64,000 nt of DNA, taken from assembly GCA_944382785.1 (NCBI GenBank), contig CALWNO010000003.1:28572-92571 (forward strand). Direction: 5' to 3'. A model generated the notes under the pieces. It saw only the letters and a list, made by a program, of their open reading frames with translations, searched no databases and was not told where the DNA came from. Origin of the DNA: an uncultured Gemmiger sp. Its GTDB lineage: Bacteria > Bacillota > Clostridia > Oscillospirales > Ruminococcaceae. Each line of letters starts with the position of its first letter. Within the stretch, counting starts at the first letter, position 1. Of this stretch, positions 1 to 64,000 are shown piece after piece. The position numbers were made by a program, and so were the translations under genes.

Positions 1-827
1 CCGCCGGCATACGCCCGGAATTCCTGGTAGCTGTCTGCCGCTTTGGCCACCGTCAGCAGGGCCTGACAGTAAAATTTGATGACCTGGTATTCCAGCACCT
101 GTCGGGCATCCTGGTCTTCCACCTTGCCGGACAGTTCCCAGGTGAATTCCAGCACCTGCAGGAAGTTCTTGCCCGGGTTCCAGCGTCCGTTCAGGGTCAG
201 CACGGTGGTGGCGTTATCCCCGTGGGCACAGTTGTAGAACACGGGTTTGCGCACAAATGCTGCATCCTTGCAGTAGAGGTTATAAGTCTGGATGAAGTAA
301 TAGTCGTCGGACAGAAAATCCCGGGGTTCCCGGAAATCATGATCCCGGAACACCTGGGTCCTGTACAGGCATCCGTGCCACAGGGTGTGCATCCACTTGC
401 TGGACGGGTCAGCCACATCCAGGCGCCGTACCTCGTTGCCGTCCTTGTCCGTGAGCACCACTTCCCCGATGATGCGGTCAGCACCGGTGCGTCTGGCTTC
501 CGCCGCCAGGGTTTCCAGACAGTCGTCGGCCATCCAGTCATCGGCATCGCAGAGCATCACGTAGGTGCCCCGGGCATTTTGCTGGATGCGTTTCTTGTTG
601 GCAACAACCCCGCCATTCTCTCCCTGCACCAGACGTATATCCATCTCCGGGTTGTCCCGGATGAAAGACTGGATCACCGCCACCGAATCGTCGGTGGAAC
701 CGTCATCGCAGTACAGCACCTCATAATCCTTGAATTCCTGGCGCTTGATGGCCTCAAAGGCCCGGGGCAGGAACCGGGCATAGTTGTAGCTGGCAATCCC
801 GACGGTAATAAAAGGTTCTGTTCCCAT
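1..827 (-). CDS. Glycosyltransferase family 2, C-terminus beyond window edge
   Basis: Partial gene running off the left edge. Translation from the ATG at 827 gives a GT-A type GT2 domain: a SYNYARFL start, the CDDGSTDDS nucleotide-binding segment, and a DADDW (DXD-like) metal site. The family transfers sugars from NDP-sugars onto lipid-linked or other glycan acceptors at the cytosolic face. An AGGAGAA ribosome site lies 6-7 bases before the ATG. It follows the flippase gene by 35 bases in the same leftward operon as rfbFGH, so it probably adds a sugar to the same repeat unit. Acceptor and donor cannot be read from sequence. Confidence 0.85.
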   Translation of the reverse strand, partial: MGTEPFITVGIASYNYARFLPRAFEAIKRQEFKDYEVLYCDDGSTDDSVAVIQSFIRDNPEMDIRLVQGENGGVVANKKRIQQNARGTYVMLCDADDWMADDCLETLAAEARRTGADRIIGEVVLTDKDGNEVRRLDVADPSSKWMHTLWHGCLYRTQVFRDHDFREPRDFLSDDYYFIQTYNLYCKDAAFVRKPVFYNCAHGDNATTVLTLNGRWNPGKNFLQVLEFTWELSGKVEDQDARQVLEYQVIKFYCQALLTVAKAADSYQEFRAYAG

Positions 828-862
828 AATATTCTCCTGTATATCCATACAAACTCCAGCGA

Positions 863-2089
863 TCAGCGGCCATTCCTGACTATCTTGCGCACAAAGACCA
901 CCGCCTGCACCACTACCTGCAGCAGATAAGCCGCCGTCAGCACATAGGCCGCCCCTTGGATGCCTTGCCTTCTGACCAACACATCTGAAAGCGCTGCCGT
1001 GACCGCCAGGGCCCCAACGGCTCCTGCCGCCACTGCCTGGTTGCTGCCGACCGCAATCAGAAGGCCGTTTCCGCAGGAAGTGAGCGCATTGATGCCGGTG
1101 GCCAGGATAGCCCAGTACAAAAGACCATAATACTGCAGAATTTCCGGTCCGAAGACCAGTTTCATGACAAAGCGTCCGGCCACCAGCGCCGCCAGTTCCG
1201 CCAGCACCACAAACCCGATCGTAAAGCCGTACGTCTGTCCGACCAGGCTCAACAGCTCCTGGCGCTTTTTTTCATTCCATGCCTTTGCCATTTTGGGGAC
1301 CAGGGCGATGATAATGGCCGGGACCAGGGTGGTAATCAGCACCGTTGGCGTAAAAATGGAAGAGAAATACCCCAGCTGCTCGGTACCGGCCAGCTTTTGG
1401 ATGGAACGGCGGGGCAAGGCGGTTGTTATGACCGGGAAGATGTTGGACAGCATCAAAGCAAAGCACACCTTCAGCAGCCGGAGAGAGGCCCTGAAATCTA
1501 CTGCCTTCCACCGTTCCATTGTCTCGACCCGGCAGAAACTCCGCCAGTCATAGAAAATGGTCAGAAGCAAGGTGGCCAGGGCCATTACACCCATAGAGAC
1601 CAGCAGGTTCTGCACGAGCAGATAGGTCCCCACAAATGCCAGAAAGCACACCGTACCGCGGATGGTATTGGAATATCCGTTGATGTACAGCCGGTCATGC
1701 AGCTGCAGCGCCCCCAACAGGGTATCGCTGATGACATTCACATTGCTGTACAAAAGGTACAGCAGAATGGCCCAGCGCTCTGCCGCCGAATACCCGCCGG
1801 CCACGGCCAGATATCCTCCGCAGGCCACCACCGACACAAAAGCCGTCATCATGCGGGCCAACAGATACTGGCTCTGGGAATACCGGCCATTCACGTCGGA
1901 GATCTGGTAATTTCGCAGCCCGTAATTGGCAAAGAAGCTGAACACATTGGATACGGTCATGGCAAGAGAGAAAATCCCGGCGTCCTCATAGCCCGACATC
2001 CGGACGATCAGCACGGAGATCAGCCATTGCCCGAACATCAGCACAATGGAACCGATAGAATTGATGGCCGCCTGCCTTCTGTAATCCAT
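863..2089 (-). CDS. Polysaccharide flippase, Wzx/PST family
   Basis: 408-residue polytopic membrane protein, about 12 hydrophobic segments, of the size and pattern of Wzx/O-antigen flippases (MOP superfamily, TC 2.A.66). Such proteins move undecaprenyl-linked repeat units across the membrane. N-terminus has the usual amphipathic start (DYRRQAAINSIGSIVLMFGQW) leading into TM1. AAGGA lies 6 bases before the ATG. Sits directly downstream of rfbH in the leftward operon, so its substrate is probably a glycan carrying the CDP-derived 3,6-dideoxyhexose. A Wzx here and a Wzm/Wzt exporter at 10.9 kb imply two assembly routes in the same locus. Family call is sound; substrate is inferred. Confidence 0.85.
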   Translation of the reverse strand: MDYRRQAAINSIGSIVLMFGQWLISVLIVRMSGYEDAGIFSLAMTVSNVFSFFANYGLRNYQISDVNGRYSQSQYLLARMMTAFVSVVACGGYLAVAGGYSAAERWAILLYLLYSNVNVISDTLLGALQLHDRLYINGYSNTIRGTVCFLAFVGTYLLVQNLLVSMGVMALATLLLTIFYDWRSFCRVETMERWKAVDFRASLRLLKVCFALMLSNIFPVITTALPRRSIQKLAGTEQLGYFSSIFTPTVLITTLVPAIIIALVPKMAKAWNEKKRQELLSLVGQTYGFTIGFVVLAELAALVAGRFVMKLVFGPEILQYYGLLYWAILATGINALTSCGNGLLIAVGSNQAVAAGAVGALAVTAALSDVLVRRQGIQGAAYVLTAAYLLQVVVQAVVFVRKIVRNGR

Positions 2090-2122
2090 AAGAAATCCTT
2101 TTTCTGATAGGGAATACGATAA

Positions 2123-3469
2123 TTACGCCTGTGCCGCTTCCAGAATGACCCGGGCCATATAGTCGATCATATCGTCGGTCATGCCGGGATAGACACCCAC
2201 CCAGAAGGTGTTGTTCATGATGAAATCGGTGTTGGTCAGGTCCCCCACCACACGGTAAGCGTCGGTGCCGCGGATCTGGTCGAAGCAGGGATGCTTGATC
2301 AGGTTGCCGCTGAACAAAAGACGGGTCTGGACGTTCTTGGACTCGATATACCGGGTCATGGCGTTGCGGTCCAGGCCGCTTTCCGGCCGCACCGAGATCA
2401 GGAAGCCGAACCAGGAAGGCCGGCTGTTGGCTGCCGGTTCGGGCAGGATCAGCTTGTCCGCAGCCGGTTCCAGCGCCGCCCGCAGACGGTCCCAGTTGTG
2501 GCGGCGGCGCTCGATGAAGGAGGGGAACTTTTTCAGCTGCTCACAGCCGATGGCCGCCTGCATATCGGTGACCTTGAGGTTGTAACCGAAATGGCTGTAC
2601 ACATACTTGTGATCGTAGCCGAAGGGCAGCTCCCCGTACTGGCCGTCAAACCGATGGCCGCAGAAGTTGTCGTGGCCGGAAGGGCACACGCAGTCCCGGC
2701 CCCAGTCCCGGTAGCTCTTGATCAGCCGGTTGAGCAGAGGGTTGCTGGTGTAGACGCAGCCGCCCTCGCCCATGGTCATGTGGTGGGGCGGGTAGAAGCT
2801 GGAGGTGCCGATGTCCCCCCAGGTGCCGGTGAACCGGGTCTCCCCGTTGATGGTGTACTGGGTGCCCAGGGCATCGCAGTTGTCCTCCACCAGCCAGAGG
2901 TTGTGCTTGTCACAGAAGGCCTTGACCGCTCTCAGGTCAAAGGGATTGCCCAGGGTATGGGCGATCATCACCGCCTTGGTCCTGGGGGAAAGGGCGGCTT
3001 CCAGTTTGGACACATCGATGTTGTACTGGGGCACGGTCACGTCCACAAACACCGGCACCGCACCATACTGCAGCGCCGGGGTGACGGTGGTGGGGAACCC
3101 GCAGGCCACCGTGATGATCTCGTCCCCCTTCCTGATCTGGCGGTCCCCCAGTTCGGGGGCAGTCAGGGCCATGAAGGCGATGAGGTTGGCGGAAGAGCCG
3201 CTGTTGACCAGGTTGGCAAAGCGCACCCCGATCCACTGGGCAAACTTCTTTTCAAATTCATCGGCGAACCGGCCGGTGGTCAGCCAGAAATCCAGCGCCG
3301 CGTCGGTGAGGGCGCACATCTCCTTCTCATCAAACACACGGGACGCATAGGTGATGCGGTCCCCGGGTTTGAACGCCTCTTTCTTTTCCTTGAAGTCGTG
3401 GTAATACTGCGCCACCATCTCCTTGATCTGTTCACGGGCTTCGGCTTCACTGGACCAGGTTTTCTCCAT
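2123..3469 (-). CDS. rfbH: CDP-6-deoxy-4-keto-glucose 3-dehydrase (E1, RfbH/AscC type)
   Basis: 448 residues from the ATG at 3469, chosen for AGGAGGACACC just before it. DegT/DnrJ fold, but the usual PLP lysine is replaced by His (SFYPPHHMTMGEGG, residues about 225-237), the mark of PMP-dependent dehydrases. A C-X1-C-X7-C set (C260, C262, C270) with an earlier C198 matches the [2Fe-2S] motif of E1. The enzyme removes the 3-OH from CDP-4-keto-6-deoxyglucose with reducing power from an E3-type reductase, giving 3,6-dideoxyhexoses (paratose, abequose, tyvelose, ascarylose). rfbF and rfbG lie upstream in the same operon; no reductase gene is visible in the window. Confidence 0.93.
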   Translation of the reverse strand: MEKTWSSEAEAREQIKEMVAQYYHDFKEKKEAFKPGDRITYASRVFDEKEMCALTDAALDFWLTTGRFADEFEKKFAQWIGVRFANLVNSGSSANLIAFMALTAPELGDRQIRKGDEIITVACGFPTTVTPALQYGAVPVFVDVTVPQYNIDVSKLEAALSPRTKAVMIAHTLGNPFDLRAVKAFCDKHNLWLVEDNCDALGTQYTINGETRFTGTWGDIGTSSFYPPHHMTMGEGGCVYTSNPLLNRLIKSYRDWGRDCVCPSGHDNFCGHRFDGQYGELPFGYDHKYVYSHFGYNLKVTDMQAAIGCEQLKKFPSFIERRRHNWDRLRAALEPAADKLILPEPAANSRPSWFGFLISVRPESGLDRNAMTRYIESKNVQTRLLFSGNLIKHPCFDQIRGTDAYRVVGDLTNTDFIMNNTFWVGVYPGMTDDMIDYMARVILEAAQA

Positions 3470-3506
3470 GGTGTCCTCCTTGTTTGTCAAACATCCGTGT
3501 TCCGCA

Positions 3507-5306
3507 TCACGCCGCGGCGGAACTTTCCCGCGGCCACAGGCTGATGCGGCGGGAGACAATGTTCTCCCCTTCCAAAGTTACAAAATAGTCGCCGTTCTCG
3601 TCCGGTTCGGTACGGGGCAGGTCGGCAATACAAACCTCCTGCCAGTTCTCGCTGCCGTCCGCCCCCACGGTGATATAACTCAGGGTCGCGTCCGCCGGGA
3701 CTTCCCTGCCCCGGATGTAGATCTTGACGCTGTCGGCGTACCGGGTCATCACATCGGTCACGTGGGCCAGCCAGGCCACATCGTATCCCTCATAATCCCT
3801 GATATAACACAGAAAATAAATGTCCTCCCCGTTGGGCTGGGGGTCTTTTTCCCAGCTGTCCACATGGTAGGCATTGCGGCGCACTCCGCCATACCGCCGG
3901 AAGAAGGCTTCCTGGGCCCCCTTGTCACTGCCCCAGACGTTGAATTTACACACCAGGGGCGACGTTTCGGGCACATCCTCCGCCAGTCCGGCCTCCACGC
4001 TGTCGCAGAGAAATTCGTAGGTATCCCGGGCTCCGTTGTCGTACTGCTGCCGGGTACAGGCCCGCTGGTAGGCGCCGCAGGCCGTCAGGCCCACCACGAC
4101 CACCACTGCCAGCACCGGGGGCAGCCACCAGGGACCGCGCCGGGCCAGCTGAAACAGTACCGCCAGAAGGGTCAGCAGCATCACGGCTACCCCGAAGGAT
4201 TCCACCGCCGCCGGGATGTATGCCTCGGTCCAGCTGACCCAGATCTCCTGATACTTGGAGGACAGCCCGATCAGCAGGGCCGGTCCCGCCAGCATCACCG
4301 CGCCCATGGCGAACAGGCAGAAAGCCTGCCGCCGGGAAAGGCGGACCCACCCCAGGCAGAGCACCGCCGCACACACCGCCGCCAGCAGCAGGGGCCAGAA
4401 CACATCCCCCGCCGTGATCGATGTGGGGTGGTAGTCGGCAAACAGAATGGGGTTGAGGGGAAATGCCGCCGACATCTGCTGCACCCAGGTGCGCAGTGCC
4501 GCCGGAACGTCCAGAGAAGGCTGCACACCGTTATAGCCGCCACCCGACGCATTCAGCCGGGCACTCATCACATAATAGAACAGTGCCACCAGTTCCCCGG
4601 CCAGACAGGGCAGCCCCAGGCACACAGCCCGCAGAAATTTGGGTTCCAGCAGCAGGGCCAGAAAGCCCAGCATAAAAATATAGGTATATCCCAGCTCGTA
4701 GGTCCCGCAGGTCCAGAAGGTGCAAAGTCCGGCCAGAAGAGCCCACCGCCGGTGGCCCGTATGATGCAGGGCCACCATGCACAGCCCGGCCAGCAGGGCC
4801 GGGAACAGCGCCATCTGGGGCAGTGCCTCATAACTGTACATGGCGTTGGTGGAGTAGTCGCTCCAAAGGCAGATCATCAGCGGCGTCAGCGCAAAGAGGG
4901 CCTTGCCCAGATGCTTGCCGCCGGTGGCCTTGCTCACAAGCAGCCCTGCCAGTGCCGCGTCCACCAGCGTGTGGCCGATGATGAACAGGCGGTACCGGTC
5001 AATGCTTCCCTTGAACCAGAACCGCACCGTGATGGGCAGGCTGGAAAAAGGGAAAAAGCGGCTGTTTTGCAGCGTGAGGGCCTTTCCTATATCGGTCAGT
5101 TCCCGCTGCAGAAGGGCAATCGCCGAAGTGCCGGTCAGCTCGATATAGGAATTCAGGTTGTTGATCTGGTCATCGCCGCCCAGGGGCGCCAGCAGGGTCA
5201 CCCGCAGGTACCCCACCGCTGCAACCAGTGCCACAGCTCCCAGCACCCACCAGAACCAGCGGACGGTGTGCAGGCGTTTTGCCCAGCGGTTGTATTGATA
5301 TTCCAA
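3507..5306 (-). CDS. Polytopic membrane protein, glucosyltransferase (GtrII/GT-C)-like
   Basis: 599 residues, a first TM segment at about 20-38, then an acidic loop (LGGDDQINN, about 42-50) as in GT-C enzymes, about ten further TM segments, and a 150-residue soluble C-terminal part. This resembles the glucosyltransferase GtrII/GT-C group, which use polyprenyl-phosphate sugars outside the membrane. It lies between rfbG and rfbH, with the stop 37 bases from the rfbH start, so it belongs to the same operon and probably decorates or polymerises the same glycan. It could instead be a polymerase. I recognise the class, not the specific function. Confidence 0.6.
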   Translation of the reverse strand: MEYQYNRWAKRLHTVRWFWWVLGAVALVAAVGYLRVTLLAPLGGDDQINNLNSYIELTGTSAIALLQRELTDIGKALTLQNSRFFPFSSLPITVRFWFKGSIDRYRLFIIGHTLVDAALAGLLVSKATGGKHLGKALFALTPLMICLWSDYSTNAMYSYEALPQMALFPALLAGLCMVALHHTGHRRWALLAGLCTFWTCGTYELGYTYIFMLGFLALLLEPKFLRAVCLGLPCLAGELVALFYYVMSARLNASGGGYNGVQPSLDVPAALRTWVQQMSAAFPLNPILFADYHPTSITAGDVFWPLLLAAVCAAVLCLGWVRLSRRQAFCLFAMGAVMLAGPALLIGLSSKYQEIWVSWTEAYIPAAVESFGVAVMLLTLLAVLFQLARRGPWWLPPVLAVVVVVGLTACGAYQRACTRQQYDNGARDTYEFLCDSVEAGLAEDVPETSPLVCKFNVWGSDKGAQEAFFRRYGGVRRNAYHVDSWEKDPQPNGEDIYFLCYIRDYEGYDVAWLAHVTDVMTRYADSVKIYIRGREVPADATLSYITVGADGSENWQEVCIADLPRTEPDENGDYFVTLEGENIVSRRISLWPRESSAAA

Positions 5307-5336
5307 AAGATCCCTTCCCCGTGTGTTGATGGGCGC

Positions 5337-6398
5337 TCAATCCTGCCGCAAAAACGCCGCGATCTCCGCGTCCATTTCCGCCGGAATATTCCCGCCGGCC
5401 AGCCAGACCTTGCCGAAGCGGCAGGTCATCTCCATACACTCTTCGATATGCCAGCGGGGACGCCAGCCGAAGGTGGCCTTCACCAGGCTGCAGTCCAACT
5501 TGAGGAAGTTGGCTTCATGAGGCGCGTTGGCCTCGGCCCGGTTCTCCCATTTGGCTTCCGGGCCCCAGCAGCGGCAGAACAGATCCACCAGGTCCCCGGT
5601 GGTCACACAGTCGCAGTCATCCGGCCCTACATTATAATACCCTGCCACAGAGGGGTCCTCATACTGGGCCTGGGCGATCATCAGATACACCGCCAGCGGT
5701 TCCAGGACATGCTGATAGGGGCGGGTCGAATAGGGGTTGCGCACCCCGATCGTCTCGCCCTTGGCCATGGCACGGATGCAGTCCGGAATAATGCGGTCAT
5801 TGGCAAAGTCCCCGCCGCCGATCACATTGCCGGCCCGGGCGGTGGATACCGCCACCCCCATGCCGTCCAGAAAGCTGCACTTGTAGCTGTGGGTCACCAG
5901 TTCCGAACAGCTCTTGCTGTTGGAGTAGGGATCGTACCCGTCCAGGGGTTCGTTTTCCCGGTACCCCCAATGCCATTCTTTGTTCTGATAAACCTTATCA
6001 GTCGTGATATTCACGACTGACCGCGGGGGTTCCCCCGCGGTGCGCACACACTCCAGCAGATTGACGGTGCCCATCACGTTGGTCTCGTAGGTGTAGCGGG
6101 GGTCCTTGTAGCTGTCCCGCACAATGGGCTGTGCCGCCAGATGGAGCACTATTTCCGGTTTTGCGGCGTCAAAAGCCGCTTTCAGGGTTGCCATGTCCCG
6201 GATATCCCCGATGACGCTGGTCATCTTTCCCTCCAGGCCGGCCAGATCAAACAGGGCCGGGTCGGTGGGCGGGTTCAGACTGTACCCGGTGACGATCGCC
6301 CCGGCGCCGGTGAGCATCCGGCACAGCCAGGTCCCCTTGAATCCGGTATGCCCGGTCACAAAGACCCGCTTGCCGCGAAAGAATTCCAGATCCAGCAT
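5337..6398 (-). CDS. rfbG: CDP-glucose 4,6-dehydratase
   Basis: 353 residues, the usual family length. Extended SDR: NAD site TGHTGFKG (15-22), TTDKVY (132-137) and catalytic Y158-X3-K162 (YSNSK). Converts CDP-glucose to CDP-4-keto-6-deoxyglucose, the substrate of RfbH. The start overlaps the rfbF stop as TGATG, so the two are translationally coupled; the longer in-frame opening upstream lies inside rfbF and is not used. Product of RfbF feeds it and RfbH drains it, with the 599-residue membrane protein gene between. Confidence 0.95.
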   Translation of the reverse strand: MLDLEFFRGKRVFVTGHTGFKGTWLCRMLTGAGAIVTGYSLNPPTDPALFDLAGLEGKMTSVIGDIRDMATLKAAFDAAKPEIVLHLAAQPIVRDSYKDPRYTYETNVMGTVNLLECVRTAGEPPRSVVNITTDKVYQNKEWHWGYRENEPLDGYDPYSNSKSCSELVTHSYKCSFLDGMGVAVSTARAGNVIGGGDFANDRIIPDCIRAMAKGETIGVRNPYSTRPYQHVLEPLAVYLMIAQAQYEDPSVAGYYNVGPDDCDCVTTGDLVDLFCRCWGPEAKWENRAEANAPHEANFLKLDCSLVKATFGWRPRWHIEECMEMTCRFGKVWLAGGNIPAEMDAEIAAFLRQD

Positions 6399-7174
6399 CA
6401 GTCGTTCCACACTTTCCAGGGCGCTTTGCCTTCCGCCCACAGTTTTTCCAGCTGGTTTTTGTCCCGCACCGTGTCCATACATTTCCAGAAGCCCGTATGG
6501 CACCGACTCTGCAGCTGACCGCGGGCCGCCAGAGTTTCCAGCGGTTTCTTTTCCAGAACCGTCTCATCACCTTCGATCACGTCAAAGATCTCGGGGTTGC
6601 AGACCATGAAGCCGATGTTGATCATGCTGCCGTCCATCTCCTGCTTTTCCCGGAAGCCGGTGACAAGACCGTTTTCATCCACATCCAGCACGCCGAACTG
6701 CTGTCCCACGTTGTAGCTGGACATGGTCACCGCCTTGCCGTGGGCACGGTGGAATTGTTCCAGCTCATTCAGATTGATGTTGGACACACCGTCCCCGTAG
6801 GTCAGCATGAAGGGTTCCTCCCCCACATAGGGGCGGATACGTTTGATGCGCCCGCCGGTCATGGTGTTGAGACCGGTGTCCACCACCGTCACCTTCCAGG
6901 GTTCGGCGTGGGAGTTCAGCACCTGCATGGAGTTGGTGGCAAGATCAAAGGATACATCCGCATTGTGCAGATAATAGTCGAAGAAATACTGCTTGATCAC
7001 ATCCTGCTTGTACCCGGCGCAAATGATGAAATCGGTGTACCCGTAATGGGCATATCCTTTCATAATATGCCAAAGGATCGGTTTGCCGCCGATCTCCACC
7101 ATGGGTTTGGGCTTGAGGACGCTTTCTTCACTGATGCGCGTTCCGAACCCGCCGGCAAGGATTACTACTTTCAT
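6398..7174 (-). CDS. rfbF: Glucose-1-phosphate cytidylyltransferase
   Basis: 258 residues, matching RfbF (about 257). Nucleotidyltransferase signature LAGGFGTR (6-13) with KPKPMVEIGGKPILWHIM following. Makes CDP-glucose from CTP and glucose-1-phosphate, the first committed step to CDP-3,6-dideoxyhexoses. Start at 7174 is set by AGGTGA 6 bases upstream and the family N-terminus MKVVILAGG; an in-frame extension to 7270 would run through the promoter. First gene of the leftward operon. Confidence 0.95.
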   Translation of the reverse strand: MKVVILAGGFGTRISEESVLKPKPMVEIGGKPILWHIMKGYAHYGYTDFIICAGYKQDVIKQYFFDYYLHNADVSFDLATNSMQVLNSHAEPWKVTVVDTGLNTMTGGRIKRIRPYVGEEPFMLTYGDGVSNINLNELEQFHRAHGKAVTMSSYNVGQQFGVLDVDENGLVTGFREKQEMDGSMINIGFMVCNPEIFDVIEGDETVLEKKPLETLAARGQLQSRCHTGFWKCMDTVRDKNQLEKLWAEGKAPWKVWND

Positions 7175-7208
7175 ACTGTCACCTACCTGCATTGCATGCT
7201 TATTTTTG

Positions 7209-7237
7209 ATTTTAGCATATTCAGCCGATTTTGACAA
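7209..7237 (-). promoter_or_regulatory. Promoter of the leftward rfbFGH operon
   Basis: On the minus strand TTGTCA (7237-7232) and TAAAAT (7214-7209) stand 17 bases apart, in an AT-rich stretch 35 bases upstream of the rfbF ATG. Good sigma-A type match; transcription start not proven. Confidence 0.7.
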
Positions 7238-7314
7238 TGTGTATACCAGACGATCTTTCTTACTTCCCAAAGTTATACCTTTTGAGATTACCGGATAGTG
7301 TTATACGTACAGTC

Positions 7315-7343
7315 TTGTAAAACCTAAATTTTTCCGCTATAAT
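7315..7343 (+). promoter_or_regulatory. Promoter of the rightward GT2 pair
   Basis: TTGTAA (7315-7320), 17-base spacer, perfect TATAAT (7338-7343). The predicted start near 7350 leaves a leader of about 65 bases before the ATG at 7414. With the rfbF promoter it forms a divergent control region about 240 bases long. Confidence 0.75.
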
Positions 7344-7413
7344 TGGGAAAAATCATTGCTCCGGTATTTGTCTTTCATACATGCAGTTCAAATATGCCAC
7401 AAAGGAACATTTT

Positions 7414-8376
7414 ATGGAAGTTGCAATTAGCGTGATCGTTCCTGTATACCAGGTCTTTGCCTATTTAGATCATTGTGTCCAGAGCTTGCTGGCACAGACT
7501 TTTTCCTGTTGGGAATTGATTTTGGTCGATGACGGAAGCACTGACGGCAGCCTGGAGCTATGTCAGAGGTATGCCAAGCTGGATTCCCGCATACAGGTGC
7601 TCCATCAAAACAACGCGGGGGTTTCTGCCGCCCGTAACACCGGGCTTGTTGCCGCGCAGGGGCTCTGGATCGCTTTTGTGGATGCAGATGACTGGGTCGA
7701 ACCAGAATATTTACAAAAACTGTATGAGCGGTGCAGCAGTGCACAGATTTCTCTGTGTGACGTTGACGACGGAGAATCACGTACTCTGGCGGAAGAAACC
7801 CTGTCTGTTGAGACCATCCGTACAACACCTTCCCGGTATGCACAGTTGCCCTACATCAACTATGTCTACAACAAACTGTTTTCCCGCAGCCTTCTTTTTC
7901 CCGAAGGGCCGCGGTTTGATGTGCACCGCAAACGCGGCGAGGATGCTGCCTTTGTCGCCGCCTGCCTTTTGCGGTGCCGTACCGTAGCGGTCTGCCCGGA
8001 AAAGCTGTACCATTACCGCGCCACCCCCGATTCTGCCACCCACCACTTTTACGACGGCGTGTGCCGGGACGAAAAGAAGCTTTTCGGGGAGCAAAACGCG
8101 TTTTTCGACACAGCCCGCATGGATGCCACCGAAACAGCCGCTTTTGCCCGCTGGCAGTACGGGAAAATCATTTCGGTGCTGCGGTACATTGCCCGGTATG
8201 CGCCGGACAGCAAAACCCGCACCCGGTATATCCGGGAGTTTCTGGCGGAGGGCGACATCTATACCGCCTTTGCAACCCTGCCGGAAGGAATCAGTGGCCG
8301 CAGCCTTCTGTATGCCTTTTTGACCAGACGGCACCGTTTTTCTCTGCTGGGAGCAGCTCTTCGTCTGCTGGGGTGA
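7414..8376 (+). CDS. Glycosyltransferase family 2
   Basis: 320 residues. GT-A fold: SVIVPVYQV start, VDDGSTDGS, FVDADDWVEPEYL (DXD-like metal site), then RGEDAAFVA and LYHYR, typical of capsule GT2 enzymes. The ATG at 7414 is preferred over 7381 because AAAGGA lies 7 bases before it and the family domain begins there. Next gene is a clear paralogue with the same motifs, suggesting tandem duplication and divergence. Donor and acceptor unknown. Confidence 0.9.
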   Translation: MEVAISVIVPVYQVFAYLDHCVQSLLAQTFSCWELILVDDGSTDGSLELCQRYAKLDSRIQVLHQNNAGVSAARNTGLVAAQGLWIAFVDADDWVEPEYLQKLYERCSSAQISLCDVDDGESRTLAEETLSVETIRTTPSRYAQLPYINYVYNKLFSRSLLFPEGPRFDVHRKRGEDAAFVAACLLRCRTVAVCPEKLYHYRATPDSATHHFYDGVCRDEKKLFGEQNAFFDTARMDATETAAFARWQYGKIISVLRYIARYAPDSKTRTRYIREFLAEGDIYTAFATLPEGISGRSLLYAFLTRRHRFSLLGAALRLLG

Positions 8377-8434
8377 GGGAGGTTTGCCTGCCCGGAGTAT
8401 TTCGTATCCGTTCCCATAGACAAGGAGTGTTCCC

Positions 8435-9403
8435 ATGAAAGATCTGATTACCGTGGTGGTCCCTGTGTACAACTGCGCGCCCTATTTGGATGCCTGCCTG
8501 CAAAGTCTGCAGGCCCAGACCTGGCAGAACTGGGAAGCCATCCTGGTAAACGACGGCAGCACCGACAACAGCCTGAGCATCTGCCAGGCCTACCGGGAAA
8601 AGGATTCCCGGTTTTCGGTGTTCCACCAGGAAAACGCCGGGGTCTGTGCCGCCCGGAATCTGGGCATCGACAACGCTTCCGGACAGTATCTTTGCTTTGT
8701 GGATGCGGACGACTGGGTGGAGCCCGCCTACCTGGCCACGCTGCGCCAGATCATAGGGGATGCCCAGATGGCCGTCTGCGGCGTGGACTGTGACGACCCG
8801 GAGCCGCTGCAAACCGGGATCGTTCTTTTGGACACCATGCGGCACAAGCCTTCTCTGTATGCCAAAAACGTCTATTTGAATTATAGTGTCAACCGTCTGT
8901 ACTGTACCAACATTTTACATGCCAACCACCTGCGTATGCCCTCCGGCATGAAGCGCGGTGAGGACGTCACATTCCTGGCATCCTATTTTACCTGTTGCCG
9001 TTCTGTCGCCGTAACTGAACAGATTCTATACCATTACCGCTCCAACCAGTCTTCTGCCATGCATCGGTTTCAGCCGACGATCTGTGAGGACGAAATGGTG
9101 GTCATGCAACGGCAGTATGATTTTTTCCACCCCAACGGCCCCAAAAGCCTGGAGGCCGAGGAGGAAGCGGCTTTTCAGCTCTGGCTCTTCGGCAAAATTC
9201 TTTCGATTTTGCGCTACATTTTGCAGTACGCCCCGGATGCAGCGGTGTGCAAAGCCCAGGTCCGCCGCCTGCTGGAGTTTCCTCTGGCCCGGCGCACCAT
9301 GCTGAACCCGCCCGCCGGTACCGGCAAGAAAGCCGCCCTGGCTGCTCTGCTCTTGCAGCTGCACGCTTGGGATGGGCTGATTCGGGTGCTGAAGAGCATG
9401 TAA
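8435..9403 (+). CDS. Glycosyltransferase family 2 (paralogue of the preceding gene)
   Basis: 322 residues with AAGGAG before the ATG. ITVVVPVYN start, VNDGSTDNS, FVDADDWVEPAYL, RGEDVTFLA and LYHYRSN repeat the motifs of the GT2 at 7414 in the same order and spacing; even the late KILSILRYI segment is shared. The pair therefore arose by duplication and may add successive sugars to one repeat unit. Followed by a strong terminator, which closes this two-gene unit. Confidence 0.9.
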   Translation: MKDLITVVVPVYNCAPYLDACLQSLQAQTWQNWEAILVNDGSTDNSLSICQAYREKDSRFSVFHQENAGVCAARNLGIDNASGQYLCFVDADDWVEPAYLATLRQIIGDAQMAVCGVDCDDPEPLQTGIVLLDTMRHKPSLYAKNVYLNYSVNRLYCTNILHANHLRMPSGMKRGEDVTFLASYFTCCRSVAVTEQILYHYRSNQSSAMHRFQPTICEDEMVVMQRQYDFFHPNGPKSLEAEEEAAFQLWLFGKILSILRYILQYAPDAAVCKAQVRRLLEFPLARRTMLNPPAGTGKKAALAALLLQLHAWDGLIRVLKSM

Positions 9404-9457
9404 TGTTCTCGCCTTTTATGTTTTCACGCTGCAATTTTACCATTCCTAAAATTTGCC

Positions 9458-9498
9458 AAAAGACGGCAGCCCATGATGTAGGGACTGCCGTCTTTTTT
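9458..9498 (+). terminator. Rho-independent terminator after GT2 pair
   Basis: Stem GACGGCAG (9462-9469) / CTGCCGTC (9485-9492) extended by A/T pairs and followed by a run of six T. Separates the GT2 pair from the ABC exporter unit. Confidence 0.85.
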
Positions 9499-9522
9499 GC
9501 TTTTTCCTGGTCTGGGCTCTGC

Positions 9523-9551
9523 TTGCTTTCATTGATAGGATGTGTTAAAAT
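9523..9551 (+). promoter_or_regulatory. Possible promoter of the GT4-Wzm-Wzt unit
   Basis: TTGCTT (9523-9528), 17-base spacer, TAAAAT (9546-9551), placed between the terminator and the start at 9661. The -35 is weak, so this is tentative. Confidence 0.45.
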
Positions 9552-9660
9552 TTCAAGTAAGCATGCTGACTCGGCCCCACCATAAAAATGATCAGATTCA
9601 TGTTGTTTGCGGGCTTTCCGGATTTCATGCTTACGGATATTCTGGGGGGGAGGGCACGCC

Positions 9661-10926
9661 ATGCGGATTTTATATGTCACGGCCTTTGCCTACCCCTACC
9701 CGGACGCCAATGTCAAAATTGCCCTGCGCCTGGCAGCGGAGATGAATCGCCGGGGTCATCGGGTGGAACTGCTGGCTCTGGCCAATGATCTGCCGCCGGC
9801 CCCTTCCATCCCGCTGAACGGCATCACAGTCCATCTTGCGATCCCAGCCTGGTGCCGCTTGGACACGCTTTTCAAAAAGAATCAGGGGAAACGTGCCAAA
9901 AAGGTACGGCACCTTTTGGCCTGTGCCCGGCATCCCGCCTGGGCTCTGGCTTTCGCTTCCCGCAAGGAGCCCAGAGCCGACCGCTTTGTGCAACGTCTGG
10001 AACTGCTGCGCCGCATGAAGCAGCTGGCAAAGCAAGGGAGCTGGGACGCCGTTCTCGTGCAGTGTCAGCCCTGTCTTGCCTGGGAACTGGCCCCCCACGC
10101 CTTTCACGGGTTGCCGCTGTACCTGCATCAGCTGGACCCCTTTGCGGATAATCTCCATTATCTGCCCTACCCGCGGAAGGTGGCTCTTCGCCGGGAGCGT
10201 TTTGTTCTGGATGCCGCAAGCCATATTTTTACCACCCCGCTGCTGGTCGCCGCCGGCGAGCAAGGCGAGTTGGGCGGTTACCTATCCAAAGCGACCGCTG
10301 TGGAGTTTCCCTGTCTGGTAGAGCCCTCCGGAGATCGCTGTGCTTCCCCGTTTCCCGCAGACGGAGCTTTGCGCCTGGTCTACACCGGGGTTTTGAACGA
10401 TGAATACCGCAGCCCTGCCTGGCTGCTGGCACTGTGTGAAAAAGTATGGCAACAGGAGCCGCGGTTCCAGCTGCACATTTTCGGCACCAACCAGAGCGAC
10501 TGCCTGCACACTGCACTGGGTCAGCCTCCCGCCTGGCTTTTCTACCACGGACAGATCCCGCCGGAGCAGGCGCAGGCTGCCACCCTGGCTGCGGATGCCC
10601 TGGTCAATCTGGGCAACACCTATCCCAACATGATGCCCAGTAAAATTCTGGATTATCTGGCCACCGGTCGTCCCATTGTCAACATCTGCAAGCTGGAAAA
10701 TTGCCCGACTCTGCGCCTGACCGAGCACTACCCCTTGGCGCTGAATCTTGCGGACGGCAGTGACATCCACAGCGCCGCTGCCGCTCTGCTTTCTTTTCTG
10801 CATACCAACGCCGGAAACAGACTTTCCTTCTCTCAGGTGGAAGCACTGTTTCCGCAGGCCACCCCCGCTTTTGTGGCAAGCCGGATGCTTGCTGTCATGG
10901 AATCTGATAAGGAGCATATACGCTGA
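9661..10926 (+). CDS. Glycosyltransferase, GT4/GT-B type
   Basis: 421 residues from the ATG at 9661, preceded by a GGGGGGAGG ribosome site; the in-frame upstream ATG at 9607 adds residues not typical of the fold. N-terminus MRILYVTAFAYPYPDANVK is the first Rossmann strand of a GT-B enzyme; the C-terminal half has a GNTYPNMMPSKILDYLATGRPIV nucleotide-sugar segment (the EX7E-like region, here SKILDYLATGRP). Ends two bases before the permease start, so it is cotranscribed with the exporter and probably builds its cargo. Confidence 0.85.
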   Translation: MRILYVTAFAYPYPDANVKIALRLAAEMNRRGHRVELLALANDLPPAPSIPLNGITVHLAIPAWCRLDTLFKKNQGKRAKKVRHLLACARHPAWALAFASRKEPRADRFVQRLELLRRMKQLAKQGSWDAVLVQCQPCLAWELAPHAFHGLPLYLHQLDPFADNLHYLPYPRKVALRRERFVLDAASHIFTTPLLVAAGEQGELGGYLSKATAVEFPCLVEPSGDRCASPFPADGALRLVYTGVLNDEYRSPAWLLALCEKVWQQEPRFQLHIFGTNQSDCLHTALGQPPAWLFYHGQIPPEQAQAATLAADALVNLGNTYPNMMPSKILDYLATGRPIVNICKLENCPTLRLTEHYPLALNLADGSDIHSAAAALLSFLHTNAGNRLSFSQVEALFPQATPAFVASRMLAVMESDKEHIR

Positions 10927-10927
10927 T

Positions 10928-11773
10928 ATGGAAAAGCACGTGTATCAAACGGTCGTCGAACCCCGCAACGGCTGGTTCGACTTTCATCTGAAAGAAGTCT
11001 GGCGGTACCGGGACCTGGTCATGCTGTTCGTCAAGCGCGACTTCGTTTCCCAGTACAAGCAGACCATCCTGGGGCCTGCCTGGGCCGTGATCCAGCCCTT
11101 CTTCACCACCATCATGTTTTCCTTTATCTTCGGCAGCCTGGCCGGGCTGTCTGCCGACGGTGTTCCCAGCTTTATTTTCTACCTCAGCGGCACGGTGCTC
11201 TGGACCTACTTTGCCAACTGCATGACCACCACCGCCAACACCTTTGTGGCCAACAGCAACATTCTGGGCAAGGTCTATTTTCCCCGTCTGGTCATGCCCA
11301 TCTCGGTGGTGCTTTCCAAGCTGATTGCCTTTCTGATCCAGTACGCTTTCCTGTTGATTTTTGTGGTGATCTACACCGTGACCGACAGCGGCGTTCATCC
11401 CAACCTTTTTATCCTGATGACCCCTGTTCTGGTTCTGCAGCTGGCCATGCTGGGCCTTGGCTGCGGCATCATCGTGTCGGCGGTGACCACCAAATACCGG
11501 GACCTGGCCATGCTGGTGGTGTTCGGCAGCCAGCTGTGGATGTATGCCACCCCCATCGCTTATGACATGTCCATTATTCCGGCGCACCTGGTAAGCCTGT
11601 ACATGCTCAACCCGGTCACGCCCATTGTCATCCTGTTCCGGTATGCCTATCTGGGGATCGGCACCATTCAGTGGGGATATTACGCGCTGAGCTGGGTGGT
11701 CACTTTGCTGATCCTGCTGCTGGGCATCATGCTGTTCAGCCGGGTGGAAAAGACTTTCATGGATACCGTTTGA
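10928..11773 (+). CDS. wzm: ABC-2 type polysaccharide exporter, permease (Wzm/TagG-like)
   Basis: 281 residues, six predicted TM segments, with the family N-terminus WRYRDLVMLFVKRDFVSQYKQTILGPAWAVIQP (positive interfacial helix then TM1). Pairs with the Wzt-like ATPase next to it to export a lipid-linked glycan after full cytoplasmic assembly. AAGGAG lies 13 bases before the ATG, a long spacing. A second permease of the same family, only distantly similar, is at 48.1 kb. Confidence 0.93.
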   Translation: MEKHVYQTVVEPRNGWFDFHLKEVWRYRDLVMLFVKRDFVSQYKQTILGPAWAVIQPFFTTIMFSFIFGSLAGLSADGVPSFIFYLSGTVLWTYFANCMTTTANTFVANSNILGKVYFPRLVMPISVVLSKLIAFLIQYAFLLIFVVIYTVTDSGVHPNLFILMTPVLVLQLAMLGLGCGIIVSAVTTKYRDLAMLVVFGSQLWMYATPIAYDMSIIPAHLVSLYMLNPVTPIVILFRYAYLGIGTIQWGYYALSWVVTLLILLLGIMLFSRVEKTFMDTV

Positions 11774-11789
11774 TTGAGGAGAAACAACT

Positions 11790-13076
11790 ATGAGTGAACC
11801 AATCATTAAAATCGAACATGTATCCAAGGAATACCGCCTGGGCACCATCGGCGGCGGCACCCTGAAGGGCGACCTGCAGAGCCTGATCGCCCGCATGCGC
11901 GGGCAGGAAGACCCCAACAGCCTGTTGGGCAGCGCGCCCGTTACCGGAGCAAATGACCGTTTTCTGGCTTTGGACGATGTATCCTTTGACGTGTATCCCG
12001 GTGAGGCCGTGGGCGTCATCGGGCGCAACGGCGCCGGCAAAAGTACGCTGCTGAAGCTGCTTTCCCGTGTGACCGCCCCCAGCAAGGGCCGCATCTCCTT
12101 CGACGGACGCATTGCCAGTATGCTGGAGGTGGGTACCGGATTTCATCCCGAACTGACCGGCCGGGAAAATGTATATATGAACGGCGCCATTCTGGGCATG
12201 ACCAAGGCCGAGATCGACCGCAAGTTTGACCAGATCGTGGAATTTGCGGAGATGGAAAAGTTCATCGACACGCCGGTCAAGCGGTATTCCAGCGGCATGT
12301 ATGTCAAGCTGGCCTTCAGTGTGGCCGCCCATCTGGACAGTGAGATCATGATCATGGACGAGGTCCTGGCCGTGGGTGATGCCAAGTTCCAGAAAAAATG
12401 TCTGGGCAAGATGGGGGATGAATCCACCAAGGCCGGCCGTACTATTTTGTATGTCAGCCACAACATGAACACCGTGCGCCAGCTGTGCACCCGGTGTGTG
12501 GTTCTCAGCCACGGACGCCTGATTTTTGACGGTGATGTGGAAAAAGCCATCTCCATCTACCTGGATGAAGCCAAAAATCCGCTGACGCTGGACCACGATT
12601 TCACGGCGCAGCCGTCGCCCTCCCATGTCACCGGTCTTGTAAAGATGATGGGCACGGAACTGTTGGAACTGACGTCTCCGCAGATTTCCATGCGTGACAC
12701 CCTGAAGTTCCGTCTGACCTGGAAAACCGACCTGACAGACCGGGAATTTTTTATTCGTGTGCTGTTTGTCACCGACACGGAAGCCCCCTGCGGAATGGCC
12801 ATGTCGCCGGCACTTTCTTATACCCCCGGAGCGATCAATCAGACAGATTTTGAGCTGGACACTTCCACGCTGGCTCCGGGAGAATACCATCCCCAGATTG
12901 TTTTCTGTGAGATGGATTCCCATGGCCAGCAGACCCTGCACGATGCGGTTCCTTCTGCCCTAACCTTTGAAATTCTGTACGATGAACAGAAGCTGAATCA
13001 TCTTGTCTGGAATAAGTGGTGGGGCCCCATCTATCACCATCCAGTCAAGGTACTGAATCAGGAGACGCTGGCATGA
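11790..13076 (+). CDS. wzt: ABC polysaccharide exporter ATPase with C-terminal Wzt domain
   Basis: 428 residues. ABC domain 1-250: Walker A GRNGAGKS (79-86), signature YSSGM, Walker B IMIMDE followed by VLAVGD, and a switch His (YVSHN). Residues about 260-425 form a beta-rich Wzt_C-type domain, which in the O9a and similar exporters binds the capped non-reducing end of the glycan before export. This makes a chain-terminating modification likely. The ATPase at 47.3 kb lacks this domain. GAGGAG precedes the ATG; the next gene overlaps its stop as ATGA. Confidence 0.93.
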   Translation: MSEPIIKIEHVSKEYRLGTIGGGTLKGDLQSLIARMRGQEDPNSLLGSAPVTGANDRFLALDDVSFDVYPGEAVGVIGRNGAGKSTLLKLLSRVTAPSKGRISFDGRIASMLEVGTGFHPELTGRENVYMNGAILGMTKAEIDRKFDQIVEFAEMEKFIDTPVKRYSSGMYVKLAFSVAAHLDSEIMIMDEVLAVGDAKFQKKCLGKMGDESTKAGRTILYVSHNMNTVRQLCTRCVVLSHGRLIFDGDVEKAISIYLDEAKNPLTLDHDFTAQPSPSHVTGLVKMMGTELLELTSPQISMRDTLKFRLTWKTDLTDREFFIRVLFVTDTEAPCGMAMSPALSYTPGAINQTDFELDTSTLAPGEYHPQIVFCEMDSHGQQTLHDAVPSALTFEILYDEQKLNHLVWNKWWGPIYHHPVKVLNQETLA

Positions 13077-14347
13077 AAATTCTGTGGCTGGTCAACATTA
13101 TGATGCCTCAGGCGGCAGCTGCATTCGGATTTTCCGCTCTGCCGCAAGGCGGCTGGATAGAGGGGCAGCTGTCCCGCCTGGACACCCGCACTCATCAAAT
13201 GGTCATCTGCTGCTGTAGTGATTCCGCTCCTGCCTATGAGGGGCAGTGCGAGGTAAACGGCGTGCGCTATATTTCGGTTTCGTGCTCCGTGGAGGAACAG
13301 GAAACGAGATTTCGCGCACTTCTGGCAGCCGAACAGCCGGACGTCGTGCATGTTTTCGGCACGGAATACCCCCATTGTCTTGCCATGATGCGGGCTGCGG
13401 ATCCAGCGCGGACCGTTATTTCGATTCAGGGCCTGGTGACCGCCTGCGGCGATGTGTATGACAGTGCCCTGCCGCCGGATCGGTTGTTGAGCCATCAGCT
13501 GCCGCGTTTTCTGCTCCCTCGATTTCACCTGCGTACGGTCCAGGAAGGGAAAGAAGCCTTTCTGCACCAGGGGAAAGCGGAGCGGGAAAGCCTGAGGCTG
13601 GCCCGATATGTCATGGGCCGCACCCATTGGGACCGTGCCCTGACGGAACTTTTCAATCCTGCCGCACAGTATTTCTACTGCGGCGAATTGCTGCGCAGCT
13701 GCTTTTACGAAGGTTCCCGCTGGTCGTATGACCGGTGCCGTCCTCACACCATCTTCATCAGTCAGGCCAGTTACCCCATCAAGGGATTCCACCAGTTTTT
13801 GCACGCCCTGCCCTTGATTCTGGAGCGTTATCCGGACACGCAGGTCCGGGTGGGCGGCCATTGGGAAAATTATCAGGATGTGCCCTCTTCCCTGCTGCAC
13901 CGGCGGTATCGGGATGAGTACCAGGATTATCTGTGTCAGCAGATCGCGGGAACGCCGCTGGCTTCTCACATTCGGTTTCTCGGAAATCTGGACGCCGAGG
14001 CCATGCGCACGGAATACCTGCAGGCCAATGTATTTGTTTCCTGTTCTGTTTTGGAAAACTCTTCCAATTCTGTATGCGAAGCGCAGCTGCTGGGGACGCC
14101 GGTCGTATCTTCCAACGTAGGCGGCATTGCAGATTTGGTGGAGGACGGAAAGACCGGATTTCTGTATCCTTTTCACGAGATCCATATGCTTGCCTATTAT
14201 GTCTGCCATGTTTTTGAGAAGCAGGATTCCCTGCAGGAGTTGTCCGCCGCAGCCGTTGCCATGGCACGCAAACGCCACGATCCTGCACAGGTAACCCGAA
14301 CGCTTATGTCGATCTACCAAGCCATCATGGAGAAGGCAGCGCCTTGA
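13073..14347 (+). CDS. Glycosyltransferase, GT4/GT-B type
   Basis: 424 residues from the ATG that overlaps the wzt stop (ATGA), an arrangement for translational coupling. N-terminal MKILWLVNIMMP strand and a C-terminal GT4 domain with SCSVLENSSNSVCEAQLLGTPVVSSNVGGIADLV, which contains the EX7E pattern (E-N-S-S-N-S-V-C-E) of retaining GT4 enzymes. Coupling to wzt suggests it makes or caps the exported chain. Sugar specificity unknown. Confidence 0.9.
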   Translation: MKILWLVNIMMPQAAAAFGFSALPQGGWIEGQLSRLDTRTHQMVICCCSDSAPAYEGQCEVNGVRYISVSCSVEEQETRFRALLAAEQPDVVHVFGTEYPHCLAMMRAADPARTVISIQGLVTACGDVYDSALPPDRLLSHQLPRFLLPRFHLRTVQEGKEAFLHQGKAERESLRLARYVMGRTHWDRALTELFNPAAQYFYCGELLRSCFYEGSRWSYDRCRPHTIFISQASYPIKGFHQFLHALPLILERYPDTQVRVGGHWENYQDVPSSLLHRRYRDEYQDYLCQQIAGTPLASHIRFLGNLDAEAMRTEYLQANVFVSCSVLENSSNSVCEAQLLGTPVVSSNVGGIADLVEDGKTGFLYPFHEIHMLAYYVCHVFEKQDSLQELSAAAVAMARKRHDPAQVTRTLMSIYQAIMEKAAP

Positions 14348-14380
14348 CAGCGGCTGCCTCTTCCTTAAAAAAACAACGGG

Positions 14381-15505
14381 ATGTGGTCCTCAATGACAGC
14401 CATTTTTTGTGACAGCCCTTTTCAGTTGATGTGTGCTGTGAATATTGCCCGGAATTATCTGCACGAGGACGGTTGTGTGCTCTTTCTCATGCGGGAAATG
14501 TACAATTCCCGGCAGAAATTTCTGGTGCAGGACAAAGACGGCTTTATAAAAAAGGTACACTATGTCCGCCGCACGCCCAAAAAATTGACCACACCCCACC
14601 GCAAGGCGGTTTCCCTCTGGTGCCGTCTTCGCCGGCTGGACCGGGAAAGCGCCCTGTATCTGCATCAGAATTTTTATGGACTCCCACCCTGGGAAACGTC
14701 TTTTACTTCGGTGATCTGTGACCGGTATGGCGTAGGTGCCGCGTATCTGCTGCGTTACCAAAACCGCAGCTGCCCTTTCTATATCATTGAAGAAGGCGTG
14801 GGGGAATACTTTGTTCCGCCCTGCCGGGGAGACCTGTTCACACTGCCTGTTTATTCAAGCACCTGCGCCAGTGTGTCCCGCCTGTATTTCTGGCCGGAAT
14901 TTTTCCGGCAGCATTTTCCTGAAGTTGACGCCCTTTCGGCGCCGCCTCTTTCCGCCCGGGATGCCGAGTACAATCAGTGTATTGATTCCCTCTTCGGCAC
15001 CGGCGATATCAAACTGCCGCCGGCAAAATGTATCTATTTCCATCAGCCTCTGGATGCACCCAGCCTGCCCAACGCCACGCCCGAATCCATTGCGGAATCG
15101 GTCCGGCGGGAGCAGAGCATTCTGCAGCTGCTGCAGAAAAAATACGGCGACCGTTTTTATATCAAACTGCATCCGCGGGATGACCCCAACGCCTTTTCAG
15201 AATACCGGCTTCTGCAAACGCAGGCCCCTTGGGAAAGCCTTTTGCATCACTTTCCCAATGTGAGCGACCTGGTTCTGCTTGGCATCAACACCACTGCGCT
15301 CTTGACGCCCAAAATGATGTACAACGCCGAGCCGGCGGTATTTTGCCTGGAGAGGCTGCTCAATCCCAACATTCTGGCCGGTTCTTCAACCAATTATTGT
15401 TCCATTTTCGAGTATATGCGTACCCGGTATACCAATCCCGGTAAAGTCTGCATTCCGGACACCATGGAAGCGTTGATCTCTGCTTTGCAGAACACGCAGT
15501 ATTGA
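14381..15505 (+). CDS. Sialyltransferase-like glycosyltransferase (GT52/polysialyltransferase type)
   Basis: 374 residues (or 370 from the ATG at 14393; neither start has a good ribosome site). TAIFCDSPFQLMCAVNIA is the opening of bacterial sialyl/polysialyltransferase-like enzymes; IIEEGVGEY (acidic EEG motif) and YIKLHPRDDPN (HPR, the CMP-binding HP motif) follow, then LLGINTTALL (the S/T-T motif region). These families use CMP-activated nine-carbon acids. The neighbouring pseC, pseF, pseI and pseG would supply CMP-pseudaminic acid, so I infer a pseudaminyltransferase. The fold call rests on three motifs; donor is inferred from context. Confidence 0.65.
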   Translation: MWSSMTAIFCDSPFQLMCAVNIARNYLHEDGCVLFLMREMYNSRQKFLVQDKDGFIKKVHYVRRTPKKLTTPHRKAVSLWCRLRRLDRESALYLHQNFYGLPPWETSFTSVICDRYGVGAAYLLRYQNRSCPFYIIEEGVGEYFVPPCRGDLFTLPVYSSTCASVSRLYFWPEFFRQHFPEVDALSAPPLSARDAEYNQCIDSLFGTGDIKLPPAKCIYFHQPLDAPSLPNATPESIAESVRREQSILQLLQKKYGDRFYIKLHPRDDPNAFSEYRLLQTQAPWESLLHHFPNVSDLVLLGINTTALLTPKMMYNAEPAVFCLERLLNPNILAGSSTNYCSIFEYMRTRYTNPGKVCIPDTMEALISALQNTQY

Positions 15506-15516
15506 GGAGGATAGCA

Positions 15517-16713
15517 ATGGAAAAGCTTGCAATCAAGGGCGGGTATCCCGTCCGTTCCGGTAAGATCTATTATGGCCGTCAGTGCATTGAGGAAGACGAC
15601 ATCAAGGCTGTGGAAGAGACCCTGCGCAGCGATTTCATCACCTGCGGTCCCAAAGTGGACGAGATGGAACGCGCTCTGTGCGAATACACCGGGGCAAAGT
15701 ACGCTGTGGCTGTCTGCAACGGTACCGCAGCGCTGCACTGCGCCTGCATCGCCGCCGGCATCGGCCCCGGGGACGAGGTCATCACCACGCCGCTGACCTT
15801 TGCGGCCAGCGCCAACTGTGCGCTCTACTGCGGCGGCAAACCTGTCTTTGCCGATATTGACCCTGAGACCTACAACATTGACCCCGAAAGCATCCGGGCC
15901 CATATCACCGAGCGCACCAAAGCTGTGGTTGCGGTGGACTTTACCGGCCAGCCGGTGCAGCATGAGGCCATCCGGGCGATCTGTGACGAATACCATCTGA
16001 TCTTCATTGAGGACGCCGCCCATTCCATCGCCAGCAAATACAACGGCCAGCGTGTGGGCAGCCTGGCAGATATGACCTGCTTCAGCTTCCACCCGGTCAA
16101 GACCATCACCGGCGGCGAAGGCGGCGCCATCACCACCAACGACGAAGCTCTGTACAAAAAGCTGGTGCTGGCGCACACCCACGGCATCACCCACGATGAG
16201 GCGCAGATGGAAGACGCCCCCCACGAAGGGATCTGGTGCTATGAACAGATTGCCCTGGGCTACAATTACCGCATCACCGACTTCCAGGCGGCGCTGATTG
16301 TCAGCCAGTTGGGCAAGATCGAGCGCTTTGCCCAGCGCCGCAAGGAGATTGTTGCCCGGTACAATGAGGCGTTCTCTCAGATGCCGGAGATCATCATCCA
16401 GAAAGAAATTCCCCAGGCGGATACCTGCCGGCATCTGTATATCATCCAGCTGGACCTGGACAAGCTGACCTGCACCCGCCGGGAATTCTTTGACGCCATG
16501 AGCGCCGAAAACATCCAGCCTCAGATCCACTATGTGCCGGTCTACTGGTTCCCCTACTATCGCCATATGGGCTATGAAAAAGGCCTGTGCCCCGTGGCGG
16601 AACACATTTACAGCCGCATCATGAGCATCCCTCTTTATCCGCTGCTGACGGACAAGGACGTGGAAGACGTGATCCATGCCGTCAAGAAGGTTGTGGCCAA
16701 TTATCGGAAATAA
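15517..16713 (+). CDS. pseC: UDP-4-keto-6-deoxy-AltNAc C4 aminotransferase (PseC)
   Basis: 398 residues, GAGGAGG before the ATG at 15517. DegT/DnrJ/EryC1 PLP enzyme with internal aldimine K195 (FSFHPVKTITGGEGG), the segment YYGRQCIEEDDIKAV near the N-terminus, HGITHDE, LGYNYRITDFQAALG-like helix and QIHYVPVYWFPYYR, all of which match PseC. Makes UDP-4-amino-4,6-dideoxy-AltNAc, the second step to pseudaminic acid. pseF, pseI and pseG in the same operon support the role. pseB, which would supply its substrate, is not in the window. Confidence 0.9.
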   Translation: MEKLAIKGGYPVRSGKIYYGRQCIEEDDIKAVEETLRSDFITCGPKVDEMERALCEYTGAKYAVAVCNGTAALHCACIAAGIGPGDEVITTPLTFAASANCALYCGGKPVFADIDPETYNIDPESIRAHITERTKAVVAVDFTGQPVQHEAIRAICDEYHLIFIEDAAHSIASKYNGQRVGSLADMTCFSFHPVKTITGGEGGAITTNDEALYKKLVLAHTHGITHDEAQMEDAPHEGIWCYEQIALGYNYRITDFQAALIVSQLGKIERFAQRRKEIVARYNEAFSQMPEIIIQKEIPQADTCRHLYIIQLDLDKLTCTRREFFDAMSAENIQPQIHYVPVYWFPYYRHMGYEKGLCPVAEHIYSRIMSIPLYPLLTDKDVEDVIHAVKKVVANYRK

Positions 16714-16726
16714 CGGGAGGACGGAT

Positions 16727-17824
16727 ATGGACATTCCAAAAGTGAGTGTGGTAATTCCGGTTTATAATGTAGCCGCCTTCTTGCCTGCCTGCATCGAGAG
16801 CTGTCTTTCCCAGACTTTTCAGGAAATCGAATTCATTTTTGTAAATGATGCTTCCACAGACAATTCTGCTCAGATTCTTCATACCTATGAGGAACGCTAC
16901 CCTGAAAAGATCCGGGTTATAGACCTGCCTCAGAACCGTAAACAGGGTGGAGCCAGAAATGCCGGAATCCGTGCCAGCCGTGCGGAATATATCGGATTTG
17001 TAGACAGCGATGACATGGTGTCCCCTGATATGTACCGTCAGCTCTACGAAAAGGCTATCGCTACCGATGCGGATGTGGTCTATATCCAGTATACACGCGT
17101 TGCCGAGGATGCTTCTCTGGAGCAGCTCAACAAAAAACGGCCGGTCCTGGCTCCGATTTTTGACTGGAGAGAATTGCGGCGCTGGGACAACACCCCCTTG
17201 ACGGACCAAGGCCGTATGGACCTGATGACTTACCCGATCGGCGGCGTGTATTGCGGCCTGTATAAGAAATCCCTCATTGCAGGCAATGGCATTTTCTTTC
17301 CGGAAGGTCTTCGCTATGAGGATAACTACTGGGGAACCCTGTTGAAATGTTATCTTACCAAAGTGGCCTTCTTGCCAGAAGTTCATTATTACTACCGAAA
17401 TCGTAACACTTCCACCATCAATACACGCAATGCCGCCTACACCTTCGACCGCATAAAGCTGGAACAGCTTTTGCTTCACGATGTCAAAGAGCATGGATTT
17501 TTCGACCGTTATCACGACGCCTGGGAATACATTTACATTTTCCGCTACGCCTTCAATACCATCGATATTTTTTTGCACATGTTTGATCGGCCTCCGTTCA
17601 AAACCATCCATGAGATCCTGCAGGACCTGAACCATACCTTCCCGAACTGGATGAACAACCGGTATTACCAGGAATTGACATCTGACGAAACAAAAAAGAT
17701 CCACCAGGAAATTTGTGCATCTCCCGAACGGTACTGGGCCAAGCTGTATATGATTCCTCGGGTCAAGCATTATTTTGGCTTTCCGAAACGTTGTGTAAAG
17801 AAGCTGTTTTCTGTATTCAGATAA
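16727..17824 (+). CDS. Glycosyltransferase family 2
   Basis: 365 residues, GGGAGG before the ATG at 16727. VSVVIPVYNV, VNDASTDNS, FVDSDDMVSPDMY (DXD) and a C-terminal region rich in aromatic residues. It starts 13 bases after pseC and ends 34 bases before pseF, so it is embedded in the pseudaminate operon and probably acts on the same glycan. Different enough from the GT2 pair at 7.4-9.4 kb to have come from elsewhere. Confidence 0.9.
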   Translation: MDIPKVSVVIPVYNVAAFLPACIESCLSQTFQEIEFIFVNDASTDNSAQILHTYEERYPEKIRVIDLPQNRKQGGARNAGIRASRAEYIGFVDSDDMVSPDMYRQLYEKAIATDADVVYIQYTRVAEDASLEQLNKKRPVLAPIFDWRELRRWDNTPLTDQGRMDLMTYPIGGVYCGLYKKSLIAGNGIFFPEGLRYEDNYWGTLLKCYLTKVAFLPEVHYYYRNRNTSTINTRNAAYTFDRIKLEQLLLHDVKEHGFFDRYHDAWEYIYIFRYAFNTIDIFLHMFDRPPFKTIHEILQDLNHTFPNWMNNRYYQELTSDETKKIHQEICASPERYWAKLYMIPRVKHYFGFPKRCVKKLFSVFR

Positions 17825-17858
17825 GGATTTACAGACTTTGTGAAGGAGTGCTGTATCA

Positions 17859-18557
17859 ATGTCTTCCATTGCCATCATCACCGCCCGGGGCGGGTCCAAG
17901 CGGATTCCCAAAAAGAACATCAAACCTTTTTGCGGCAAACCCATCCTTGCCTATTCCATCCAGGCCGCTTTGGAAAGCGGGATTTTTGATACTGTCATGG
18001 TTTCCACGGACAGTGAAGAGATTGCTGCTGTTGCCAGAGAATACGGCGCTGAAGTGCCGTTTCTGCGCAGCGAAGCCACCAGCAATGACTACGCCACCAC
18101 CGCAGACGTACTGATGGAAGTACTGGACCAGTATTCTGCCATCGGCAAAACCTTTGATTGGTTCTGCTGTCTGTATCCCACCGCGCCTTTTGTCACAGCA
18201 GAAAAGCTTCGTCATGCAGCAGATTCCTTTTTGAACAGCGACCACGACAGCCTCATGCCCGTGGTCCGGTACAGCTTTCCGCCGCAGCGGGCCATGGTGC
18301 TGCGTGATGGTAACCTGGTATACCAGTACCCTGAATACGCCCGGGCTCGCAGCCAGGATCTGGAACCCATTTATCACGACTGTGGACAGTTTTACTTCTG
18401 TCAGACCAAGCCTTTCATCACATCCAGAGCCCTGGTGACCGGCGATACACAGGCCTTTATTGTACCCGAGGAAGAGGTACAGGACATTGACACTCTCACC
18501 GATTGGGTCCTGGCAGAAACCAAATACAGAACCTTCATCCTGAAGGAGAATAACTGA
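17859..18557 (+). CDS. pseF: CMP-pseudaminic acid cytidylyltransferase (PseF)
   Basis: 232 residues. CMP-sugar synthetase signature ITARGGSKRIPKKNIKPF (7-24), STDSEEIAAVA, LYPTAPFV, and RSQDLEPIYHDCGQFY, the last being characteristic of PseF rather than NeuA or LegF. Activates pseudaminic acid with CTP for transfer. GAAGGAG precedes the ATG. One base separates it from pseI, so the two are coupled. Confidence 0.9.
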   Translation: MSSIAIITARGGSKRIPKKNIKPFCGKPILAYSIQAALESGIFDTVMVSTDSEEIAAVAREYGAEVPFLRSEATSNDYATTADVLMEVLDQYSAIGKTFDWFCCLYPTAPFVTAEKLRHAADSFLNSDHDSLMPVVRYSFPPQRAMVLRDGNLVYQYPEYARARSQDLEPIYHDCGQFYFCQTKPFITSRALVTGDTQAFIVPEEEVQDIDTLTDWVLAETKYRTFILKENN

Positions 18558-18558
18558 T

Positions 18559-19593
18559 ATGTTCCATCTTTTTGAAAAAACACAAAAGGGCGATGTATAC
18601 ATCATCGCCGAAATGAGTGCCAACCATGCCGGCAAGCTGGAGAACGCCCTGGAGATCGTCCGGCAGGCAGCCGCCGCCGGGGCAGATTGTGTGAAGATCC
18701 AGACCTACACCGCCGATACCATCACCATCGACTGCGATACCGAGCCATTCCGGATTCACGGTGGGCTGTGGGACGGATACAAACTGTACGACCTGTACCG
18801 GGAGGCCGGAACCCCCTGGGAATGGCAGGCACGTATCAAGCAGGAATGTGAAGCCTGCGGCGTAGACTTTTTGTCCACCCCGTTTGATTTCACAGCCGTG
18901 GACTTTCTGGAGTCCATCGGCTGTGAGGCCTATAAAATTGCCAGCTTTGAGCTGGTGGATATTCCTTTGATCGAAAAGGCCGCTTCGCTGGGCAAACCCA
19001 TGATTATCAGCTGTGGCATGGGCAGCGTACAGGAAATTCAGGAGGCGGTAGACGCCTGCAAGCGTATGGGCAATGAGCAGATTGTTCTGCTCAAATGCTG
19101 CAGCGAGTACCCCACCCCCTGGGATGACATGCACCTGGCCACCATTCCCGACATGGCCGCCCGTTTCGGCGTGCCGGTGGGGCTTTCCGACCACAGTGAG
19201 GGCAGCCTGGGCGCCATCGTCGGCGTCAGTCTGGGCGCCTGCGTGGTAGAAAAGCATGTCTGCCTTTCCCGCAAGATCAAGAACCCGGACAGCGAATTCA
19301 GTATGGAAATGCCGGATTTTGCCCGCATGGTCACCGAGATCCGCGCGGCACAGCGGATCAAAGGCGCGGTGTCGTATGAGCTTTCTCCCAACGAAAAGGC
19401 GCAGCGCCACTTCCGCCGCAGCCTGTTTGCGGTGAAGGATATCAAAAAGGGAGAGCCTTTCACTGCCGAGAATGTGCGCAGCATCCGGCCCTCTGATGGA
19501 TTGGCGCCGAAATATTTTCGTATGCTGTTATCCTCCCGAGCAACAAGGGATCTTGCCCGCGGAACTCCTATTGGTGAATCGGATTATGAGTAA
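18559..19593 (+). CDS. pseI: Pseudaminic acid synthase (PseI)
   Basis: 344 residues, NeuB superfamily. N-terminal TIM barrel with IIAEMSANHAGKLENAL (15-31), VKIQTYT, GGLWDGYKLYDLY, LSTPFD and VGLSDHSEG; C-terminal SAF (antifreeze-like) domain about 275-344 (RRSLFAVKDIKKGE, NVRSIRP, GLAPKY). GGLWDG plus LYREAGTPWEW separates PseI from NeuB and LegI. Condenses 6-deoxy-AltdiNAc with PEP. Its last eight bases overlap the next gene, an SDR. Confidence 0.92.
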   Translation: MFHLFEKTQKGDVYIIAEMSANHAGKLENALEIVRQAAAAGADCVKIQTYTADTITIDCDTEPFRIHGGLWDGYKLYDLYREAGTPWEWQARIKQECEACGVDFLSTPFDFTAVDFLESIGCEAYKIASFELVDIPLIEKAASLGKPMIISCGMGSVQEIQEAVDACKRMGNEQIVLLKCCSEYPTPWDDMHLATIPDMAARFGVPVGLSDHSEGSLGAIVGVSLGACVVEKHVCLSRKIKNPDSEFSMEMPDFARMVTEIRAAQRIKGAVSYELSPNEKAQRHFRRSLFAVKDIKKGEPFTAENVRSIRPSDGLAPKYFRMLLSSRATRDLARGTPIGESDYE

Positions 19594-20293
19594 AGATGTT
19601 GTTATCCTGACCGGTGCTACCGGTGGAATCGGCTCTGCCTTATGCCGGGTATTGCGGGATTCTGCCCCGGATATGCAGCTGATTCTTCTGCAGCGGCATT
19701 CGTCGCCGGTTAAGGACCCCCACGTTCTGGTCGTCCCGGCTGATTTTTCCACGCCTGGCGAATATTTTTCGGCTTCTCTTCTTGATACTCTTCGTCAGGC
19801 AGATACGGTCACTCTTGTACTGTGCAGCGGTACCATCTCGCCGCTGGGGACCATCGGTTCGTTTACCGACAGTCAAATTCAAAACAGTCTTGCGGTCAAT
19901 ACGACCGCGCCGCTTACTTTGATCAACACCTGTGTCCGTACAGTGGCGCCGGATAAATTACGAATTATCCAGCTGGATTCCGGTGCCGCCTATCGGCCTA
20001 TCCACGGGTGGAGCCTGTACTGTGCCGGTAAAGCGGCAGTCAGTCTTTATCTGCAGACTCTTGTTCTCGAAACCCCCGTCAAGGCTGTCTGTTTCGACCC
20101 CGGCGTAGTGGACACTGGTATGCAGCAGACGATCCGTTGCGCTTCCGTTGAACAGTGCCGTGATGTCAATCTTTTCAAGACCTATAAGCAGGAACACAAA
20201 TTGAACACGCCTGAAACAGTGGCTCTTTACATTTATAACAGATACATTCACACCTGGCAGGCAGAAACCCTTCGGGAAAAAATTGTGTTATGA
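19586..20293 (+). CDS. SDR-family oxidoreductase of unknown substrate
   Basis: 235 residues, classical SDR: NAD(P) site LTGATGGIGSAL (7-18), LVLCSGTIS in place of NNAG, catalytic Y-X3-K (LYCAGKAAVSLY) and PGVVDTGMQ. The ATG at 19586 overlaps pseI by eight bases and its own stop overlaps the next gene as ATGA. Position between pseI and pseG suggests a step that modifies pseudaminate or supplies its acyl substituent, but nothing in the sequence fixes the substrate. Confidence 0.85.
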   Translation: MSKDVVILTGATGGIGSALCRVLRDSAPDMQLILLQRHSSPVKDPHVLVVPADFSTPGEYFSASLLDTLRQADTVTLVLCSGTISPLGTIGSFTDSQIQNSLAVNTTAPLTLINTCVRTVAPDKLRIIQLDSGAAYRPIHGWSLYCAGKAAVSLYLQTLVLETPVKAVCFDPGVVDTGMQQTIRCASVEQCRDVNLFKTYKQEHKLNTPETVALYIYNRYIHTWQAETLREKIVL

Positions 20294-20970
20294 AAATTGT
20301 GGTTTTTTCTGATATACATGGTAACGCTGCCGCGCTGAAAGCCCTGCTGGAGCTGGAACCGCCTGCTCCTGACATCCAGTATATATTTTTAGGAGATATG
20401 GTCGGTTATTATCCGCAGGAACACCAGGTACTGGAATATCTGAAGAGTATTCCCCACTTAATATGGATTTGCGGCAATCATGACCGCTATTACACAGAGC
20501 CACACACGCCAGAACAAATTGCACAGCTATGCCAAAAGTATGGAGACTGTTATAAAAGGGTCGATCCAGCCATAGCTTCGGTTGTGAGTAAGCTGCCGAC
20601 CTCTGTTGCCACAGTCCTGAATGGTCGTTCCGTTTTGCTATGCCACGGTTCCCCTGCAGACTTTTTATCGGGCAGAATATACCCGGATACCCCCCTGCCC
20701 GATGCGTGTGAAACGTCTGTGGTCATTTGCGGGCACACCCACTATCGCATGCTGCGCCAAAAGGGGGACACAGTATACCTGAATCCCGGTTCCTTGGGTC
20801 AGCCTCGGGACGGGAAAGGTTTTTCTTACTGCACCATCGATGAAAACTGGAAGATCACATTTTGCAGTGTTCCCCTGAATATTCCCCAATTTATAAAGGA
20901 TTGCGGCAATGAGCTGCGGCATGATTCTTATTCATACCGAGTTTTGGAAAGGGAGTACCATGAACGATAA
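20290..20970 (+). CDS. Metallophosphoesterase, YfcE/MJ0936-like
   Basis: 226 residues. Calcineurin-like phosphoesterase with all metal motifs in order: FSDIHGN (D-X-H, 6-12), LGDMVGYYP (GD), CGNHDRYY (GNHD), CHGSP, CGHTHYRM (GHTH) and NPGSLGQPRD. Soluble, cytosolic. Start ATG overlaps the SDR stop; its own end overlaps the ATP-grasp start by 11 bases. In this cassette it may hydrolyse a phosphorylated small-molecule intermediate (for example a phospho-polyol or phospho-acyl group). Substrate not evident. Confidence 0.85.
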   Translation: MKIVVFSDIHGNAAALKALLELEPPAPDIQYIFLGDMVGYYPQEHQVLEYLKSIPHLIWICGNHDRYYTEPHTPEQIAQLCQKYGDCYKRVDPAIASVVSKLPTSVATVLNGRSVLLCHGSPADFLSGRIYPDTPLPDACETSVVICGHTHYRMLRQKGDTVYLNPGSLGQPRDGKGFSYCTIDENWKITFCSVPLNIPQFIKDCGNELRHDSYSYRVLEREYHER

Positions 20971-21943
20971 ACATCCTACTTTTTTGGTGACGGCTGTTGG
21001 CGGTGATGTCGGGGCCTCTGTTGTGCGCTGTCTTCGAGATGGATATCCGGATTCTCTCATTCTTGGTTCCGACATGAAGCCTTATGTCCAGAGCGCTGAC
21101 ACCATCGATGCACTGTTTGCCTTGCCTTCTTACCGCGATGCGGCATATATCACGGCCCTCTTACGTATCTGCGAAGAACACCAGGTAAGCCATCTGATTC
21201 CTGTTAATGAAGGTGAAATCTCGGTTATTTCCCGTAATCTGGATCAATTTCTTGCCCGCTCCATTTTAGTGGTCATACATCCCGAGAGCATGATACACAT
21301 TTTGCAGAGTAAACATGAAACGGCCAATTTCCTTGCCGCTCACGGCATTTCTGCTCCCAAGACATGGCTGGTTTCAGAAAAAGACCAGATTACCAATTTT
21401 CCCCTTATTGCCAAACTGGACCACAACGCCGGCGGACGCAATATGATTCTGATTCACAGCAAAGAGCAGCTGGATGCCACAGACTTGTCTGATTCCTACA
21501 TTCTTCAACAGCAAGTTGGAACAGAAACTTCAGAATATACGATGACGGTTTTCAGCGACGGCTGTACACCAGCTTCTTACATATGTTACCGCCGTCAATT
21601 AGGCATGGGCAGCATGAGCGTTTTTGTTGAAACCGTCAATTTTGATTGGCTGCAAAGTCTGGCAGACAAAATTGCCGATTGCTTTTCACTGCGAGGCAGC
21701 CTGAATATCCAATTCAGAATAGATCATGGGCAATATTACATCTTTGAAATCAATGCCCGGTTTTCCAGTACCGTTCGTTTTCGTCATCTCATGCACTTTA
21801 CCGATGTTCTATGGTGGGTCGAAATGCTGAGTGGCCATACGGTTCATCCACAAACCATCACTTCCCCATCTGTTGGCGTCAAACAAACCGGAGAGCTGAT
21901 TTTACCCCTATCTAACAATGAAACGACTTATATTCCGCGCTAA
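20960..21943 (+). CDS. ATP-grasp ligase of unknown substrate
   Basis: 327 residues from the ATG at 20960 with GGGAG just before it. N-terminal Rossmann part (FLVTAVGGDVGASVVRCL), lid and ATP-binding region (FPLIAKLDHNAGGRNMILIHS), IQFRIDHGQYYIFEINARFSSTVRFR carrying the Mg-binding E-X-N-A-R. Resembles CarB/PylC-type ATP-grasp proteins seen in capsule loci, which join a carboxylate to an amine or similar. Overlaps pseG by 26 bases, a tight coupling. I infer it attaches an acyl or amino-acid group to the pseudaminate intermediate or the finished glycan. Confidence 0.8.
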   Translation: MNDKHPTFLVTAVGGDVGASVVRCLRDGYPDSLILGSDMKPYVQSADTIDALFALPSYRDAAYITALLRICEEHQVSHLIPVNEGEISVISRNLDQFLARSILVVIHPESMIHILQSKHETANFLAAHGISAPKTWLVSEKDQITNFPLIAKLDHNAGGRNMILIHSKEQLDATDLSDSYILQQQVGTETSEYTMTVFSDGCTPASYICYRRQLGMGSMSVFVETVNFDWLQSLADKIADCFSLRGSLNIQFRIDHGQYYIFEINARFSSTVRFRHLMHFTDVLWWVEMLSGHTVHPQTITSPSVGVKQTGELILPLSNNETTYIPR

Positions 21944-22958
21944 CGCCGGGCCTGCCATCGGGTCCGGGCATGTCATGCGCTGCTTGTCTCTGGCAGCAGC
22001 CTTTCAGGAACTGGGCTGCGAGTGTGTGTTTCTGTGCTCGGGTTCCGAGCTGGAAGGCAGAATCAAAGCCGCCGGGTGCCGCTTTTGCAAAATTTCCGGT
22101 GCCGGAGATGTGTTGGACCCTGAACTTCCCGCGCTGGTCCCGCTGCTGCAGGAGCTGCACCCTGACCTTCTGATCGTGGACAGTTACCAGGTCACCTCTT
22201 CGTACCTGTCCGCTTTGCAGCGATTTTGCCCGGTGGCGTATCTGGATGATCTGGCAGCTTTTGCCTATCCTTGCGAGTTTCTGATCAATTACAATCTGTA
22301 CGCCTTGGATTGGCCGCAACGCTACACCGATTTGTACTCCGGGCAGACGCCAAAACTGATTCTTGGCCCTTCCTATGCGCCTCTCCGGGCGGAGTTTCGG
22401 GGGCTTTCGCCCCGGGCAATCCGGCCGGCCATGCAGGATGTGTTGGTTTCTACCGGCGGGGCTGACCCGGAAGGCATCGCGGTGCGGCTTCTGGAAGCGC
22501 TGCCCGCCTACAAACAATGGCAGCACACCCGTTTTCATTTTATGGTCGGTGCTCTCCATCCGGATTTACCGCGTCTGCAGGCATTGGCAGCGGCGCAGCT
22601 CAACGTGCAGCTGCATATCAATGTGCAGAAAGTCAGCGACCTGATGGTATCCTGTGATGCTGCTATTGCCGCTGCCGGAAGCACCTTGTACGAACTCTGC
22701 GCCTGCGGAACGCCTACTGTCACGTATACGCTGGCGGACAACCAGCTGCCTGGTGCCGCTGCTTTTGCGGCTCACGGTCTGATGTGCAATGCCGGAGACT
22801 GCCGCCGGAATGAGGCATTCATCCCGCATCTGCTGGACGAACTGAGCAACCTGTCTCCCGCTCCCCAGCGAACGGCCATGTCTGCCAATATGCGACAGGT
22901 GGTGGATGGGGAAGGGGCGGCCCGGGTGGCCAGCCTTTTGCTCGAATCTGCTTGCTGA
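21918..22958 (+). CDS. pseG: UDP-2,4-diacetamido-2,4,6-trideoxy-altropyranose hydrolase (PseG)
   Basis: 346 residues. GT-B-like fold: IFRANAGPAIGSGHVMRCLSLA (G-X-G-H catalytic/UDP motif, 5-20), LLIVDSY, VAYLDDLA, and C-terminal AIAAAGSTLYELCACGTPTV (UDP-binding GS-X-Y-E). Removes UDP from the diacetamido sugar to feed PseI. Starts inside the ATP-grasp gene. PseH, the usual N-acetyltransferase fused or adjacent to PseG, is absent here. Confidence 0.9.
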   Translation: MKRLIFRANAGPAIGSGHVMRCLSLAAAFQELGCECVFLCSGSELEGRIKAAGCRFCKISGAGDVLDPELPALVPLLQELHPDLLIVDSYQVTSSYLSALQRFCPVAYLDDLAAFAYPCEFLINYNLYALDWPQRYTDLYSGQTPKLILGPSYAPLRAEFRGLSPRAIRPAMQDVLVSTGGADPEGIAVRLLEALPAYKQWQHTRFHFMVGALHPDLPRLQALAAAQLNVQLHINVQKVSDLMVSCDAAIAAAGSTLYELCACGTPTVTYTLADNQLPGAAAFAAHGLMCNAGDCRRNEAFIPHLLDELSNLSPAPQRTAMSANMRQVVDGEGAARVASLLLESAC

Positions 22959-22970
22959 TAGGAGTCTTTT

Positions 22971-24500
22971 ATGTTTTTTCAAACCAGTGATCTGGTATAT
23001 TCTGATGTTCCTCCTACAGGAGTGGCACGATTTCTTTCTTTACTGGAAAGAATGTTTTGGCTTCTGGTCTCCTGTTTGCCCCTCGGGCTTGCCGTCATCT
23101 TATCATGGCATACCTTCTTTTTTTCTACGTCTGCCGACTCCGAAAAGTATTTTCAGCTTCCACTGGATCATAAGCTTTTTTCCCTGCTTGTCTTTGTCGG
23201 GGCAATTCTCCTTTTATGGATTTGTTATAAGCGGCACCTGCTTCCCGTATTAGCGGCTTTTGCTGCTTTGGCCAGGCTGGGGTTCATGGTTCTTTTTCTA
23301 AACAATCTGGCACCATTTGCGGATGCAGAAAGAGTTTGGCTGATCGCCTCCCATCAGAATTTAGACTCTTTGGCCTACAATTCCTATTTCCCGGAATGGA
23401 GCAACTGGACCGCGCTGCAGCGGCTGGCCGTTGATCTACTGCACATCGACCAAAATTTCTTGTTTATATGGCAGAGCATTGCCTGTGTTTTGTCCGCTGC
23501 CGCCATTTATTTTCTGGTTCGGAAAGTGTATTCCCGCCCTTCCCTGCCCTGGCTTTGCTTTTGCATCTATCTCTTGATTCCCAGCCAGTTTATCTATTCG
23601 GTCTCCTATCTGGCACCCGATCATACCGCCACCTGCCTGATCCTTTGGGGCACGTATTTTCTTCTTTTTCTGTTTGAGCGCTCCTTCCGCCTCAAAAATG
23701 TCTTTTTCGTATTTTTAGGGTCTGTCCTGATCGGGCTCGGCAATTCTTTCAAACCGGTGGGACTGATCACCATCGTCGCATTGATCATTGCTGTTGTATT
23801 CCGTATTATTCGGGATAAGTCTGTATCCTACGCTCTTCGCTGTGTGGTTGCAATTGTACTGGCAGTGGTATGTATTGCCTTGATTCCTACAGCAGTGCGC
23901 ACGATGTCGGAAAAGATTCTGAACACCAGAATCGACAGCAGCGCTACCATGCACTATTTATGTGTTGGCCTGAACACAGAAGGGGAAGGCCAGATTCATA
24001 TCGGCTCTAAATCACGTACTTATGCCACATTGCGTTCCAACGGATATTCCGCTGAACAGGCCAAAGAAGAAACGCTTCATATGCTGGTACAGGACTGGAA
24101 AGAGCACTGGAGAGAAGTTCCGCATCTGTTTGCCGAAAAGCTCACCTGGGCCTGGAGGGACGACGGAGTCCCTGTCTATTACTTTGTCAACAGTTCCCTG
24201 CATGCGGAATCACTTTCCCGTATGCAGGCCGCGGTATTTTCCAGTATCCGGCAGTATGGCGGTTCCTTCTCCCAGATCGGATATGCTTTCTTGATGTCTT
24301 TTGCACTTCTGGCTTCCGTACGTACATTCCTGCGCGGGAATAAAAATACGGGACACTTTTTGTTTGGCCTGTTGATCTTTGGTTTCTTCTGTCTGCTGTT
24401 GCTTTCCGAAGCACAGTCCCGATACAAGTCCAATATCATGCCGTATCTGAGCATCTTTGCCGCGATGGGATTCGAGACCGTTTTCCAAAAGATGCCTTAA
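22971..24500 (+). CDS. Membrane glycosyltransferase, GT-C/GT39-like
   Basis: 509 residues with about 10-11 TM segments. The first long extracellular region after TM3 carries acidic residues (FADAERVWL), then LYLVRKVYSRPSLPW-type loops and a conserved KP motif (NSFKPVGLI) as in GT-C enzymes; a soluble loop of about 100 residues lies at 310-410. Probably uses a polyprenyl-phosphate sugar outside the cell. It could also be a Wzy polymerase. Follows pseG by 12 bases. Confidence 0.6.
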   Translation: MFFQTSDLVYSDVPPTGVARFLSLLERMFWLLVSCLPLGLAVILSWHTFFFSTSADSEKYFQLPLDHKLFSLLVFVGAILLLWICYKRHLLPVLAAFAALARLGFMVLFLNNLAPFADAERVWLIASHQNLDSLAYNSYFPEWSNWTALQRLAVDLLHIDQNFLFIWQSIACVLSAAAIYFLVRKVYSRPSLPWLCFCIYLLIPSQFIYSVSYLAPDHTATCLILWGTYFLLFLFERSFRLKNVFFVFLGSVLIGLGNSFKPVGLITIVALIIAVVFRIIRDKSVSYALRCVVAIVLAVVCIALIPTAVRTMSEKILNTRIDSSATMHYLCVGLNTEGEGQIHIGSKSRTYATLRSNGYSAEQAKEETLHMLVQDWKEHWREVPHLFAEKLTWAWRDDGVPVYYFVNSSLHAESLSRMQAAVFSSIRQYGGSFSQIGYAFLMSFALLASVRTFLRGNKNTGHFLFGLLIFGFFCLLLLSEAQSRYKSNIMPYLSIFAAMGFETVFQKMP

Positions 24501-24551
24501 GGTTTGTTTGTCTGCTTTACAGGATAAAGTGATAAGGGAAGGGAATTTTTT

Positions 24552-25805
24552 ATGTTCTCTATTCGGAACCGTCAAAAGTTGATTGGTCTGTATTTTATAA
24601 TCAGCTTCTTGGGTATCGTTACATTTTTTATCTACGCCTTTTTTGCTGGCCCCAAGGCATTTGACTGGCTGGCAATGGAAAATACAGGTAACTTTCAGTT
24701 TTATGACTTTTTCAAACTAATGAAAATGTCCCTTTCCGGAAGTTCTTATTATACGGAGAATCAACTTGTCGACGGCTCTCAACCCCCTTTAGCCGTTTTA
24801 TTCGTATATATCATATCTAAATTTTTCGTCAACGTTCCCGTTGAAAGTGTTGCAGAGTTAGAATCTCTTCCGTATATTCTAAATTTTTTCCTAACCTATA
24901 ACATCTTTTTATTCGTTGGCCTTTTTATCTCTATTTCCTTATTCGGGAGAAAAAACACGCTGTTAGACTTTGCTTTGTTCTGCTCCTTGTTGTTTTCCGT
25001 ACCTTTTTTTGCGGGTGCAACCGAGCATTCAAACATGGTGCTTCCCACATATCTTCTGATTTTGTTAGCATTTTATTTTCGGGAATCGCCATCAAAATGG
25101 AAACAAGAGCTGGCATTGCTCTGTATCGCTGTTGCTGCCGGACTGAAAATCTATCCAGCAATTATCGGAATTTTATACCTGAAAGAAAAAAAATTTTCTA
25201 AAGCCTTCCGATTGGTCATTTACGGTCTGCTTTGCTATATAATCCCGTTTGCCTTTCTGGGAGGTTTCGAAGGGGTCAAGGCTTGGCTCTTTAATATTTC
25301 TTCTTCCATGTCACTTGATCGCTATGGTCGTATCCAATATATTCGCGGGCTTGTATATACATTGCAGACTGCAATTTTAGGACGAGATGTTCATCTTATC
25401 ACTATTATTTCGCCTTATCTATTTCTTGTATTCATGGTATTTATGGTAATGAGAGCACGGGACTCTTATCATGAAATTTTTTACCTAATGGCCACTATGA
25501 TGTTTTTCCCGACATATATGTACCGCTACATGTTGATTTTCCTGTCTGTTCCTTTTATTTTGCACATAAAAGAGACATGGGATAAACCGCTTACTCGTTC
25601 TCGTGTTTATATTTACTATATACTCTATGCGTTACTGTTTACTATTCCTACATGGTTTGGCCTTGTCACTGACTTCCAGTTGAATTTTGGCCTGTATACA
25701 TTAACCTTTGTAGAACTATATATTTATGTAATTGCGTATCTAATTCTTTTGGTCACACTTGGTTTTGACATTTTGGAGACCATTTCCAAAAGAACGAATC
25801 GTTAA
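24552..25805 (+). CDS. Membrane mannosyltransferase-like protein, GT87 (DUF2029)
   Basis: 417 residues, about 11 TM segments. LVDGSQPPLAVLF after the first loop and AAGLKIYPAIIGILYLKEKKF (the K-X-Y/Q-P motif) are typical of GT87 polyprenyl-phosphomannose-dependent mannosyltransferases. Base composition drops sharply here compared with the preceding pse genes, and with the acyltransferase that follows it forms an AT-rich segment, a sign of separate acquisition. Start at 24552 has AAGGGAAGGGA before it. Confidence 0.7.
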   Translation: MFSIRNRQKLIGLYFIISFLGIVTFFIYAFFAGPKAFDWLAMENTGNFQFYDFFKLMKMSLSGSSYYTENQLVDGSQPPLAVLFVYIISKFFVNVPVESVAELESLPYILNFFLTYNIFLFVGLFISISLFGRKNTLLDFALFCSLLFSVPFFAGATEHSNMVLPTYLLILLAFYFRESPSKWKQELALLCIAVAAGLKIYPAIIGILYLKEKKFSKAFRLVIYGLLCYIIPFAFLGGFEGVKAWLFNISSSMSLDRYGRIQYIRGLVYTLQTAILGRDVHLITIISPYLFLVFMVFMVMRARDSYHEIFYLMATMMFFPTYMYRYMLIFLSVPFILHIKETWDKPLTRSRVYIYYILYALLFTIPTWFGLVTDFQLNFGLYTLTFVELYIYVIAYLILLVTLGFDILETISKRTNR

Positions 25806-25847
25806 TTTCTATTCCGGTAACAGAATCTTTTGCTGGAGGTTTGCGGC

Positions 25848-26912
25848 ATGTCGAATTCTATCCCCCATCATCGCATAGAGTGGGTCGATTGCGCAAAGGG
25901 AATCGCAATGCTCTTTACCTTAATCGGACATACGGTGTATTATCCCCCTATTGGCGATCTATTACGGGGTGCCATCTATTCCTTTCACATGCCCCTATTT
26001 TTTATCCTTAGCGGGTATACAATGTCTTTCTCTGGTAATTTGCACGAATGGGCAAATAAGGTCAAAAAAAGCATTTTCAGACTCTTGCTTCCCACTCTTA
26101 TTACTTTTATAGCTACTACGTACCTTAATTATATTCTGCAGCATGGGCTATCTGATTTAACCTTTATTTATAGCCAGATTCCTCATATTTTTCTAGCCAT
26201 CTTAGGCAGTAGCGCCGGATCATTTTCTATCGGCTCTCTTACTTTTGATGGCGTCGGCATTGCTTGGTTTCTTATTACTTTATTTTTATCGAAGAATCTG
26301 TTTGATCTTCTTCATCTGCTTTTCGGCCGCAGGCGGGTATTTTTCTTACTCACTGTCACCATTCTTTCCTTTTCAGGAGTACTAATCAGTAAATTTTTAT
26401 GGCCACCTCTTTCTTTAGATTTGTCCTTATCTGTGTTATTATTTATTTGTTCTGGTTATCTTATCAGATCCGGTACACGGTCTTTCATCAATTTTTCCAC
26501 TCGTGCCATGCTATTCTCCCTGATTCTTCTTGGCGGGTCTTGGTGTTGTCTTTTTCTTGCATTTTTCCGATTGGATTATTTAGAATTAGCTGTACGCAAT
26601 TATCCTCTCTTTCCGCTTTGTTACTTGGTTGCTATTTTAGGGTCTTGTTCTGTTTTTGCTTTTTCAAAAATTTTTCTTGTTACGAATTTTCCCGGCAATT
26701 CCATCCTTAAATTTATTGGTTTTCATTCCATGGCCCTGTTGATTATTCACCAGATTGATTTTTCTTTTATCCAGATTTTGTATCATCTGACAGACTCGAC
26801 TCTTATTCGCTGCATTGTTCGCCTTATAGTCGATCTTTCCGCACTATATCTGGTCGTTTTCTTTCGCCATTTTGCAACCCACATTCCGAAAGACGCTAAA
26901 CATGCACATTAA
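25848..26912 (+). CDS. Acyltransferase 3 family membrane protein (O-acetyltransferase)
   Basis: 354 residues from the ATG at 25848, with TGGAGGT seven bases before it. RIEWVDCAKGIAMLFTLIGHT (catalytic His in TM1) and FHMPLFFILSGYTM (F-X2-PLFF-X2-SG-Y) are the acyltransferase 3 signature; about ten TM segments. Members O-acetylate capsule or cell wall sugars from acetyl-CoA. AT-rich like the preceding gene. Probably acetylates the glycan of this locus. Confidence 0.88.
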   Translation: MSNSIPHHRIEWVDCAKGIAMLFTLIGHTVYYPPIGDLLRGAIYSFHMPLFFILSGYTMSFSGNLHEWANKVKKSIFRLLLPTLITFIATTYLNYILQHGLSDLTFIYSQIPHIFLAILGSSAGSFSIGSLTFDGVGIAWFLITLFLSKNLFDLLHLLFGRRRVFFLLTVTILSFSGVLISKFLWPPLSLDLSLSVLLFICSGYLIRSGTRSFINFSTRAMLFSLILLGGSWCCLFLAFFRLDYLELAVRNYPLFPLCYLVAILGSCSVFAFSKIFLVTNFPGNSILKFIGFHSMALLIIHQIDFSFIQILYHLTDSTLIRCIVRLIVDLSALYLVVFFRHFATHIPKDAKHAH

Positions 26913-26954
26913 TTGACCACCGTATTCTTCAGCCTTCCCATAAAGGATTTTGTT

Positions 26955-27893
26955 ATGAATAAAGTACTGATCACCGGAGCCGACGGTTTTATCGGCAGAA
27001 ATCTGACTGCCCGAATGTTGGCCAAAGGTATCGAAGTCCATGCCATTGTATATCCGGGACATAATATTTTTGAGGGGAACCATTCGCCGCTTCTTCATGT
27101 TTATCCTTTGGATCTTCACCACATCCTGAATCATATCAAAGACTTTCCAAAGGACATCGACGTCATGTATCATTTTGCCTGGAGTGGTGTGAAACCGGAA
27201 CTGCGAAATGATTTGGATGTGCAGATCGGCAATGTGAGCATGACGCTGGATTGCATGAAGCTGGCCATTGCCATCGGGATCAAAAAGATCGTATTTCCCG
27301 GCTCTACCAATGAATATCTGTATTACGGAAAACCATTGAATAAAGATGCCGTTCCCTCTCCCAACAACGCTTACGGGGCCGCCAAGATTGCCCTGCGCTA
27401 TCTTTGCAGCGACTTTGCCAGCCGGAACAATATTGAATTCGTGTATACGATCATCGCGGGAATTTACGCGGCGGACCGAAGAGATAACAACGTGATCTTT
27501 TACACGATCAACAAGCTTCTGCATAAAGAGAAACCCTCGCTGACCAGCCTGGAGCAGCTGTGGGACTATGTGTATATCGATGATGTGATAAACGCGTTGA
27601 TTGCGGTTGGTCAAAAGGGGAAAGACGGGGCTGTATACGCCATCGGCCACGGTGACAACTGGCCGCTGCGCAACTACATTGAAATCATTCACAAAAAAAT
27701 AGATCCCGGTTTGCCCCTTGGCATAGGCGAAATTCCCAACACAAGCGATAAGTTGCCCAGTTCCTGTGTTGATCTGCGGGACTTGAAACGTGATACCGGA
27801 TTTGAACCACAAATCGATTTTGAAACAGGAATAACCTTTGTCATTGAAAAGCTCCGGGAAGATATGAAAATGGAGGGAAACTATGGCCACTAA
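26955..27893 (+). CDS. NAD-dependent epimerase/dehydratase
   Basis: 312 residues from the ATG at 26955 with AAAGGA upstream. Extended SDR: TGADGFIGRNL (6-16), NAYGAAKIALRY (Y-X3-K catalytic pair), YVYIDDVINALI. It lacks the N-terminal pattern and size of PseB, so it is not the missing first pseudaminate enzyme. It probably acts on a UDP- or dTDP-hexose (4-epimerase or reductase). Composition returns to that of the flanking locus. Next to glf, so it may supply a UDP-galactose-type sugar. Confidence 0.8.
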   Translation: MNKVLITGADGFIGRNLTARMLAKGIEVHAIVYPGHNIFEGNHSPLLHVYPLDLHHILNHIKDFPKDIDVMYHFAWSGVKPELRNDLDVQIGNVSMTLDCMKLAIAIGIKKIVFPGSTNEYLYYGKPLNKDAVPSPNNAYGAAKIALRYLCSDFASRNNIEFVYTIIAGIYAADRRDNNVIFYTINKLLHKEKPSLTSLEQLWDYVYIDDVINALIAVGQKGKDGAVYAIGHGDNWPLRNYIEIIHKKIDPGLPLGIGEIPNTSDKLPSSCVDLRDLKRDTGFEPQIDFETGITFVIEKLREDMKMEGNYGH

Positions 27894-29028
27894 TACGGAT
27901 ATCTACATTGTAGGCAGCGGCATCGTAGGCTGTACCATTGCTCATGAATTGGCTGAAAAAGGAAGAAACGTCCGTATCTGGGAGCGCCGGAATCATCTGG
28001 GCGGCAATCTGTATGACTATACGGATGAATACGGCATTCATGTGCACCTGTACGGCCCACACATCTTCCATACCGTAGAGAAAGAGCTTTTCGACTATGT
28101 TTCCCGTTTTTGTGAGCTCAAAGAGTACAATCTTGTCTGCGGTTCCGTTATAGACGGCAAGTGTGTTCCCACTTCTTTTGATTTTTCCTCCGTAGACACC
28201 TTCTTTCCGGAGGAAGCGGAAACGATCAAGCAGCATATCAAACTTGTCTTTGGGGACCGTCCCAGTGCCACGGTTCTGGAAATGCTGGATTGTGACGATC
28301 CATATGTACGGAAATTTGCCAATTTTCTGTACGAGAAGGACTACAAGCCCTACACGGCAAAACAATGGGGAATTTCTCCGGACAAAGTGGACCGGCAGAT
28401 TTTCAAGCGTGTGCCCATCCTGTTTTCCTATGGAAGCAAATATTTCAGTGATCCTTACCAGGCCATGCCGATTCATGGATACATGGAGCTGATCAACAAC
28501 CTTTTATCCAGTGACCGGATCCAGACCGAAACCGGCGTAGATGCGCTCAAACACTTTTCTGTTGAGGGAGATCGCATTTTTCTGGATGGGGTTCCCTTTG
28601 AAGGGACCCTAATCTATACCGGTCCGATGGATGAACTGTTTAATTGCTGCTACGGAAAGCTGCCTTACCGCTCTCTGCGCTTTGAATGGAAGCATGAAGA
28701 TATTGACAGCCTGCAGGATATGCCGGTTGTTGCATATCCCCAGGCGGAAGGGTTCACCCGGATTACAGAATATAAAAAGCTGCCATGTCAGAACGTTTCC
28801 GGGACCACTTACGCTGTGGAGTATCCGCTTCCTTATCAAAAAGGTGCGGACCAGGAACCCTATTATCCCGTTCTGACGGAAGAGAGCGCTGCTCTGTTTG
28901 AGCGTTATTCAGCTCTGGCTCAAAAAATCCCCGGGCTTGTTTGCTGTGGCCGACTTGCTGATTTCAAATATTATAATATCGACTCCGCGCTCCGGCGCGC
29001 TCTTGATGTTGCAGATTCTTTACTGTGA
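27883..29028 (+). CDS. glf: UDP-galactopyranose mutase
   Basis: 381 residues. FAD site IYIVGSGIVGCTIAHELAEKG (6-26), ERRNHLGGNLYDY, YGPHIFHT, PYTAKQWG, and C-terminal ADFKYYNIDSAL. Interconverts UDP-galactopyranose and UDP-galactofuranose, so the glycan very likely contains Galf. Overlaps the preceding epimerase by 11 bases and has GGAGG within that gene, indicating coupling. Confidence 0.95.
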   Translation: MATNTDIYIVGSGIVGCTIAHELAEKGRNVRIWERRNHLGGNLYDYTDEYGIHVHLYGPHIFHTVEKELFDYVSRFCELKEYNLVCGSVIDGKCVPTSFDFSSVDTFFPEEAETIKQHIKLVFGDRPSATVLEMLDCDDPYVRKFANFLYEKDYKPYTAKQWGISPDKVDRQIFKRVPILFSYGSKYFSDPYQAMPIHGYMELINNLLSSDRIQTETGVDALKHFSVEGDRIFLDGVPFEGTLIYTGPMDELFNCCYGKLPYRSLRFEWKHEDIDSLQDMPVVAYPQAEGFTRITEYKKLPCQNVSGTTYAVEYPLPYQKGADQEPYYPVLTEESAALFERYSALAQKIPGLVCCGRLADFKYYNIDSALRRALDVADSLL

Positions 29029-29037
29029 GGTAGCGTC

Positions 29038-29766
29038 ATGTCGGAAGTATTATATATCGTAATGCCTACATACAACGAAGAGGCCAACATTGAAGCCGTC
29101 GTTCGTGAATGGTATCCCATTTTACAAAATGCCGACGCCAGCTCCCGCCTTGTTATTGCGGACGGTGGCTCCAAGGACCACACGCTGGAAATCCTGTATC
29201 ACCTGCAGGAACAGTTTCCGCAGCTGGAGGTTCTTTCCAAGCCCGGAACCGATCACGGTACAAAGGTCATCTTGCTATATAAATATGCCATCGAACACGG
29301 TGCCGATTGGATATTCCAGACCGATTCTGACGGTCAGACGCTCCCCGCAGAGTTTGCAGCTTTCTGGGAACTGCGGAATCAGTATGATATCATCATGGGC
29401 AACCGGAAAAAGCGCGGGGATGGGTATGGCCGAAAAATCGTTGAGAATGTGCTCAGATGCTATCTGAAGATTTTCTTCGGCGTGATGGTGCCCGATGCCA
29501 ATGCCCCGTTCCGCCTGATGAGAAGTTCCATCGTCAACAAGTACATCAACCTTATGCCCTCTGATTTCAACCTTCCCAATGCCATCCTGGCTGCTTGTTT
29601 TTCCCGCTACAAGGAAAAGGTAACCTACCGCACCATTACATTTCAGCCCCGGCAGGGTGGGAAGAATTACATGAACCTCAAGCGGATCTTCGCCATTGGT
29701 TTACAGTCGATTCAGAATTTTGCCGCAATCGGAAAGAATCTGAAGAAATTCGAACAGAACCTGTAA
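29038..29766 (+). CDS. Glycosyltransferase family 2, DPM1/GtrB-like catalytic domain without TM
   Basis: 242 residues. LYIVMPTYNEEANIEAVV, ADGGSKDHT, QTDSDGQT (DXD) and RQGGKNYMNLKRIFAIGLQS are the dolichyl-phosphate-mannose-synthase pattern; no C-terminal membrane anchors. Such enzymes charge polyprenyl phosphate with a hexose for GT-C enzymes, which fits the GT-C/GT87 genes at 23-25.8 kb. GTGAGG precedes the ATG. Last gene of the glycan locus. Confidence 0.88.
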   Translation: MSEVLYIVMPTYNEEANIEAVVREWYPILQNADASSRLVIADGGSKDHTLEILYHLQEQFPQLEVLSKPGTDHGTKVILLYKYAIEHGADWIFQTDSDGQTLPAEFAAFWELRNQYDIIMGNRKKRGDGYGRKIVENVLRCYLKIFFGVMVPDANAPFRLMRSSIVNKYINLMPSDFNLPNAILAACFSRYKEKVTYRTITFQPRQGGKNYMNLKRIFAIGLQSIQNFAAIGKNLKKFEQNL

Positions 29767-29787
29767 TCCGCCTTTGCATGGGATAAG

Positions 29788-29831
29788 AAAAAATCCCGCA
29801 GCCTGTTTTCTCCACAGGCTGCGGGATTTTT
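29788..29831. terminator. Terminator closing the glycan locus
   Basis: AAAAATCCCGCAGCCTGT pairs with ACAGGCTGCGGGATTTTT across a seven-base loop. A/T flanks on both sides let it serve the rightward glycan operon and the leftward acyl-carrier-like gene. Confidence 0.9.
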
Positions 29832-29835
29832 CGTT

Positions 29836-30090
29836 TTACTCTGCTTCTTCTTCCAGCTCCCTGGCCAGCTTCCACAGCTCTTCCAGGGTTTCCACCTCTG
29901 CCAGGCGGTCCTCGTCCACTTCCACGCCGATGGCTTCACCCAGCTGCCAGGCCAGTTCGATCAAGTCCTCGTGGTCGGCGCCCAGGTCTGCCAGGGTGGT
30001 GGCGGAGGACAGTTCGCTCTCATCGCAGCTGAACTGTTCCGCCAGGATCTCCTTCAGTTCCTGCTTGGTCATCTTTGCAGTATCCCCCAT
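29836..30090 (-). CDS. Acyl-carrier-protein-like protein lacking the phosphopantetheine serine
   Basis: 84 residues from the ATG at 30090, or 78 from the ATG at 30072 (GGGGGA upstream favours the shorter form). Four-helix ACP pattern: TKQELKEILAEQF, ATTLADLGADHEDLIELAWQLGEAIGVEVDE, ETLEELWKLA. In ACPs the motif is DLGADSLD; here it reads DLGADHED, so the attachment Ser is His. It therefore cannot be loaded in the usual way. It may act as a binding or regulatory partner. No fatty-acid genes are adjacent; it stands alone between the glycan terminator and the phage module. Confidence 0.75.
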   Translation of the reverse strand: MGDTAKMTKQELKEILAEQFSCDESELSSATTLADLGADHEDLIELAWQLGEAIGVEVDEDRLAEVETLEELWKLARELEEEAE

Positions 30091-30182
30091 TCTTTCGGCC
30101 GCAGCCGTTTACATTCCTTTGGCCTTATGATACCCAATCTACCCCGGCACCGTCAAGAGGGTAACCCCGCCTCTTCCATGAG

Positions 30183-30227
30183 AAATCCCACCCGGATTCT
30201 TGTGCAACCCTTACAAGGGTGGGATTT
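30183..30227 (-). terminator. Hairpin downstream of the phage module
   Basis: AAATCCCACCC (30183-30193) pairs with GGGTGGGATTT (30217-30227). The T run on the minus strand is short, so termination may be partial. Confidence 0.45.
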
Positions 30228-30252
30228 TGCCTTTTCCGCCCTCGGCCAAGAA

Positions 30253-30283
30253 GCGGTGCGCTCCCCCTTGGGTTCCGCACCGC
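30253..30283 (-). terminator. GC-rich hairpin just after the holin-like gene
   Basis: GCGGTGCG (30253-30260) pairs with CGCACCGC (30276-30283), seven bases beyond the last phage stop codon. No T run follows; it may stabilise the 3' end or act with the next hairpin. Confidence 0.4.
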
Positions 30284-30289
30284 CGTATA

Positions 30290-30478
30290 TTACCCCTGAT
30301 TCTGCCGCCCGGACTGGGTGCCGAAGTAAAAGGCCACCACCATGGTCACGATGGTCATTACCGTGTCCGGCTGCAGCCGCCCCCCCAAAGCCAGGGCCGC
30401 AAACACCCCGATGACCACCAGGGTCACAATGGTTTTGACCTTGACGAGCGCAGCCAGGTTCTTCCAGAATTCTTCCAT
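30290..30478 (-). CDS. Small holin-like membrane protein
   Basis: 62 residues, one or two TM segments (TIVTLVVIGVFAALALGG and VMTIVTMVVAFYFGT), ending in a polar SGRQNQG tail. Size, topology and place right after the lysin and a second small membrane protein suggest a holin or holin partner. GGAGGGG before the ATG. Last gene of the phage module. Confidence 0.65.
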   Translation of the reverse strand: MEEFWKNLAALVKVKTIVTLVVIGVFAALALGGRLQPDTVMTIVTMVVAFYFGTQSGRQNQG

Positions 30479-30491
30479 CCTCGCCCCTCCT

Positions 30492-30806
30492 TCACTCCCT
30501 GCCGGAATGCACCGGCAGGCTTTCGCACTTTTTCATGATGTGGGTCACGGCAGGGTCCCCGTCCCCCAGGGCCATATAGGGATCATAGCAGCTGCGCAAC
30601 GTTTCCATCCCGTAGGGCGGCACCGCCTCCTCCTGAATGTAATGCAGCCCCAGGTCAATGACCTTGGCCCGCAGCAGGCCTTTGACCCCCTCCCGCAGGG
30701 CCTTTTCCTCCTTGCGGCTGTGAGTCAGCCGGGCAGCGCCCCAGCCGCCCAGGGCGGTCAGCAACGGCAACAGCGCTGCCAACAGGCCCGAAACAACTTC
30801 CAACAC
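30492..30806 (-). CDS. Phage lysis-module membrane protein
   Basis: 104 residues with a GTG start at 30806 behind GGGAGGA. One N-terminal TM (VVSGLLAALLPLLTALGGWGAA) then a charged cytosolic part (HSRKEEKALREGVKGLLRAKVIDLG). Resembles small proteins found between lysin and holin in Clostridia prophages, often minor holins or antiholins. Function inferred from position and topology only. Confidence 0.55.
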   Translation of the reverse strand: MLEVVSGLLAALLPLLTALGGWGAARLTHSRKEEKALREGVKGLLRAKVIDLGLHYIQEEAVPPYGMETLRSCYDPYMALGDGDPAVTHIMKKCESLPVHSGRE

Positions 30807-30821
30807 GCGCGTCCTCCCTTC

Positions 30822-31478
30822 TCACTCCGCCCAGGCGGAATGGTACAGCCCCAGGGTATCCAGCTTCCGTGCCTTGCACACCGCCAGGATGGCATCCGCA
30901 TCCCCCTGGGTGACGGGACCGATGGTAATGGTCTGCAGCCGCTCCGCCGGGCTGCCTTGCGCCGCAGCCTGCGCCGGACGCTGCACAGCGTACTCCCCGG
31001 GCTGGTAGGTGTATACCCCGGTGTTGGCGGTGGTAAAATCACCGTCCAGCCAGACCAGAGGATTGCGGCGGGTACCGCCCAGAATCACCTCAAAGTGCAG
31101 ATGGGCGCCGCTCACATTGCCGGTATCCCCGGTATAGCCGATGAGCTGGCCTTCCTGTATAGTCTGCCCCTTTTGCACACAAATCCGGGAAAGATGGGCA
31201 TACCGGGTCTGCAGGGTGACCCCCGCATAATCGGCATGGCGGATACGGATCATGGTACCGTAGCTCTGCATCCCGGTTTTGGTGTGTCCGTCCCAGGTCT
31301 GGGTCTCCTGCACGGTGCCGTCCTCCGCCGCATACACCGGCTTGATAATGCTTCCGTCCTGGTTGGTGCGCAGGTCGATGGCTTCATGACGGCTGCCGTC
31401 GCTGTAAAAGTAGCCGGCGGTCAGCACATGCAGCGCCAGGGGCCAGGCCAGCAAGACATCCCCGTTACTCAGCCGCAT
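30822..31478 (-). CDS. Peptidase M23 endolysin
   Basis: 218 residues; ATG at 31478 is supported by GGGAGGT seven bases upstream. LytM/M23 fold: HEAIDLRTNQDGSIIKPVYAAEDGTV near 50-75 (the H-X-n-D zinc ligands) and GAHLHFEV (H-X-H) near 150. C-terminal 40 residues (GPVTQGDADAILAVC onward) look like a small wall-binding or SPOR-like tail. Cuts peptidoglycan cross-bridges for release of particles. No signal peptide, so it needs the holin. Overlaps the XkdX gene by 14 bases. Confidence 0.88.
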   Translation of the reverse strand: MRLSNGDVLLAWPLALHVLTAGYFYSDGSRHEAIDLRTNQDGSIIKPVYAAEDGTVQETQTWDGHTKTGMQSYGTMIRIRHADYAGVTLQTRYAHLSRICVQKGQTIQEGQLIGYTGDTGNVSGAHLHFEVILGGTRRNPLVWLDGDFTTANTGVYTYQPGEYAVQRPAQAAAQGSPAERLQTITIGPVTQGDADAILAVCKARKLDTLGLYHSAWAE

Positions 31479-31602
31479 GGTATACACCTCCCGTAATTTC
31501 CCGGTATTCCGCTTCGGTCAGCAGCCCCTTTTCCACGGCCTGACGTACCTGGAGATCCTTCCAAAGGCCCTGTCTGTACCACTTTTTGATTTTTTCGTAC
31601 AT
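31465..31602 (-). CDS. XkdX family phage protein
   Basis: 45 residues, MYEKIKKWYRQGLW at the start and a LTEAEYREITGG end, the pattern of the XkdX family of Gram-positive siphoviruses and PBSX-like elements. Starts one base after the stop of the previous gene and overlaps the lysin start. Role in tail or lysis control is unknown. Too short to be caught by a 60-codon cutoff. Confidence 0.88.
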   Translation of the reverse strand: MYEKIKKWYRQGLWKDLQVRQAVEKGLLTEAEYREITGGVYHAAE

Positions 31603-31603
31603 A

Positions 31604-31918
31604 TCATCCCTCCAGCAGTGTATCGGTCATCATGGCGGTATAAATGACCTGGGCTTCGATCTGGTCCAAAGTGGAAGGCTGATTCATGGCAGCCAGTTCT
31701 TCCTCCGTATATCGGTGATACCACTGGCAGGGCTCGGTGATATCCTGCGCCGGAATAAACCGACGCAAGCCTTCCGGACGTTCTACGGTCACAGTGCCGG
31801 GCATTACCTCGGTTTCCGATTCGGTCCGCCCCGTCACAATTACACCATCGTACACATACCCGGCAGACAAGTCTGGCTTTGTCATCTCTGCCCGGGTAGA
31901 CTCCTCATAAATTTTCAC
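31604..31918 (-). CDS. Hypothetical phage protein upstream of XkdX
   Basis: 104 residues, GTG start at 31918 behind GGGAGGAG. Soluble and acidic; MKIYEESTRAEM, a beta-rich middle (YVYDGVIVTGRTESETEV), and PCQWYHRYTEEELAAMNQPSTLDQIEAQVIYTAMMTDTLLEG. The last segment resembles the short coiled tail-tip accessory proteins that precede XkdX in many Clostridia phages. No enzyme motif seen. Confidence 0.7.
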   Translation of the reverse strand: MKIYEESTRAEMTKPDLSAGYVYDGVIVTGRTESETEVMPGTVTVERPEGLRRFIPAQDITEPCQWYHRYTEEELAAMNQPSTLDQIEAQVIYTAMMTDTLLEG

Positions 31919-31930
31919 GATACTCCTCCC

Positions 31931-33004
31931 TCAGGTCCTGACGCCATACACACTAAGGGTGCATTTGCTCACAATATCGGACCCGGCATAATTGTCAAAA
32001 TCTGTAAGCGTTGCGCTCTGTTTGTCAGATGATATAGATACATAGCCGCCAGAATTAGCTTGACCGCCCATGTATACAATGAGAGGTGTATCTCCTTGTA
32101 AAATGGATTGTGCCGTCCGGAATGCCTCCCACGTCCAAGTGTTCCCGGTGCCGGGCGACGACACTTCAAAAATATAGCCGGTATATTTTCCGTTCGAAAA
32201 ATCAAAAGGAATACTTTGCGACCCGGTTCCTCTTCCTACAAGATCAACCTTTCCGCCGGCCCCCACCGGGTCCAGCGTGGCCGTGGTACCGGAATCATCC
32301 CCCTGTTTGACCAGGAAATACAATTCCACGTCCACTTCCGGCACGTTGTCAAGCACCGCTGTGATGGTTCCGTCGCCCAGCGTTTTGGCTGCCCCCGCAA
32401 TGTCTTTGGCCGGTCCACTCATAGCCTCTTTGGTTTCCGCCGGCAAGGTGCTGTCTATACCCACGCAGGCAAGCAAGGTACTATCTCCCGTGACCGCCGG
32501 GCCGTCATCCACCGGGGTGAGCTCCACTGTCTGGGTGTAGGGGCCTTCTCCAGTCCATCCGTCCAACAGGAAAGTAGCCTTGTACAAAAAGGGAATGATG
32601 GCCTCGGTCTGTTCGGCGGTGTAATAGGGGGACAGGTCCACCTGGGCGCCGGAATCCACCCACGCGGCTTTTTCCCCATCCCAGATCCAGAGGGTATCGG
32701 TAGACCCCAGAATGGCCCACTGTCCGTTTTGTCCCACCGGATACATTCCCTGCAGGTCCGCCGGGTCCGCAAACCAGCCCAGACAGCCGTTGGCAATGGT
32801 CTGGGCCTGCTCACACCAGTATTTTGCGTTATGGAGGCTCTCTTCCTCCCGCAGACCGGTGCTTCCCTCCGCCCAACTCCGGGCCAGTATGGCACTTTGT
32901 TCCGCCTGCTTCACCGCCTCATCCACCTGGGGCAGCTTTTGCAGGGCCGCATCCAGCTCCGGACCGGTGAGGGTACTGTCGTAATAGGTTTGGGTATCCG
33001 CCAT
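31931..33004 (-). CDS. Phage tail fibre / receptor-binding-like protein
   Basis: 357 residues, AAAGGAGG before the ATG. N-terminal about 100 residues: coiled TGPELDAALQKLPQVDEAVKQAEQSAILARSWAEG (carrier segment of tail fibres) and an EESLHNAKYWCEQA repeat; then a beta-rich LDGWTGEGPYTQTVEL domain; C-terminal 130 residues beta-rich with GGQANSGGYVSI. The DNA for the C-terminal third (about 31930-32350) is AT-richer than the rest of the gene, as expected for an exchanged receptor-binding tip. Confidence 0.65.
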   Translation of the reverse strand: MADTQTYYDSTLTGPELDAALQKLPQVDEAVKQAEQSAILARSWAEGSTGLREEESLHNAKYWCEQAQTIANGCLGWFADPADLQGMYPVGQNGQWAILGSTDTLWIWDGEKAAWVDSGAQVDLSPYYTAEQTEAIIPFLYKATFLLDGWTGEGPYTQTVELTPVDDGPAVTGDSTLLACVGIDSTLPAETKEAMSGPAKDIAGAAKTLGDGTITAVLDNVPEVDVELYFLVKQGDDSGTTATLDPVGAGGKVDLVGRGTGSQSIPFDFSNGKYTGYIFEVSSPGTGNTWTWEAFRTAQSILQGDTPLIVYMGGQANSGGYVSISSDKQSATLTDFDNYAGSDIVSKCTLSVYGVRT

Positions 33005-33034
33005 TGCTTTCCTCCTTTCCCTGTCCCGAAGCCG

Positions 33035-33232
33035 TCATTCCTCCGCCAGGCGGCGGTCCAGGAAGCTTTCCAGCTGCTGTACCGCTGCCAGGGCCTCCTC
33101 ATCCAGCAGCACGCAGTTGGCCCGCTTGTTGGCTTCGGTAATGTTGCCGTCGGCATCGATCACACTGTACATATAGGCGCAGCGCTTGCCTTCGGCGGTG
33201 GTATGCACCGTAAATGCGGTCAGTTTTTTCAT
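33035..33232 (-). CDS. Small hypothetical phage protein
   Basis: 65 residues from the ATG at 33232 with GGAGG before it; overlaps the end of the large tail protein by four bases. MKKLTAFTVHTTAEGKRCAYMYSVIDADGNITEANKRANCVLLDEEALAAVQQLESFLDRRL: a beta start and a C-terminal helix. Likely a tail-tip accessory; such small proteins occur after the tail-spike gene in related phages. Confidence 0.65.
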   Translation of the reverse strand: MKKLTAFTVHTTAEGKRCAYMYSVIDADGNITEANKRANCVLLDEEALAAVQQLESFLDRRLAEE

Positions 33233-36030
33233 GCAGGTTCCTCCATTTCTTCCAGTTGGGTCCATTCCAACGCCACAGCATCGGTCAGGCCGTCCAGTTC
33301 CCGGATGCGGCGGTCGCTCTGTTCCGCCACCGCATCCAGTTCGGCATCTGCGACGGCGTCCGGCGGGACGGACTGTGCGGGGACGCTGTCGGCGTAGCAG
33401 TCGCTGTATCCCCGCTGGGGCGCCAGAACCAGCCAGTCAAAGGCTACCCCCGCCGGGCCATGGACCAGGGCATCCCGACCCTGTTTTTCCACCCAGAATC
33501 CCGGCGCCGCCCCAGTGATCAGCCACTGGGGCAGGGCGTGGGGGTCCAGGCATTCTTCCACCACCGGGTGGATGGTCAAAAGGCAAAGTCCTTCCTCATC
33601 CAGGGTCCCGCTACCGTTGTCACAGAAAAGAGCGGCCGCGCTCTCCATGGCGTTGAGGGCCCGGGCGCCGTAATGGTCGGTGGTCACCACCCGGTTTTTG
33701 GCCCCGGAACAGCCGATATCGCCGTTGACATACAGGTTTTGCCCATACACCCGCAGGGCGTTGTCGTACGCCTGAAGCTGGGCATCATTCTGCCCGCCCA
33801 CCGAGTTTTCCAGGAACACCTGATACCGGCAGCGCTGGATACGGGCGCTGCTGGTATCGCTGCAATAGGTGGCACCGCTGAGATGGTTGACGTATCCACT
33901 CTGAATGTCGGAGTAGGGGTCATAGGTATAGCCCACCTGCAGGCTGCCGGCAGCGTTCTTGTAGCCCACGCCGGTCAGACCGGAGGTGGAGAAGAGCGCC
34001 GTCAGGCTGCGGTTGAACCAGCTCCAGTTGTTTTCGATGCCGGAGCGCAGCTCTCCGTTGGTGTAGCTGTTGAAGCCGTTCCACAGGAATTTGGTGTAGC
34101 TGTCCGCGGAGCCGGCCCGAAGATCGGCGTTGCTGCCCGCCACCAGCGCGGCGTTGTCCAGGTCGATGGTCAGCGCGCCGTTGCTGCTGCGGACGGTACC
34201 GGTGGTGATGTTGCCGCCGTTGATGACGGTTCGGCCGCTTTCTTCCAGATCCCGGAATTCCACCATTCCCGTGAAGGAGATGCGGGCGCTGGACAGCTCC
34301 ACCCCATGGGAATTGAGCTGCAGGGTGGTGGTTTTGGCGGACAGGACAGACAGTTCCGGTGCCTCCAGTTCCAGGGTGCCGGTGCCGGACTGGATGTTGG
34401 CAAACAGATAAACCCGCCCCAGGGTGACGGACGGCAGGCGCAGGCGGGCCGTAGCCGTCACCCAGTCTCCTTCCGGTGCCGGTGTCTGCGCGTCGGCGAT
34501 CTGGGCCAGGGAGGTCCAGACCGTCGTTCGGCTGCCACCCTCCGGTGTGTACTCCCCAAATCCCCGGATGTAAGCGCCGATCATGGCCGGGTCCTGGATG
34601 GTGATGGCGGCGGTGATCCGGTACCGCACCGAGAATTCCACCTCGGCCCCGCTCAGCAGGTCCAGAGCCTCGTCCGGGACATTCATGGCCGCCCCGCAGC
34701 TGCCGGTACCGTCCGCCTGCAGGATGGCCCGCTGCCCGTTCAGGGTCACCGTGCCGCCGGCCTCATGGCCGCTGGAACTGGCCCGGTACCAGGGGACATC
34801 CGCCAGCTGATTGCCCGGGAAATCCTGCCGGGCACAAAGTTCCAGACCGTCCACGGTGGTCTGCATCTCAAATACCTTGCCCTGCAGGTCCTGGTAGGAC
34901 TGTTCATTGACGGCTGTGGTGGTGTCCCGCCGGGCATTGCCGGTACTTTCCAGCTGCATGGTCTGTCCGCTTACGGTGCGTTTCATCACCAGGGTGTGGT
35001 ACACCTGTCCCCGGGCATCCACCACATCCAGCCGGGTGCCGGGGCGGATGGATTCCGCAAAGGGCATGGTCAGCTGCAGCGGGGTATACCGCACCCCCTC
35101 CATCGCCGCAAAGAGGGTCCGGGCCACCGGTTCCAGCCGGTCGGCGCTGTCGGTGGTGAGCAGCCGGTTTCCCTGGACGACCAGGGCGTTGGTGCCGGTT
35201 GCTTCCGGGGGCCAGATGGTCCCCACATCGCCGTCGGTCTGTTTCAGCTGGACCTTGTCCACCGGGGCGGTCTCGTAGTCCTCACAGGTCAGGGACCCCT
35301 GAAGGTAGTATCCCACCCGCTGGCCGATGCGCCAGACCTCTCCTGAGGCCGTGCGCAGCACCTGCCCGGCCAGGCGCAGGGCGGCCGGAATCTGCCCTTC
35401 CCCGGGAGCAGCCACGGCAGGCATCCCGTCTGCCACGGCGTACCAGCCCAGTTCCAGCTGTCCCGTACCGGTCATCCGGGCAAACTTTCCCGCCGCCTGG
35501 GCTGCCCACTGGAGCAGCTGGCGTCCGGTGATCTGCCCGGCGCTGAATGCCCGGATCTGGTATCCGCCGTCGGGCAAGGCGTCCAGGGTGCCCGCCGCCG
35601 GTTCCACCCCGCAGGCTGCGCAGAGTTTTTGCAAAAACGCCGCCAGCGTCATGGGAAAGGCTTGCTGCTGTGCCGCCATCCACTGGGTCATGTCCCGGTC
35701 AAACAGGGTCATGCGGTCGTAGGCGGTGATCCTGTACACGTTGGCGCTGGCCCGGGTGGGCTTTTCAGCCAGGAAAATTCCCGCTGCCGTCTCGGTACCG
35801 GCCTCGGTATCCAGGCGCAGCAGGGTCAGCTCATCCCCCTGGGCCAGGTTCAGCCGCCCTTCCGGCACCCAGATTTCCAGTTCGGCACAGGCCGCACAGG
35901 CGGCGCCGGGACACAGGTCGGTGCCGTCGCTGACCTGCTCGGTGAGGGTCACGCTGCGCAGGGCATTGCCGGCGGTTTCTCCGCTGGTGAGAACGCTGCC
36001 GTCCCCCAGCAGAAGTTTGTGTTTCAGCAT
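33229..36030 (-). CDS. Large phage tail protein (prophage tail/tail-spike type)
   Basis: 933 residues. N-terminal about 370 residues resemble gp18-like/distal-tail-associated 'prophage tail' proteins (LKHKLLLGDGSVLT, a cysteine-rich CPGAACAACAELEIWVP, LTLLRLDTE), followed by a coiled transition (QSYQDLQGKVFEMQTTVDGLEL), a jelly-roll-like carbohydrate-binding segment about 420-560 and a repetitive beta C-terminus. Probably forms the tail tip with a wall-binding or degrading role. No catalytic motif identified. Confidence 0.75.
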   Translation of the reverse strand: MLKHKLLLGDGSVLTSGETAGNALRSVTLTEQVSDGTDLCPGAACAACAELEIWVPEGRLNLAQGDELTLLRLDTEAGTETAAGIFLAEKPTRASANVYRITAYDRMTLFDRDMTQWMAAQQQAFPMTLAAFLQKLCAACGVEPAAGTLDALPDGGYQIRAFSAGQITGRQLLQWAAQAAGKFARMTGTGQLELGWYAVADGMPAVAAPGEGQIPAALRLAGQVLRTASGEVWRIGQRVGYYLQGSLTCEDYETAPVDKVQLKQTDGDVGTIWPPEATGTNALVVQGNRLLTTDSADRLEPVARTLFAAMEGVRYTPLQLTMPFAESIRPGTRLDVVDARGQVYHTLVMKRTVSGQTMQLESTGNARRDTTTAVNEQSYQDLQGKVFEMQTTVDGLELCARQDFPGNQLADVPWYRASSSGHEAGGTVTLNGQRAILQADGTGSCGAAMNVPDEALDLLSGAEVEFSVRYRITAAITIQDPAMIGAYIRGFGEYTPEGGSRTTVWTSLAQIADAQTPAPEGDWVTATARLRLPSVTLGRVYLFANIQSGTGTLELEAPELSVLSAKTTTLQLNSHGVELSSARISFTGMVEFRDLEESGRTVINGGNITTGTVRSSNGALTIDLDNAALVAGSNADLRAGSADSYTKFLWNGFNSYTNGELRSGIENNWSWFNRSLTALFSTSGLTGVGYKNAAGSLQVGYTYDPYSDIQSGYVNHLSGATYCSDTSSARIQRCRYQVFLENSVGGQNDAQLQAYDNALRVYGQNLYVNGDIGCSGAKNRVVTTDHYGARALNAMESAAALFCDNGSGTLDEEGLCLLTIHPVVEECLDPHALPQWLITGAAPGFWVEKQGRDALVHGPAGVAFDWLVLAPQRGYSDCYADSVPAQSVPPDAVADAELDAVAEQSDRRIRELDGLTDAVALEWTQLEEMEEPA

Positions 36031-36040
36031 GGGCTCCTCC

Positions 36041-36415
36041 TCAGCACTGAATGATGTTGAAGCTGAAATTCCGCCACAAGCCGGTGCGCCGGTTCTTCCA
36101 CACGGCGCTGCACTGGCTCATGTAGGCGGTGCAGGTCTCGGTCTCGCCGCTGCCGCCGAACACCGGGTGGGTGAAGGCAAACTGGGCCTTGCCCGCAAAC
36201 AGGTCCCGCAGATACCGCAGCTCCTCGTCGGTGAGCCAGGCGTAGGAGAAGCTCCAGCTGCCCACCTTTTCCCGCACCACCACCCGGTGCATGACCCCGC
36301 TTTCGTCCCGGCCGGAATCGCTGGCGTCCAGATCGGCAAAGCTGAACTCCGGTTCCTCGTCGGGGGCCAGCATGGGCACCCCGTCCACCTGGTAAAACTC
36401 CACCTTGCTGATCAT
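36041..36415 (-). CDS. Phage distal-tail region protein
   Basis: 124 residues. Beta-rich with W and F residues: ISKVEFYQVDGVPMLAPDEEPEF, VGSWSFSYAWLTDEELRYLRDLF, FTHPVFGGSGETETCTAYMSQCSAVW. Starts four bases inside the tape-measure stop (ATGA). Size and place between tape measure and tail spike point to a Dit- or adaptor-like subunit. Confidence 0.6.
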   Translation of the reverse strand: MISKVEFYQVDGVPMLAPDEEPEFSFADLDASDSGRDESGVMHRVVVREKVGSWSFSYAWLTDEELRYLRDLFAGKAQFAFTHPVFGGSGETETCTAYMSQCSAVWKNRRTGLWRNFSFNIIQC

Positions 36416-38241
36416 AGGCCATACCCTCCCGTAATGACGGCCTGCCGCGTGCGGTAGCGCTGGGCAGCCCGGCCGATGACTTCATCCCCCACCCGGATGC
36501 CGTACACCGCTTCCAGGATCTGGCGCAGGGTGTCGGTGACCTGGGCCAGGGCGGCCAGCTCCCCGTCCTGCATGTCCTGCATAGCGGCGGCCACCGCCTG
36601 CTGGATGGTGGCCAGAGGAGCTTCCACATTGGTCCCGCTGTGCTGGTCACCCAGCACGGCCAGGAAGGCCCGGTTGGGCGGGATTACCGCGCCCCGGGCC
36701 AGAGCCGGCACCTGCAGCGCCTCATCGGGGGCGGAGGGCAGCAGGCTGAAGGGACTCGCCGGGTTGTGGGGGACCTTCTGGGCGTTGCTGGCCATCCCGC
36801 CCAGCCGGTTTGCGGCGTTGAGGATGCTGTCCAGCCAGCCGGTAATGCCGGACACAAAGTCGTCAAACAGGGATTTCAGGTGGTCGATGGCATTGCTGAC
36901 GGTGGAGGTGATGCTTTCCCACACCCGGACGGCGGTATCGGCCATATCGGACCAGGCCTGCTGCCATTGCCCGCAGAGAACATCGGACAAAAAGTCCAGC
37001 AGCCCCCGCAAGGCGGTGAGCAGGGTATTGATGAGCCCGGCCACCACCCCCACGGCGGTGGTCACCGCTCCGCTGATGACCAGGCAGATCCCGGTCACCA
37101 CCGGCCCGAACGCCGAGGAGATCCATTCCAGCAGCGGGGCCAGCACCTGGTTCCACAGGTTCAGCAGCAGGGTGGTCACCGAACCCATGTACATGGCAAA
37201 TTCCGAGAACAGAGGCACCAGGGAATCCTGCCAGACGGTGGAGACCTGTTCCAGCAGTCCCTGGGCCAGGGGCAGGATGGTCCCGGTCCACAAGGCGTCC
37301 AGGATGCCCACCAGGTTGTCGATGGCCAGAATGATGCCCTGGTAGATGGGTTCGCCATAGGCTTCCCAGGCGGTTTTGATGCCTTCCATCAGTCCGTTCC
37401 AGATGGCCAGGGCATTTTCCAGGGCGGGACGGACCAGGCCGTTCAGGGCCTGCTGCACCACCCCGGCCAGCCAGACAAAGGCGTTGCCCAGACCGGTGAT
37501 GGCGGCGGTGCCCACCCCGCTGACCACCGGCCACAGAGCCAGGGAAAACTGATTCACCACCCCGGGAATGAACTGGGTGAGAAGATAGTTTGCCAGCGGT
37601 ACCAGACTTCCCTGCCACAGCTGCTGGATGGCAGCCCGCAGAGGCTCCCACACCGCCAGGGCCGCATCCCGCATATGCCGCCAGGCGGACCCCCAGGACA
37701 GGATGGCGTCGGCATAGTATTTGCGCAGATAGGCAAGGAGGCCGTCCAGCAATCCCCGGGCGGTCTGCACGGCGGTGCGGGTCTCCTGTACCGCCTCCTC
37801 GGCCTGGGTTTTGGAGCTGCTGCTCTTTTTGCTGCTGCCGGAGGAGCCCTTGCTCCCCGACGAAGTGGATGGCGCCCCCATCTTGATGATCTCGTCAAAC
37901 CCGGCCAGACTGCGCACCGCCTTGGCGCTGCTTTTGGCGGCGGCCGCGGCGGATTGCCGGACCTGGTCCAGCCCGGCGGCGGCCTTGGCCACCCCGCTGC
38001 GCCCGCCCAGTTCCCCGGTCAGGGCGTTCAGCTCGGCCAGGGCCGGGTTCAGGGTCGTGGTCAGCGGGGCGGCGGCGTGCACAAAGGCAGACCGCAGCCC
38101 TTGGGTGACCGCTGTGGTCCGGCGGGCCCCGGCCTCGGCGGTGCGCAGTGCCCCGTCCAGCCCCGCCAGACTGTTCTGCAGCGCCCCCACCCGTTTTTGC
38201 AGGGCGGCGGCACTCTCCTCAAATTGGATCTTGGTTGCCAA
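36412..38241 (-). CDS. Tape measure protein
   Basis: 609 residues, long helical N-terminus (ALQKRVGALQNSLAGLDGALRTAEAGARR), a Ser/Gly/Lys linker (SGSKGSSGSSKKSSSSK near 125-145), about ten hydrophobic amphipathic segments, and a C-terminal SISNIDHLKSLFDDFVSGITGWLDS-type coil. At roughly 1.5 angstrom per residue this would give a tail near 90 nm, an inference from the known length rule. Starts 15 bases after the Gp15 gene. Confidence 0.85.
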   Translation of the reverse strand: MATKIQFEESAAALQKRVGALQNSLAGLDGALRTAEAGARRTTAVTQGLRSAFVHAAAPLTTTLNPALAELNALTGELGGRSGVAKAAAGLDQVRQSAAAAAKSSAKAVRSLAGFDEIIKMGAPSTSSGSKGSSGSSKKSSSSKTQAEEAVQETRTAVQTARGLLDGLLAYLRKYYADAILSWGSAWRHMRDAALAVWEPLRAAIQQLWQGSLVPLANYLLTQFIPGVVNQFSLALWPVVSGVGTAAITGLGNAFVWLAGVVQQALNGLVRPALENALAIWNGLMEGIKTAWEAYGEPIYQGIILAIDNLVGILDALWTGTILPLAQGLLEQVSTVWQDSLVPLFSEFAMYMGSVTTLLLNLWNQVLAPLLEWISSAFGPVVTGICLVISGAVTTAVGVVAGLINTLLTALRGLLDFLSDVLCGQWQQAWSDMADTAVRVWESITSTVSNAIDHLKSLFDDFVSGITGWLDSILNAANRLGGMASNAQKVPHNPASPFSLLPSAPDEALQVPALARGAVIPPNRAFLAVLGDQHSGTNVEAPLATIQQAVAAAMQDMQDGELAALAQVTDTLRQILEAVYGIRVGDEVIGRAAQRYRTRQAVITGGYGL

Positions 38242-38256
38242 AACGTTCCCCCTCTC

Positions 38257-38829
38257 TCATTTGGCCAGCCGGGCCAGCAGGCGATCGTGTTCCGCCTGTT
38301 CGGCCTCGCTGCGGGCGGGGCGCAGGTCGATCTCGGCCCGGTGGGCCCGGTAATAGCTCAGTTCCCAGGGCTCCAGCTTTTTGCCCCGGCGCAGCTTGTC
38401 CCGGATGGCCACCACCGTGGCCAGGGGCCCTTCCCCGATGGCCGAAAACCAGGCCAGAAAGCTCCACCAGTGCAGAAAGGGCATCGCCCGCACCTCGCAC
38501 CCGGCAGCCCGGTTCACCCCCGCCACGATCATGGGGGCGTCCCGCTGCCAGTCCAGCAGCCGGGGCCCGGGAGCCTGCGTCTCCGTCCGCCCCCCGGCGA
38601 TGAACTCCGCCAGTTTGCGGGCGGCTTCCGGGTACAAGGCTTCGGGCATGGTTTTGAAGTCCCTGTAAAACAGGGCCAGGGCCACATACCACCGTTCCCG
38701 GGGCAGCAGGGTTTCCCCTTCCGCCCCGTCCAGCCAGCCGATCACATCCAGCACGTCCCGGAAATCCCCATGAATGGCCCAGGGTTTTCCGCCCACCGTC
38801 AGGGCAGTGGGCAGGTCCCAGCCGGTCAT
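38257..38829 (-). CDS. Bacteriophage Gp15 family protein
   Basis: 190 residues with the family pattern: HGDFRDVLDVIGWLDG, LLPRERWYVALALFYRDF, AEFIAGG, LLDWQRDAPMIVAGVNRAAGCEVRAMPFLHWWSFLAWFSAIGEG, RGKKLEPWELSYYRAH. Lies between the tail tube/chaperone gene and the tape measure, the place of tail assembly chaperones; its overlap of four bases with the upstream gene fits a chaperone pair made in fixed ratio. Confidence 0.88.
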   Translation of the reverse strand: MTGWDLPTALTVGGKPWAIHGDFRDVLDVIGWLDGAEGETLLPRERWYVALALFYRDFKTMPEALYPEAARKLAEFIAGGRTETQAPGPRLLDWQRDAPMIVAGVNRAAGCEVRAMPFLHWWSFLAWFSAIGEGPLATVVAIRDKLRRGKKLEPWELSYYRAHRAEIDLRPARSEAEQAEHDRLLARLAK

Positions 38830-39275
38830 GCGTCGCCCCGGGCGGCGCGGGCGGCCTCCGCTTCGGCCACGGCCCGGTCGGCGGTGGCTTCCACCGTGTG
38901 CCTGGCCCCCGCCTGCAGGATGGGGGTCAGGGCCTCCAGCAGGTTTTCCACCACCCGGTGACCGTTGGTGCCCACCCCGGCCAGGTTCACCCCTTCCAGC
39001 AGGGTGTCAAAGTCGTTGGGGGCACCGAACACCCGGTTCAGCAGGGCCTTGATCTGCCGGTCATAGTCGGCCAGCAGCTCCAGGGCCGCACCGCCGTCGC
39101 CGTTCTCGGGCAGAGAGGCACTTTTGCGGGTCAGTTCCTCATCCAGGGCGGCCAGTTCCTCCCGGGCCGCAAAAAAGCGGTGGTAGAGGTTGGGGTCTCC
39201 GGGGTTGAAGCGCAGCACGCCCCGCCCGTTGATCTCGAATTCCTCCACACCGGTATCCACCAGCAGTTTGTGCAT
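38826..39275 (-). CDS. Phage tail assembly chaperone-like protein
   Basis: 149 residues from the ATG at 39275. DTGVEEFEINGRGVLRFNPGDPNLYHRFF at the N-terminus, then long helices (AAREELAALDEELTRK, LLADYDRQIKALLNRVFG) and an alanine-rich tail. This layout matches gpG-like chaperones encoded between tail tube and tape measure. Overlap with Gp15 as ATGA. Confidence 0.75.
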   Translation of the reverse strand: MHKLLVDTGVEEFEINGRGVLRFNPGDPNLYHRFFAAREELAALDEELTRKSASLPENGDGGAALELLADYDRQIKALLNRVFGAPNDFDTLLEGVNLAGVGTNGHRVVENLLEALTPILQAGARHTVEATADRAVAEAEAARAARGDA

Positions 39276-39323
39276 CGAAAAATCACGCTCCTTTGTGTTT
39301 CCCGCCCACCCGCCCGGCACGCT

Positions 39324-39806
39324 TTATGCCGCCGGGTTCGGGGTAAAGGTCTTGGTGCTCACGTTGAAGGTACCGGCGGTCTTGACGCCGGTGTAGTGGA
39401 CATTGAAGGGGATCTGGTAGCCGGTGGTATCGCCGCCGTAGCTGACGATCTCCACGTACACTTCCTCCTTCACCGCCGGGTAGGAATCGGACTCATCCCC
39501 CCACAGCTTGACCTCCACCATGTCGGTCTTGAGCTGGTCCAGTACCAGGTCGCCGTCGATGATGGCCTGGAGCTTTTCAAACAGGGGGTCGTCCTTCTCG
39601 GCGTAGTAGGGCGAGACTTCGCCCTGCTTCTGGTAGCTGTCGATGACCACCGAGGTCTGGCCCAGGATGTTGGTCTTTTTTTCCACATTGGCGCTCAGTT
39701 CGGGGGAATATTCCTCCAGGTCGGCGCCCAGACGGCAGTATTCGCTCTCCGCGTCGGAAAAGGCCGCGTTCAGGTAATGGGCCATGTATTTGCGTTCAAT
39801 CTTCAA
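39324..39806 (-). CDS. Major tail tube protein
   Basis: 160 residues, TTG start at 39806 decided by AAAGGAGAG upstream; the next ATG (39785) has no ribosome site. Acidic, beta-rich: RLGADLEEYSPELSANVEKKTNILGQTSV, GDLVLDQLKTDMVEVKLWGDE, YVEIVSYGGDTTGYQIPFNVHYTGVKTAGTFNVSTKTFTP, a pattern of Gram-positive siphovirus tail tube subunits. Forms the hollow tail with the tape measure inside. Confidence 0.8.
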   Translation of the reverse strand: MKIERKYMAHYLNAAFSDAESEYCRLGADLEEYSPELSANVEKKTNILGQTSVVIDSYQKQGEVSPYYAEKDDPLFEKLQAIIDGDLVLDQLKTDMVEVKLWGDESDSYPAVKEEVYVEIVSYGGDTTGYQIPFNVHYTGVKTAGTFNVSTKTFTPNPAA

Positions 39807-39820
39807 AGGTGTCTCTCCTT

Positions 39821-40255
39821 TCAGTACCGGATGGTGTATTCGGCTTTCAGCTGCACGGCGTAGACGGCGGTCCCCTCATCGGAGGCCCGTTCCAGTTTTG
39901 CGTCGGCGGCGGTGAGCCGTTCCTGGGCGGTGTCGGTGTTGCCGAAGACCGGGGCCCTGCCCGCGGCGCTTTCGGCCAGCACCCAGCGCTGCAGTTCCAG
40001 CAGGGTGGCGGCGTTTTCCTGGGCGCTGCGCCCGCCGTAAGGCAGCACCAGCCGCAGGGTGAAGGAGGCCCGGCAGCGCAGGCGCACTTCCCCCAGAAGA
40101 TTCACCCGGCGCTCGGTCACCTGCACCCCGGCGGGGAACAGCCCCGCCGTGCCCGGCACCGCGGGGGCGCCGTCCACCCACAGGGTTTTCACCCCGACCA
40201 GGGCGGGGGCGGTGCGCAGCCAGTCACACAGGGTTTTCAGCGTTTCCTCTTCCAT
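39821..40255 (-). CDS. Phage tail terminator / minor capsid-like protein
   Basis: 144 residues, AAGGAGG before the ATG. EEETLKTLCDWLRTAPALVG helix, LFPAGVQVTERRVNLLGEVRLRCRASFTLRLVLPYG beta sheet, KAEYTIRY end. Alpha-beta layout and position after the two connectors and before the tail tube fit a tail terminator (gpU-like). Confidence 0.65.
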   Translation of the reverse strand: MEEETLKTLCDWLRTAPALVGVKTLWVDGAPAVPGTAGLFPAGVQVTERRVNLLGEVRLRCRASFTLRLVLPYGGRSAQENAATLLELQRWVLAESAAGRAPVFGNTDTAQERLTAADAKLERASDEGTAVYAVQLKAEYTIRY

Positions 40256-40267
40256 GGGCGGTCCTCC

Positions 40268-40684
40268 TTAGTTGGTCAGGCTGCGGGCGCCGCTGCCGGA
40301 CCGGTTCCACCAGCCCCCAGCCTCCAGGTGGCAGAACCGCCCCCGTGCCTCTTTGTGGTCCACATACTGCACGCAGCAGACCCCGGGGTTCACTGCGGGC
40401 ACAAAGGCCGGCCAGGTTTCCCAGGAAACAGCGGGGCCTTCCCCCTCCAGCACCCGGTCCCCGGGTTCCAGGGTGTAGTCCTGCCCCGGCAGTCCCGCCG
40501 CCGCGGGCAGGATCAGCACAAAGTCCTGGGACTGCTGCTGGCCGGTCTCGGTGTGGGTCAGCCGGGTCCGCCGGTCCAGGAAGGCCCCCGTCACCACCCT
40601 GCGGGTGACGGTTCCGGCCGCCTCGTCCGGGTGGTAGAGGGTCACGGTCTGGGTGCACAGAGGGTAGCGCAGCGCCTCAGCCAT
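40268..40684 (-). CDS. Phage head closure / minor capsid protein
   Basis: 138 residues; beta-rich (LCTQTVTLYHPDEAAGTVTRRVVTGAFLDRR, DFVLILPA, PGDRVLEGEGP). Such small beta proteins between adaptor and terminator act as head stoppers in SPP1-like phages (gp16). Start overlaps the end of the upstream gene by eight bases. Confidence 0.6.
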   Translation of the reverse strand: MAEALRYPLCTQTVTLYHPDEAAGTVTRRVVTGAFLDRRTRLTHTETGQQQSQDFVLILPAAAGLPGQDYTLEPGDRVLEGEGPAVSWETWPAFVPAVNPGVCCVQYVDHKEARGRFCHLEAGGWWNRSGSGARSLTN

Positions 40685-41042
40685 GGCGCACCCCCCGCTT
40701 CATGAGCAGAAAGTCCCCGGCCACCTGGCGGAAGTAGGACTCCCGCAGATACAAGGTGGTGGCGGACAGTTCCGCCGGGGCGGTGTAGGTCTCGCTCACC
40801 GAGCCCACACTGGCGGAAGCCAGGCCCCGGCGGCTGTCCTCGGCGTCAAACTCGTACATGGCGTCGGCGATGGCACACAGGGCGTTGTCCTCGGCGTCCG
40901 GAACCCCCTCCCGGGGGCTCACCCGGAACACCTGGCTGTAGTGGGCCAGCTTGGCGGCGGCCCGCTTGGCGTAGCGGGGGAAGTCCCCTTCGGGGATGTC
41001 CTCCCCCAGGTAGGCATCGGTGTAAAAGGTATAGTCCGGCAA
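40677..41042 (-). CDS. Phage head-tail connector (adaptor)
   Basis: 121 residues, TTG start at 41042 preceded by GAGGGGG. All-helical: DFPRYAKRAAAKLAHYSQVF, EDNALCAIADAMYEFD, LYLRESYFRQVAGDFLLMKRGV, a layout of SPP1 gp15/HK97 gp6-type adaptors. Follows the capsid gene by 14 bases. Confidence 0.65.
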   Translation of the reverse strand: MPDYTFYTDAYLGEDIPEGDFPRYAKRAAAKLAHYSQVFRVSPREGVPDAEDNALCAIADAMYEFDAEDSRRGLASASVGSVSETYTAPAELSATTLYLRESYFRQVAGDFLLMKRGVRHG

Positions 41043-41056
41043 GGCGATGCCCCCTC

Positions 41057-41914
41057 TCAGGCCTTGAACTTGGCCAGCACCACCTTGGCTTCGTTGGACA
41101 GCACCGCCACATAGAACTCGTCGGCGGTGATTTCGGTGGTGCGGATCTTGGGTTTGCGCTCGGCCTCCACATTGACCTCCCGCTTGCGGTAGATGGTCAG
41201 GGCCGGGACCTCATCCTCGGTTTCGGGGTCGCTCTCCAGCCGGACGATGGGGCAGGAGTAGTTGGCTTCCTCGTCCACCAGGGGCACCTTCTTGGAAGGC
41301 ACCACCCGGCAGCCTGCCACCATGCCGATCTCGCCGGAGACCATGACCCCGGCCTGGTACTTGTCGGCGGAGAGGAAGTCCGGATCCTTGCGCAGCTGGG
41401 TGACCTGCTTGGGGTGGACGAAGATCACCTTGTCGCTGCCCTGTTCCTCCTCAAACAGGTCCAGGGCGTCCACGATGCCCGCATAGCTGATGTTGCTGGC
41501 GCTGCCGTCAAAGGTCAGGGTGGCGTCCTGGAGGGCGTCCATGCAATCGTTGTCGATCTTGGCGGCGATGGACAGGGCCAGCTGGGTGTTGGCTTCGCCC
41601 ACCGGGTTGCCGTAGCCGGACAGCACCGCCTCGTCGGTGAGGCTGATGCCCTTCATGGCCTTCTTGACGGTGGCCTTGCGGGTGGAGGTGGTCATCTTCT
41701 CGATGGCCACCTCGGCGCCCTCGGCCACGTCGGCGGCGTCGCCGATGTAGCCGTAGGCGGGCACGGTGATGGTATCGCCGGGGACGCCCACCAGGGTGTC
41801 GTCCACCTTGGCGAAGGGTGCCACCCGCAGTTTCTTGGGGATGCGGGCGCTCACCATGTCGCCCATGACTTCGGGGTCGATGAGGTCCGCCAGTTTGGTG
41901 GTCATATCTGCCAT
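41057..41914 (-). CDS. Phage major capsid protein, N4-gp56-like
   Basis: 285 residues, AAAGGAG before the ATG. Starts directly with mature capsid-like sequence (ADMTTKLADLIDPEVMGDMVSARIPKKLRVAPF) and lacks the long HK97 delta domain. VPAYGYIGDAADVAEGAEV, VKKAMKGISLTDEAVLSGYGNPVGEAN, IFVHPKQVTQLRKDPDF are typical of N4-gp56/P22-type small capsids of gut phages. No protease or scaffold gene of usual size is next to it. Confidence 0.85.
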   Translation of the reverse strand: MADMTTKLADLIDPEVMGDMVSARIPKKLRVAPFAKVDDTLVGVPGDTITVPAYGYIGDAADVAEGAEVAIEKMTTSTRKATVKKAMKGISLTDEAVLSGYGNPVGEANTQLALSIAAKIDNDCMDALQDATLTFDGSASNISYAGIVDALDLFEEEQGSDKVIFVHPKQVTQLRKDPDFLSADKYQAGVMVSGEIGMVAGCRVVPSKKVPLVDEEANYSCPIVRLESDPETEDEVPALTIYRKREVNVEAERKPKIRTTEITADEFYVAVLSNEAKVVLAKFKA

Positions 41915-41936
41915 GGTTCTGTTCTCCTTTCAGGTG

Positions 41937-42110
41937 TCAGCCGCGGCGCAGCTGTTCATAGGTGGTGGGGTCGCTGTGCTTGAGAGCCAGCCGTTCCCGG
42001 TAGGTCATGCGGTCCAGTGCTTCCCGGCCGGGCAGCATGGCCGCCGTGCCGGTGCCCGCCGCGTAGGGCGCGGGGGTGGTGTTGGGTTCAGGATTCTGGT
42101 TGGGTTCCAT
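41937..42110 (-). CDS. 57-residue phage protein between portal and capsid
   Basis: An open frame of 57 codons with an excellent ribosome site (AAAGGAGGTG) seven bases before the ATG at 42110, overlapping the portal stop. MEPNQNPEPNTTPAPYAAG is Pro/Asn-rich and disordered; the second half (LPGREALDRMTYRERLALKHSDPTTYEQLRRG) is a basic helix. In the position of a scaffold, with a helical C-terminus as in scaffold capsid-binding ends, but much shorter than known scaffolds. Confidence 0.75.
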   Translation of the reverse strand: MEPNQNPEPNTTPAPYAAGTGTAAMLPGREALDRMTYRERLALKHSDPTTYEQLRRG

Positions 42111-43437
42111 CCGGATTCACCTCCTTTGTGCCGGGCATATACCGCCCACGGACGGCAGCCAGGTCGGCCTCGGTCTCGTGGGGCAGCCCGAAATACCAGG
42201 CCAGGGCCAGTTCGGGGCGCAGCAGGCCTGCGTCCACCATGTCCCGGTATTCGTTCCAGGTTCGGGTGCGGTCGTAGAGGACCCCGTCCCCCCAGTCCAG
42301 AGTCAGGGCGGCGTCGGGGTCAAAGGGAGCGCCGCTGCACAGGCCGTAGGCCCGGCCCAGGGCGTCGCACAAGGAAAGGGCCTCCCGCAGCGCCCCTTCC
42401 CACATGGCCTGAAAATCCCGGATGGTCAGGTCATAGTCCCCGGAGGAGGCGGTCACCTCGGTGGCGGTGCGCTCGGTGGCTTCCACCTCGCTGAGCAGCC
42501 CCCGCTTGAGGCCGATGAGGCTTTCGCACCCCCGCAGGATGTCCTGCTTGCGGGCCAGATAGCTCTGTTCCCGCAAGGCGGGGCTGTACACCGTCACCCC
42601 CAGGTTGGCCGGGTCGTCGGGCAGGCCCACAAAGAGGTCGTCCCGCAGGCTGCGGCGGCCGTTGCCGTCCTCGTGGAGCAGGTCCTCCGAGGCAAACACC
42701 CGGGCGGCGCCGTTCTCGAACTCCCGGCGCAGCTGGTATTCGGTGCGGGCCAGGCTGTGGATGAGTCCCGCCGCCGGGGCAAAGACAGCCACCGCCTCGG
42801 GACCTCCGTCCACGCAGTTGAGCAGTGGGGTGCGCAGGGTGGCCAGACCCACCCCGGGCACGCCGGGCAGCAGCAGGGTGGGGCGCAAAGCCTCGGTCTC
42901 AGGCAGGGCCGAGAGGGGTTCCTCCCGCCCCAGGGCCTCCCCGGCCAGGGAAAAGAGCCGGGTCTCGATGCACAGCCCCTGGGTCCCGGCGCTGCGGCGC
43001 TCCAAAAGCGCGTACCGCCGCCCGCCCCGGGCCAGCAGTTCCATGGTACCCACCGCCTGCAATCGGCCGTGGGCGTCCCGGGCCAGGGGGGCAAAGCAGT
43101 CCCGGCGCACCGGCACAAAGTCAAAATGCCCGTCCCGGGGGACCGGTTTCAAAAGGCATTCGCCCCCCACCAGGGCGTCCTGCAAGGCGCGGCGGCGCAC
43201 GGCGTTCAGCGCCTGCAGATTGCCCGCCATCCAACCGGCGCCGGTGAGCCGGGTCTCGTACTCCGCAAAGACGGCCCGGCAGAGCTTGTCCACAATGAGC
43301 ACCGGCAGCCGCCCGGCGGGGTCTTCCCCCGGCAGGGCGCGGCCGAAATACAGGTCGAACCACTCGCGGATGGCCGTGTGCATGGCCGGTCCGGTCACGT
43401 CGGAGCGGCCAAAGGCCTGTTCCAGAAAACTCTTCAA
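42088..43437 (-). CDS. Phage portal protein, SPP1 gp6-like
   Basis: 449 residues, TTG start at 43437 behind AAAGGAGG. N-terminus KSFLEQAFGRSDVTGPAMHTAIREWFDLYFG, LIVDKLCRAVFAEYE, a central beta clip, and C-terminal RKQDILRGCESLIGLKRGLLSEVEATERTATEVTASSGDYDLTIRDFQ, the conserved helix segment of SPP1-like portals. Forms the DNA channel and docking site for the terminase. Confidence 0.88.
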   Translation of the reverse strand: MKSFLEQAFGRSDVTGPAMHTAIREWFDLYFGRALPGEDPAGRLPVLIVDKLCRAVFAEYETRLTGAGWMAGNLQALNAVRRRALQDALVGGECLLKPVPRDGHFDFVPVRRDCFAPLARDAHGRLQAVGTMELLARGGRRYALLERRSAGTQGLCIETRLFSLAGEALGREEPLSALPETEALRPTLLLPGVPGVGLATLRTPLLNCVDGGPEAVAVFAPAAGLIHSLARTEYQLRREFENGAARVFASEDLLHEDGNGRRSLRDDLFVGLPDDPANLGVTVYSPALREQSYLARKQDILRGCESLIGLKRGLLSEVEATERTATEVTASSGDYDLTIRDFQAMWEGALREALSLCDALGRAYGLCSGAPFDPDAALTLDWGDGVLYDRTRTWNEYRDMVDAGLLRPELALAWYFGLPHETEADLAAVRGRYMPGTKEVNPDGTQPES

Positions 43438-43454
43438 TCCTTCCTCCTTTGTGT

Positions 43455-44678
43455 TCAGCTGCCCCGGCGCCGCCAGATGGATTCCACCGCATACCGCACC
43501 GCGTCGATGTGGTGGTTGTTCACATCGGGGTAGCCGGGCAGCACCGTCCCGGTGCGGGGGTCCCGCTCATACTCGTAAGCGGTGAACTCGGCGGCGGTGT
43601 CGGGGCAGCGGCCGGGGTCAATGACGATGGCCCCCAGGCTTTGCAGCCATTTCATGCTTTGTTCCACACTGCCCGGCCCCTTGCGGGCGGCGCGGCAGGG
43701 CAGGCCGTAGGCCCGGTAGTCGGCGCAGCTTTTGGGCTCGGCGGAGTCGGCCGTGAGCCAGCTTCCCTCGTCCCCGCCCACGCCCCGGTCCAGCAGCAGC
43801 TGGGCGGTGTCCCGGTTGGAGGTGCGATGTCGGGTGAGCTCATCAAAGATGTACAGCACCCGCCGGGCGGGGTCGTAGGACACGGCGTTGTAGGCCCAGG
43901 GGTCGGGGTACCAGCCCCAGTCCACCCCGTGGTACAGCCGGTCAAAGGCCGCGATGGTCTCATCGGGGATGGGTTCCAGCCGCAGGTTGTCGAACACCGC
44001 CGCGCCGCTGCCCACCACCTCGCCCAGGTACTCGTGGCGGTAGGCCACCGGGTTGACCTGTTTCAGGTGTTCGGCGTCGGCCAGGAAGCGAGGTCCCAGC
44101 CAGTGGGGCGGCAGGTCCTTGTAGGTGGAGTGGAGCACCCGCCGCCCTTCCCGGGGTTCCAGCACATACTGATTCACCCAGCTGCGGCCCATGGCGGGGG
44201 GGTTGAAGCTCTTGAAGGCCAGACTGAACCCGCCGCCCCGGAAGACGCTCTGTTCCACGCTGCGCACCTCCTCGGGGCCGTCGAACTGGTCCAGCTCCTC
44301 GAACCAGGCCAGACCGATGTACCCGAAAGGGGCCCGCACGCTCTTGAGCTTGCCCGCATCATCCAGGCCAAAGAAGAGGATCTTCTGGCCGGTGGGCAGG
44401 TAGGTGCACTCCATGGGGCTGACGGTGCACCGGAACTTGTGTCCCAGGCCCAGAGCGGCGATGGCCCAGCAGATCTGGGCGTAAACGCTGGTACGCATGG
44501 TGCCCCCCACCTTGCGCAGCACCACGGCGTGGCAGTCGGGGTGGCGCAGCAGCTGCAACAGGATTTCCAGGGAAATATAGCTGGACTTGCCGGACCCGCG
44601 GCCGCCTTTCAGGATCAGTTCCTCCACCTCGCCCCGGCGCACCGCGCAGTGTTCCTGCCAGAACACCGGGGCAATCAC
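43455..44678 (-). CDS. Terminase large subunit, PBSX family
   Basis: 407 residues as annotated. ATPase: Walker A GGRGSGKSSYIS (26-37), Walker B-like FGYIGLAWFEELDQF; C-terminal RNase H-like nuclease with YHGVDWGWYPDPWAYNAV and IFDELTRHRTSN. PBSX-type terminases begin a few residues earlier (…LKDVIAPVFW), and GGAGGA lies 8 bases before an in-frame ATC at 44699 rather than near the GTG at 44678, so the real start is uncertain. Packages DNA by headful or nonspecific cutting. Confidence 0.93.
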   Translation of the reverse strand: MIAPVFWQEHCAVRRGEVEELILKGGRGSGKSSYISLEILLQLLRHPDCHAVVLRKVGGTMRTSVYAQICWAIAALGLGHKFRCTVSPMECTYLPTGQKILFFGLDDAGKLKSVRAPFGYIGLAWFEELDQFDGPEEVRSVEQSVFRGGGFSLAFKSFNPPAMGRSWVNQYVLEPREGRRVLHSTYKDLPPHWLGPRFLADAEHLKQVNPVAYRHEYLGEVVGSGAAVFDNLRLEPIPDETIAAFDRLYHGVDWGWYPDPWAYNAVSYDPARRVLYIFDELTRHRTSNRDTAQLLLDRGVGGDEGSWLTADSAEPKSCADYRAYGLPCRAARKGPGSVEQSMKWLQSLGAIVIDPGRCPDTAAEFTAYEYERDPRTGTVLPGYPDVNNHHIDAVRYAVESIWRRRGS

Positions 44679-44727
44679 ATCTTTCAGTCGTACACGGATG
44701 GGTCGTTCCTCCTTTCCTGTGCAGGGG

Positions 44728-44919
44728 TCATTCCCCGTCCAGAATGATCACCCCCTCCTCGTCCCCCGGGCCGTCCCCCATGCCCAGGTAGCGGTAGATC
44801 ATTTCCAGCGCCCGCAGCTTGTCCGCCGCCTTCACCGGCAGGTCGCCGCCGCGCAGGTCGGCAAAGGCGATGAGCGCCAGTTCCTCCAGCACCCGGTCGG
44901 GTGTGATCCCCTCCTGCAT
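44728..44919 (-). CDS. Short terminase small-subunit-like protein
   Basis: 63 residues from the ATG at 44919 with GGGGG upstream. PVKAADKLRALEMIYRYLGM is the C-terminal oligomerisation or terminase-binding segment of PBSX-type small subunits (KLKALELLGKHLGM-like). The N-terminal HTH domain that would recognise pac/cos is missing. Either DNA recognition comes from another protein or packaging is nonspecific. Confidence 0.7.
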   Translation of the reverse strand: MQEGITPDRVLEELALIAFADLRGGDLPVKAADKLRALEMIYRYLGMGDGPGDEEGVIILDGE

Positions 44920-44944
44920 CGTCCATCCCCCTTTCCGCACCATT

Positions 44945-44974
44945 AGACTACCATGCCGCGGCCCGAAAGTTCAA
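44945..44974 (-). promoter_or_regulatory. Possible activator-dependent late promoter
   Basis: Minus strand TTGAAC (44974-44969), 18-base spacer, poor -10 TAGTCT (44950-44945), 26 bases before the small terminase ATG. The 28-bp element lies seven bases upstream of the -35, a place suited to an activator. Confidence 0.5.
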
Positions 44975-44980
44975 CAAAAC

Positions 44981-45008
44981 GTTACCGTATTCTGTAAGTA
45001 CAGGGTAC
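44981..45008. promoter_or_regulatory. 28-bp repeated element, copy 1 (before packaging genes)
   Basis: 28 bases starting GTTACCGTATTCTGTAAG and ending ACAGGGTAC. 23 of 28 positions match copy 2 at 45510. Core CTGTAAGTACAG is near-palindromic and the ends (GTTACC and GGGTAC) are roughly inverted, so a dimeric regulator is likely. Sits between the ArpU-like gene and the small terminase gene. Confidence 0.7.
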
Positions 45009-45025
45009 GAAAAAAAGCCGAAACC

Positions 45026-45478
45026 TCACCGTGTTCCCCGCAGCCTCCCTTTCTTTTCCGCCGGGGTATCGGGCTCCGGCCCGTCCACCACCAGCAGCCG
45101 CACCCCCTCGGTCTGCAGCTGTTCCACCCGCCGGGGCACCACCCCCATCTCGTCGGCAGCCTCGGCGATGGTCTGCCCCTGCAAAAACCGGCGGCAGAGA
45201 ACTTCCCGCTGCCGTTCGTCCCCCAGTCGGCTGATGGCCCTGACCATCCGGCGGCGCAGCAATACGCACCGGGCTCCCTGGGCCTCCATCTCCTGCCGGG
45301 CCTGGGCCAGGTCCCGTGCCAACCAGTCCGGGGGCGGGGCATCCTCGCTGCCGTCCCGGGCCCGGCAAAGTTCCCGCCCCTGGGCACGCAGGGCCTCCAG
45401 TTCGGCACACAGCAGCCGCAGACGGCTCTGCTCCTGCCGGTACCGTCCCAGCCATTGAATTTTTTCCCGATTGGTCAT
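45026..45478 (-). CDS. ArpU/sigma-region-4-like late transcription regulator
   Basis: 150 residues, GGAGGAG before the ATG. N-terminal coiled part (REKIQWLGRYRQEQSRLRLLCAELEALRAQG), then RAISRLGDERQREVLCRRFLQGQTIAEAADEMGVVPRRVEQLQTEGV, a helix-turn-helix of the sigma-70 region 4 type as in ArpU and DUF1492 phage proteins. These control late operons. It is the first gene of the phage module, with one copy of the 28-bp element upstream of it and one downstream before the packaging genes. Confidence 0.82.
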   Translation of the reverse strand: MTNREKIQWLGRYRQEQSRLRLLCAELEALRAQGRELCRARDGSEDAPPPDWLARDLAQARQEMEAQGARCVLLRRRMVRAISRLGDERQREVLCRRFLQGQTIAEAADEMGVVPRRVEQLQTEGVRLLVVDGPEPDTPAEKKGRLRGTR

Positions 45479-45509
45479 AGCTCCTCCTTCGGCATCTGCC
45501 TGTGATAAT

Positions 45510-45537
45510 GTTACGGTTTTCTGTAAAGACAGCGTAC
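45510..45537. promoter_or_regulatory. 28-bp repeated element, copy 2 (before the regulator gene)
   Basis: 28 bases starting GTTACGGTTTTCTGTAAAG and ending ACAGCGTAC, matching copy 1 at 23 of 28 positions. It covers the -10 of the likely promoter of the ArpU-like gene, a place suited to autorepression. Confidence 0.7.
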
Positions 45538-45559
45538 ATCAACAACCAAAGGTTGTCAA
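45531..45559 (-). promoter_or_regulatory. Promoter of the ArpU-like gene
   Basis: Minus strand TTGACA (45559-45554), 17-base spacer that contains the hairpin ACAACCAAAGGTTGT, and a weak -10 TACGCT (45536-45531) inside the 28-bp element. The perfect -35 with a poor -10 suggests regulation. Confidence 0.5.
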
Positions 45560-45600
45560 GCATGTTTTGCCACTTTTTCCTGGCGCCCCCGAAAAGGTCA

Positions 45601-45640
45601 AAAAAATACCCCGGCAGCGTGGATTTCTGCCGGGGTGTTT
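45601..45640 (-). terminator. Terminator of the cardiolipin synthase gene
   Basis: ACCCCGGCAG (45608-45617) pairs with CTGCCGGGGT (45627-45636); on the minus strand it is followed by TATTTTTTT. It insulates the phage module from the upstream gene. Confidence 0.9.
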
Positions 45641-45663
45641 TCTTGATGGGGGATACGCGCATT

Positions 45664-47214
45664 TCAGCACAGGGGGGCCAGCAGGCGCAGGGCGGCGGAA
45701 AGCAGGGTGCCGAACCAGCTGGTCCGGCATTCGCTCAAATCCACCAGATGGCTTTTTTCTTCAATGTCCAGCATGTCCGCCCGCAGGTCTTCCAGGGCCT
45801 GGCAGCTGTACAGCAGAACACTGCACTCAAAGTGGAGGTAGAGGCTGCGGTAGTCCAGGTTGATGGACCCCACCGCGCCTATACGCCCGTCACAAAGCCA
45901 GTTTTTGGCGTGGAGGAAACCGGGGGTGTAGGTAAAGATCTTCACCCCCGCCCGGATGAGCACCGGGAAATAGCTGCGGGTAAGCTGGTAGATGCTCTTC
46001 TTATCCGGGATGGCGGGGGTGTACACCCGCACATCCACCCCCCGCTTGGCAGCCAGGCAAAGGGCGGTGAGCATATCGTTGTCCAGGATCAGGTAGGGGG
46101 TGGTGATGAACAGTTCCCGCTGGGCCTGGTTGATCATCTCCAGGTACACGTTCTTGGCCACGCACTCGTCATCCACCGGGGTGTCGCAGAAAGGCTGTAC
46201 CAGACCGGTGTGGCGCACCCCCGCCGGGGTCTGGGGATGGGGCACCGCCCGCTCGTCGCTCTGGGGGCGGTTGGCGGTCCAGAATTCCAGGAACATGGTG
46301 GCAAAGCTCCAGGCCGCCGGGCCGCACAGCCGCACCCCGGCGTCCCGCCAGTGCCCGAAGCGCCGGATATGGTTGATGTACTCGTCCGCCAGGTTGATGC
46401 CGCCGGTAAAGGCGATCTTGCCGTCCACCACCAGGATCTTGCGGTGATCCCGGTTGTTCATGACCAGGTTGAGCATGGGCACAAAGGGATTGAAGGGCAG
46501 CGCCTGAATGCCCTCGGCTTCCAGCTTGCGCCAGTAGCCCACCGGCAGCCGGGTCACACTGCCGGCATCGTCGTAGATGAGGCGCACATCCACCCCCTGG
46601 GCAGCCTTGCGCCGGAGCACATCATGCACCGCGTCCCACATCTTGCCCTGGGCGATGATGAAGAACTCCACGAATATGTACTGTTCGGCGCCCTCCATGG
46701 CCGCCAGCATGGCGGGGAACATGGTCTCGCCGGAAGGGTAGTAGGTCACGTCGGTGTCCCCATACAGGGGGAATCCCCCCTGTTTGCGCAGGTAATTGGC
46801 AGTGCGCCCCGCCCGGGGATCCACCGCATCCAGAGCAGCGTAAGGGCCGGGAGCGTCGGTGCGCAGGGGGCTGATGCGTTTGCTGGCTTTTTCCAGCTTG
46901 CGGCGCAGGCGGTAGGCGGGGCGATGGTCGCCCCACATCAGGTACAAAAGGCCACCCTGCACCGGCATGAGCATGAAGAGAGCCATCCAGCTGATCTTGA
47001 ACTCCGGCACGGTGGAATCCTTGCGGATGAGGGCCGCGCACATGATGATGCTGATAATCAGACAAAGAATGTTGATCCAGCTGGCGTAGATGGTGAGCTC
47101 ATTGAAGAGGATGAACATCCACACCGCCTGCAAAAGCAGCAGCAGCATGGTGACCACCAGACGGCTGAAAACGAACTGCAGCAGATTTTTGATTTTCTTT
47201 CTGACTTCCTCCAT
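45664..47214 (-). CDS. cls: Cardiolipin synthase (phospholipase D family)
   Basis: 516 residues from the ATG at 47214 with AAAGGA upstream. Two N-terminal TM segments (VTMLLLLLQAVWMFILF, INILCLIISIIMCAAL), then two PLD motifs: HRKILVVDGKIAFTGG and HAKNWLCDGRIGAVGS (both H-X-K-X4-D). Joins two phosphatidylglycerols to cardiolipin at the membrane. It stands alone between its own terminator and that of the ABC operon. Confidence 0.95.
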   Translation of the reverse strand: MEEVRKKIKNLLQFVFSRLVVTMLLLLLQAVWMFILFNELTIYASWINILCLIISIIMCAALIRKDSTVPEFKISWMALFMLMPVQGGLLYLMWGDHRPAYRLRRKLEKASKRISPLRTDAPGPYAALDAVDPRAGRTANYLRKQGGFPLYGDTDVTYYPSGETMFPAMLAAMEGAEQYIFVEFFIIAQGKMWDAVHDVLRRKAAQGVDVRLIYDDAGSVTRLPVGYWRKLEAEGIQALPFNPFVPMLNLVMNNRDHRKILVVDGKIAFTGGINLADEYINHIRRFGHWRDAGVRLCGPAAWSFATMFLEFWTANRPQSDERAVPHPQTPAGVRHTGLVQPFCDTPVDDECVAKNVYLEMINQAQRELFITTPYLILDNDMLTALCLAAKRGVDVRVYTPAIPDKKSIYQLTRSYFPVLIRAGVKIFTYTPGFLHAKNWLCDGRIGAVGSINLDYRSLYLHFECSVLLYSCQALEDLRADMLDIEEKSHLVDLSECRTSWFGTLLSAALRLLAPLC

Positions 47215-47272
47215 AGGATTCCTTTCCCCGGACCTGCGCCGGGCGGGCGCCGGTTTCCGGTATTTGCTACCT

Positions 47273-47301
47273 ACTGTACCATGGCCCTGCGGCAAATGCA
47301 A
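47273..47301 (-). promoter_or_regulatory. Promoter of cls
   Basis: Minus strand TTGCAT (47301-47296), 17-base spacer, TACAGT (47278-47273), 59 bases upstream of the ATG. Moderate match. Confidence 0.5.
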
Positions 47302-47310
47302 GGGCAACAC

Positions 47311-47334
47311 AAAAAGCCGCCTTATCGGCGGCTT
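47311..47334 (-). terminator. Terminator of the fdt-ABC operon
   Basis: AAGCCGCC/GGCGGCTT stem with a five-base loop and TTTTTG following on the minus strand, eight bases after the ATPase stop. Confidence 0.9.
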
Positions 47335-47341
47335 GGGATGT

Positions 47342-48103
47342 TCAGGCTTCTCCGTTCTGCATGGCCTGCTCGTACTGAGCGCAGACCTCATCGGCGGGGC
47401 CGTCTCCCCGGATCACCCCGTGGTCCAGCCAGATGGCCCGCTTGCACAGCATCCGCACCTGTTCGGAGCTGTGGCTCACGAACAGCAGGGTGGTGCCCTT
47501 CTGCAGCATCTCATTGAGGCGCATGAGGCATTTGTGCTGGAACATGAAGTCCCCCACGGCCAGCACCTCGTCCACCACCAAAAGGTCGGCGGTGACCTCG
47601 GTGGCGATGGCGAAGCCCAGGCGGGTCACCATGCCGGAGGAGAAGTTTTTCACCGGCACATCGATAAAATCCCACAATTCAGCGAAATCCACGATGTTTT
47701 TGAAGTGTTCGTCCATGTAGGCCCGGTCGTGGCCCAGCACCGCCCCATTGAGGTAGATGTTTTCCCGGGCGGTCAGATCCATGTCGAAGCCGGCGCCCAG
47801 CTCGATCATGGGAGCGATGCTGCCGTGGACGGTACAGCCGCCCTGGGAGGGATACATGACCCCCGCCACCACCTTGAGCATGGTGCTCTTGCCGGAGCCG
47901 TTGCGCCCGATGAGGGCCACGGCCTCCCCTTTGCGCACCTGGAAGGACACATCCTTCAGGGCATAGAATTCATTGAACATCAGCTGACCGCGCACCATCT
48001 TGAGCAGATACTCTTTCAGGCTTTCGGTCTTTTCCTGCGCCAGGTTGAAGCGCATGGAAACATGATCCACATCCACCACCACGGGCGGCAGGTTGCTTTC
48101 CAT
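47342..48103 (-). CDS. ABC polysaccharide exporter ATPase (RfbB/TagH type, no Wzt_C)
   Basis: 253 residues from the ATG at 48103 with AGGGGGA upstream. Walker A GRNGSGKS (about 72-79), signature FSSGM, Walker B LLVVDE followed by VLAVGD, switch LFVSHS. ENIYLNGAVLGHDRAYM is typical of polysaccharide exporters. It ends after the ABC domain, so no terminal-residue recognition domain, unlike wzt at 11.8 kb. Works with the permease 11 bases upstream. Confidence 0.92.
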   Translation of the reverse strand: MESNLPPVVVDVDHVSMRFNLAQEKTESLKEYLLKMVRGQLMFNEFYALKDVSFQVRKGEAVALIGRNGSGKSTMLKVVAGVMYPSQGGCTVHGSIAPMIELGAGFDMDLTARENIYLNGAVLGHDRAYMDEHFKNIVDFAELWDFIDVPVKNFSSGMVTRLGFAIATEVTADLLVVDEVLAVGDFMFQHKCLMRLNEMLQKGTTLLFVSHSSEQVRMLCKRAIWLDHGVIRGDGPADEVCAQYEQAMQNGEA

Positions 48104-48114
48104 CGGCGTCCCCC

Positions 48115-48912
48115 TTAAATATACAGGATAAAGTTGCGTTGGAGCTTGCGGAACACCCACAGCCCCAGCGCCAGCATGAGCAGGCTGCACACCACACAGG
48201 CCACCCAGGTATTGGGGCCGGGGATGGTGCCGTACATCACAAGATTGCGGAACAGGTTGATATAGTGGTACATCGGGTTGAGCCGCATGAGCTTCTGGGC
48301 AAAGCCGGGCAGCTGCTCGATGGGGTAGAAGATGGGGGTGGCGTACATCCAGGCCAGAGTCACGATGCTGAACAGGTACTGCATATCCCGGAAATACACC
48401 GTCAGGGCAGACAGGGCCAGCACCATGCCGCAGCAGAACAAAAACAGAAAGACCAGCGGCACCCAGAACAGGCAGATGGTCCAGTAGAAGGGCGACCGGG
48501 TGAACACCATGACCAGCAGCACGGCGGCCAGGCTGAAGCCCATGGTCACAAAGCTGGAGGTGACCCGGCTCAAGGGGAAGATATATTTGGGGATGTACAC
48601 CTTCTTGATCAGGGAGGAGCTGGCCAGGATGGACATCATGCCCATGTTGGCGCTCTCGTTGAAGAAGGTGAACAGGGTGTTGCCGCAGATCAGGTACAAG
48701 GGATAGTTGGGGATGTCGGTGCGGAACATATACGAAAAGATGATGGTCTGTACCGTCATCATGAGCAGCGGGTTGAGGATGCTCCACACATACCCCAGAA
48801 AGCTGCGGCGATACTTGACCTTCAGGTCCCGGGTCACCAGTTCCCGGATCAGCGGCCGGTACTGCACAAAGTGCCCGGCCATGTTTTTGTACTGGTCCAT
48901 CCGTTGTGGCAT
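48115..48912 (-). CDS. ABC-2 type polysaccharide exporter permease
   Basis: 265 residues from the ATG at 48912. Six TM segments after the interfacial start YRPLIRELVTRDLKVKYRRSFLGYVWSILNPLL, typical of RfbA/TagG/KpsM permeases; conserved YATPIFYPIEQLPGFAQKLMRLNPMYHYINLFRN at the end. Partner of the ATPase that follows. fdtB and fdtA just upstream suggest that the cargo contains a 3-amino-3,6-dideoxyhexose. Confidence 0.92.
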   Translation of the reverse strand: MPQRMDQYKNMAGHFVQYRPLIRELVTRDLKVKYRRSFLGYVWSILNPLLMMTVQTIIFSYMFRTDIPNYPLYLICGNTLFTFFNESANMGMMSILASSSLIKKVYIPKYIFPLSRVTSSFVTMGFSLAAVLLVMVFTRSPFYWTICLFWVPLVFLFLFCCGMVLALSALTVYFRDMQYLFSIVTLAWMYATPIFYPIEQLPGFAQKLMRLNPMYHYINLFRNLVMYGTIPGPNTWVACVVCSLLMLALGLWVFRKLQRNFILYI

Positions 48913-48934
48913 GGTCCTACTTCCCTTCTGCCTT

Positions 48935-49369
48935 TCAGTCCTGCCAGTCCGGGTTCTGGGCCCGGATTTCGGCCTCAAAGGCGTCAAAATCGCGGATGTA
49001 TTCGCTCTCGTCATAGTGCTCGCTGGCCAGGCACAGCAGCACGGCGTCGGGGCTGAAATCGTACATTTCCTTCCACGCCATGGTGGGGATGTATACCCCG
49101 GTGCGGGGCCGGTTCAGGCAAAAGACCGCCTCGTTGCCCAGGCCGTCCAGCACCTTGACCTTGCTCTGCCCCGCCACGTTGATGAGCACGAACTGGCTCT
49201 TGCGGTTGGCGTGCTTGCCGCGCACCATATCGGTGTCCGAACCGTAGATGTAGAACACCCGCTGGATGGCAAAGGGAACGTCCCGTTCCCCTTCCACCAC
49301 CACCAGGTTGCCCCGCTCATCCCCGTGTTCGGCAAACTCAATAAAATACGCGCTGTCATTTTTGCTCAT
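48935..49369 (-). CDS. fdtA: dTDP-4-oxo-6-deoxyglucose 3,4-ketoisomerase (FdtA/QdtA, cupin)
   Basis: 144 residues, the usual length. WxcM-like cupin: HGDERGNLVVVEG, RVFYIYGSDTDMVRGKHANRKSQFVLINVAG (conserved RGKHAH-like motif, here RGKHAN, with the proposed catalytic His), YIPTMAWKEMYDFSPDAVLLCLASEHYDESEYIRD. Moves the keto group from C4 to C3 of dTDP-4-keto-6-deoxyglucose, the substrate for FdtB. Whether it makes the galacto (Fuc3N) or gluco (Qui3N) form cannot be told by eye. Confidence 0.9.
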   Translation of the reverse strand: MSKNDSAYFIEFAEHGDERGNLVVVEGERDVPFAIQRVFYIYGSDTDMVRGKHANRKSQFVLINVAGQSKVKVLDGLGNEAVFCLNRPRTGVYIPTMAWKEMYDFSPDAVLLCLASEHYDESEYIRDFDAFEAEIRAQNPDWQD

Positions 49370-49386
49370 GGTATTACACTCCGTAA

Positions 49387-50484
49387 TCAGCGAAAGGCAT
49401 TGATGGCCTGGATCACATACCCCTGTTCTTCCTCGGTCATCCCGTTGTACATGGGCAGGCTGAGCACCTCATCGGCGAAGCGTTCCGCCACCGGGAAGTC
49501 CCCTTTTTTGTAGCCCAGACAGGCATAAGCCTGGCTCAGGTGGGGCGGGATGGGGTAATGGATGATGGTGCCGATGCCCTTCTCTTTCAGGTAATCGGCC
49601 ATACGGTCCCGGCAGCCCGGCAGATGCACCACATACTGGTGCCAGCTGCTGTCCGCCCCGGGGCGGATCCTGGGCTTTTGCAGGCAGGGGTTGGTGAGTT
49701 CGGCGTTGTAGCGCTCGGCCAGACGGCAGCGCTCGGCGTTGAACTCCTCCAGATGGGTCAGCTTGACCCGCAGCAGTCCGGCCTGGAGTTCGTCCAGACG
49801 GCTGTTGGCGCCCACCACCTCGTTCTGGTAGCGCACCCGGCTGCCGTAGTTGCGGAAGACCCGGCAGCGGTCGGCCAGGTCGGGGTCGTTGGTGGTCAGG
49901 CACCCGGCGTCCCCGAAAGCCCCGCATCCCTTGGTGGGGTAGAAGCTGAAGCAGCCCGCGTCCCCGAAGCTGCCCACCACCTGGCCGTGCCAGTGGTTGC
50001 CGTGGCTCTGGGCGCAGTCCTCCACCACTTTCAGGCCGTGCTTGCGGGCCACGGCGCCGATCATATCCATATCGCAGCTCTGGCCGTACAGATGCACCGC
50101 CAGGATGGCTTTTGTGCGGGGGGTGATGGCCGCCTCGATGCGGTTGGCGTCGATGTTGTCGTATTCATCCGGTTCCACAAACACCGGGGTGGCACCGTTG
50201 ATGGTGATGCCCATGACGCAGGCGATGTAGGCATTGGCCGAGACGATGACCTCGTCCCCGGGTCCGATGCCCAGCAGCTTGAAGGCGATCCACAGGGCGT
50301 CCAGCCCGCTGGCCAGACCCACGCAGTATCGGGTGCCCACCATGGCGGCCCATTCCTTCTCAAAGGTTTCCACCTCTTTGCCCAGAATGTACCAGCCGCT
50401 GCGCAGCACTTCCAGCGCCTTGGCTTCGTATTCCGGCGCGTGCAGATCATACTGCCGTTTCAGATCATTTGCCAGGATGCGCAA
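49387..50484 (-). CDS. fdtB: dTDP-3-amino-3,6-dideoxyhexose transaminase (FdtB/QdtB)
   Basis: 365 residues with a TTG start at 50484 set by AAGGAGG. DegT/DnrJ PLP enzyme with the internal aldimine lysine in [47 protein letters not shown] and [13 protein letters not shown]. Aminates the 3-keto sugar made by FdtA. Third DegT-family sugar enzyme of the window after RfbH and PseC, each for a different nucleotide sugar. The acetyltransferase FdtC is not present. Confidence 0.92.
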
Positions 50485-50535
50485 GAGCGCACCTCCTTCC
50501 CCGGTTTCGGTGTAAAAATGACATGACTTCTGTTT

Positions 50536-50563
50536 ATTATACCATATTCCGCCTTAAAATCAA
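50536..50563 (-). promoter_or_regulatory. Promoter of the fdtB-fdtA-ABC operon
   Basis: Minus strand TTGATT (50563-50558), 16-base spacer, perfect TATAAT (50541-50536). It overlaps the last codons of the metallopeptidase gene. Confidence 0.7.
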
Positions 50564-50994
50564 AGGGAATCCCCCTCCGGCCCGGCAAATGTCCGGCCCA
50601 TGGCCCGGTATAAGTCGCAGGCCTTGCGCAGGAATGCCTCGGTCACGCAGAAATACTCCGCCGCCTCGGCGGGGGTATCCCCGGCCCGCAGACGGGCGGC
50701 CAGTTCCTCATAGGGCAGGTATTTGAGCACGGCGGCCTTGTCCGCCCGGCGTTCCGCCTGGGCCTTGAGCTGGTAGGGGCTGTAGGCGGTGTAGAAGGCA
50801 CCGGAGGCAAAGTGGCCGTCCTCATGGATGAGGGCGGTGCGCAGTTCGGCCTGGGTGTCAAAGCGGCGGCTGTCCACCCCCACCAGCCGCCCGTTGGCCA
50901 GGGCCAGGCAGCGGTTGGCCCGCAGAGGGCAGTCCAGCACACAGATGTCCTCCCGTTCCAGTTCGGCGACGGTGCTGTCCAGGTCGTATGACAT
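50560..50994 (-). CDS. ImmA/IrrE family metallopeptidase
   Basis: 144 residues from the ATG at 50994 with AAAGGA upstream. Zinc motif HEDGH (57-61, H-E-X2-H) followed by QAERRADKAAVLKYLP (third ligand helix, E-X2-A-D-X-A). ImmA proteases cut a partner repressor (ImmR) to induce mobile elements such as ICEBs1. The gene lies 26 bases after an XRE repressor gene, the classic pairing. Target in this genome unknown; the nearby phage module is a candidate. Confidence 0.9.
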   Translation of the reverse strand: MSYDLDSTVAELEREDICVLDCPLRANRCLALANGRLVGVDSRRFDTQAELRTALIHEDGHFASGAFYTAYSPYQLKAQAERRADKAAVLKYLPYEELAARLRAGDTPAEAAEYFCVTEAFLRKACDLYRAMGRTFAGPEGDSL

Positions 50995-51020
50995 GGTATT
51001 CCTTTCCCCGGGGCTGCGGC

Positions 51021-51389
51021 TCACCGCCGCCCCCGGTTGATCTCCGCCCGCAGACGGATGAGGGTGGCGATGTCGGCCTTGTCGTCCTCGGTCAGATATC
51101 GCTTGCAGTTTTGGTAGGCCGCGATGGGTTCATCCAGCAGGGCAGGGTCGTCCGCGGGAGCGGGCTGGGTGGGATCGGCGGGCAGGGGTTCCTCCCCGGC
51201 CAGCTGGGCGATGCTCACCCCGAAAAACTCTGCAATGGGCCCGGCGTGTTTCAGGGTCAGCTGTTTGGTGCGCCCGGCACCCAGTTCGGACAGGGTACTG
51301 CGGGGGATCTTCAGCTGGCGGCACATCTGGGTGACGTTGATGCCGTCACGGCGGCAGAGTTCCAGGATATTTTCATACATGGCATTCAT
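51021..51389 (-). CDS. XRE/ImmR-like transcriptional repressor
   Basis: 122 residues. N-terminal HTH_3: NILELCRRDGINVTQMCRQLKIPRSTLSELGAGRTKQLTLKHAGPIAEFFGVSIAQL, then a Pro/Asp-rich linker (ADPTQPAPADDPALL) and a C-terminal helix EDDKADIATLIRLRAEI. The linker is where ImmA-type proteases cut. A perfect palindrome overlaps its own promoter, consistent with autorepression. Confidence 0.9.
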   Translation of the reverse strand: MNAMYENILELCRRDGINVTQMCRQLKIPRSTLSELGAGRTKQLTLKHAGPIAEFFGVSIAQLAGEEPLPADPTQPAPADDPALLDEPIAAYQNCKRYLTEDDKADIATLIRLRAEINRGRR

Positions 51390-51418
51390 GGGACGGCTCC
51401 TTTGGGCGGTTTTTTCTT

Positions 51419-51430
51419 TCTGAATTCAGA
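51419..51430. promoter_or_regulatory. Palindromic operator of the XRE repressor
   Basis: TCTGAATTCAGA is a perfect 12-bp palindrome. It covers the edge of the -10 box of the repressor's promoter, so a dimeric HTH protein bound here would block transcription. Confidence 0.65.
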
Positions 51431-51456
51431 TTATCCCGTTCCCGGTTTTCTGTCAA
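51428..51456 (-). promoter_or_regulatory. Promoter of the XRE repressor gene
   Basis: Minus strand TTGACA (51456-51451), 17-base spacer, TAATCT (51433-51428), 39 bases before the ATG. Confidence 0.7.
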
Positions 51457-51532
51457 CCCTCCGGGGCCTTTTGCTGTTTCTATCCTACCACAGCAAGATG
51501 GTCATAAAGCGGACTTTGGCTCCGGACACAGG

Positions 51533-51571
51533 AAAAGGGGGCGCCCCGCCTTGCCGGCCGGGCGCCCCCTT
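51533..51571 (-). terminator. Terminator after the YbjN-domain gene
   Basis: AAGGGGGCGCCC (51535-51546) pairs with GGGCGCCCCCTT (51560-51571), followed on the minus strand by TTTTCC. Confidence 0.8.
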
Positions 51572-51619
51572 GTGGGATCTTCTCTCCATGTTTTGCGGTG
51601 CCGGGAAACCGGCTCCGGA

Positions 51620-52081
51620 TCAGGTTGCCTCGCAGTCGCGGACAGCCTGCTCGGGGGTCTTCATGTCGAAGATCACCGCCACAATGCCGTCACCGTACCG
51701 CTTGAACATACGGGCCGGCACATAGATGCTGTCCTTGATGGTCTCGGTACCGGGTTCCGTCTCGTCGCAGTTCACGAAGCACTTGTAGCGGATCTCCCCG
51801 TCACGGAAATCCAGCTCGAAGTTGCCGTTGGCCAAGCCATAGTTGGCGCGGCTGAGGAACTCGGCCATCTGGTGCTTGCAATCATCAGCGGACATGGGGC
51901 ACACGGTATAAACGGTGTAATCGTATTTGCGGATCAGGACACGGTAGGAGACTTTCTGCAGTTTGCCCTTCAGGGTGAGGTTGAAATTGAAGGTTCCCTT
52001 CTCCTCGTTAAAATCGTAGTTCCAGTCATCTTCGTCGAGGAAACGCTTGACCATTTTGGCGATCTTGACCGAATAATCCAT
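51620..52081 (-). CDS. YbjN domain-containing protein
   Basis: 153 residues, AGGAGAG before the ATG. Alpha-beta protein of the YbjN/type III chaperone-like fold: VKRFLDEDDWNYDFNEEKGTFNFNLTLKGKLQKVSYRVLIRKYDYTVYTVCPM, helix KHQMAEFLSRANYGLANGNFELDFRDGEIRYKCF. No catalytic motif. Small acidic proteins of this kind are common in Clostridia and of unknown role. Own promoter and terminator, so a single-gene unit. Confidence 0.75.
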   Translation of the reverse strand: MDYSVKIAKMVKRFLDEDDWNYDFNEEKGTFNFNLTLKGKLQKVSYRVLIRKYDYTVYTVCPMSADDCKHQMAEFLSRANYGLANGNFELDFRDGEIRYKCFVNCDETEPGTETIKDSIYVPARMFKRYGDGIVAVIFDMKTPEQAVRDCEAT

Positions 52082-52131
52082 CTTTGCACTCTCCTTTCGC
52101 TCTCGCCATCACAATTCGGATGTTGTAGGTC

Positions 52132-52160
52132 ATTATATCACTTTTACCAGTATTTCTCAA
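52132..52160 (-). promoter_or_regulatory. Promoter of the YbjN-domain gene
   Basis: Minus strand TTGAGA (52160-52155), 17-base spacer, perfect TATAAT (52137-52132), 50 bases before the ATG. Confidence 0.75.
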
Positions 52161-52200
52161 TAGGCAACATCACTTTTTAGAAAATAATTCCCAGAGGGCA

Positions 52201-52246
52201 AAAAACGGCCCCGGGCGCGCCGCCTTGCAGCGGTACACCCGGGGTC
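52201..52246 (-). terminator. Terminator of the alcohol dehydrogenase gene
   Basis: CCCCGGG and CCCGGGG outer stem with an inner CCGC/GCGG stem; on the minus strand followed by GTTTTTTG. Confidence 0.8.
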
Positions 52247-52272
52247 TGGGTTGGGTCAGGCAGATACAGGGA

Positions 52273-53490
52273 TCAGAAGTCCACTTCGGTGTCGTAGTAG
52301 CAGCACTTCAGCAGCTTTTCCATCTCTTCCTGGCTGGGCTGCCGCGGGTTAGACCCGGTGCAGGCGTCGCCGATGGCGTTCTTGGCGATTTCCGGCAGAC
52401 GCTCCAGGAAGACCTCTTCCGGCACAAAGCCCTGCTCACAGGGATAGCTGTCGGCACCGTAGAACTTGATGCCGTGGGGAATGTTCAGGTCGTCGTTCAT
52501 GCCGCGCAGATACTCGATCAGCAGTTTGACCTTCTCGTCGTCGTTGGCTCCGCCCAGCTTCATCTCGTCGGCAATGACGCCGTACCGTGCTTTGGCGGTG
52601 GGGTCCTTGGCGTTGAAGGCGATGACCTTGGGCAGATACATGGCGTTGGCCGCACCGTGTATGATGTGGGCGCCGTAATCCGCAAAGGCCGCGCCGGTCT
52701 TGTGGGCCATGGAGTGGACGATGCCCAGCAGCGCGTTGGAGAAGGCCATACCGGCCAGGCACTGGGCGTCATGCATGGCGTCCCGCTTGGCCATATCGCC
52801 GTTGTAGCTGCCCACCAGGTCGGCCTGGATCATCCGGATGGCAAAGATGGCCAGCGGATCGGTGTAGGCGCAGTTGGCGGTGGAGACATAGGCCTCGATG
52901 GCGTGGGTCATGGCGTCCATACCGGTGTGAGCCACCAGCTTCTTGGGCATGGTCTCGGCCAGTTCCGGGTCCACGATGGCCACGTCGGGGGTGATCTCAA
53001 AGTCCGCGATGGGATACTTGATGCCCTTGGCGTAGTCGGTGATGATGGAGAAGGCCGTCACCTCGGTGGCGGTGCCGGAGGTGGAGGAAATGGCGCAGAA
53101 ATGGGCTTTCTGGCGCAGTTTGGGAATACCAAAGACCTTGCACATCTCCTCAAAGGTGATGTCGGGGTACTCGTACTTGATCCACATGGCCTTGGCCGCG
53201 TCGATGGGCGAGCCGCCGCCGATGGCGATGATCCAGTCGGGTTCAAATTCCATCATGGCAGCTGCGCCGCGCATGACCGTTTCCACCGAGGGATCGGGCT
53301 CGATGCCGTCGAAGACCTTGACTTCCATGCCGGCCTCGTGCAGATAGCCCACCGCCTTGTCCAGGAAACCGAACCGCTTCATGGAGCCGCCGCCCACACA
53401 GACGATGGCCTTTTTGCCTTCAAAAGTTTTCAGTGCTTCCATTGCGCCTTTGCCGTGATACAGATCGCGCGGCAGGGTAAATCTTGCCAT
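52273..53490 (-). CDS. Iron-containing alcohol dehydrogenase
   Basis: 405 residues from the ATG at 53490, set by AAAGGAGG. NAD site VCVGGGSMKRFG and IAIGGGSPIDAAKAMW (G-G-G-S-X2-D); iron site D/H residues in LVAHTGMDAMTHAIEAYVS and IVHSMAHKTGAAFADYGAHIIHG. Butanol/propanol-type dehydrogenase that reduces an aldehyde with NAD(P)H during fermentation. Regulated, by sequence, through a Rex-like operator just after the transcription start. Substrate range cannot be fixed. Confidence 0.93.
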   Translation of the reverse strand: MARFTLPRDLYHGKGAMEALKTFEGKKAIVCVGGGSMKRFGFLDKAVGYLHEAGMEVKVFDGIEPDPSVETVMRGAAAMMEFEPDWIIAIGGGSPIDAAKAMWIKYEYPDITFEEMCKVFGIPKLRQKAHFCAISSTSGTATEVTAFSIITDYAKGIKYPIADFEITPDVAIVDPELAETMPKKLVAHTGMDAMTHAIEAYVSTANCAYTDPLAIFAIRMIQADLVGSYNGDMAKRDAMHDAQCLAGMAFSNALLGIVHSMAHKTGAAFADYGAHIIHGAANAMYLPKVIAFNAKDPTAKARYGVIADEMKLGGANDDEKVKLLIEYLRGMNDDLNIPHGIKFYGADSYPCEQGFVPEEVFLERLPEIAKNAIGDACTGSNPRQPSQEEMEKLLKCCYYDTEVDF

Positions 53491-53629
53491 GGGAATTACC
53501 TCCTTTGATCGGGTCGTTGCTGCCCGTTGTAGATACGGATGGAGGGGGTCAGTCCTCATTGGTGTGCCGGGTGTGCTTGGGGGGGGCACCCGGCACAAAG
53601 GCGACAAAAGCTTCACAGTTTTTTCATAA

Positions 53630-53647
53630 TTGTTAAGCTTTTATCAA
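53630..53647. promoter_or_regulatory. Rex-like redox operator
   Basis: TTGTTAAGCTTTTATCAA matches the clostridial Rex consensus TTGTTAA-N4-TTAACAA at 13 of 14 fixed positions. It begins about five bases downstream of the predicted transcription start of the alcohol dehydrogenase gene, so bound Rex would block it until NADH rises. Confidence 0.65.
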
Positions 53648-53658
53648 TCTTTAGGTAA

Positions 53659-53687
53659 AGTATACTCCCCTTTTGGGCTGGAATCAA
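53659..53687 (-). promoter_or_regulatory. Promoter of the alcohol dehydrogenase gene
   Basis: Minus strand TTGATT (53687-53682), 17-base spacer, TATACT (53664-53659). Leaves a leader of about 160 bases that also holds an AAAAGCTT/AAGCTTTT inverted repeat. The whole 53491-53874 gap holds this promoter, the operator and a terminator and no gene. Confidence 0.65.
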
Positions 53688-53805
53688 CGCACAAAAGCGC
53701 CAAAAATTTGGACGGGTTTCCGGCTTTTTGCCAAGGTTCCATTCCGGCGGCGGACAGGGCCCGGCCGCCATCCGGGTCCTGGCTTCTCCCCTTTCCCCGG
53801 CACGC

Positions 53806-53845
53806 AAAAAGCCCCGCCTGCCTTTGGTAAGGCAGACGGGGCTTT
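53806..53845 (-). terminator. Terminator of the GGGtGRT gene
   Basis: AAAGCCCCG-CTGCCTT pairs with AAGGCAG-GGGGCTTT across a four-base loop; minus strand continues TTTTTGCG. Confidence 0.9.
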
Positions 53846-53874
53846 ATAAGGTTTATGTCAGTGCAACGGAAAGA

Positions 53875-54873
53875 TTATTCCGCAACCTGAGAAGCCGCAA
53901 CAGCACAGGCGACGGTCATGCCGACCATCGGGTTGTTGCCGGCGCCGATCAGGCCCATCATCTCCACGTGAGCAGGCACGCTGGAGGAGCCGGCGAACTG
54001 AGCGTCACCGTGCATACGGCCCATGGAGTCGGTCAGGCCGTAGGAAGCGGGGCCGGCGGCCACGTTGTCGGGATGCAGGGTACGGCCCGTGCCGCCGCCG
54101 GAAGCGACGGAGAAGTACTTCTTGCCGTTCTCGATGGCCCACTTCTTGTAAGTGCCGGCCACCAGGTGCTGGAAGCGGGTGGGGTTGGTGGAGTTACCGG
54201 TGATGGAAACTTCCACGCCTTCCATCTTCATGATGGCAACGCCTTCCAGAACGTCGTTGGCGCCGTAGCACTTGACAGCGGCGCGCTCGCCCTCGGAGTA
54301 GGGGATGGTCTCGACAACCTTGACCTCGCCGGTCTTGAAGTCGAAATCAGTCTTGACGTAGGTGAAGCCGTTGATACGGCTGATGATCATGGCAGCGTCC
54401 TTGCCCAGGCCGTTCAGGATAACCCGCAGGGGCTCCTTGCGGACCTTGTTGGCGGTACGGGCAATGCCGATGGCGCCTTCGGCGGCGGCGAAGGATTCGT
54501 GGCCAGCCAGGAAGCAGAAGCAATGGGTGTCCTCATGCAGCAGCATGGCGCCCAGGTTGCCGTGGCCCAGGCCCACATGGCGCTGTTCGGCAACGGAGCC
54601 GGGGATGGTGAAGGCTTCCAGGCCTTCGCCGATGGCGGCGGCGCAGTCAGCAGCGTTCTTCAGGCCGCGCTTGACAGCGATGGCGGTGCCCAGGGTGTAA
54701 GCCCAGACAGCGTTATCGAAGCAGATGGGCTGCACGCCGCGGATGATCTTGTCGCAGTCGATGCCTTTGGAAAGGAGCAGTTCGTTGCAGGCGTCCAGGG
54801 ATTCGAGGCCGTTGGCTTTCAGGCACTCGTTGATTTTGGGCATGCGGCGCTCCTGAGATTCAAAAGTAGCCAT
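53875..54873 (-). CDS. GGGtGRT protein
   Basis: 332 residues, GGGAGGT before the ATG. Contains the signature that names the family, SGGGTGRTLHPDN, and LGHGNLGAMLLHEDTHCFCFLAGHESFAAAEGAIGIA with histidines and cysteines suited to metal binding. Family function is not established; it is nearly always next to a NifU-like protein in anaerobic Firmicutes, as here. Cytosolic, highly conserved, so probably a housekeeping role in iron-sulfur or sulfur chemistry. Confidence 0.93.
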   Translation of the reverse strand: MATFESQERRMPKINECLKANGLESLDACNELLLSKGIDCDKIIRGVQPICFDNAVWAYTLGTAIAVKRGLKNAADCAAAIGEGLEAFTIPGSVAEQRHVGLGHGNLGAMLLHEDTHCFCFLAGHESFAAAEGAIGIARTANKVRKEPLRVILNGLGKDAAMIISRINGFTYVKTDFDFKTGEVKVVETIPYSEGERAAVKCYGANDVLEGVAIMKMEGVEVSITGNSTNPTRFQHLVAGTYKKWAIENGKKYFSVASGGGTGRTLHPDNVAAGPASYGLTDSMGRMHGDAQFAGSSSVPAHVEMMGLIGAGNNPMVGMTVACAVAASQVAE

Positions 54874-54893
54874 ATAGATGATACCTCCCTGTC

Positions 54894-55595
54894 TTATTCT
54901 TCGCGCGGGTCGATGTACTTCACAGCGCCCTGCTCAGCGGAGAAGCGGCCATAGGTGCCGATGTTCTTCTCGTAGGCGGTCTTGGGGTCAACGCCGTGAC
55001 GGATGTCTTCCATCATCTTGCCCAGGCGGACAAACTGATAGCCGATGACCTGGTTGTCCTTGTCCAGAGCGGTCTTCAGGATGTAGCCTTCGGTCAGTTC
55101 CAGGTAACGGACGCCCTTGGCCTTGGTGGAGAAGATGGTGCCGGTCATGCTGCGCAGACCCTTGCCCAGGTCATCCAGGCCGGCGCCGATGGGCAGGCCG
55201 TCCTCAGAGAAAGCGGTCTGGCTGCGGCCGTAGACGATCTGCAGGAACAGCTCACGCATAGCCACGTTGATGGCGTCGCACACCAGGTCGGTGTTCAGAG
55301 CTTCCAGGATGGTCTTGCCGGGCAGGATCTCGCCGGCCATAGCGGCGGAATGGGTCATGCCGGAGCAGCCGATGGTCTCGACCAGAGCTTCCTCGATGAT
55401 GCCGTTCTTGATGTTCAGGCTCAGCTTGCAGGTGCCCTGCTGGGGAGCGCACCAACCCACACCGTGGGTGTAACCGCTGATGTCCTCAATCTTATAGGCC
55501 TTTACCCACTCGCCCTCTTCCGGAATGGGCGCGGGGCCGTGCTTCGGGCCTTTGGCGATGGGGCACATGTGTTCGACTTGTGCAGAGTAGGTCAT
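54894..55595 (-). CDS. NifU/IscU-like iron-sulfur cluster scaffold protein
   Basis: 233 residues, AAAGGAGAG before the ATG. GVGWCAPQQGTCKLSLNIKNGIIEEALVETIGCSGMTHSAAMAGEILPGKTILEALNTDLVCDAINVAMRELF carries the NifU_N scaffold cysteines (C52-like, GCSG, and VCD). Longer than IscU, with a C-terminal extension (LTEGYILKTALDKDN onward). Operon partner of the GGGtGRT gene 20 bases downstream. Confidence 0.88.
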   Translation of the reverse strand: MTYSAQVEHMCPIAKGPKHGPAPIPEEGEWVKAYKIEDISGYTHGVGWCAPQQGTCKLSLNIKNGIIEEALVETIGCSGMTHSAAMAGEILPGKTILEALNTDLVCDAINVAMRELFLQIVYGRSQTAFSEDGLPIGAGLDDLGKGLRSMTGTIFSTKAKGVRYLELTEGYILKTALDKDNQVIGYQFVRLGKMMEDIRHGVDPKTAYEKNIGTYGRFSAEQGAVKYIDPREE

Positions 55596-55673
55596 AATTT
55601 TCTCTCCTTTGCCTGTATTGTGCGCATGCCGAGAGCCGGCGCACGCCTTGTGAATTCATTCACAGCCAATTCT

Positions 55674-55702
55674 ATTATACGTTCCTGCCCGGCAATTTTC
55701 AA
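55674..55702 (-). promoter_or_regulatory. Promoter of the NifU-like/GGGtGRT operon
   Basis: Minus strand TTGAAA (55702-55697), 17-base spacer, perfect TATAAT (55679-55674), about 75 bases before the ATG. Confidence 0.8.
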
Positions 55703-55742
55703 GGTGTCTTGTGCGAACTTTTGCGCTTTTTGCCGTTTTGTT

Positions 55743-55783
55743 CGCCATGGCGGAAAAACTTTTCCAAAATATTGCCATGGCAA
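55743..55783. promoter_or_regulatory. Twin GCCATGGC palindromes in a divergent control region
   Basis: CGCCATGGCG (55743-55752) and TTGCCATGGCAA (55772-55783) are perfect palindromes sharing the core GCCATGGC. Their centres are 30 bases apart, close to three helical turns, so one protein could bind both on the same face. They lie between the NifU-like and desulfoferrodoxin genes; the second is centred about 42 bases upstream of the predicted desulfoferrodoxin start. Confidence 0.6.
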
Positions 55784-55807
55784 CAAACCATTTGCGTTTC
55801 TGTCGTG

Positions 55808-55818
55808 TATACTATAGT
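55808..55818 (+). promoter_or_regulatory. -10 region of the desulfoferrodoxin promoter
   Basis: Overlapping TATACT (55808-55813) and TATAGT (55813-55818). No good -35 at 17 bases (ATTTGC at best), which fits dependence on an activator. Confidence 0.45.
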
Positions 55819-55928
55819 CATCAGGAAGGGCAACACAGCCCGGACCTGAAACAGATTCAGAACCTGAACGCGGCGGGCTGTGCCGTGTTTTATGTACAAA
55901 AAACAATCACCAAACGGAGGTTTTCCTT

Positions 55929-56306
55929 ATGATCAAGATTTATCGCTGCGCCCACTGCGGCAACATCATCACCATGCTCCACGACTCCAACGTTCCCGTG
56001 TTCTGCTGCGGCCAGAAGATGGACCTGCTGGTCCCCGGCAGCGTGGACGCCGCTCAGGAGAAGCACGTTCCCGTGGCCACCATCAACGGCAGCACCGTGG
56101 AAGTCAAGGTGGGCTCCGTGACCCATCCCATGACCGCCGAGCACTGGATCGAGTGGATCCTGCTGGAGACCGACAAGGGCTTTGCGGTCAAGCACCTGAC
56201 CCCCGACGCCCAGCCCGCCGCCACCTTCGCCCTGGCGGAAGGCGAGACCGCCAAGACCGTCTACGCCTACTGCAACCTGCACGGTCTGTGGAAGGCCGAC
56301 CTGTAA
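55929..56306 (+). CDS. dfx: Desulfoferrodoxin (superoxide reductase)
   Basis: 125 residues, GGAGG before the ATG. N-terminal desulforedoxin domain with Fe ligands C7, C10, C26, C27; superoxide reductase domain with H46 (EKHVPV), H66 and H72 (THPMTAEHWIEWI), C115 and H118 (AYCNLHGLW), the complete Fe(His)4Cys site. Reduces superoxide to peroxide without making oxygen, for oxygen tolerance in an anaerobe. Single-gene unit with a long leader. Confidence 0.97.
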   Translation: MIKIYRCAHCGNIITMLHDSNVPVFCCGQKMDLLVPGSVDAAQEKHVPVATINGSTVEVKVGSVTHPMTAEHWIEWILLETDKGFAVKHLTPDAQPAATFALAEGETAKTVYAYCNLHGLWKADL

Positions 56307-56363
56307 GTGACGGCTCCTGTATTCATCTCATCGACAACTTTCCCTTTTTACTCTCCATACACC

Positions 56364-56397
56364 AAAAGCGGCACCCACTCCGGCGGGTGCCGCTTTT
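56364..56397. terminator. Terminator between dfx and the Wzy-like gene
   Basis: AAAAGCGGCACCC pairs with GGGTGCCGCTTTT across eight bases; serves both convergent genes. Confidence 0.9.
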
Positions 56398-56399
56398 CT

Positions 56400-57743
56400 T
56401 TATCTCTGAGGGGATTCCGGGGCAAGAGGTCCGTACACTCCCGCCCACTGCCGGGGCGCCTGGGCAAACACCGCCCCCGCCAGCAGCAAAGCCGCCGGGT
56501 TGGTGGTCAGGTGGAAGCTCTGGCACTCCATGTAGGCGTACAGCAGCATCACCAGCAGGCAGCACACCTCCACCCGTCCGCTGCGGCGGGCAAAGCCCCA
56601 CAGGGCCACGATCAGCACCGCCGCCAGCAGCAGAGCCATCACCGGGCCGAACTGGTACACCGAAAACACAAAACTGTTGTCCAGGGCGGGCCATTCGGGC
56701 AGCACCTGCCCGGCGATCTTCACATCCAGCACCCGGTAGGCGATCCACACCAGGGACAGCCGTCCGGTGAGCAGGTCATCCAGTTTAGCCATCCATGCGG
56801 GGCCGAAATCCGACCACCAGGGGCCATTTTTCACCATGGGCAGGGGCAAAAGGAAGCTCACCGCCGCCAGGGCCGGGATCGCCGCCGCACACAGAGGCAC
56901 CGACCACCGGGGCATGGCCTTGTCCCGGCGCAGGCGGCACCAGACCAGCAGCACCGCCAGGGCAAAGCAGCACAGGGCCGCCGTGCGGCAGGCCGGGCCC
57001 TTGTACAGAAAGACGCCCACCGCCGCGATGATCCCCGCGTCCAGCCACCGGGGCCTGCGGGCCCGGAGCATGGCAAAGGCCAGCCCCAGGCCAAAAACCA
57101 GCCCGCCGAAGGTGTTGGGGTGGCCGTAGCCGTAGGTACCCCGGATCTCATACAGGTTGCGTTCCGCCGCCAGGCCGGGGGCCGGAGGCAGCAGCCCCAC
57201 ATAGTTGAGCCCCACCACCAGCAGGATGGCGGCGGTCCCGGCCACCAGGAAGGTTTTCAGGGCTTTTTCCAGGGGCAGGTCCTTGGCGGCCAGCACAGCC
57301 ACCACAAGGCCGATCCACCAGATGTTGTGGCAGTTGAAGTAGACCCACCGGGCAATGAAGTACAGTGCCCCGGCCACTCCCAGGCTGCGCCAGGTATACC
57401 GGGTGCCGAAAAGGATCTTGGCCCCGAAGCAGAGGAAAGCCACCCAGTCCAGCACCGGGGAGAGCACGCCCTGCACCCAGGGCCAGGCATCCCGGGCCAT
57501 GCTGTTGCAGAAGGCTACGCTGACCTCATAGGCCGCCAGCCCCACTGCAAAGCACGCCGACCCGGCTCTTGTACGCCAGCCGGCACCCCAGCCGCCGAAG
57601 AGGAAATGCTCTTTCCGCCATAACGCGCCCAAAGCCCGGCGTACCCGGCCGGGTCCCGGCCCCTGAGCAAGCCATGCCTGCCCCAGGTCCCATACAGCCG
57701 CCGCGAACAACGCCAGCAGCAGCCCGTTTGCAAATCCGAACAC
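56400..57743 (-). CDS. Wzy-like polysaccharide polymerase / O-antigen ligase family protein
   Basis: 447 residues from a GTG at 57743, preceded by AAGGGGG; the open frame reaches further but a promoter lies in that part, so the longer form is excluded. About 11 TM segments, and the motif GTYGYGHPNTFGG after a large outside loop, as in Gram-positive Wzy polymerases. Would polymerise lipid-linked repeats outside. It is isolated from the main glycan locus 27 kb away. Confidence 0.7.
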   Translation of the reverse strand: MFGFANGLLLALFAAAVWDLGQAWLAQGPGPGRVRRALGALWRKEHFLFGGWGAGWRTRAGSACFAVGLAAYEVSVAFCNSMARDAWPWVQGVLSPVLDWVAFLCFGAKILFGTRYTWRSLGVAGALYFIARWVYFNCHNIWWIGLVVAVLAAKDLPLEKALKTFLVAGTAAILLVVGLNYVGLLPPAPGLAAERNLYEIRGTYGYGHPNTFGGLVFGLGLAFAMLRARRPRWLDAGIIAAVGVFLYKGPACRTAALCCFALAVLLVWCRLRRDKAMPRWSVPLCAAAIPALAAVSFLLPLPMVKNGPWWSDFGPAWMAKLDDLLTGRLSLVWIAYRVLDVKIAGQVLPEWPALDNSFVFSVYQFGPVMALLLAAVLIVALWGFARRSGRVEVCCLLVMLLYAYMECQSFHLTTNPAALLLAGAVFAQAPRQWAGVYGPLAPESPQR

Positions 57744-57780
57744 CCGGCCCGGCCCCCTTTTCAAAAAACATTCTGGGCCT

Positions 57781-57809
57781 ATTATACCCGCCGCCCCGCC
57801 GTTTGACAA
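57781..57809 (-). promoter_or_regulatory. Promoter of the Wzy-like gene
   Basis: Minus strand TTGTCA (57809-57804), 17-base spacer, perfect TATAAT (57786-57781). Its -35 overlaps that of the opposite promoter. Confidence 0.8.
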
Positions 57810-57831
57810 GCCGACCGGGGGATGGTATTCT
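57803..57831 (+). promoter_or_regulatory. Promoter of the PAP2 gene
   Basis: TTGACA (57803-57808), 17-base spacer, TATTCT (57826-57831); a further TATAAT occurs at 57840-57845 without a -35. The -35 boxes of the two divergent promoters share five bases. Confidence 0.6.
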
Positions 57832-57900
57832 TGTCCTATTATAATAAGGAAGTTCTCTTTCCTTTCCAGTTTTGACCATTCTCTGAAAGGAGGCCCCGCC

Positions 57901-58407
57901 ATGACCGCGGACCGTTATCAGGCGGTGCTGGATTGGTTCCGCGCCCGCCCTGCCGCCAAGTTCCTGCTGCGCGCCGTGTCCCTGGGGGCGGTGGCCGCCG
58001 TCTACCTGCTCTACGCCGGACTGGCCCTTTGGCTGGTGTGGCGGCGGGACCCGGCCCTGAGGCCCTTTCTGGCCGTGCCCGCCGTGGTGTTTGTGCTGGG
58101 CACCGCCCTGCGCCGGGCCATCAACCGTCCCCGCCCCTATGAGGCCCTGGGCTTTGCCCCTCTTTTTCCCAAAGATACCAAAGGACAGAGCTTTCCCAGC
58201 CGCCATTGCTTCTCGGCGGCCTGCATCGCGGTGGCTGCTTTGCAGATTTTGCCCACCGCTGCCCTGGTCCTGGGCGTGCTGGCTTTGCTCATTGCCCTGT
58301 CCCGGGTGCTGAGCGGGGTGCATTACCCCTCCGACGTGCTGGGCGGGCTGGTTTTCGGGGCCGCGGCCTCCTGGCTGGGAACGACCCTCTGGTTTTTCTT
58401 TGCATGA
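57901..58407 (+). CDS. PAP2 family phosphatase
   Basis: 168 residues, GAAAGGAGG before the ATG. Four to five TM segments and the three PAP2 motifs: AINRPRPYE (K/R-X6-RP), FPSRH (PSGH-like, here PSRH) and SRVLSGVHYPSDVLGG (S-R-X5-H-X3-D). Removes phosphate from lipid pyrophosphates or phosphatidate at the membrane; a role in undecaprenyl-PP recycling would fit a glycan-rich cell. Confidence 0.9.
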   Translation: MTADRYQAVLDWFRARPAAKFLLRAVSLGAVAAVYLLYAGLALWLVWRRDPALRPFLAVPAVVFVLGTALRRAINRPRPYEALGFAPLFPKDTKGQSFPSRHCFSAACIAVAALQILPTAALVLGVLALLIALSRVLSGVHYPSDVLGGLVFGAAASWLGTTLWFFFA

Positions 58408-58409
58408 AA

Positions 58410-58438
58410 AAAAGGCCGGGAACGAATTCCCGGCCTTG
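58410..58438. terminator. Terminator between PAP2 and flavoprotein genes
   Basis: AAGGCCGGGAA pairs with TTCCCGGCCTT across CGAA; an A run precedes it and it serves both convergent genes. Confidence 0.9.
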
Positions 58439-58449
58439 CCTTGGTGCAA

Positions 58450-59070
58450 TCAGCGGATAAAGTTGGTGCGCAGGGCGTTTTCGGCGGTGGGGGCCTCAAT
58501 GCCCGCAGCCTTGCCTGCCTCGATGCACTTCAGCAGCCAGGCCATGTTGTGGCCCAGATTGCGCATGATCTGCATGCCTTCCTCGTCCTGGGCGGCCTGC
58601 TCGGCGTTGTTGCCGTGGACCATGGGCCAGTAGGTGGAGCTGACCAGGGGCATCTCATAGAACTGGGGCACCTTTTCCAGGGCTTCCAGGGCGCTGGTGG
58701 TCCCGGCGCGGCGGGCGCTGGTCACGATGGCCGCCGGCTTGTGGCGCAGGGTCCGCCCGGCGCTGTAAGCCAGACGGTGCATAAAGCCCAGCATGCCCGC
58801 GGCGGCGGTGGCATAGTGCACCGGCGCGCCGAACACAAAGGCGTCGGCCTTTTCAGCCAGGGGCACCACGTCGGCCACTGGGCCGCCAAAGACGCACTTG
58901 CCTGCCTTGGCGCAGCCGCCGCAGCCCACACAGCCGCCCACCGGGGCCGCCCCGATGTGGAAGAAGGTGGTCTCGATGCCGTCGGCGTTCAGAGCCTTGG
59001 CCACTTCCCGCAGGGCCGCGTCGGTGCAGCCGTGGGCGTGGGAACTGCCGTTGATGAGCAAAACATTCAT
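58450..59070 (-). CDS. Flavodoxin-fold NADPH-dependent FMN reductase family protein
   Basis: 206 residues from the ATG at 59070 with GGAGG upstream. Flavodoxin-like: LLINGSSHAHGCTDAALREVA (FMN phosphate loop), GAPVHYATAAAGMLGFMHRL. GGCVGCGGCAKAGKC holds four cysteines in the C-X2-C-X2-C-X4-C layout of iron-sulfur flavoproteins. Probably an electron-transfer or quinone/oxygen-scavenging reductase. Stands alone. Confidence 0.85.
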   Translation of the reverse strand: MNVLLINGSSHAHGCTDAALREVAKALNADGIETTFFHIGAAPVGGCVGCGGCAKAGKCVFGGPVADVVPLAEKADAFVFGAPVHYATAAAGMLGFMHRLAYSAGRTLRHKPAAIVTSARRAGTTSALEALEKVPQFYEMPLVSSTYWPMVHGNNAEQAAQDEEGMQIMRNLGHNMAWLLKCIEAGKAAGIEAPTAENALRTNFIR

Positions 59071-59193
59071 TGTAAAATTCCTCCGTATGAGGCGCCACAT
59101 GGTATCGGCGCCGGAAATTCTTACCAATTCCAGTATACCATATGCGGCAAGCCCCCTTGCCTGCCTTACTCATTATATAAAGGAAGTTGCCTT

Positions 59194-60369
59194 ATGTCCA
59201 AGACCTGCCCTTTGCAGTCCCGCCAATGCGGCGGCTGTCCCCTGCTGCACCTGCCCTATGAGGAGCAGCTGACCCAAAAGCAGCAGAAAGCCCGGGATCT
59301 GCTGGAGCGTTACGCCCCGGTGGCCCCCATCCTGGGGCAAGCCGACCCCTGGCACTACCGCAACAAGGCCATTGCCACCTTCACCCAGGGGCGGGGCGGG
59401 CTGCAGGCGGGCATCTACGCCGCCGGCACTCACCGCGTACTGCCCATGCCGGAAGCGGGCTGCCTGCTGCAGGACGAAGTCCTCAACCGGACACTGAAAG
59501 CCGCCGTGGATGCCGCCCGTGCCTGCCGCTGGCCCGCCTACAACGAGGACCGGGGCACCGGCCTTGTGCGCCATGTCCTGGTTCGCCGGGGTGTGCACAC
59601 CGGCCAGGTGATGGTGGTGCTCGTCACCGCCGCCGACCGACTGCCGGGCAGCCGCAATTTTGTGGCGGCCCTGCGCAAGGCCGCCCCCTGGGTGACCACG
59701 GTGGTGCACAACTGCAACCCCCGCCACACCAGCGCGGTGCTGGGCAAGGATGTGCGGGTGCTGTATGGCCCGGGTCATATTCTGGATACCTTGTGCGGGC
59801 TGCAGTTTTCCATCTCGGCCTCCAGCTTTTACCAGGTGAACCCCGCCCAGACCGAAGTTCTCTACAACAAAGCCATGGAAGCCGCCGCCCTCACCGGCAA
59901 GGAGACGGTACTGGACGCCTACTGCGGCACCGGCACCATCGGGCTGTGCGCTGTCTCCGCCGGGGCGGGGCGGCTCATCGGGGTGGAGCGCACCCTCGCC
60001 GCCGTGCGGGACGCCGCCGCCAACGCCGCCCGCAACGGCATCAAAAACGCCCGGTTCTTCTGTGCCGATGCCACTGAGTGGATCCAGCAGGCCGCCCAAG
60101 AGGGGCTGCGCCCCGACGTGGTCTTTCTGGACCCGCCCCGGGCCGGCACCACCCCGGCGTTCATCGCCGCCGTCACCGCCATGGCCCCCAGGCGCATCGT
60201 CTATGTGAGCTGTGACCCCGAGACCCTGGCCCGGGACGTGGGGCTGTTCGCCCGCCGGGGCTGGCAGGCCAAGAGCTTCCAGCCCGTGGATCTGTTCCCT
60301 CATACGGAACATCTGGAGACAGTTTGTACATTAGAAAACACGAAAGAAAGCAAAAAAGGAATCGATTGA
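59194..60369 (+). CDS. rlmD: 23S rRNA (uracil-5-)-methyltransferase, RlmD/RumA type
   Basis: 391 residues from the ATG at 59194, with AAGGAAG upstream. Iron-sulfur cysteines CPLQSRQCGGC near the N-terminus; no TRAM domain. SAM site LDAYCGTGTIGL, catalytic VSCDPETLARD (Cys nucleophile) and FLDPPRAGT. Methylates U1939 (and in Firmicutes RlmCD also U747). The stop is two bases from mcrB, so restriction gene expression may depend on it. Confidence 0.92.
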   Translation: MSKTCPLQSRQCGGCPLLHLPYEEQLTQKQQKARDLLERYAPVAPILGQADPWHYRNKAIATFTQGRGGLQAGIYAAGTHRVLPMPEAGCLLQDEVLNRTLKAAVDAARACRWPAYNEDRGTGLVRHVLVRRGVHTGQVMVVLVTAADRLPGSRNFVAALRKAAPWVTTVVHNCNPRHTSAVLGKDVRVLYGPGHILDTLCGLQFSISASSFYQVNPAQTEVLYNKAMEAAALTGKETVLDAYCGTGTIGLCAVSAGAGRLIGVERTLAAVRDAAANAARNGIKNARFFCADATEWIQQAAQEGLRPDVVFLDPPRAGTTPAFIAAVTAMAPRRIVYVSCDPETLARDVGLFARRGWQAKSFQPVDLFPHTEHLETVCTLENTKESKKGID

Positions 60370-60371
60370 TT

Positions 60372-61937
60372 ATGGCAGGAATAGAAGTACTGGATTTTTC
60401 CAAGTTATTGGGTGGTGTCGTCAAGAAGCCATACCAAGTTACTTTCGGAGAGATTTCGCACAGCTTGGAAACAGATGCCATGCGTGAATTTCTGGAGCAG
60501 TATCGGATGTGTTCGGATCAAGAGGGTTCCGGACAGAGCGGTTCAACTTTTCTTGACATTATTTTAATTGCAGCCATCCTTCATACGCCCGGCGACAAGA
60601 CAGCCAGGCTCAATGCATACAAAGCGTTACGATGGCGCGGCGAACCATCACAGCAATCGAGTCTTTCGCGAAGCCTAGGAAATCTTATCGACAAAGAAAA
60701 TCATTCCATCAAGGAGGCAAAGAAATTATTACAGCGCTGGTATAATGAGGCGGGCCTGCATATCGATGAAGCCACAACTTTGGATGACTGGTGGCATGCT
60801 GTCGGGAAGCACCTTCCCGAAAACACTCGCGAAAAAATACAGAACATGCTATACGGGGCAGTTGCGACTCCCCAGACCTCCGGCCAAGCGAAAGGAAATG
60901 TGCCAAAAATGAGCAGCGTAGAGCAGAAAGTCAAAGACCTGATCAACAACCACCAGTACCAGATCATCCTGACCGGCGCCCCCGGTACCGGCAAAACCTA
61001 TCTGGCCAAAAAGATTGCCCAGGAGTATGTCGGGAACGGGGCCGATTCGGACAAAAGAATCAAGCGGGTCCAGTTCCACCCGTCCTACGATTACACGGAT
61101 TTTGTGGAAGGCCTGCGTCCCATGACCGAAAATGGTCAGATGGTATTCCGCAAAATGGACGGCACCTTCAAGGCCTTCTGCCGCTTTGTTGCCGATAACA
61201 ACCTGCGTGCGGCAGGGTACAATCCGGAAGAACTGGATGAAGAGGCATACAAAGACCCCATCCTCCATGAAGATGCCCAGAACGGCGAGGATCTGCATTT
61301 CTTCCTCATTGATGAGATCAACCGTGCGGACCTGTCCAAGGTCTTCGGCGAACTGATGTTCTGCCTGGAAAGAGACAAGCGCGGGGAGAGAATCGATACC
61401 CAGTACCAGAACCTGCCCTGCTATGGCAAAGACGGCAAGATGATTTCCAACGACATCTTCCAGGACGGCTTCTTCCTGCCCAAAAACATCGTTATCATCG
61501 GCACCATGAACGACATCGACCGTTCGGTGGAGAGTATGGACTTCGCCCTGCGCCGCCGCTTTGTGTGGGAAGAGGTGAAAGTCGACGAAGAGCTGCTCAT
61601 GGGCGTCTTTGAAGAGCCCACGTTCTTTGGCGGCAGGGGTCTGGATACCGAATCCCTTGCCAGGCATATTGTTCGCTTCAACGATGCGATGAAGGCGCAG
61701 GTAAAATACCTGAACAGCGGCTACGACATCAGCCAGGGCCAGTTTTCCGACATACCCGACAGTGAAAAGACAAACATGGACGCCATTTTGAATTGGGTAT
61801 GGACCTACCGTGTGGAATCTCTGCTGAAAGAATACATGCGCGGCGACCAGGAATCCGCCCGCCACCTGGAAGACCTGCACAAGGTATGGTTTGACTGCGC
61901 CCCCGCGGCTTCCGGGGAGAGCGGGGATCAGTTATGA
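60372..61937 (+). CDS. mcrB: McrB-family AAA+ GTPase with an atypical N-terminal domain
   Basis: 521 residues. N-terminal 1-185 unknown, helical, not the DUF3578 or DUF2357 types I recognise; AAA+ domain from about 190 with Walker A GAPGTGKT (202-209), Walker B FFLIDEINRADLSKVFGELM, and the McrB signature GTMNDIDRSV followed by the arginine-rich ALRRRF. Moves along modified DNA and activates McrC. DNA of the first 530 bases is AT-richer than the rest, so the recognition domain was probably exchanged. Overlaps mcrC by four bases (ATGA). Confidence 0.9.
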   Translation: MAGIEVLDFSKLLGGVVKKPYQVTFGEISHSLETDAMREFLEQYRMCSDQEGSGQSGSTFLDIILIAAILHTPGDKTARLNAYKALRWRGEPSQQSSLSRSLGNLIDKENHSIKEAKKLLQRWYNEAGLHIDEATTLDDWWHAVGKHLPENTREKIQNMLYGAVATPQTSGQAKGNVPKMSSVEQKVKDLINNHQYQIILTGAPGTGKTYLAKKIAQEYVGNGADSDKRIKRVQFHPSYDYTDFVEGLRPMTENGQMVFRKMDGTFKAFCRFVADNNLRAAGYNPEELDEEAYKDPILHEDAQNGEDLHFFLIDEINRADLSKVFGELMFCLERDKRGERIDTQYQNLPCYGKDGKMISNDIFQDGFFLPKNIVIIGTMNDIDRSVESMDFALRRRFVWEEVKVDEELLMGVFEEPTFFGGRGLDTESLARHIVRFNDAMKAQVKYLNSGYDISQGQFSDIPDSEKTNMDAILNWVWTYRVESLLKEYMRGDQESARHLEDLHKVWFDCAPAASGESGDQL

Positions 61938-63370
61938 ATATTCTTCTATGTGATTACTCTCCCGTCCCGGAAACGCCTCTGCCGGCAGAAACGCCCGCCC
62001 CAGACGGTCCCGAACAAGGCAACGCCTCCCCCTGCTGGACAGACCTTTGCAGGGAGCTGCAGGACCAGCTGGACCGAAAGAACATCCGGATCGAGCAGCT
62101 TTTTGCCGGGGAAGACAGCGCGCAGGAGCGGGGGCCCCTGCGTCTGTTCAGCCCCTTCAACGGCACCCTGTATACCCAGAAATACGCCGGCATCCTCAGC
62201 TACCGGGGGCACACCATCCAGATTCTGTCCCGGTTTGACCGCCCCGCCGGGGGGCAATCTCCCGACCAGCCGCAGAAGAACTTTTTCCTGTCCTATCTGC
62301 TGTCCAAGGCGCTGGATATCCCCATCCAGTCTTTTCCGGACCTGAAGGTGGACAGCCACACAGGGGAATTCTGGGATCTTCTGCTCGCCAGGCTCTTTCT
62401 GGACCAGCTGAAGGCAGCCTGTTCCCGCGGGTTGTACCGCCAGTACCAGACCTTCCGCCACAACGATTCTGCCCCCAGGGGGGTCCTGGACATCGCCCGG
62501 CACATCCGGCTCAACCCCATGGCCAACGGCAAGTGTGCCTACTCCGCCCGGGAATACTCCCTGAACAATCCCATGAACCATCTGATCCTGCGGGCCCGGG
62601 ACTGCCTGCTTCGCAAGCAGGGGGTCATTGCCGGCCTGGTAAACCAGACATTGGCGGCAGACACCGACCTGCGCATCACCCTGCAGCAGATGGAATATGC
62701 CATGGATGCCTTTCACGCACCCTCGGAGCAGATGATCCTGCACAGAACCGACCGCCCTATCACCCACACCGTCTACCGGGAGTATGAACCCCTGCGCCGG
62801 ACCGCCCGCCTGATTCTGCAGCGCCTGGGGCTGGACACCTTCCAGGCCGGGTCTTTTCAGGTCAGCGGCATGGTCATCCCCATGGACAAGATGTGGGAGC
62901 GGTTTCTGGAAAAGGCGATTTTCTCCAGGGTGGAAGGCATTTCCCTGTCCACCCAGTATCGGAAAGCCATTCTGGAAAACAGCTTCACCATCCGTCCCGA
63001 CTTTTTCCTGTGCTATCAGGGCAAGCCCTTTGTGTTTGATGCCAAGTACAAAGCCGGCTGGGGCGGACTGTACTCGGGTCAAAAGGACTGGAACGCTGTG
63101 CGGGACGACCTCTACCAGGTCATCAGCTATCTGCACCTCCTGAAATCAGAACGAGGCGGCATCCTCTTCCCGCTCCGGAGCGAGGCGGCACAGCCCAGGA
63201 GCTACCGCCTTCTGCAAGAAGAATTGCCCGACTGCCTCCATCTGATTCCCGTCCCGATTCCCCAAAGCCGGGATTCTTTCTATGACTATGCCCGCGCGTT
63301 CGACGAAAGCTGCGAGCAGGTTGCCCGGGAAATCCAAAGCATTCTTGCCTCTGCACCGCAAAAATCCTGA
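61934..63370 (+). CDS. mcrC: McrC-family nuclease subunit
   Basis: 478 residues. N-terminal 150 residues: LFSPFNGTLYTQKYAGILSYRG; middle helical LFLDQLKAACSRGLYRQYQTF and YSLNNPMNHLILRARD; C-terminal PD-(D/E)XK nuclease with IRPDFFLCYQGKPFVFDAKYKAGWGG (D then D-X-K). Cuts DNA between modified sites when assembled with McrB. An overlap with mcrB as ATGA ensures joint translation. Together a type IV restriction system against methylated phage DNA. Confidence 0.9.
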   Translation: MNILLCDYSPVPETPLPAETPAPDGPEQGNASPCWTDLCRELQDQLDRKNIRIEQLFAGEDSAQERGPLRLFSPFNGTLYTQKYAGILSYRGHTIQILSRFDRPAGGQSPDQPQKNFFLSYLLSKALDIPIQSFPDLKVDSHTGEFWDLLLARLFLDQLKAACSRGLYRQYQTFRHNDSAPRGVLDIARHIRLNPMANGKCAYSAREYSLNNPMNHLILRARDCLLRKQGVIAGLVNQTLAADTDLRITLQQMEYAMDAFHAPSEQMILHRTDRPITHTVYREYEPLRRTARLILQRLGLDTFQAGSFQVSGMVIPMDKMWERFLEKAIFSRVEGISLSTQYRKAILENSFTIRPDFFLCYQGKPFVFDAKYKAGWGGLYSGQKDWNAVRDDLYQVISYLHLLKSERGGILFPLRSEAAQPRSYRLLQEELPDCLHLIPVPIPQSRDSFYDYARAFDESCEQVAREIQSILASAPQKS

Positions 63371-63390
63371 ATTCAGAAAGGAGTTCCGCC

Positions 63391-63888
63391 ATGACCGGTC
63401 TTGTCATCCGCCCTGCCCTTCCCGCTGACGCCCCCGCCATCGGCCGTATCCATTGCCAAGCCTGGCGGGAGACCTACACCGGCCTGTTGCCGGATGCCAT
63501 GATGGCCCGCCTGTCGGAGGAGCGCAGCACCGGAATTTTCCGCCGGGAAGGCTGCCGCAACCTCTTTGTGGCAGAGCTGGACGGGGAGGCCGTGGGCTTC
63601 TGCGGCTACGGTCCCTGGCGGGGCGGGAATTCCGACCCCGGCTTAGGGGAGATCGTGGGGCTGTATGTGCTGCAAAAAGCCCAGCACCGGGGCATCGGCA
63701 CCCGGCTGCTGCAGGCGGGGCTGAATGCCCTGCAATCCGGCGGCTATACCCGGGTTGTCTTGTGGGTGCTGGCCAGCAACGCCCACGCCATCGGGTATTA
63801 CCAGGCCCGGGGCTTCCGGGACACCGGCCTCACCCAGGGGGACGGCCTCCTGCAGGAGCGGCAGATGCTCCTTTCCCCCTTACACTGA
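63391..63888 (+). CDS. GNAT family N-acetyltransferase
   Basis: 165 residues, AAAGGAG before the ATG. ALPADAPAIGRIHCQAWRETYTGLLPD start, acetyl-CoA site LYVLQKAQHRGIGTRLLQAGL (Q/R-X2-G-X-G/A), VLASNAHAIGYYQARGF end. Probably acetylates a small molecule or a protein N-terminus; substrate unknown. Follows mcrC by 20 bases. Confidence 0.92.
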   Translation: MTGLVIRPALPADAPAIGRIHCQAWRETYTGLLPDAMMARLSEERSTGIFRREGCRNLFVAELDGEAVGFCGYGPWRGGNSDPGLGEIVGLYVLQKAQHRGIGTRLLQAGLNALQSGGYTRVVLWVLASNAHAIGYYQARGFRDTGLTQGDGLLQERQMLLSPLH

Positions 63889-63894
63889 ACAGCA

Positions 63895-63929
63895 CGGCGG
63901 CGGACTTTCGTCCGCCGCCGCTTTTTTTG
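63895..63929 (+). terminator. Terminator after the GNAT gene
   Basis: GGCGGCGGAC (63896-63905) pairs with GTCCGCCGCC (63910-63919) across TTTC, followed by CTTTTTTT. Confidence 0.92.
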
Positions 63930-63938
63930 TATTCCGAA

Positions 63939-63961
63939 AACCACTCGCTAGGCGAGTGGTT
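63939..63961. repeat. Perfect hairpin near the right edge, possible mobile-element end
   Basis: AACCACTCGC, a TAG loop and GCGAGTGGTT form a perfect 10-bp stem. It lies immediately after a strong terminator and has AAAAAAG after it rather than a T run, so it is not the terminator. Such imperfectly explained subterminal hairpins are the recognition sites of IS200/IS605 and REP-type elements. The rest lies beyond the window. Confidence 0.35.
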
Positions 63962-64000
63962 CGAAAAAAGACTAATGTCGATCATGATGGAATAAAAACT

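Follow-up and report, generated by a model that had tools for sequence, protein, structure and literature searches.

The window analysed here, a stretch of 64,000 nucleotides from Gemmiger, carries at positions 30290-45478 a leftward phage late-gene module with regulator, terminase, portal, capsid, tail and lysis genes. This cluster is likely to encode a domesticated phage particle that the genus Gemmiger has brought under its own control and that acts in the manner of a gene transfer agent (GTA). The strongest evidence is an SOS-type box at the regulator, a terminase relocated to a second site and the truncation of the head scaffold, all three of which were absent from the preliminary description of this DNA.

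Gene content and limits of the cluster

The cluster begins with a 150-aa regulator (45026-45478) and ends with a 62-aa protein (30290-30478), all genes being on the minus strand. It had been described as a late-gene module read leftward with intact frames, and the gene calls and the PHROG and Pfam profiles agreed with this, since all frames from the regulator to the 62-aa protein were open. Profile matches were obtained for the large terminase, portal, major capsid, head-tail adaptor, tail completion, tape measure, Gp15, tail protein and M23 endopeptidase. The major capsid protein (MCP) also has a solved relative, 9m66 Gp6 (E 1.1e-56). The features, in the order of reading, are the following.

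45664-47214, minus: cls (cardiolipin-synthase-like, PLDc), host flank; Pfam PLDc_2, 3.8e-36
45600-45635, minus: terminator-like hairpin 3' of cls; direct reading of a GC-rich inverted repeat and a run of T
45026-45478, minus: regulator, 150 aa, with a sigma-70 region 4-like C-terminal part; PF04545, 5.5e-8; phrog_36 transcriptional regulator, 4e-6
44728-44943, minus: truncated small terminase (TerS), 71 aa, without the N-terminal part; phrog_51 positions 150-214 of 261, E 0.0014
43455-44678, minus: large terminase (TerL), 407 aa; PF04466, 8.7e-38
42088-43437, minus: portal protein; phrog_533, 1.5e-50
41937-42110, minus: head scaffolding protein remnant, 57 aa, C-terminal tail only; alignment to a full scaffold, no family match of its own
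41057-41914, minus: major capsid protein; phrog_544, 1.4e-83
40677-41042, minus: head-tail adaptor; phrog_541, 3.1e-13
40268-40684, minus: probable head-tail stopper, named from its place; no PHROG match; present in 24 of 25 loci
39821-40255, minus: tail completion protein; phrog_3266, 9e-6
39324-39806, minus: probable major tail protein, named from its place; phrog_3099 (function not given), 4.6e-47
38826-39275, minus: probable tail assembly chaperone, named from its place; phrog_11299 (function not given), 9.2e-21
38257-38829, minus: Gp15-like protein; PF06854, 5.2e-11
36412-38241, minus: tape measure protein, 609 aa; phrog_1535, 1.6e-27
36041-36415, minus: tail-region protein, 124 aa; phrog_1194 (function not given), 7.3e-14
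33229-36030, minus: tail protein, 933 aa, fast evolving, putative tail tip; phrog_6616 tail protein, 4.5e-30
33035-33232, minus: 65-aa protein; gene caller
31931-33004, minus: putative fibre-like protein, variable between species; no family match, relatives matching partly or not at all
31604-31918, minus: 104-aa protein; gene caller
31465-31602, minus: 45-aa protein, presumably XkdX-like; gene caller
30822-31478, minus: M23 endopeptidase, probable endolysin; PF01551, 9.2e-23
30492-30806, minus: 104-aa protein; gene caller
30290-30478, minus: 62-aa small protein, putative holin; phrog_13256 (function not given), 3.8e-14
29836-30072, minus: acyl-carrier-like host gene bounding the cluster; PF00550, 6e-9

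The 57-aa scaffold remnant and the 124-aa tail-region protein had no place in the preliminary description. Two further frames were discarded as out-of-frame shadows, one of the regulator (44982-45662, 226 aa) and one of TerS (44684-44926, 80 aa).

Both flanks consist of host families, as had been proposed: cls, an ABC transporter and a DegT aminotransferase on one side, and the ACP-like gene, a glycosyltransferase, UDP-galactopyranose mutase and an epimerase on the other. The hairpin at 45600-45635 corresponds to the terminator that had been said to close cls. Flank annotation covered the window and the upstream neighbours in G013, G016, G019, G021 and G031, where 16 of 20 proteins belonged to host families and four had no match. 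Early phage genes, whose absence had also been claimed, were not recognised by PHROG/Pfam and gene calls in the window or in these annotated neighbours. No tRNA and no Rfam family reaching its gathering score were found in the window. The search with PF00589 (integrase) gave 10 matches in the window's genome, and none of the six listed lies on the window's contig; among the matches listed, the integrase closest to a cluster on its own contig is that of G031, at a distance of about 41 kb. Hence, the window and the annotated neighbours show what is expected of a GTA, namely genes for structure, packaging and lysis, while genes for replication and excision and, among the matches listed, integrases are lacking. 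The set expected of an ordinary temperate prophage (integrase, repressor, replication genes and a full TerS alongside the late genes) was not found.

Truncation and relocation of packaging genes

The small terminase was thought to lack its DNA-binding part, and the alignment is consistent with this: hhalign places the 71-aa TerS (96.6%, pairwise E 5e-10) on positions 66-159 of a relative with 162 aa, the N-terminal part being absent. The predicted structure shows two helices, with low confidence (pLDDT 59). The scaffold remnant, which is present in 23 of 25 loci, shares 27 of 48 residues with residues 186-233 of a 235-aa scaffold matching phrog_194 (2.7e-40) and PF06810. Truncation of both proteins would fit the packaging of random host DNA shorter than the cluster.

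In nine genomes, which form one clade, a terS-terL pair was found relocated to a separate place with host genes around it; in G004 it lies between lacZ and the DUF6198/blaR1/blaI genes. The TerL tree groups the cluster copies with the relocated ones (99) and sets them apart from nine ordinary prophage TerL (98). An ordinary prophage with a near TerL was seen in 11 genomes. The 3-kb contig T023, with a 144-aa gene, TerS and TerL, was dropped as a relocated terminase; it groups with the in-cluster TerL and was therefore left out of the count. No terminase was found in G012, a genome 83% complete.

Regulatory sites

The sites upstream of the regulator and of TerS in the window are the following.

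45531-45559, minus: promoter-like site of the regulator, TTGACA-N17-TACGCT, read directly
45542-45556, minus: box ACAACCTTTGGTTGT over the -35 hexamer, predicted as a probable SOS-repressor site; same box upstream of lexA-like, recA, uvrB, rmuC and gyrB/parE-like genes
45510-45526, minus: TTACAGAAAACCGTAAC, first copy of the clade repeat TTACAGN4CNGTAA, upstream of the regulator
44981-44997, minus: TTACAGAATACGGTAAC, second copy of the same pattern, upstream of TerS

Each of 24 loci has the box (pattern ACAACN5GTTGT) upstream of the regulator, against 0.003 expected by shuffling, and all 29 boxes in the 26 examined loci (738 kb) lie upstream of the regulator or of late genes. Six genomes contained 43 box sites, and 18 sites of the reversed-pattern control. 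Among the 43, 24 were read in 20 stretches, and another five are those of the regulator itself. SOS-type genes follow 19 of the 24 sites read (7 lexA-like, 5 recA, 3 uvrB, 2 gyrB/parE-like and 2 rmuC), one gene per kind being identified by Pfam (two for lexA-like) and the rest named by likeness of the protein start. The other five comprise two in the G004 stretch, one about 460 bases upstream of an integrase gene and two within unrelated genes. The constant presence of this box at the regulator, the one regulator gene recognised in the cluster, points, at the sequence level, to host regulation of the cluster.

Each of the four loci in the clade to which the window belongs has exactly two copies of the clade repeat, and the other 21 of the 25 loci have none. 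A late promoter motif, derived from the split-clade sites themselves, is common to the cluster and the relocated terminase site: two sites and no third were present in all eight genomes with both parts. One site each was found in G006, G016 and G027, and the reversed-pattern control gave none in 17 of 17 genomes. This split-clade motif does not occur in the genome of the window. Its second site in G031 belongs to an ordinary prophage carrying its own copy of the regulator, and the motif is therefore not unique to the cluster, which indicates its phage origin.

Proposed function

The available text of PMC12946183 (2026) describes DNA fragments of 8.4-8.9 kb that are packaged in Gemmiger in a GTA-like manner, without assigning genes, and states that FpGTA homologues are absent from this genus. 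Among open-licence papers, a scope that does not extend to bioRxiv preprints, it was the only one joining "gene transfer agent" and "Gemmiger". The idea of an undescribed particle system thus has to be narrowed: packaging activity is already on record, and what stands is that its genes were not assigned there. The cluster, which is present on NZ_FUYF01000006.1 in the cultured strain Gemmiger formicilis ATCC 27749, is a strong candidate for the source of this packaging, the link being one of genus and species name only. GTA-like packaging had been measured in gut Ruminococcaceae with the Gemmiger genes unnamed; a defined cluster in a cultured strain is now at hand, and the origin of the particle is therefore directly testable.

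In the mechanism that we propose, DNA damage would inactivate an XRE-S24 (LexA-like) repressor, the regulator would be made and the late promoter or promoters would be switched on. Lacking a full scaffold, the capsid would remain small, and a terminase without sequence preference would fill it with about 8.5 kb of random host DNA. Such a load is shorter than the 15-kb cluster, and the particle could therefore not spread itself. Endopeptidase and holin would then release it. The conversion of a phage into such a system may have involved the loss of the N-terminal DNA-binding part of TerS (and with it of specificity), the loss of the assembly domain of the scaffold (giving a head below cluster length) and the replacement of the phage repressor by the host SOS repressor, with the terminase moved in one clade and yet kept in the same two-site regulon. 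We regard this account, which includes the cluster as gene source of the Gemmiger particles, as evenly poised. It suggests that a phage can become a transfer agent by losing the specificity of its packaging and the control of its head size. It would also tie DNA damage to the exchange of genes in a genus common in the human gut.

A particle of the PBSX type might instead be kept because DNA-filled particles kill related strains, and not for DNA delivery. SOS control suits a suicidal weapon, and few cluster genes evolve as fast as that of the 933-aa tail protein (dN/dS 0.26-0.50 in five pairs). Tail genes have also been swapped between clades, and both observations would be expected of receptor binding. 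According to the available text of PMC7667829, the random host DNA packaged by PBSX is 13 kb long and is not transferred. However, small and large terminase have been retained and moved together, under a promoter motif that matches that of the cluster. Capsid, portal and TerL are among the better conserved genes, with dN/dS values (MCP 0.02-0.13, TerL 0.09-0.18, portal 0.11-0.24) indicating purifying selection, and a pure killing tail needs none of them, although PBSX does package DNA. A killing function is accordingly conceivable but unlikely.

For an ordinary siphophage head, 8.4-8.9 kb of DNA would be small. This argues against another element, either a prophage of the ordinary kind or an operon not yet recognised, as the origin of the faecal Gemmiger packaging, with the cluster doing something else; the FpGTA operon was likewise not found in Gemmiger by PMC12946183, as far as its available text goes. 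Ordinary prophages such as those identified by TerL in 11 genomes could nevertheless package host DNA, and the same text ties no genes to the Gemmiger packaging. We consider this possibility improbable, and a GTA-like role of the cluster remains the preferred interpretation.

Distribution, inheritance and selection

The MCP gene was detected in 25 of 35 Gemmiger genomes and in none of 26 genomes outside the genus. The distance from cls to the cluster was at most 1.9 kb in 20 of the 25 loci and 16.6 kb in one; three of the remaining loci have other host genes directly upstream, and one contig was too short. In the rpoB tree, which is without the carriers G003, G005, G009, G017, G019, G023 and G034 (no usable rpoB) and includes partial sequences of G010, G015 and G030, the cluster is present in 18 of 20 crown Gemmiger and absent from all eight early-branching species outside the crown. 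The frequent clean absence named beforehand as the mark of an ordinary or satellite prophage was not found in these species-level data; most absences are early-branching, and G010, which has cls and no cluster, is the one clear crown loss. Ten of 15 splits are common to the rpoB tree and the cluster tree (G005 left out), a number that none of 2000 random relabelings reached.

Comparison of gene order and of synonymous and nonsynonymous rates, which had been suggested as a check, showed a locus conserved across the genus with dN/dS well below 1. Evolution of the cluster genes outpaces that of rpoB and, in most cases, that of cls. The cluster is therefore conserved and vertically inherited in its host clade under purifying selection, as expected of a GTA. 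The initial idea of a GTA-like or domesticated cluster gains support from this conservation, the dN/dS values, the lack of recognised early genes and a tree in agreement with that of the species. Judged from the sequences, conservation, purifying selection and an rpoB-like tree indicate that the cluster is not a stray remnant.

Three loci from MAGs look damaged: G003 is without portal and scaffold remnant, G005 is without gpG, gp15, tape measure, 124-aa gene and scaffold remnant, and the capsid frame of G032 is broken. Together with the lack of recognised early genes, this would be expected of a decaying prophage that awaits deletion. However, 25 species keep the cluster, dN/dS is well below 1, and the box and the two-site motif have been kept. 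Neutral decay would not be expected to preserve such features, and we find a decaying prophage very improbable. Recent or repeated insertion of a prophage or satellite at one attachment site by cls, to which the same neighbour in most species might point, as might relatives of capsid and terminase in ordinary prophages and in other parts of the family, is scarcely credible, since the cluster tree follows rpoB, the annotated neighbours are host genes and the nearest integrase on a cluster's contig, among the matches listed, is some 41 kb away (G031).

Comparison with known systems

PBSX of Bacillus subtilis has its own repressor and gene set, unlike the Gemmiger cluster. It shares with the cluster a Gram-positive host and, if our proposal holds, an inducible phage-like particle with random host DNA, but in PBSX this DNA measures 13 kb and is not transferred, according to the available text of PMC7667829. 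FpGTA of Faecalibacterium has, according to the available text of PMC12946183, a gut Ruminococcaceae host, a TerS without obvious DNA-binding domain and no replication genes, like the cluster. Both systems have two separate operons, and packaged DNA of 8.4-8.9 kb is reported there for both genera. They are set apart by description, since the same text calls FpGTA podovirus-like with a scaffolding gene, whereas the cluster has a tape measure, tail genes and only a scaffold remnant.

A related module in another genus (G078) has tail genes in the same order and matches the cluster in regulator (37%), TerL (69%), portal (48%) and capsid (68%), but possesses a full TerS (162 aa) and a full scaffold (235 aa); no ACAACN5GTTGT box was found in its 40-kb locus. 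The MHP of Lactococcus phage TP901-1, which unlike the cluster is a complete temperate phage, is homologous to the cluster capsid (42.7% over 98%). RcGTA and other alphaproteobacterial GTAs are domesticated late modules kept in a clade, without early genes, with dispersed loci and under host regulation, and the Gemmiger cluster resembles them in its late module, lack of recognised early genes, dispersed loci and apparent host control. LexA acts on GTA control via cckA in Rhodobacter, and in Dinoroseobacter the GTA cluster has a predicted LexA site (available text of PMC6473078). The Gemmiger cluster differs from the alphaproteobacterial systems in its host phylum, in the box at its own regulator in 24 of 24 loci and in a regulator that is phage-late-regulator-like (phrog_36).

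Organization and distribution of the cluster in Gemmiger

The Gemmiger genome containing the window is assembled in 111 contigs. A leftward phage late-gene module bounded by host genes, as proposed in the preliminary description, was confirmed in the window with the following limits:

30290-45478, leftward: late-gene run of 15.2 kb from the regulator to a putative holin, between cls and an acyl-carrier-like gene
45664-47214: cls, bounding the cluster on the regulator side
29836-30072: acyl-carrier-like gene, bounding the cluster at the other end

Host genes were present on both flanks, and terminase, portal, capsid, adaptor, tail and M23 genes were recognised in the cluster by family searches. 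The G+C content is 0.63-0.70 across most of the cluster (window positions 33000-46000). On the left, between 23 and 30 kb, it is 0.39-0.50, and on the right, between 46 and 55 kb, 0.58-0.63. An ordinary prophage is also represented in this genome by a 5.3-kb fragment on contig C84, whose large terminase (TerL) is 73% identical and is accompanied by a longer small terminase (TerS) and other head genes. Fragments of the cluster are listed as viral contigs in IMG/VR (L060, L061, L064).

The capsid gene was present in 25 of the 61 genomes searched (25/35 Gemmiger, 0/26 outside the genus). A wider draw of 297 genomes of the family gave 20 capsid matches, 3 in Gemmiger and 17 in others at 27-69% identity. 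The cross-genome comparison suggested earlier was borne out with regard to position, cls lying 1.9 kb or less from the regulator in 20 of the 25 Gemmiger loci (18 in one orientation and 2 with cls inverted); the regulator of G017 was located by tblastn and by eye instead of by the gene caller. Elsewhere, cls was 16.6 kb from the cluster with host metabolic genes in between (G013), other host genes were found directly upstream (G019, G021 and G031), or the contig was too short to place cls (G023). The G031 cluster (L133-L134) is rearranged internally, with tail-type genes between TerL and portal. In G031 and G005 the capsid gene gives a match split in two near residue 215, as with an insertion, and the G032 copy is broken in its MAG (L025-L030).

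The tree of eight joined cluster proteins and the first rpoB tree had 10 of 15 splits in common over 18 shared genomes, a number reached by none of 2000 random relabelings (best, 3), and the distance correlation between cluster and rpoB was 0.85. A bootstrapped tree was built from the rpoB genes of 29 genomes, leaving out 7 carriers without usable rpoB; on it the cluster was found in 18 of the 20 crown Gemmiger and was missing from all 8 Gemmiger outside the crown. One crown exception, G010, has cls and lacks the cluster; the other, G018 (assembly 82% complete), has a relocated terminase and lacks both cls and the capsid gene.

Selection on the cluster genes

The dN/dS ratios were taken over seven species pairs, or fewer where a gene was missing. 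Values were 0.02-0.13 for the capsid, 0.09-0.18 for TerL, 0.11-0.24 for the portal, 0.21-0.52 for the tape measure, 0.26-0.50 for the 933-aa tail protein and 0.06-0.53 for TerS; cls and rpoB, for comparison, gave 0.05-0.18 and 0.02-0.03, respectively. This indicates that the cluster genes, whose rates the preliminary description had singled out for comparison, are kept, yet change faster than rpoB, the tail genes most.

Truncated TerS and scaffold proteins

The N-terminal part of small terminases binds DNA. The cluster TerS, 61-88 aa long across 22 sequences, aligned to the 162-aa TerS of G078, a genome of another genus, over residues 66-159 of the latter (hhalign 96.6%, pairwise E 5e-10); the N-terminal 65 residues are missing and there is an internal gap, in agreement with the shortened small terminase noted before. 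A gene encoding 52-61 aa was found between portal and capsid in 23 of 25 loci (exceptions, G003 and G005). Its product matched only residues 186-233 of the 235-aa G078 scaffold (27/48 identical, E 7e-16 in a two-sequence search), in which the Phage_scaffold domain (PF06810) spans residues 42-198, and also matched the end of another scaffold (E 1e-7). This remnant may bind the capsid protein, and its shortness would make a small head.

The G078 module (L139-L140) has a full TerS, a full scaffold and related late genes; upstream, genes resembling those of an XRE regulator and a metallopeptidase were recognised by eye, with few other early genes. It may be a cryptic prophage or represent an earlier step in domestication.

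Relocation of the terminase pair

In nine genomes (G001, G004, G013, G018, G019, G020, G022, G026 and G034) the TerS and TerL genes were found at a site outside the cluster. The neighbours in G004 encode a melibiase, an amylase, a beta-galactosidase, a DUF6198 protein, BlaR1 and BlaI. Relatives of BlaR1/BlaI were present at this site in 5 of 6 other genomes compared, the contig of G019 ending before that point, and genes of the same size lie next to the relocated terminase in G026 and G034. Cluster and relocated TerL formed one clade (SH-aLRT 99), separate from nine TerL of ordinary prophages (98). The G078 TerL and another two from prophages fell outside both groups. Genomes without a terminase in the cluster formed one group in the cluster tree (99) and were not a separate group in the rpoB trees, which are less resolved. 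This group includes G012, in whose 83% complete assembly no terminase was found.

Regulatory motifs of the cluster

The sequence ACAAC-N5-GTTGT occurred 5-11 times per genome, versus 1-5 for the reversed pattern, in six genomes. It is most likely the SOS box of Gemmiger, since 19 of the 24 sites read precede a gene for an XRE-S24 (LexA-like) repressor, recA, uvrB, rmuC or a gyrB/parE-like gene; examples of the genes behind the boxes were verified by Pfam. The SOS repressor of Gemmiger (L217, L218, L219, L223) apparently combines an XRE-type HTH with an S24 peptidase and uses this sequence as its box; its gene is divergent from one encoding 85-93 aa. In the window's genome, a phage-integrase-family gene has a perfect copy of this putative box about 460 bases upstream (G000:C1, L232).

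In all 24 loci containing the stretch ahead of the regulator, a box was present no more than 300 bases upstream of that gene (23/23 by pattern; in G017 it was identified by eye). In G031 the box sits further downstream, and in the other 23 it overlaps a TTGACA hexamer. Five more boxes precede late genes (G003, G007, G031, G013 and G019), and none was found in the related module of G078.

In the clade with a relocated pair, the motif CMTTGNNNTTCACAACN5GTNGTAAHAT was common to the stretches before portal and before relocated terS. The pattern was built from these sites themselves, and therefore the test is whether further sites exist in the genomes, which were scanned allowing up to two mismatches. 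Exactly two sites were found in 8/8 genomes holding both the cluster and the relocated terminase, one each in G006, G016, G027, G012 and G018, two in G031, and none in G000, G008 or G011 at this threshold; the control gave 0 matches in 17/17 genomes. The second G031 site (L260, G031:C3, ~7398-7854) belongs to an ordinary prophage and lies directly behind the prophage's own regulator homologue, an arrangement suggestive of the source of the cluster's regulatory circuit. Since this prophage carries both elements, a phage was probably the joint source of the cluster regulator and the late promoter. The regulator is predicted to act on this promoter.

Nature of the particle and known systems

The cluster is a domesticated, host-controlled particle system. 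The main rival to a DNA-transferring role is that of a killing particle; the cluster is most likely a gene transfer agent, with DNA packaging and delivery predicted. G. formicilis ATCC 27749, which carries the cluster (L052), is among the genomes searched by Borodovich and others (PMC12946183), and our literature search found no other paper joining 'gene transfer agent' with 'Gemmiger'. Links of LexA to alphaproteobacterial gene transfer agents are already known (PMC6473078).
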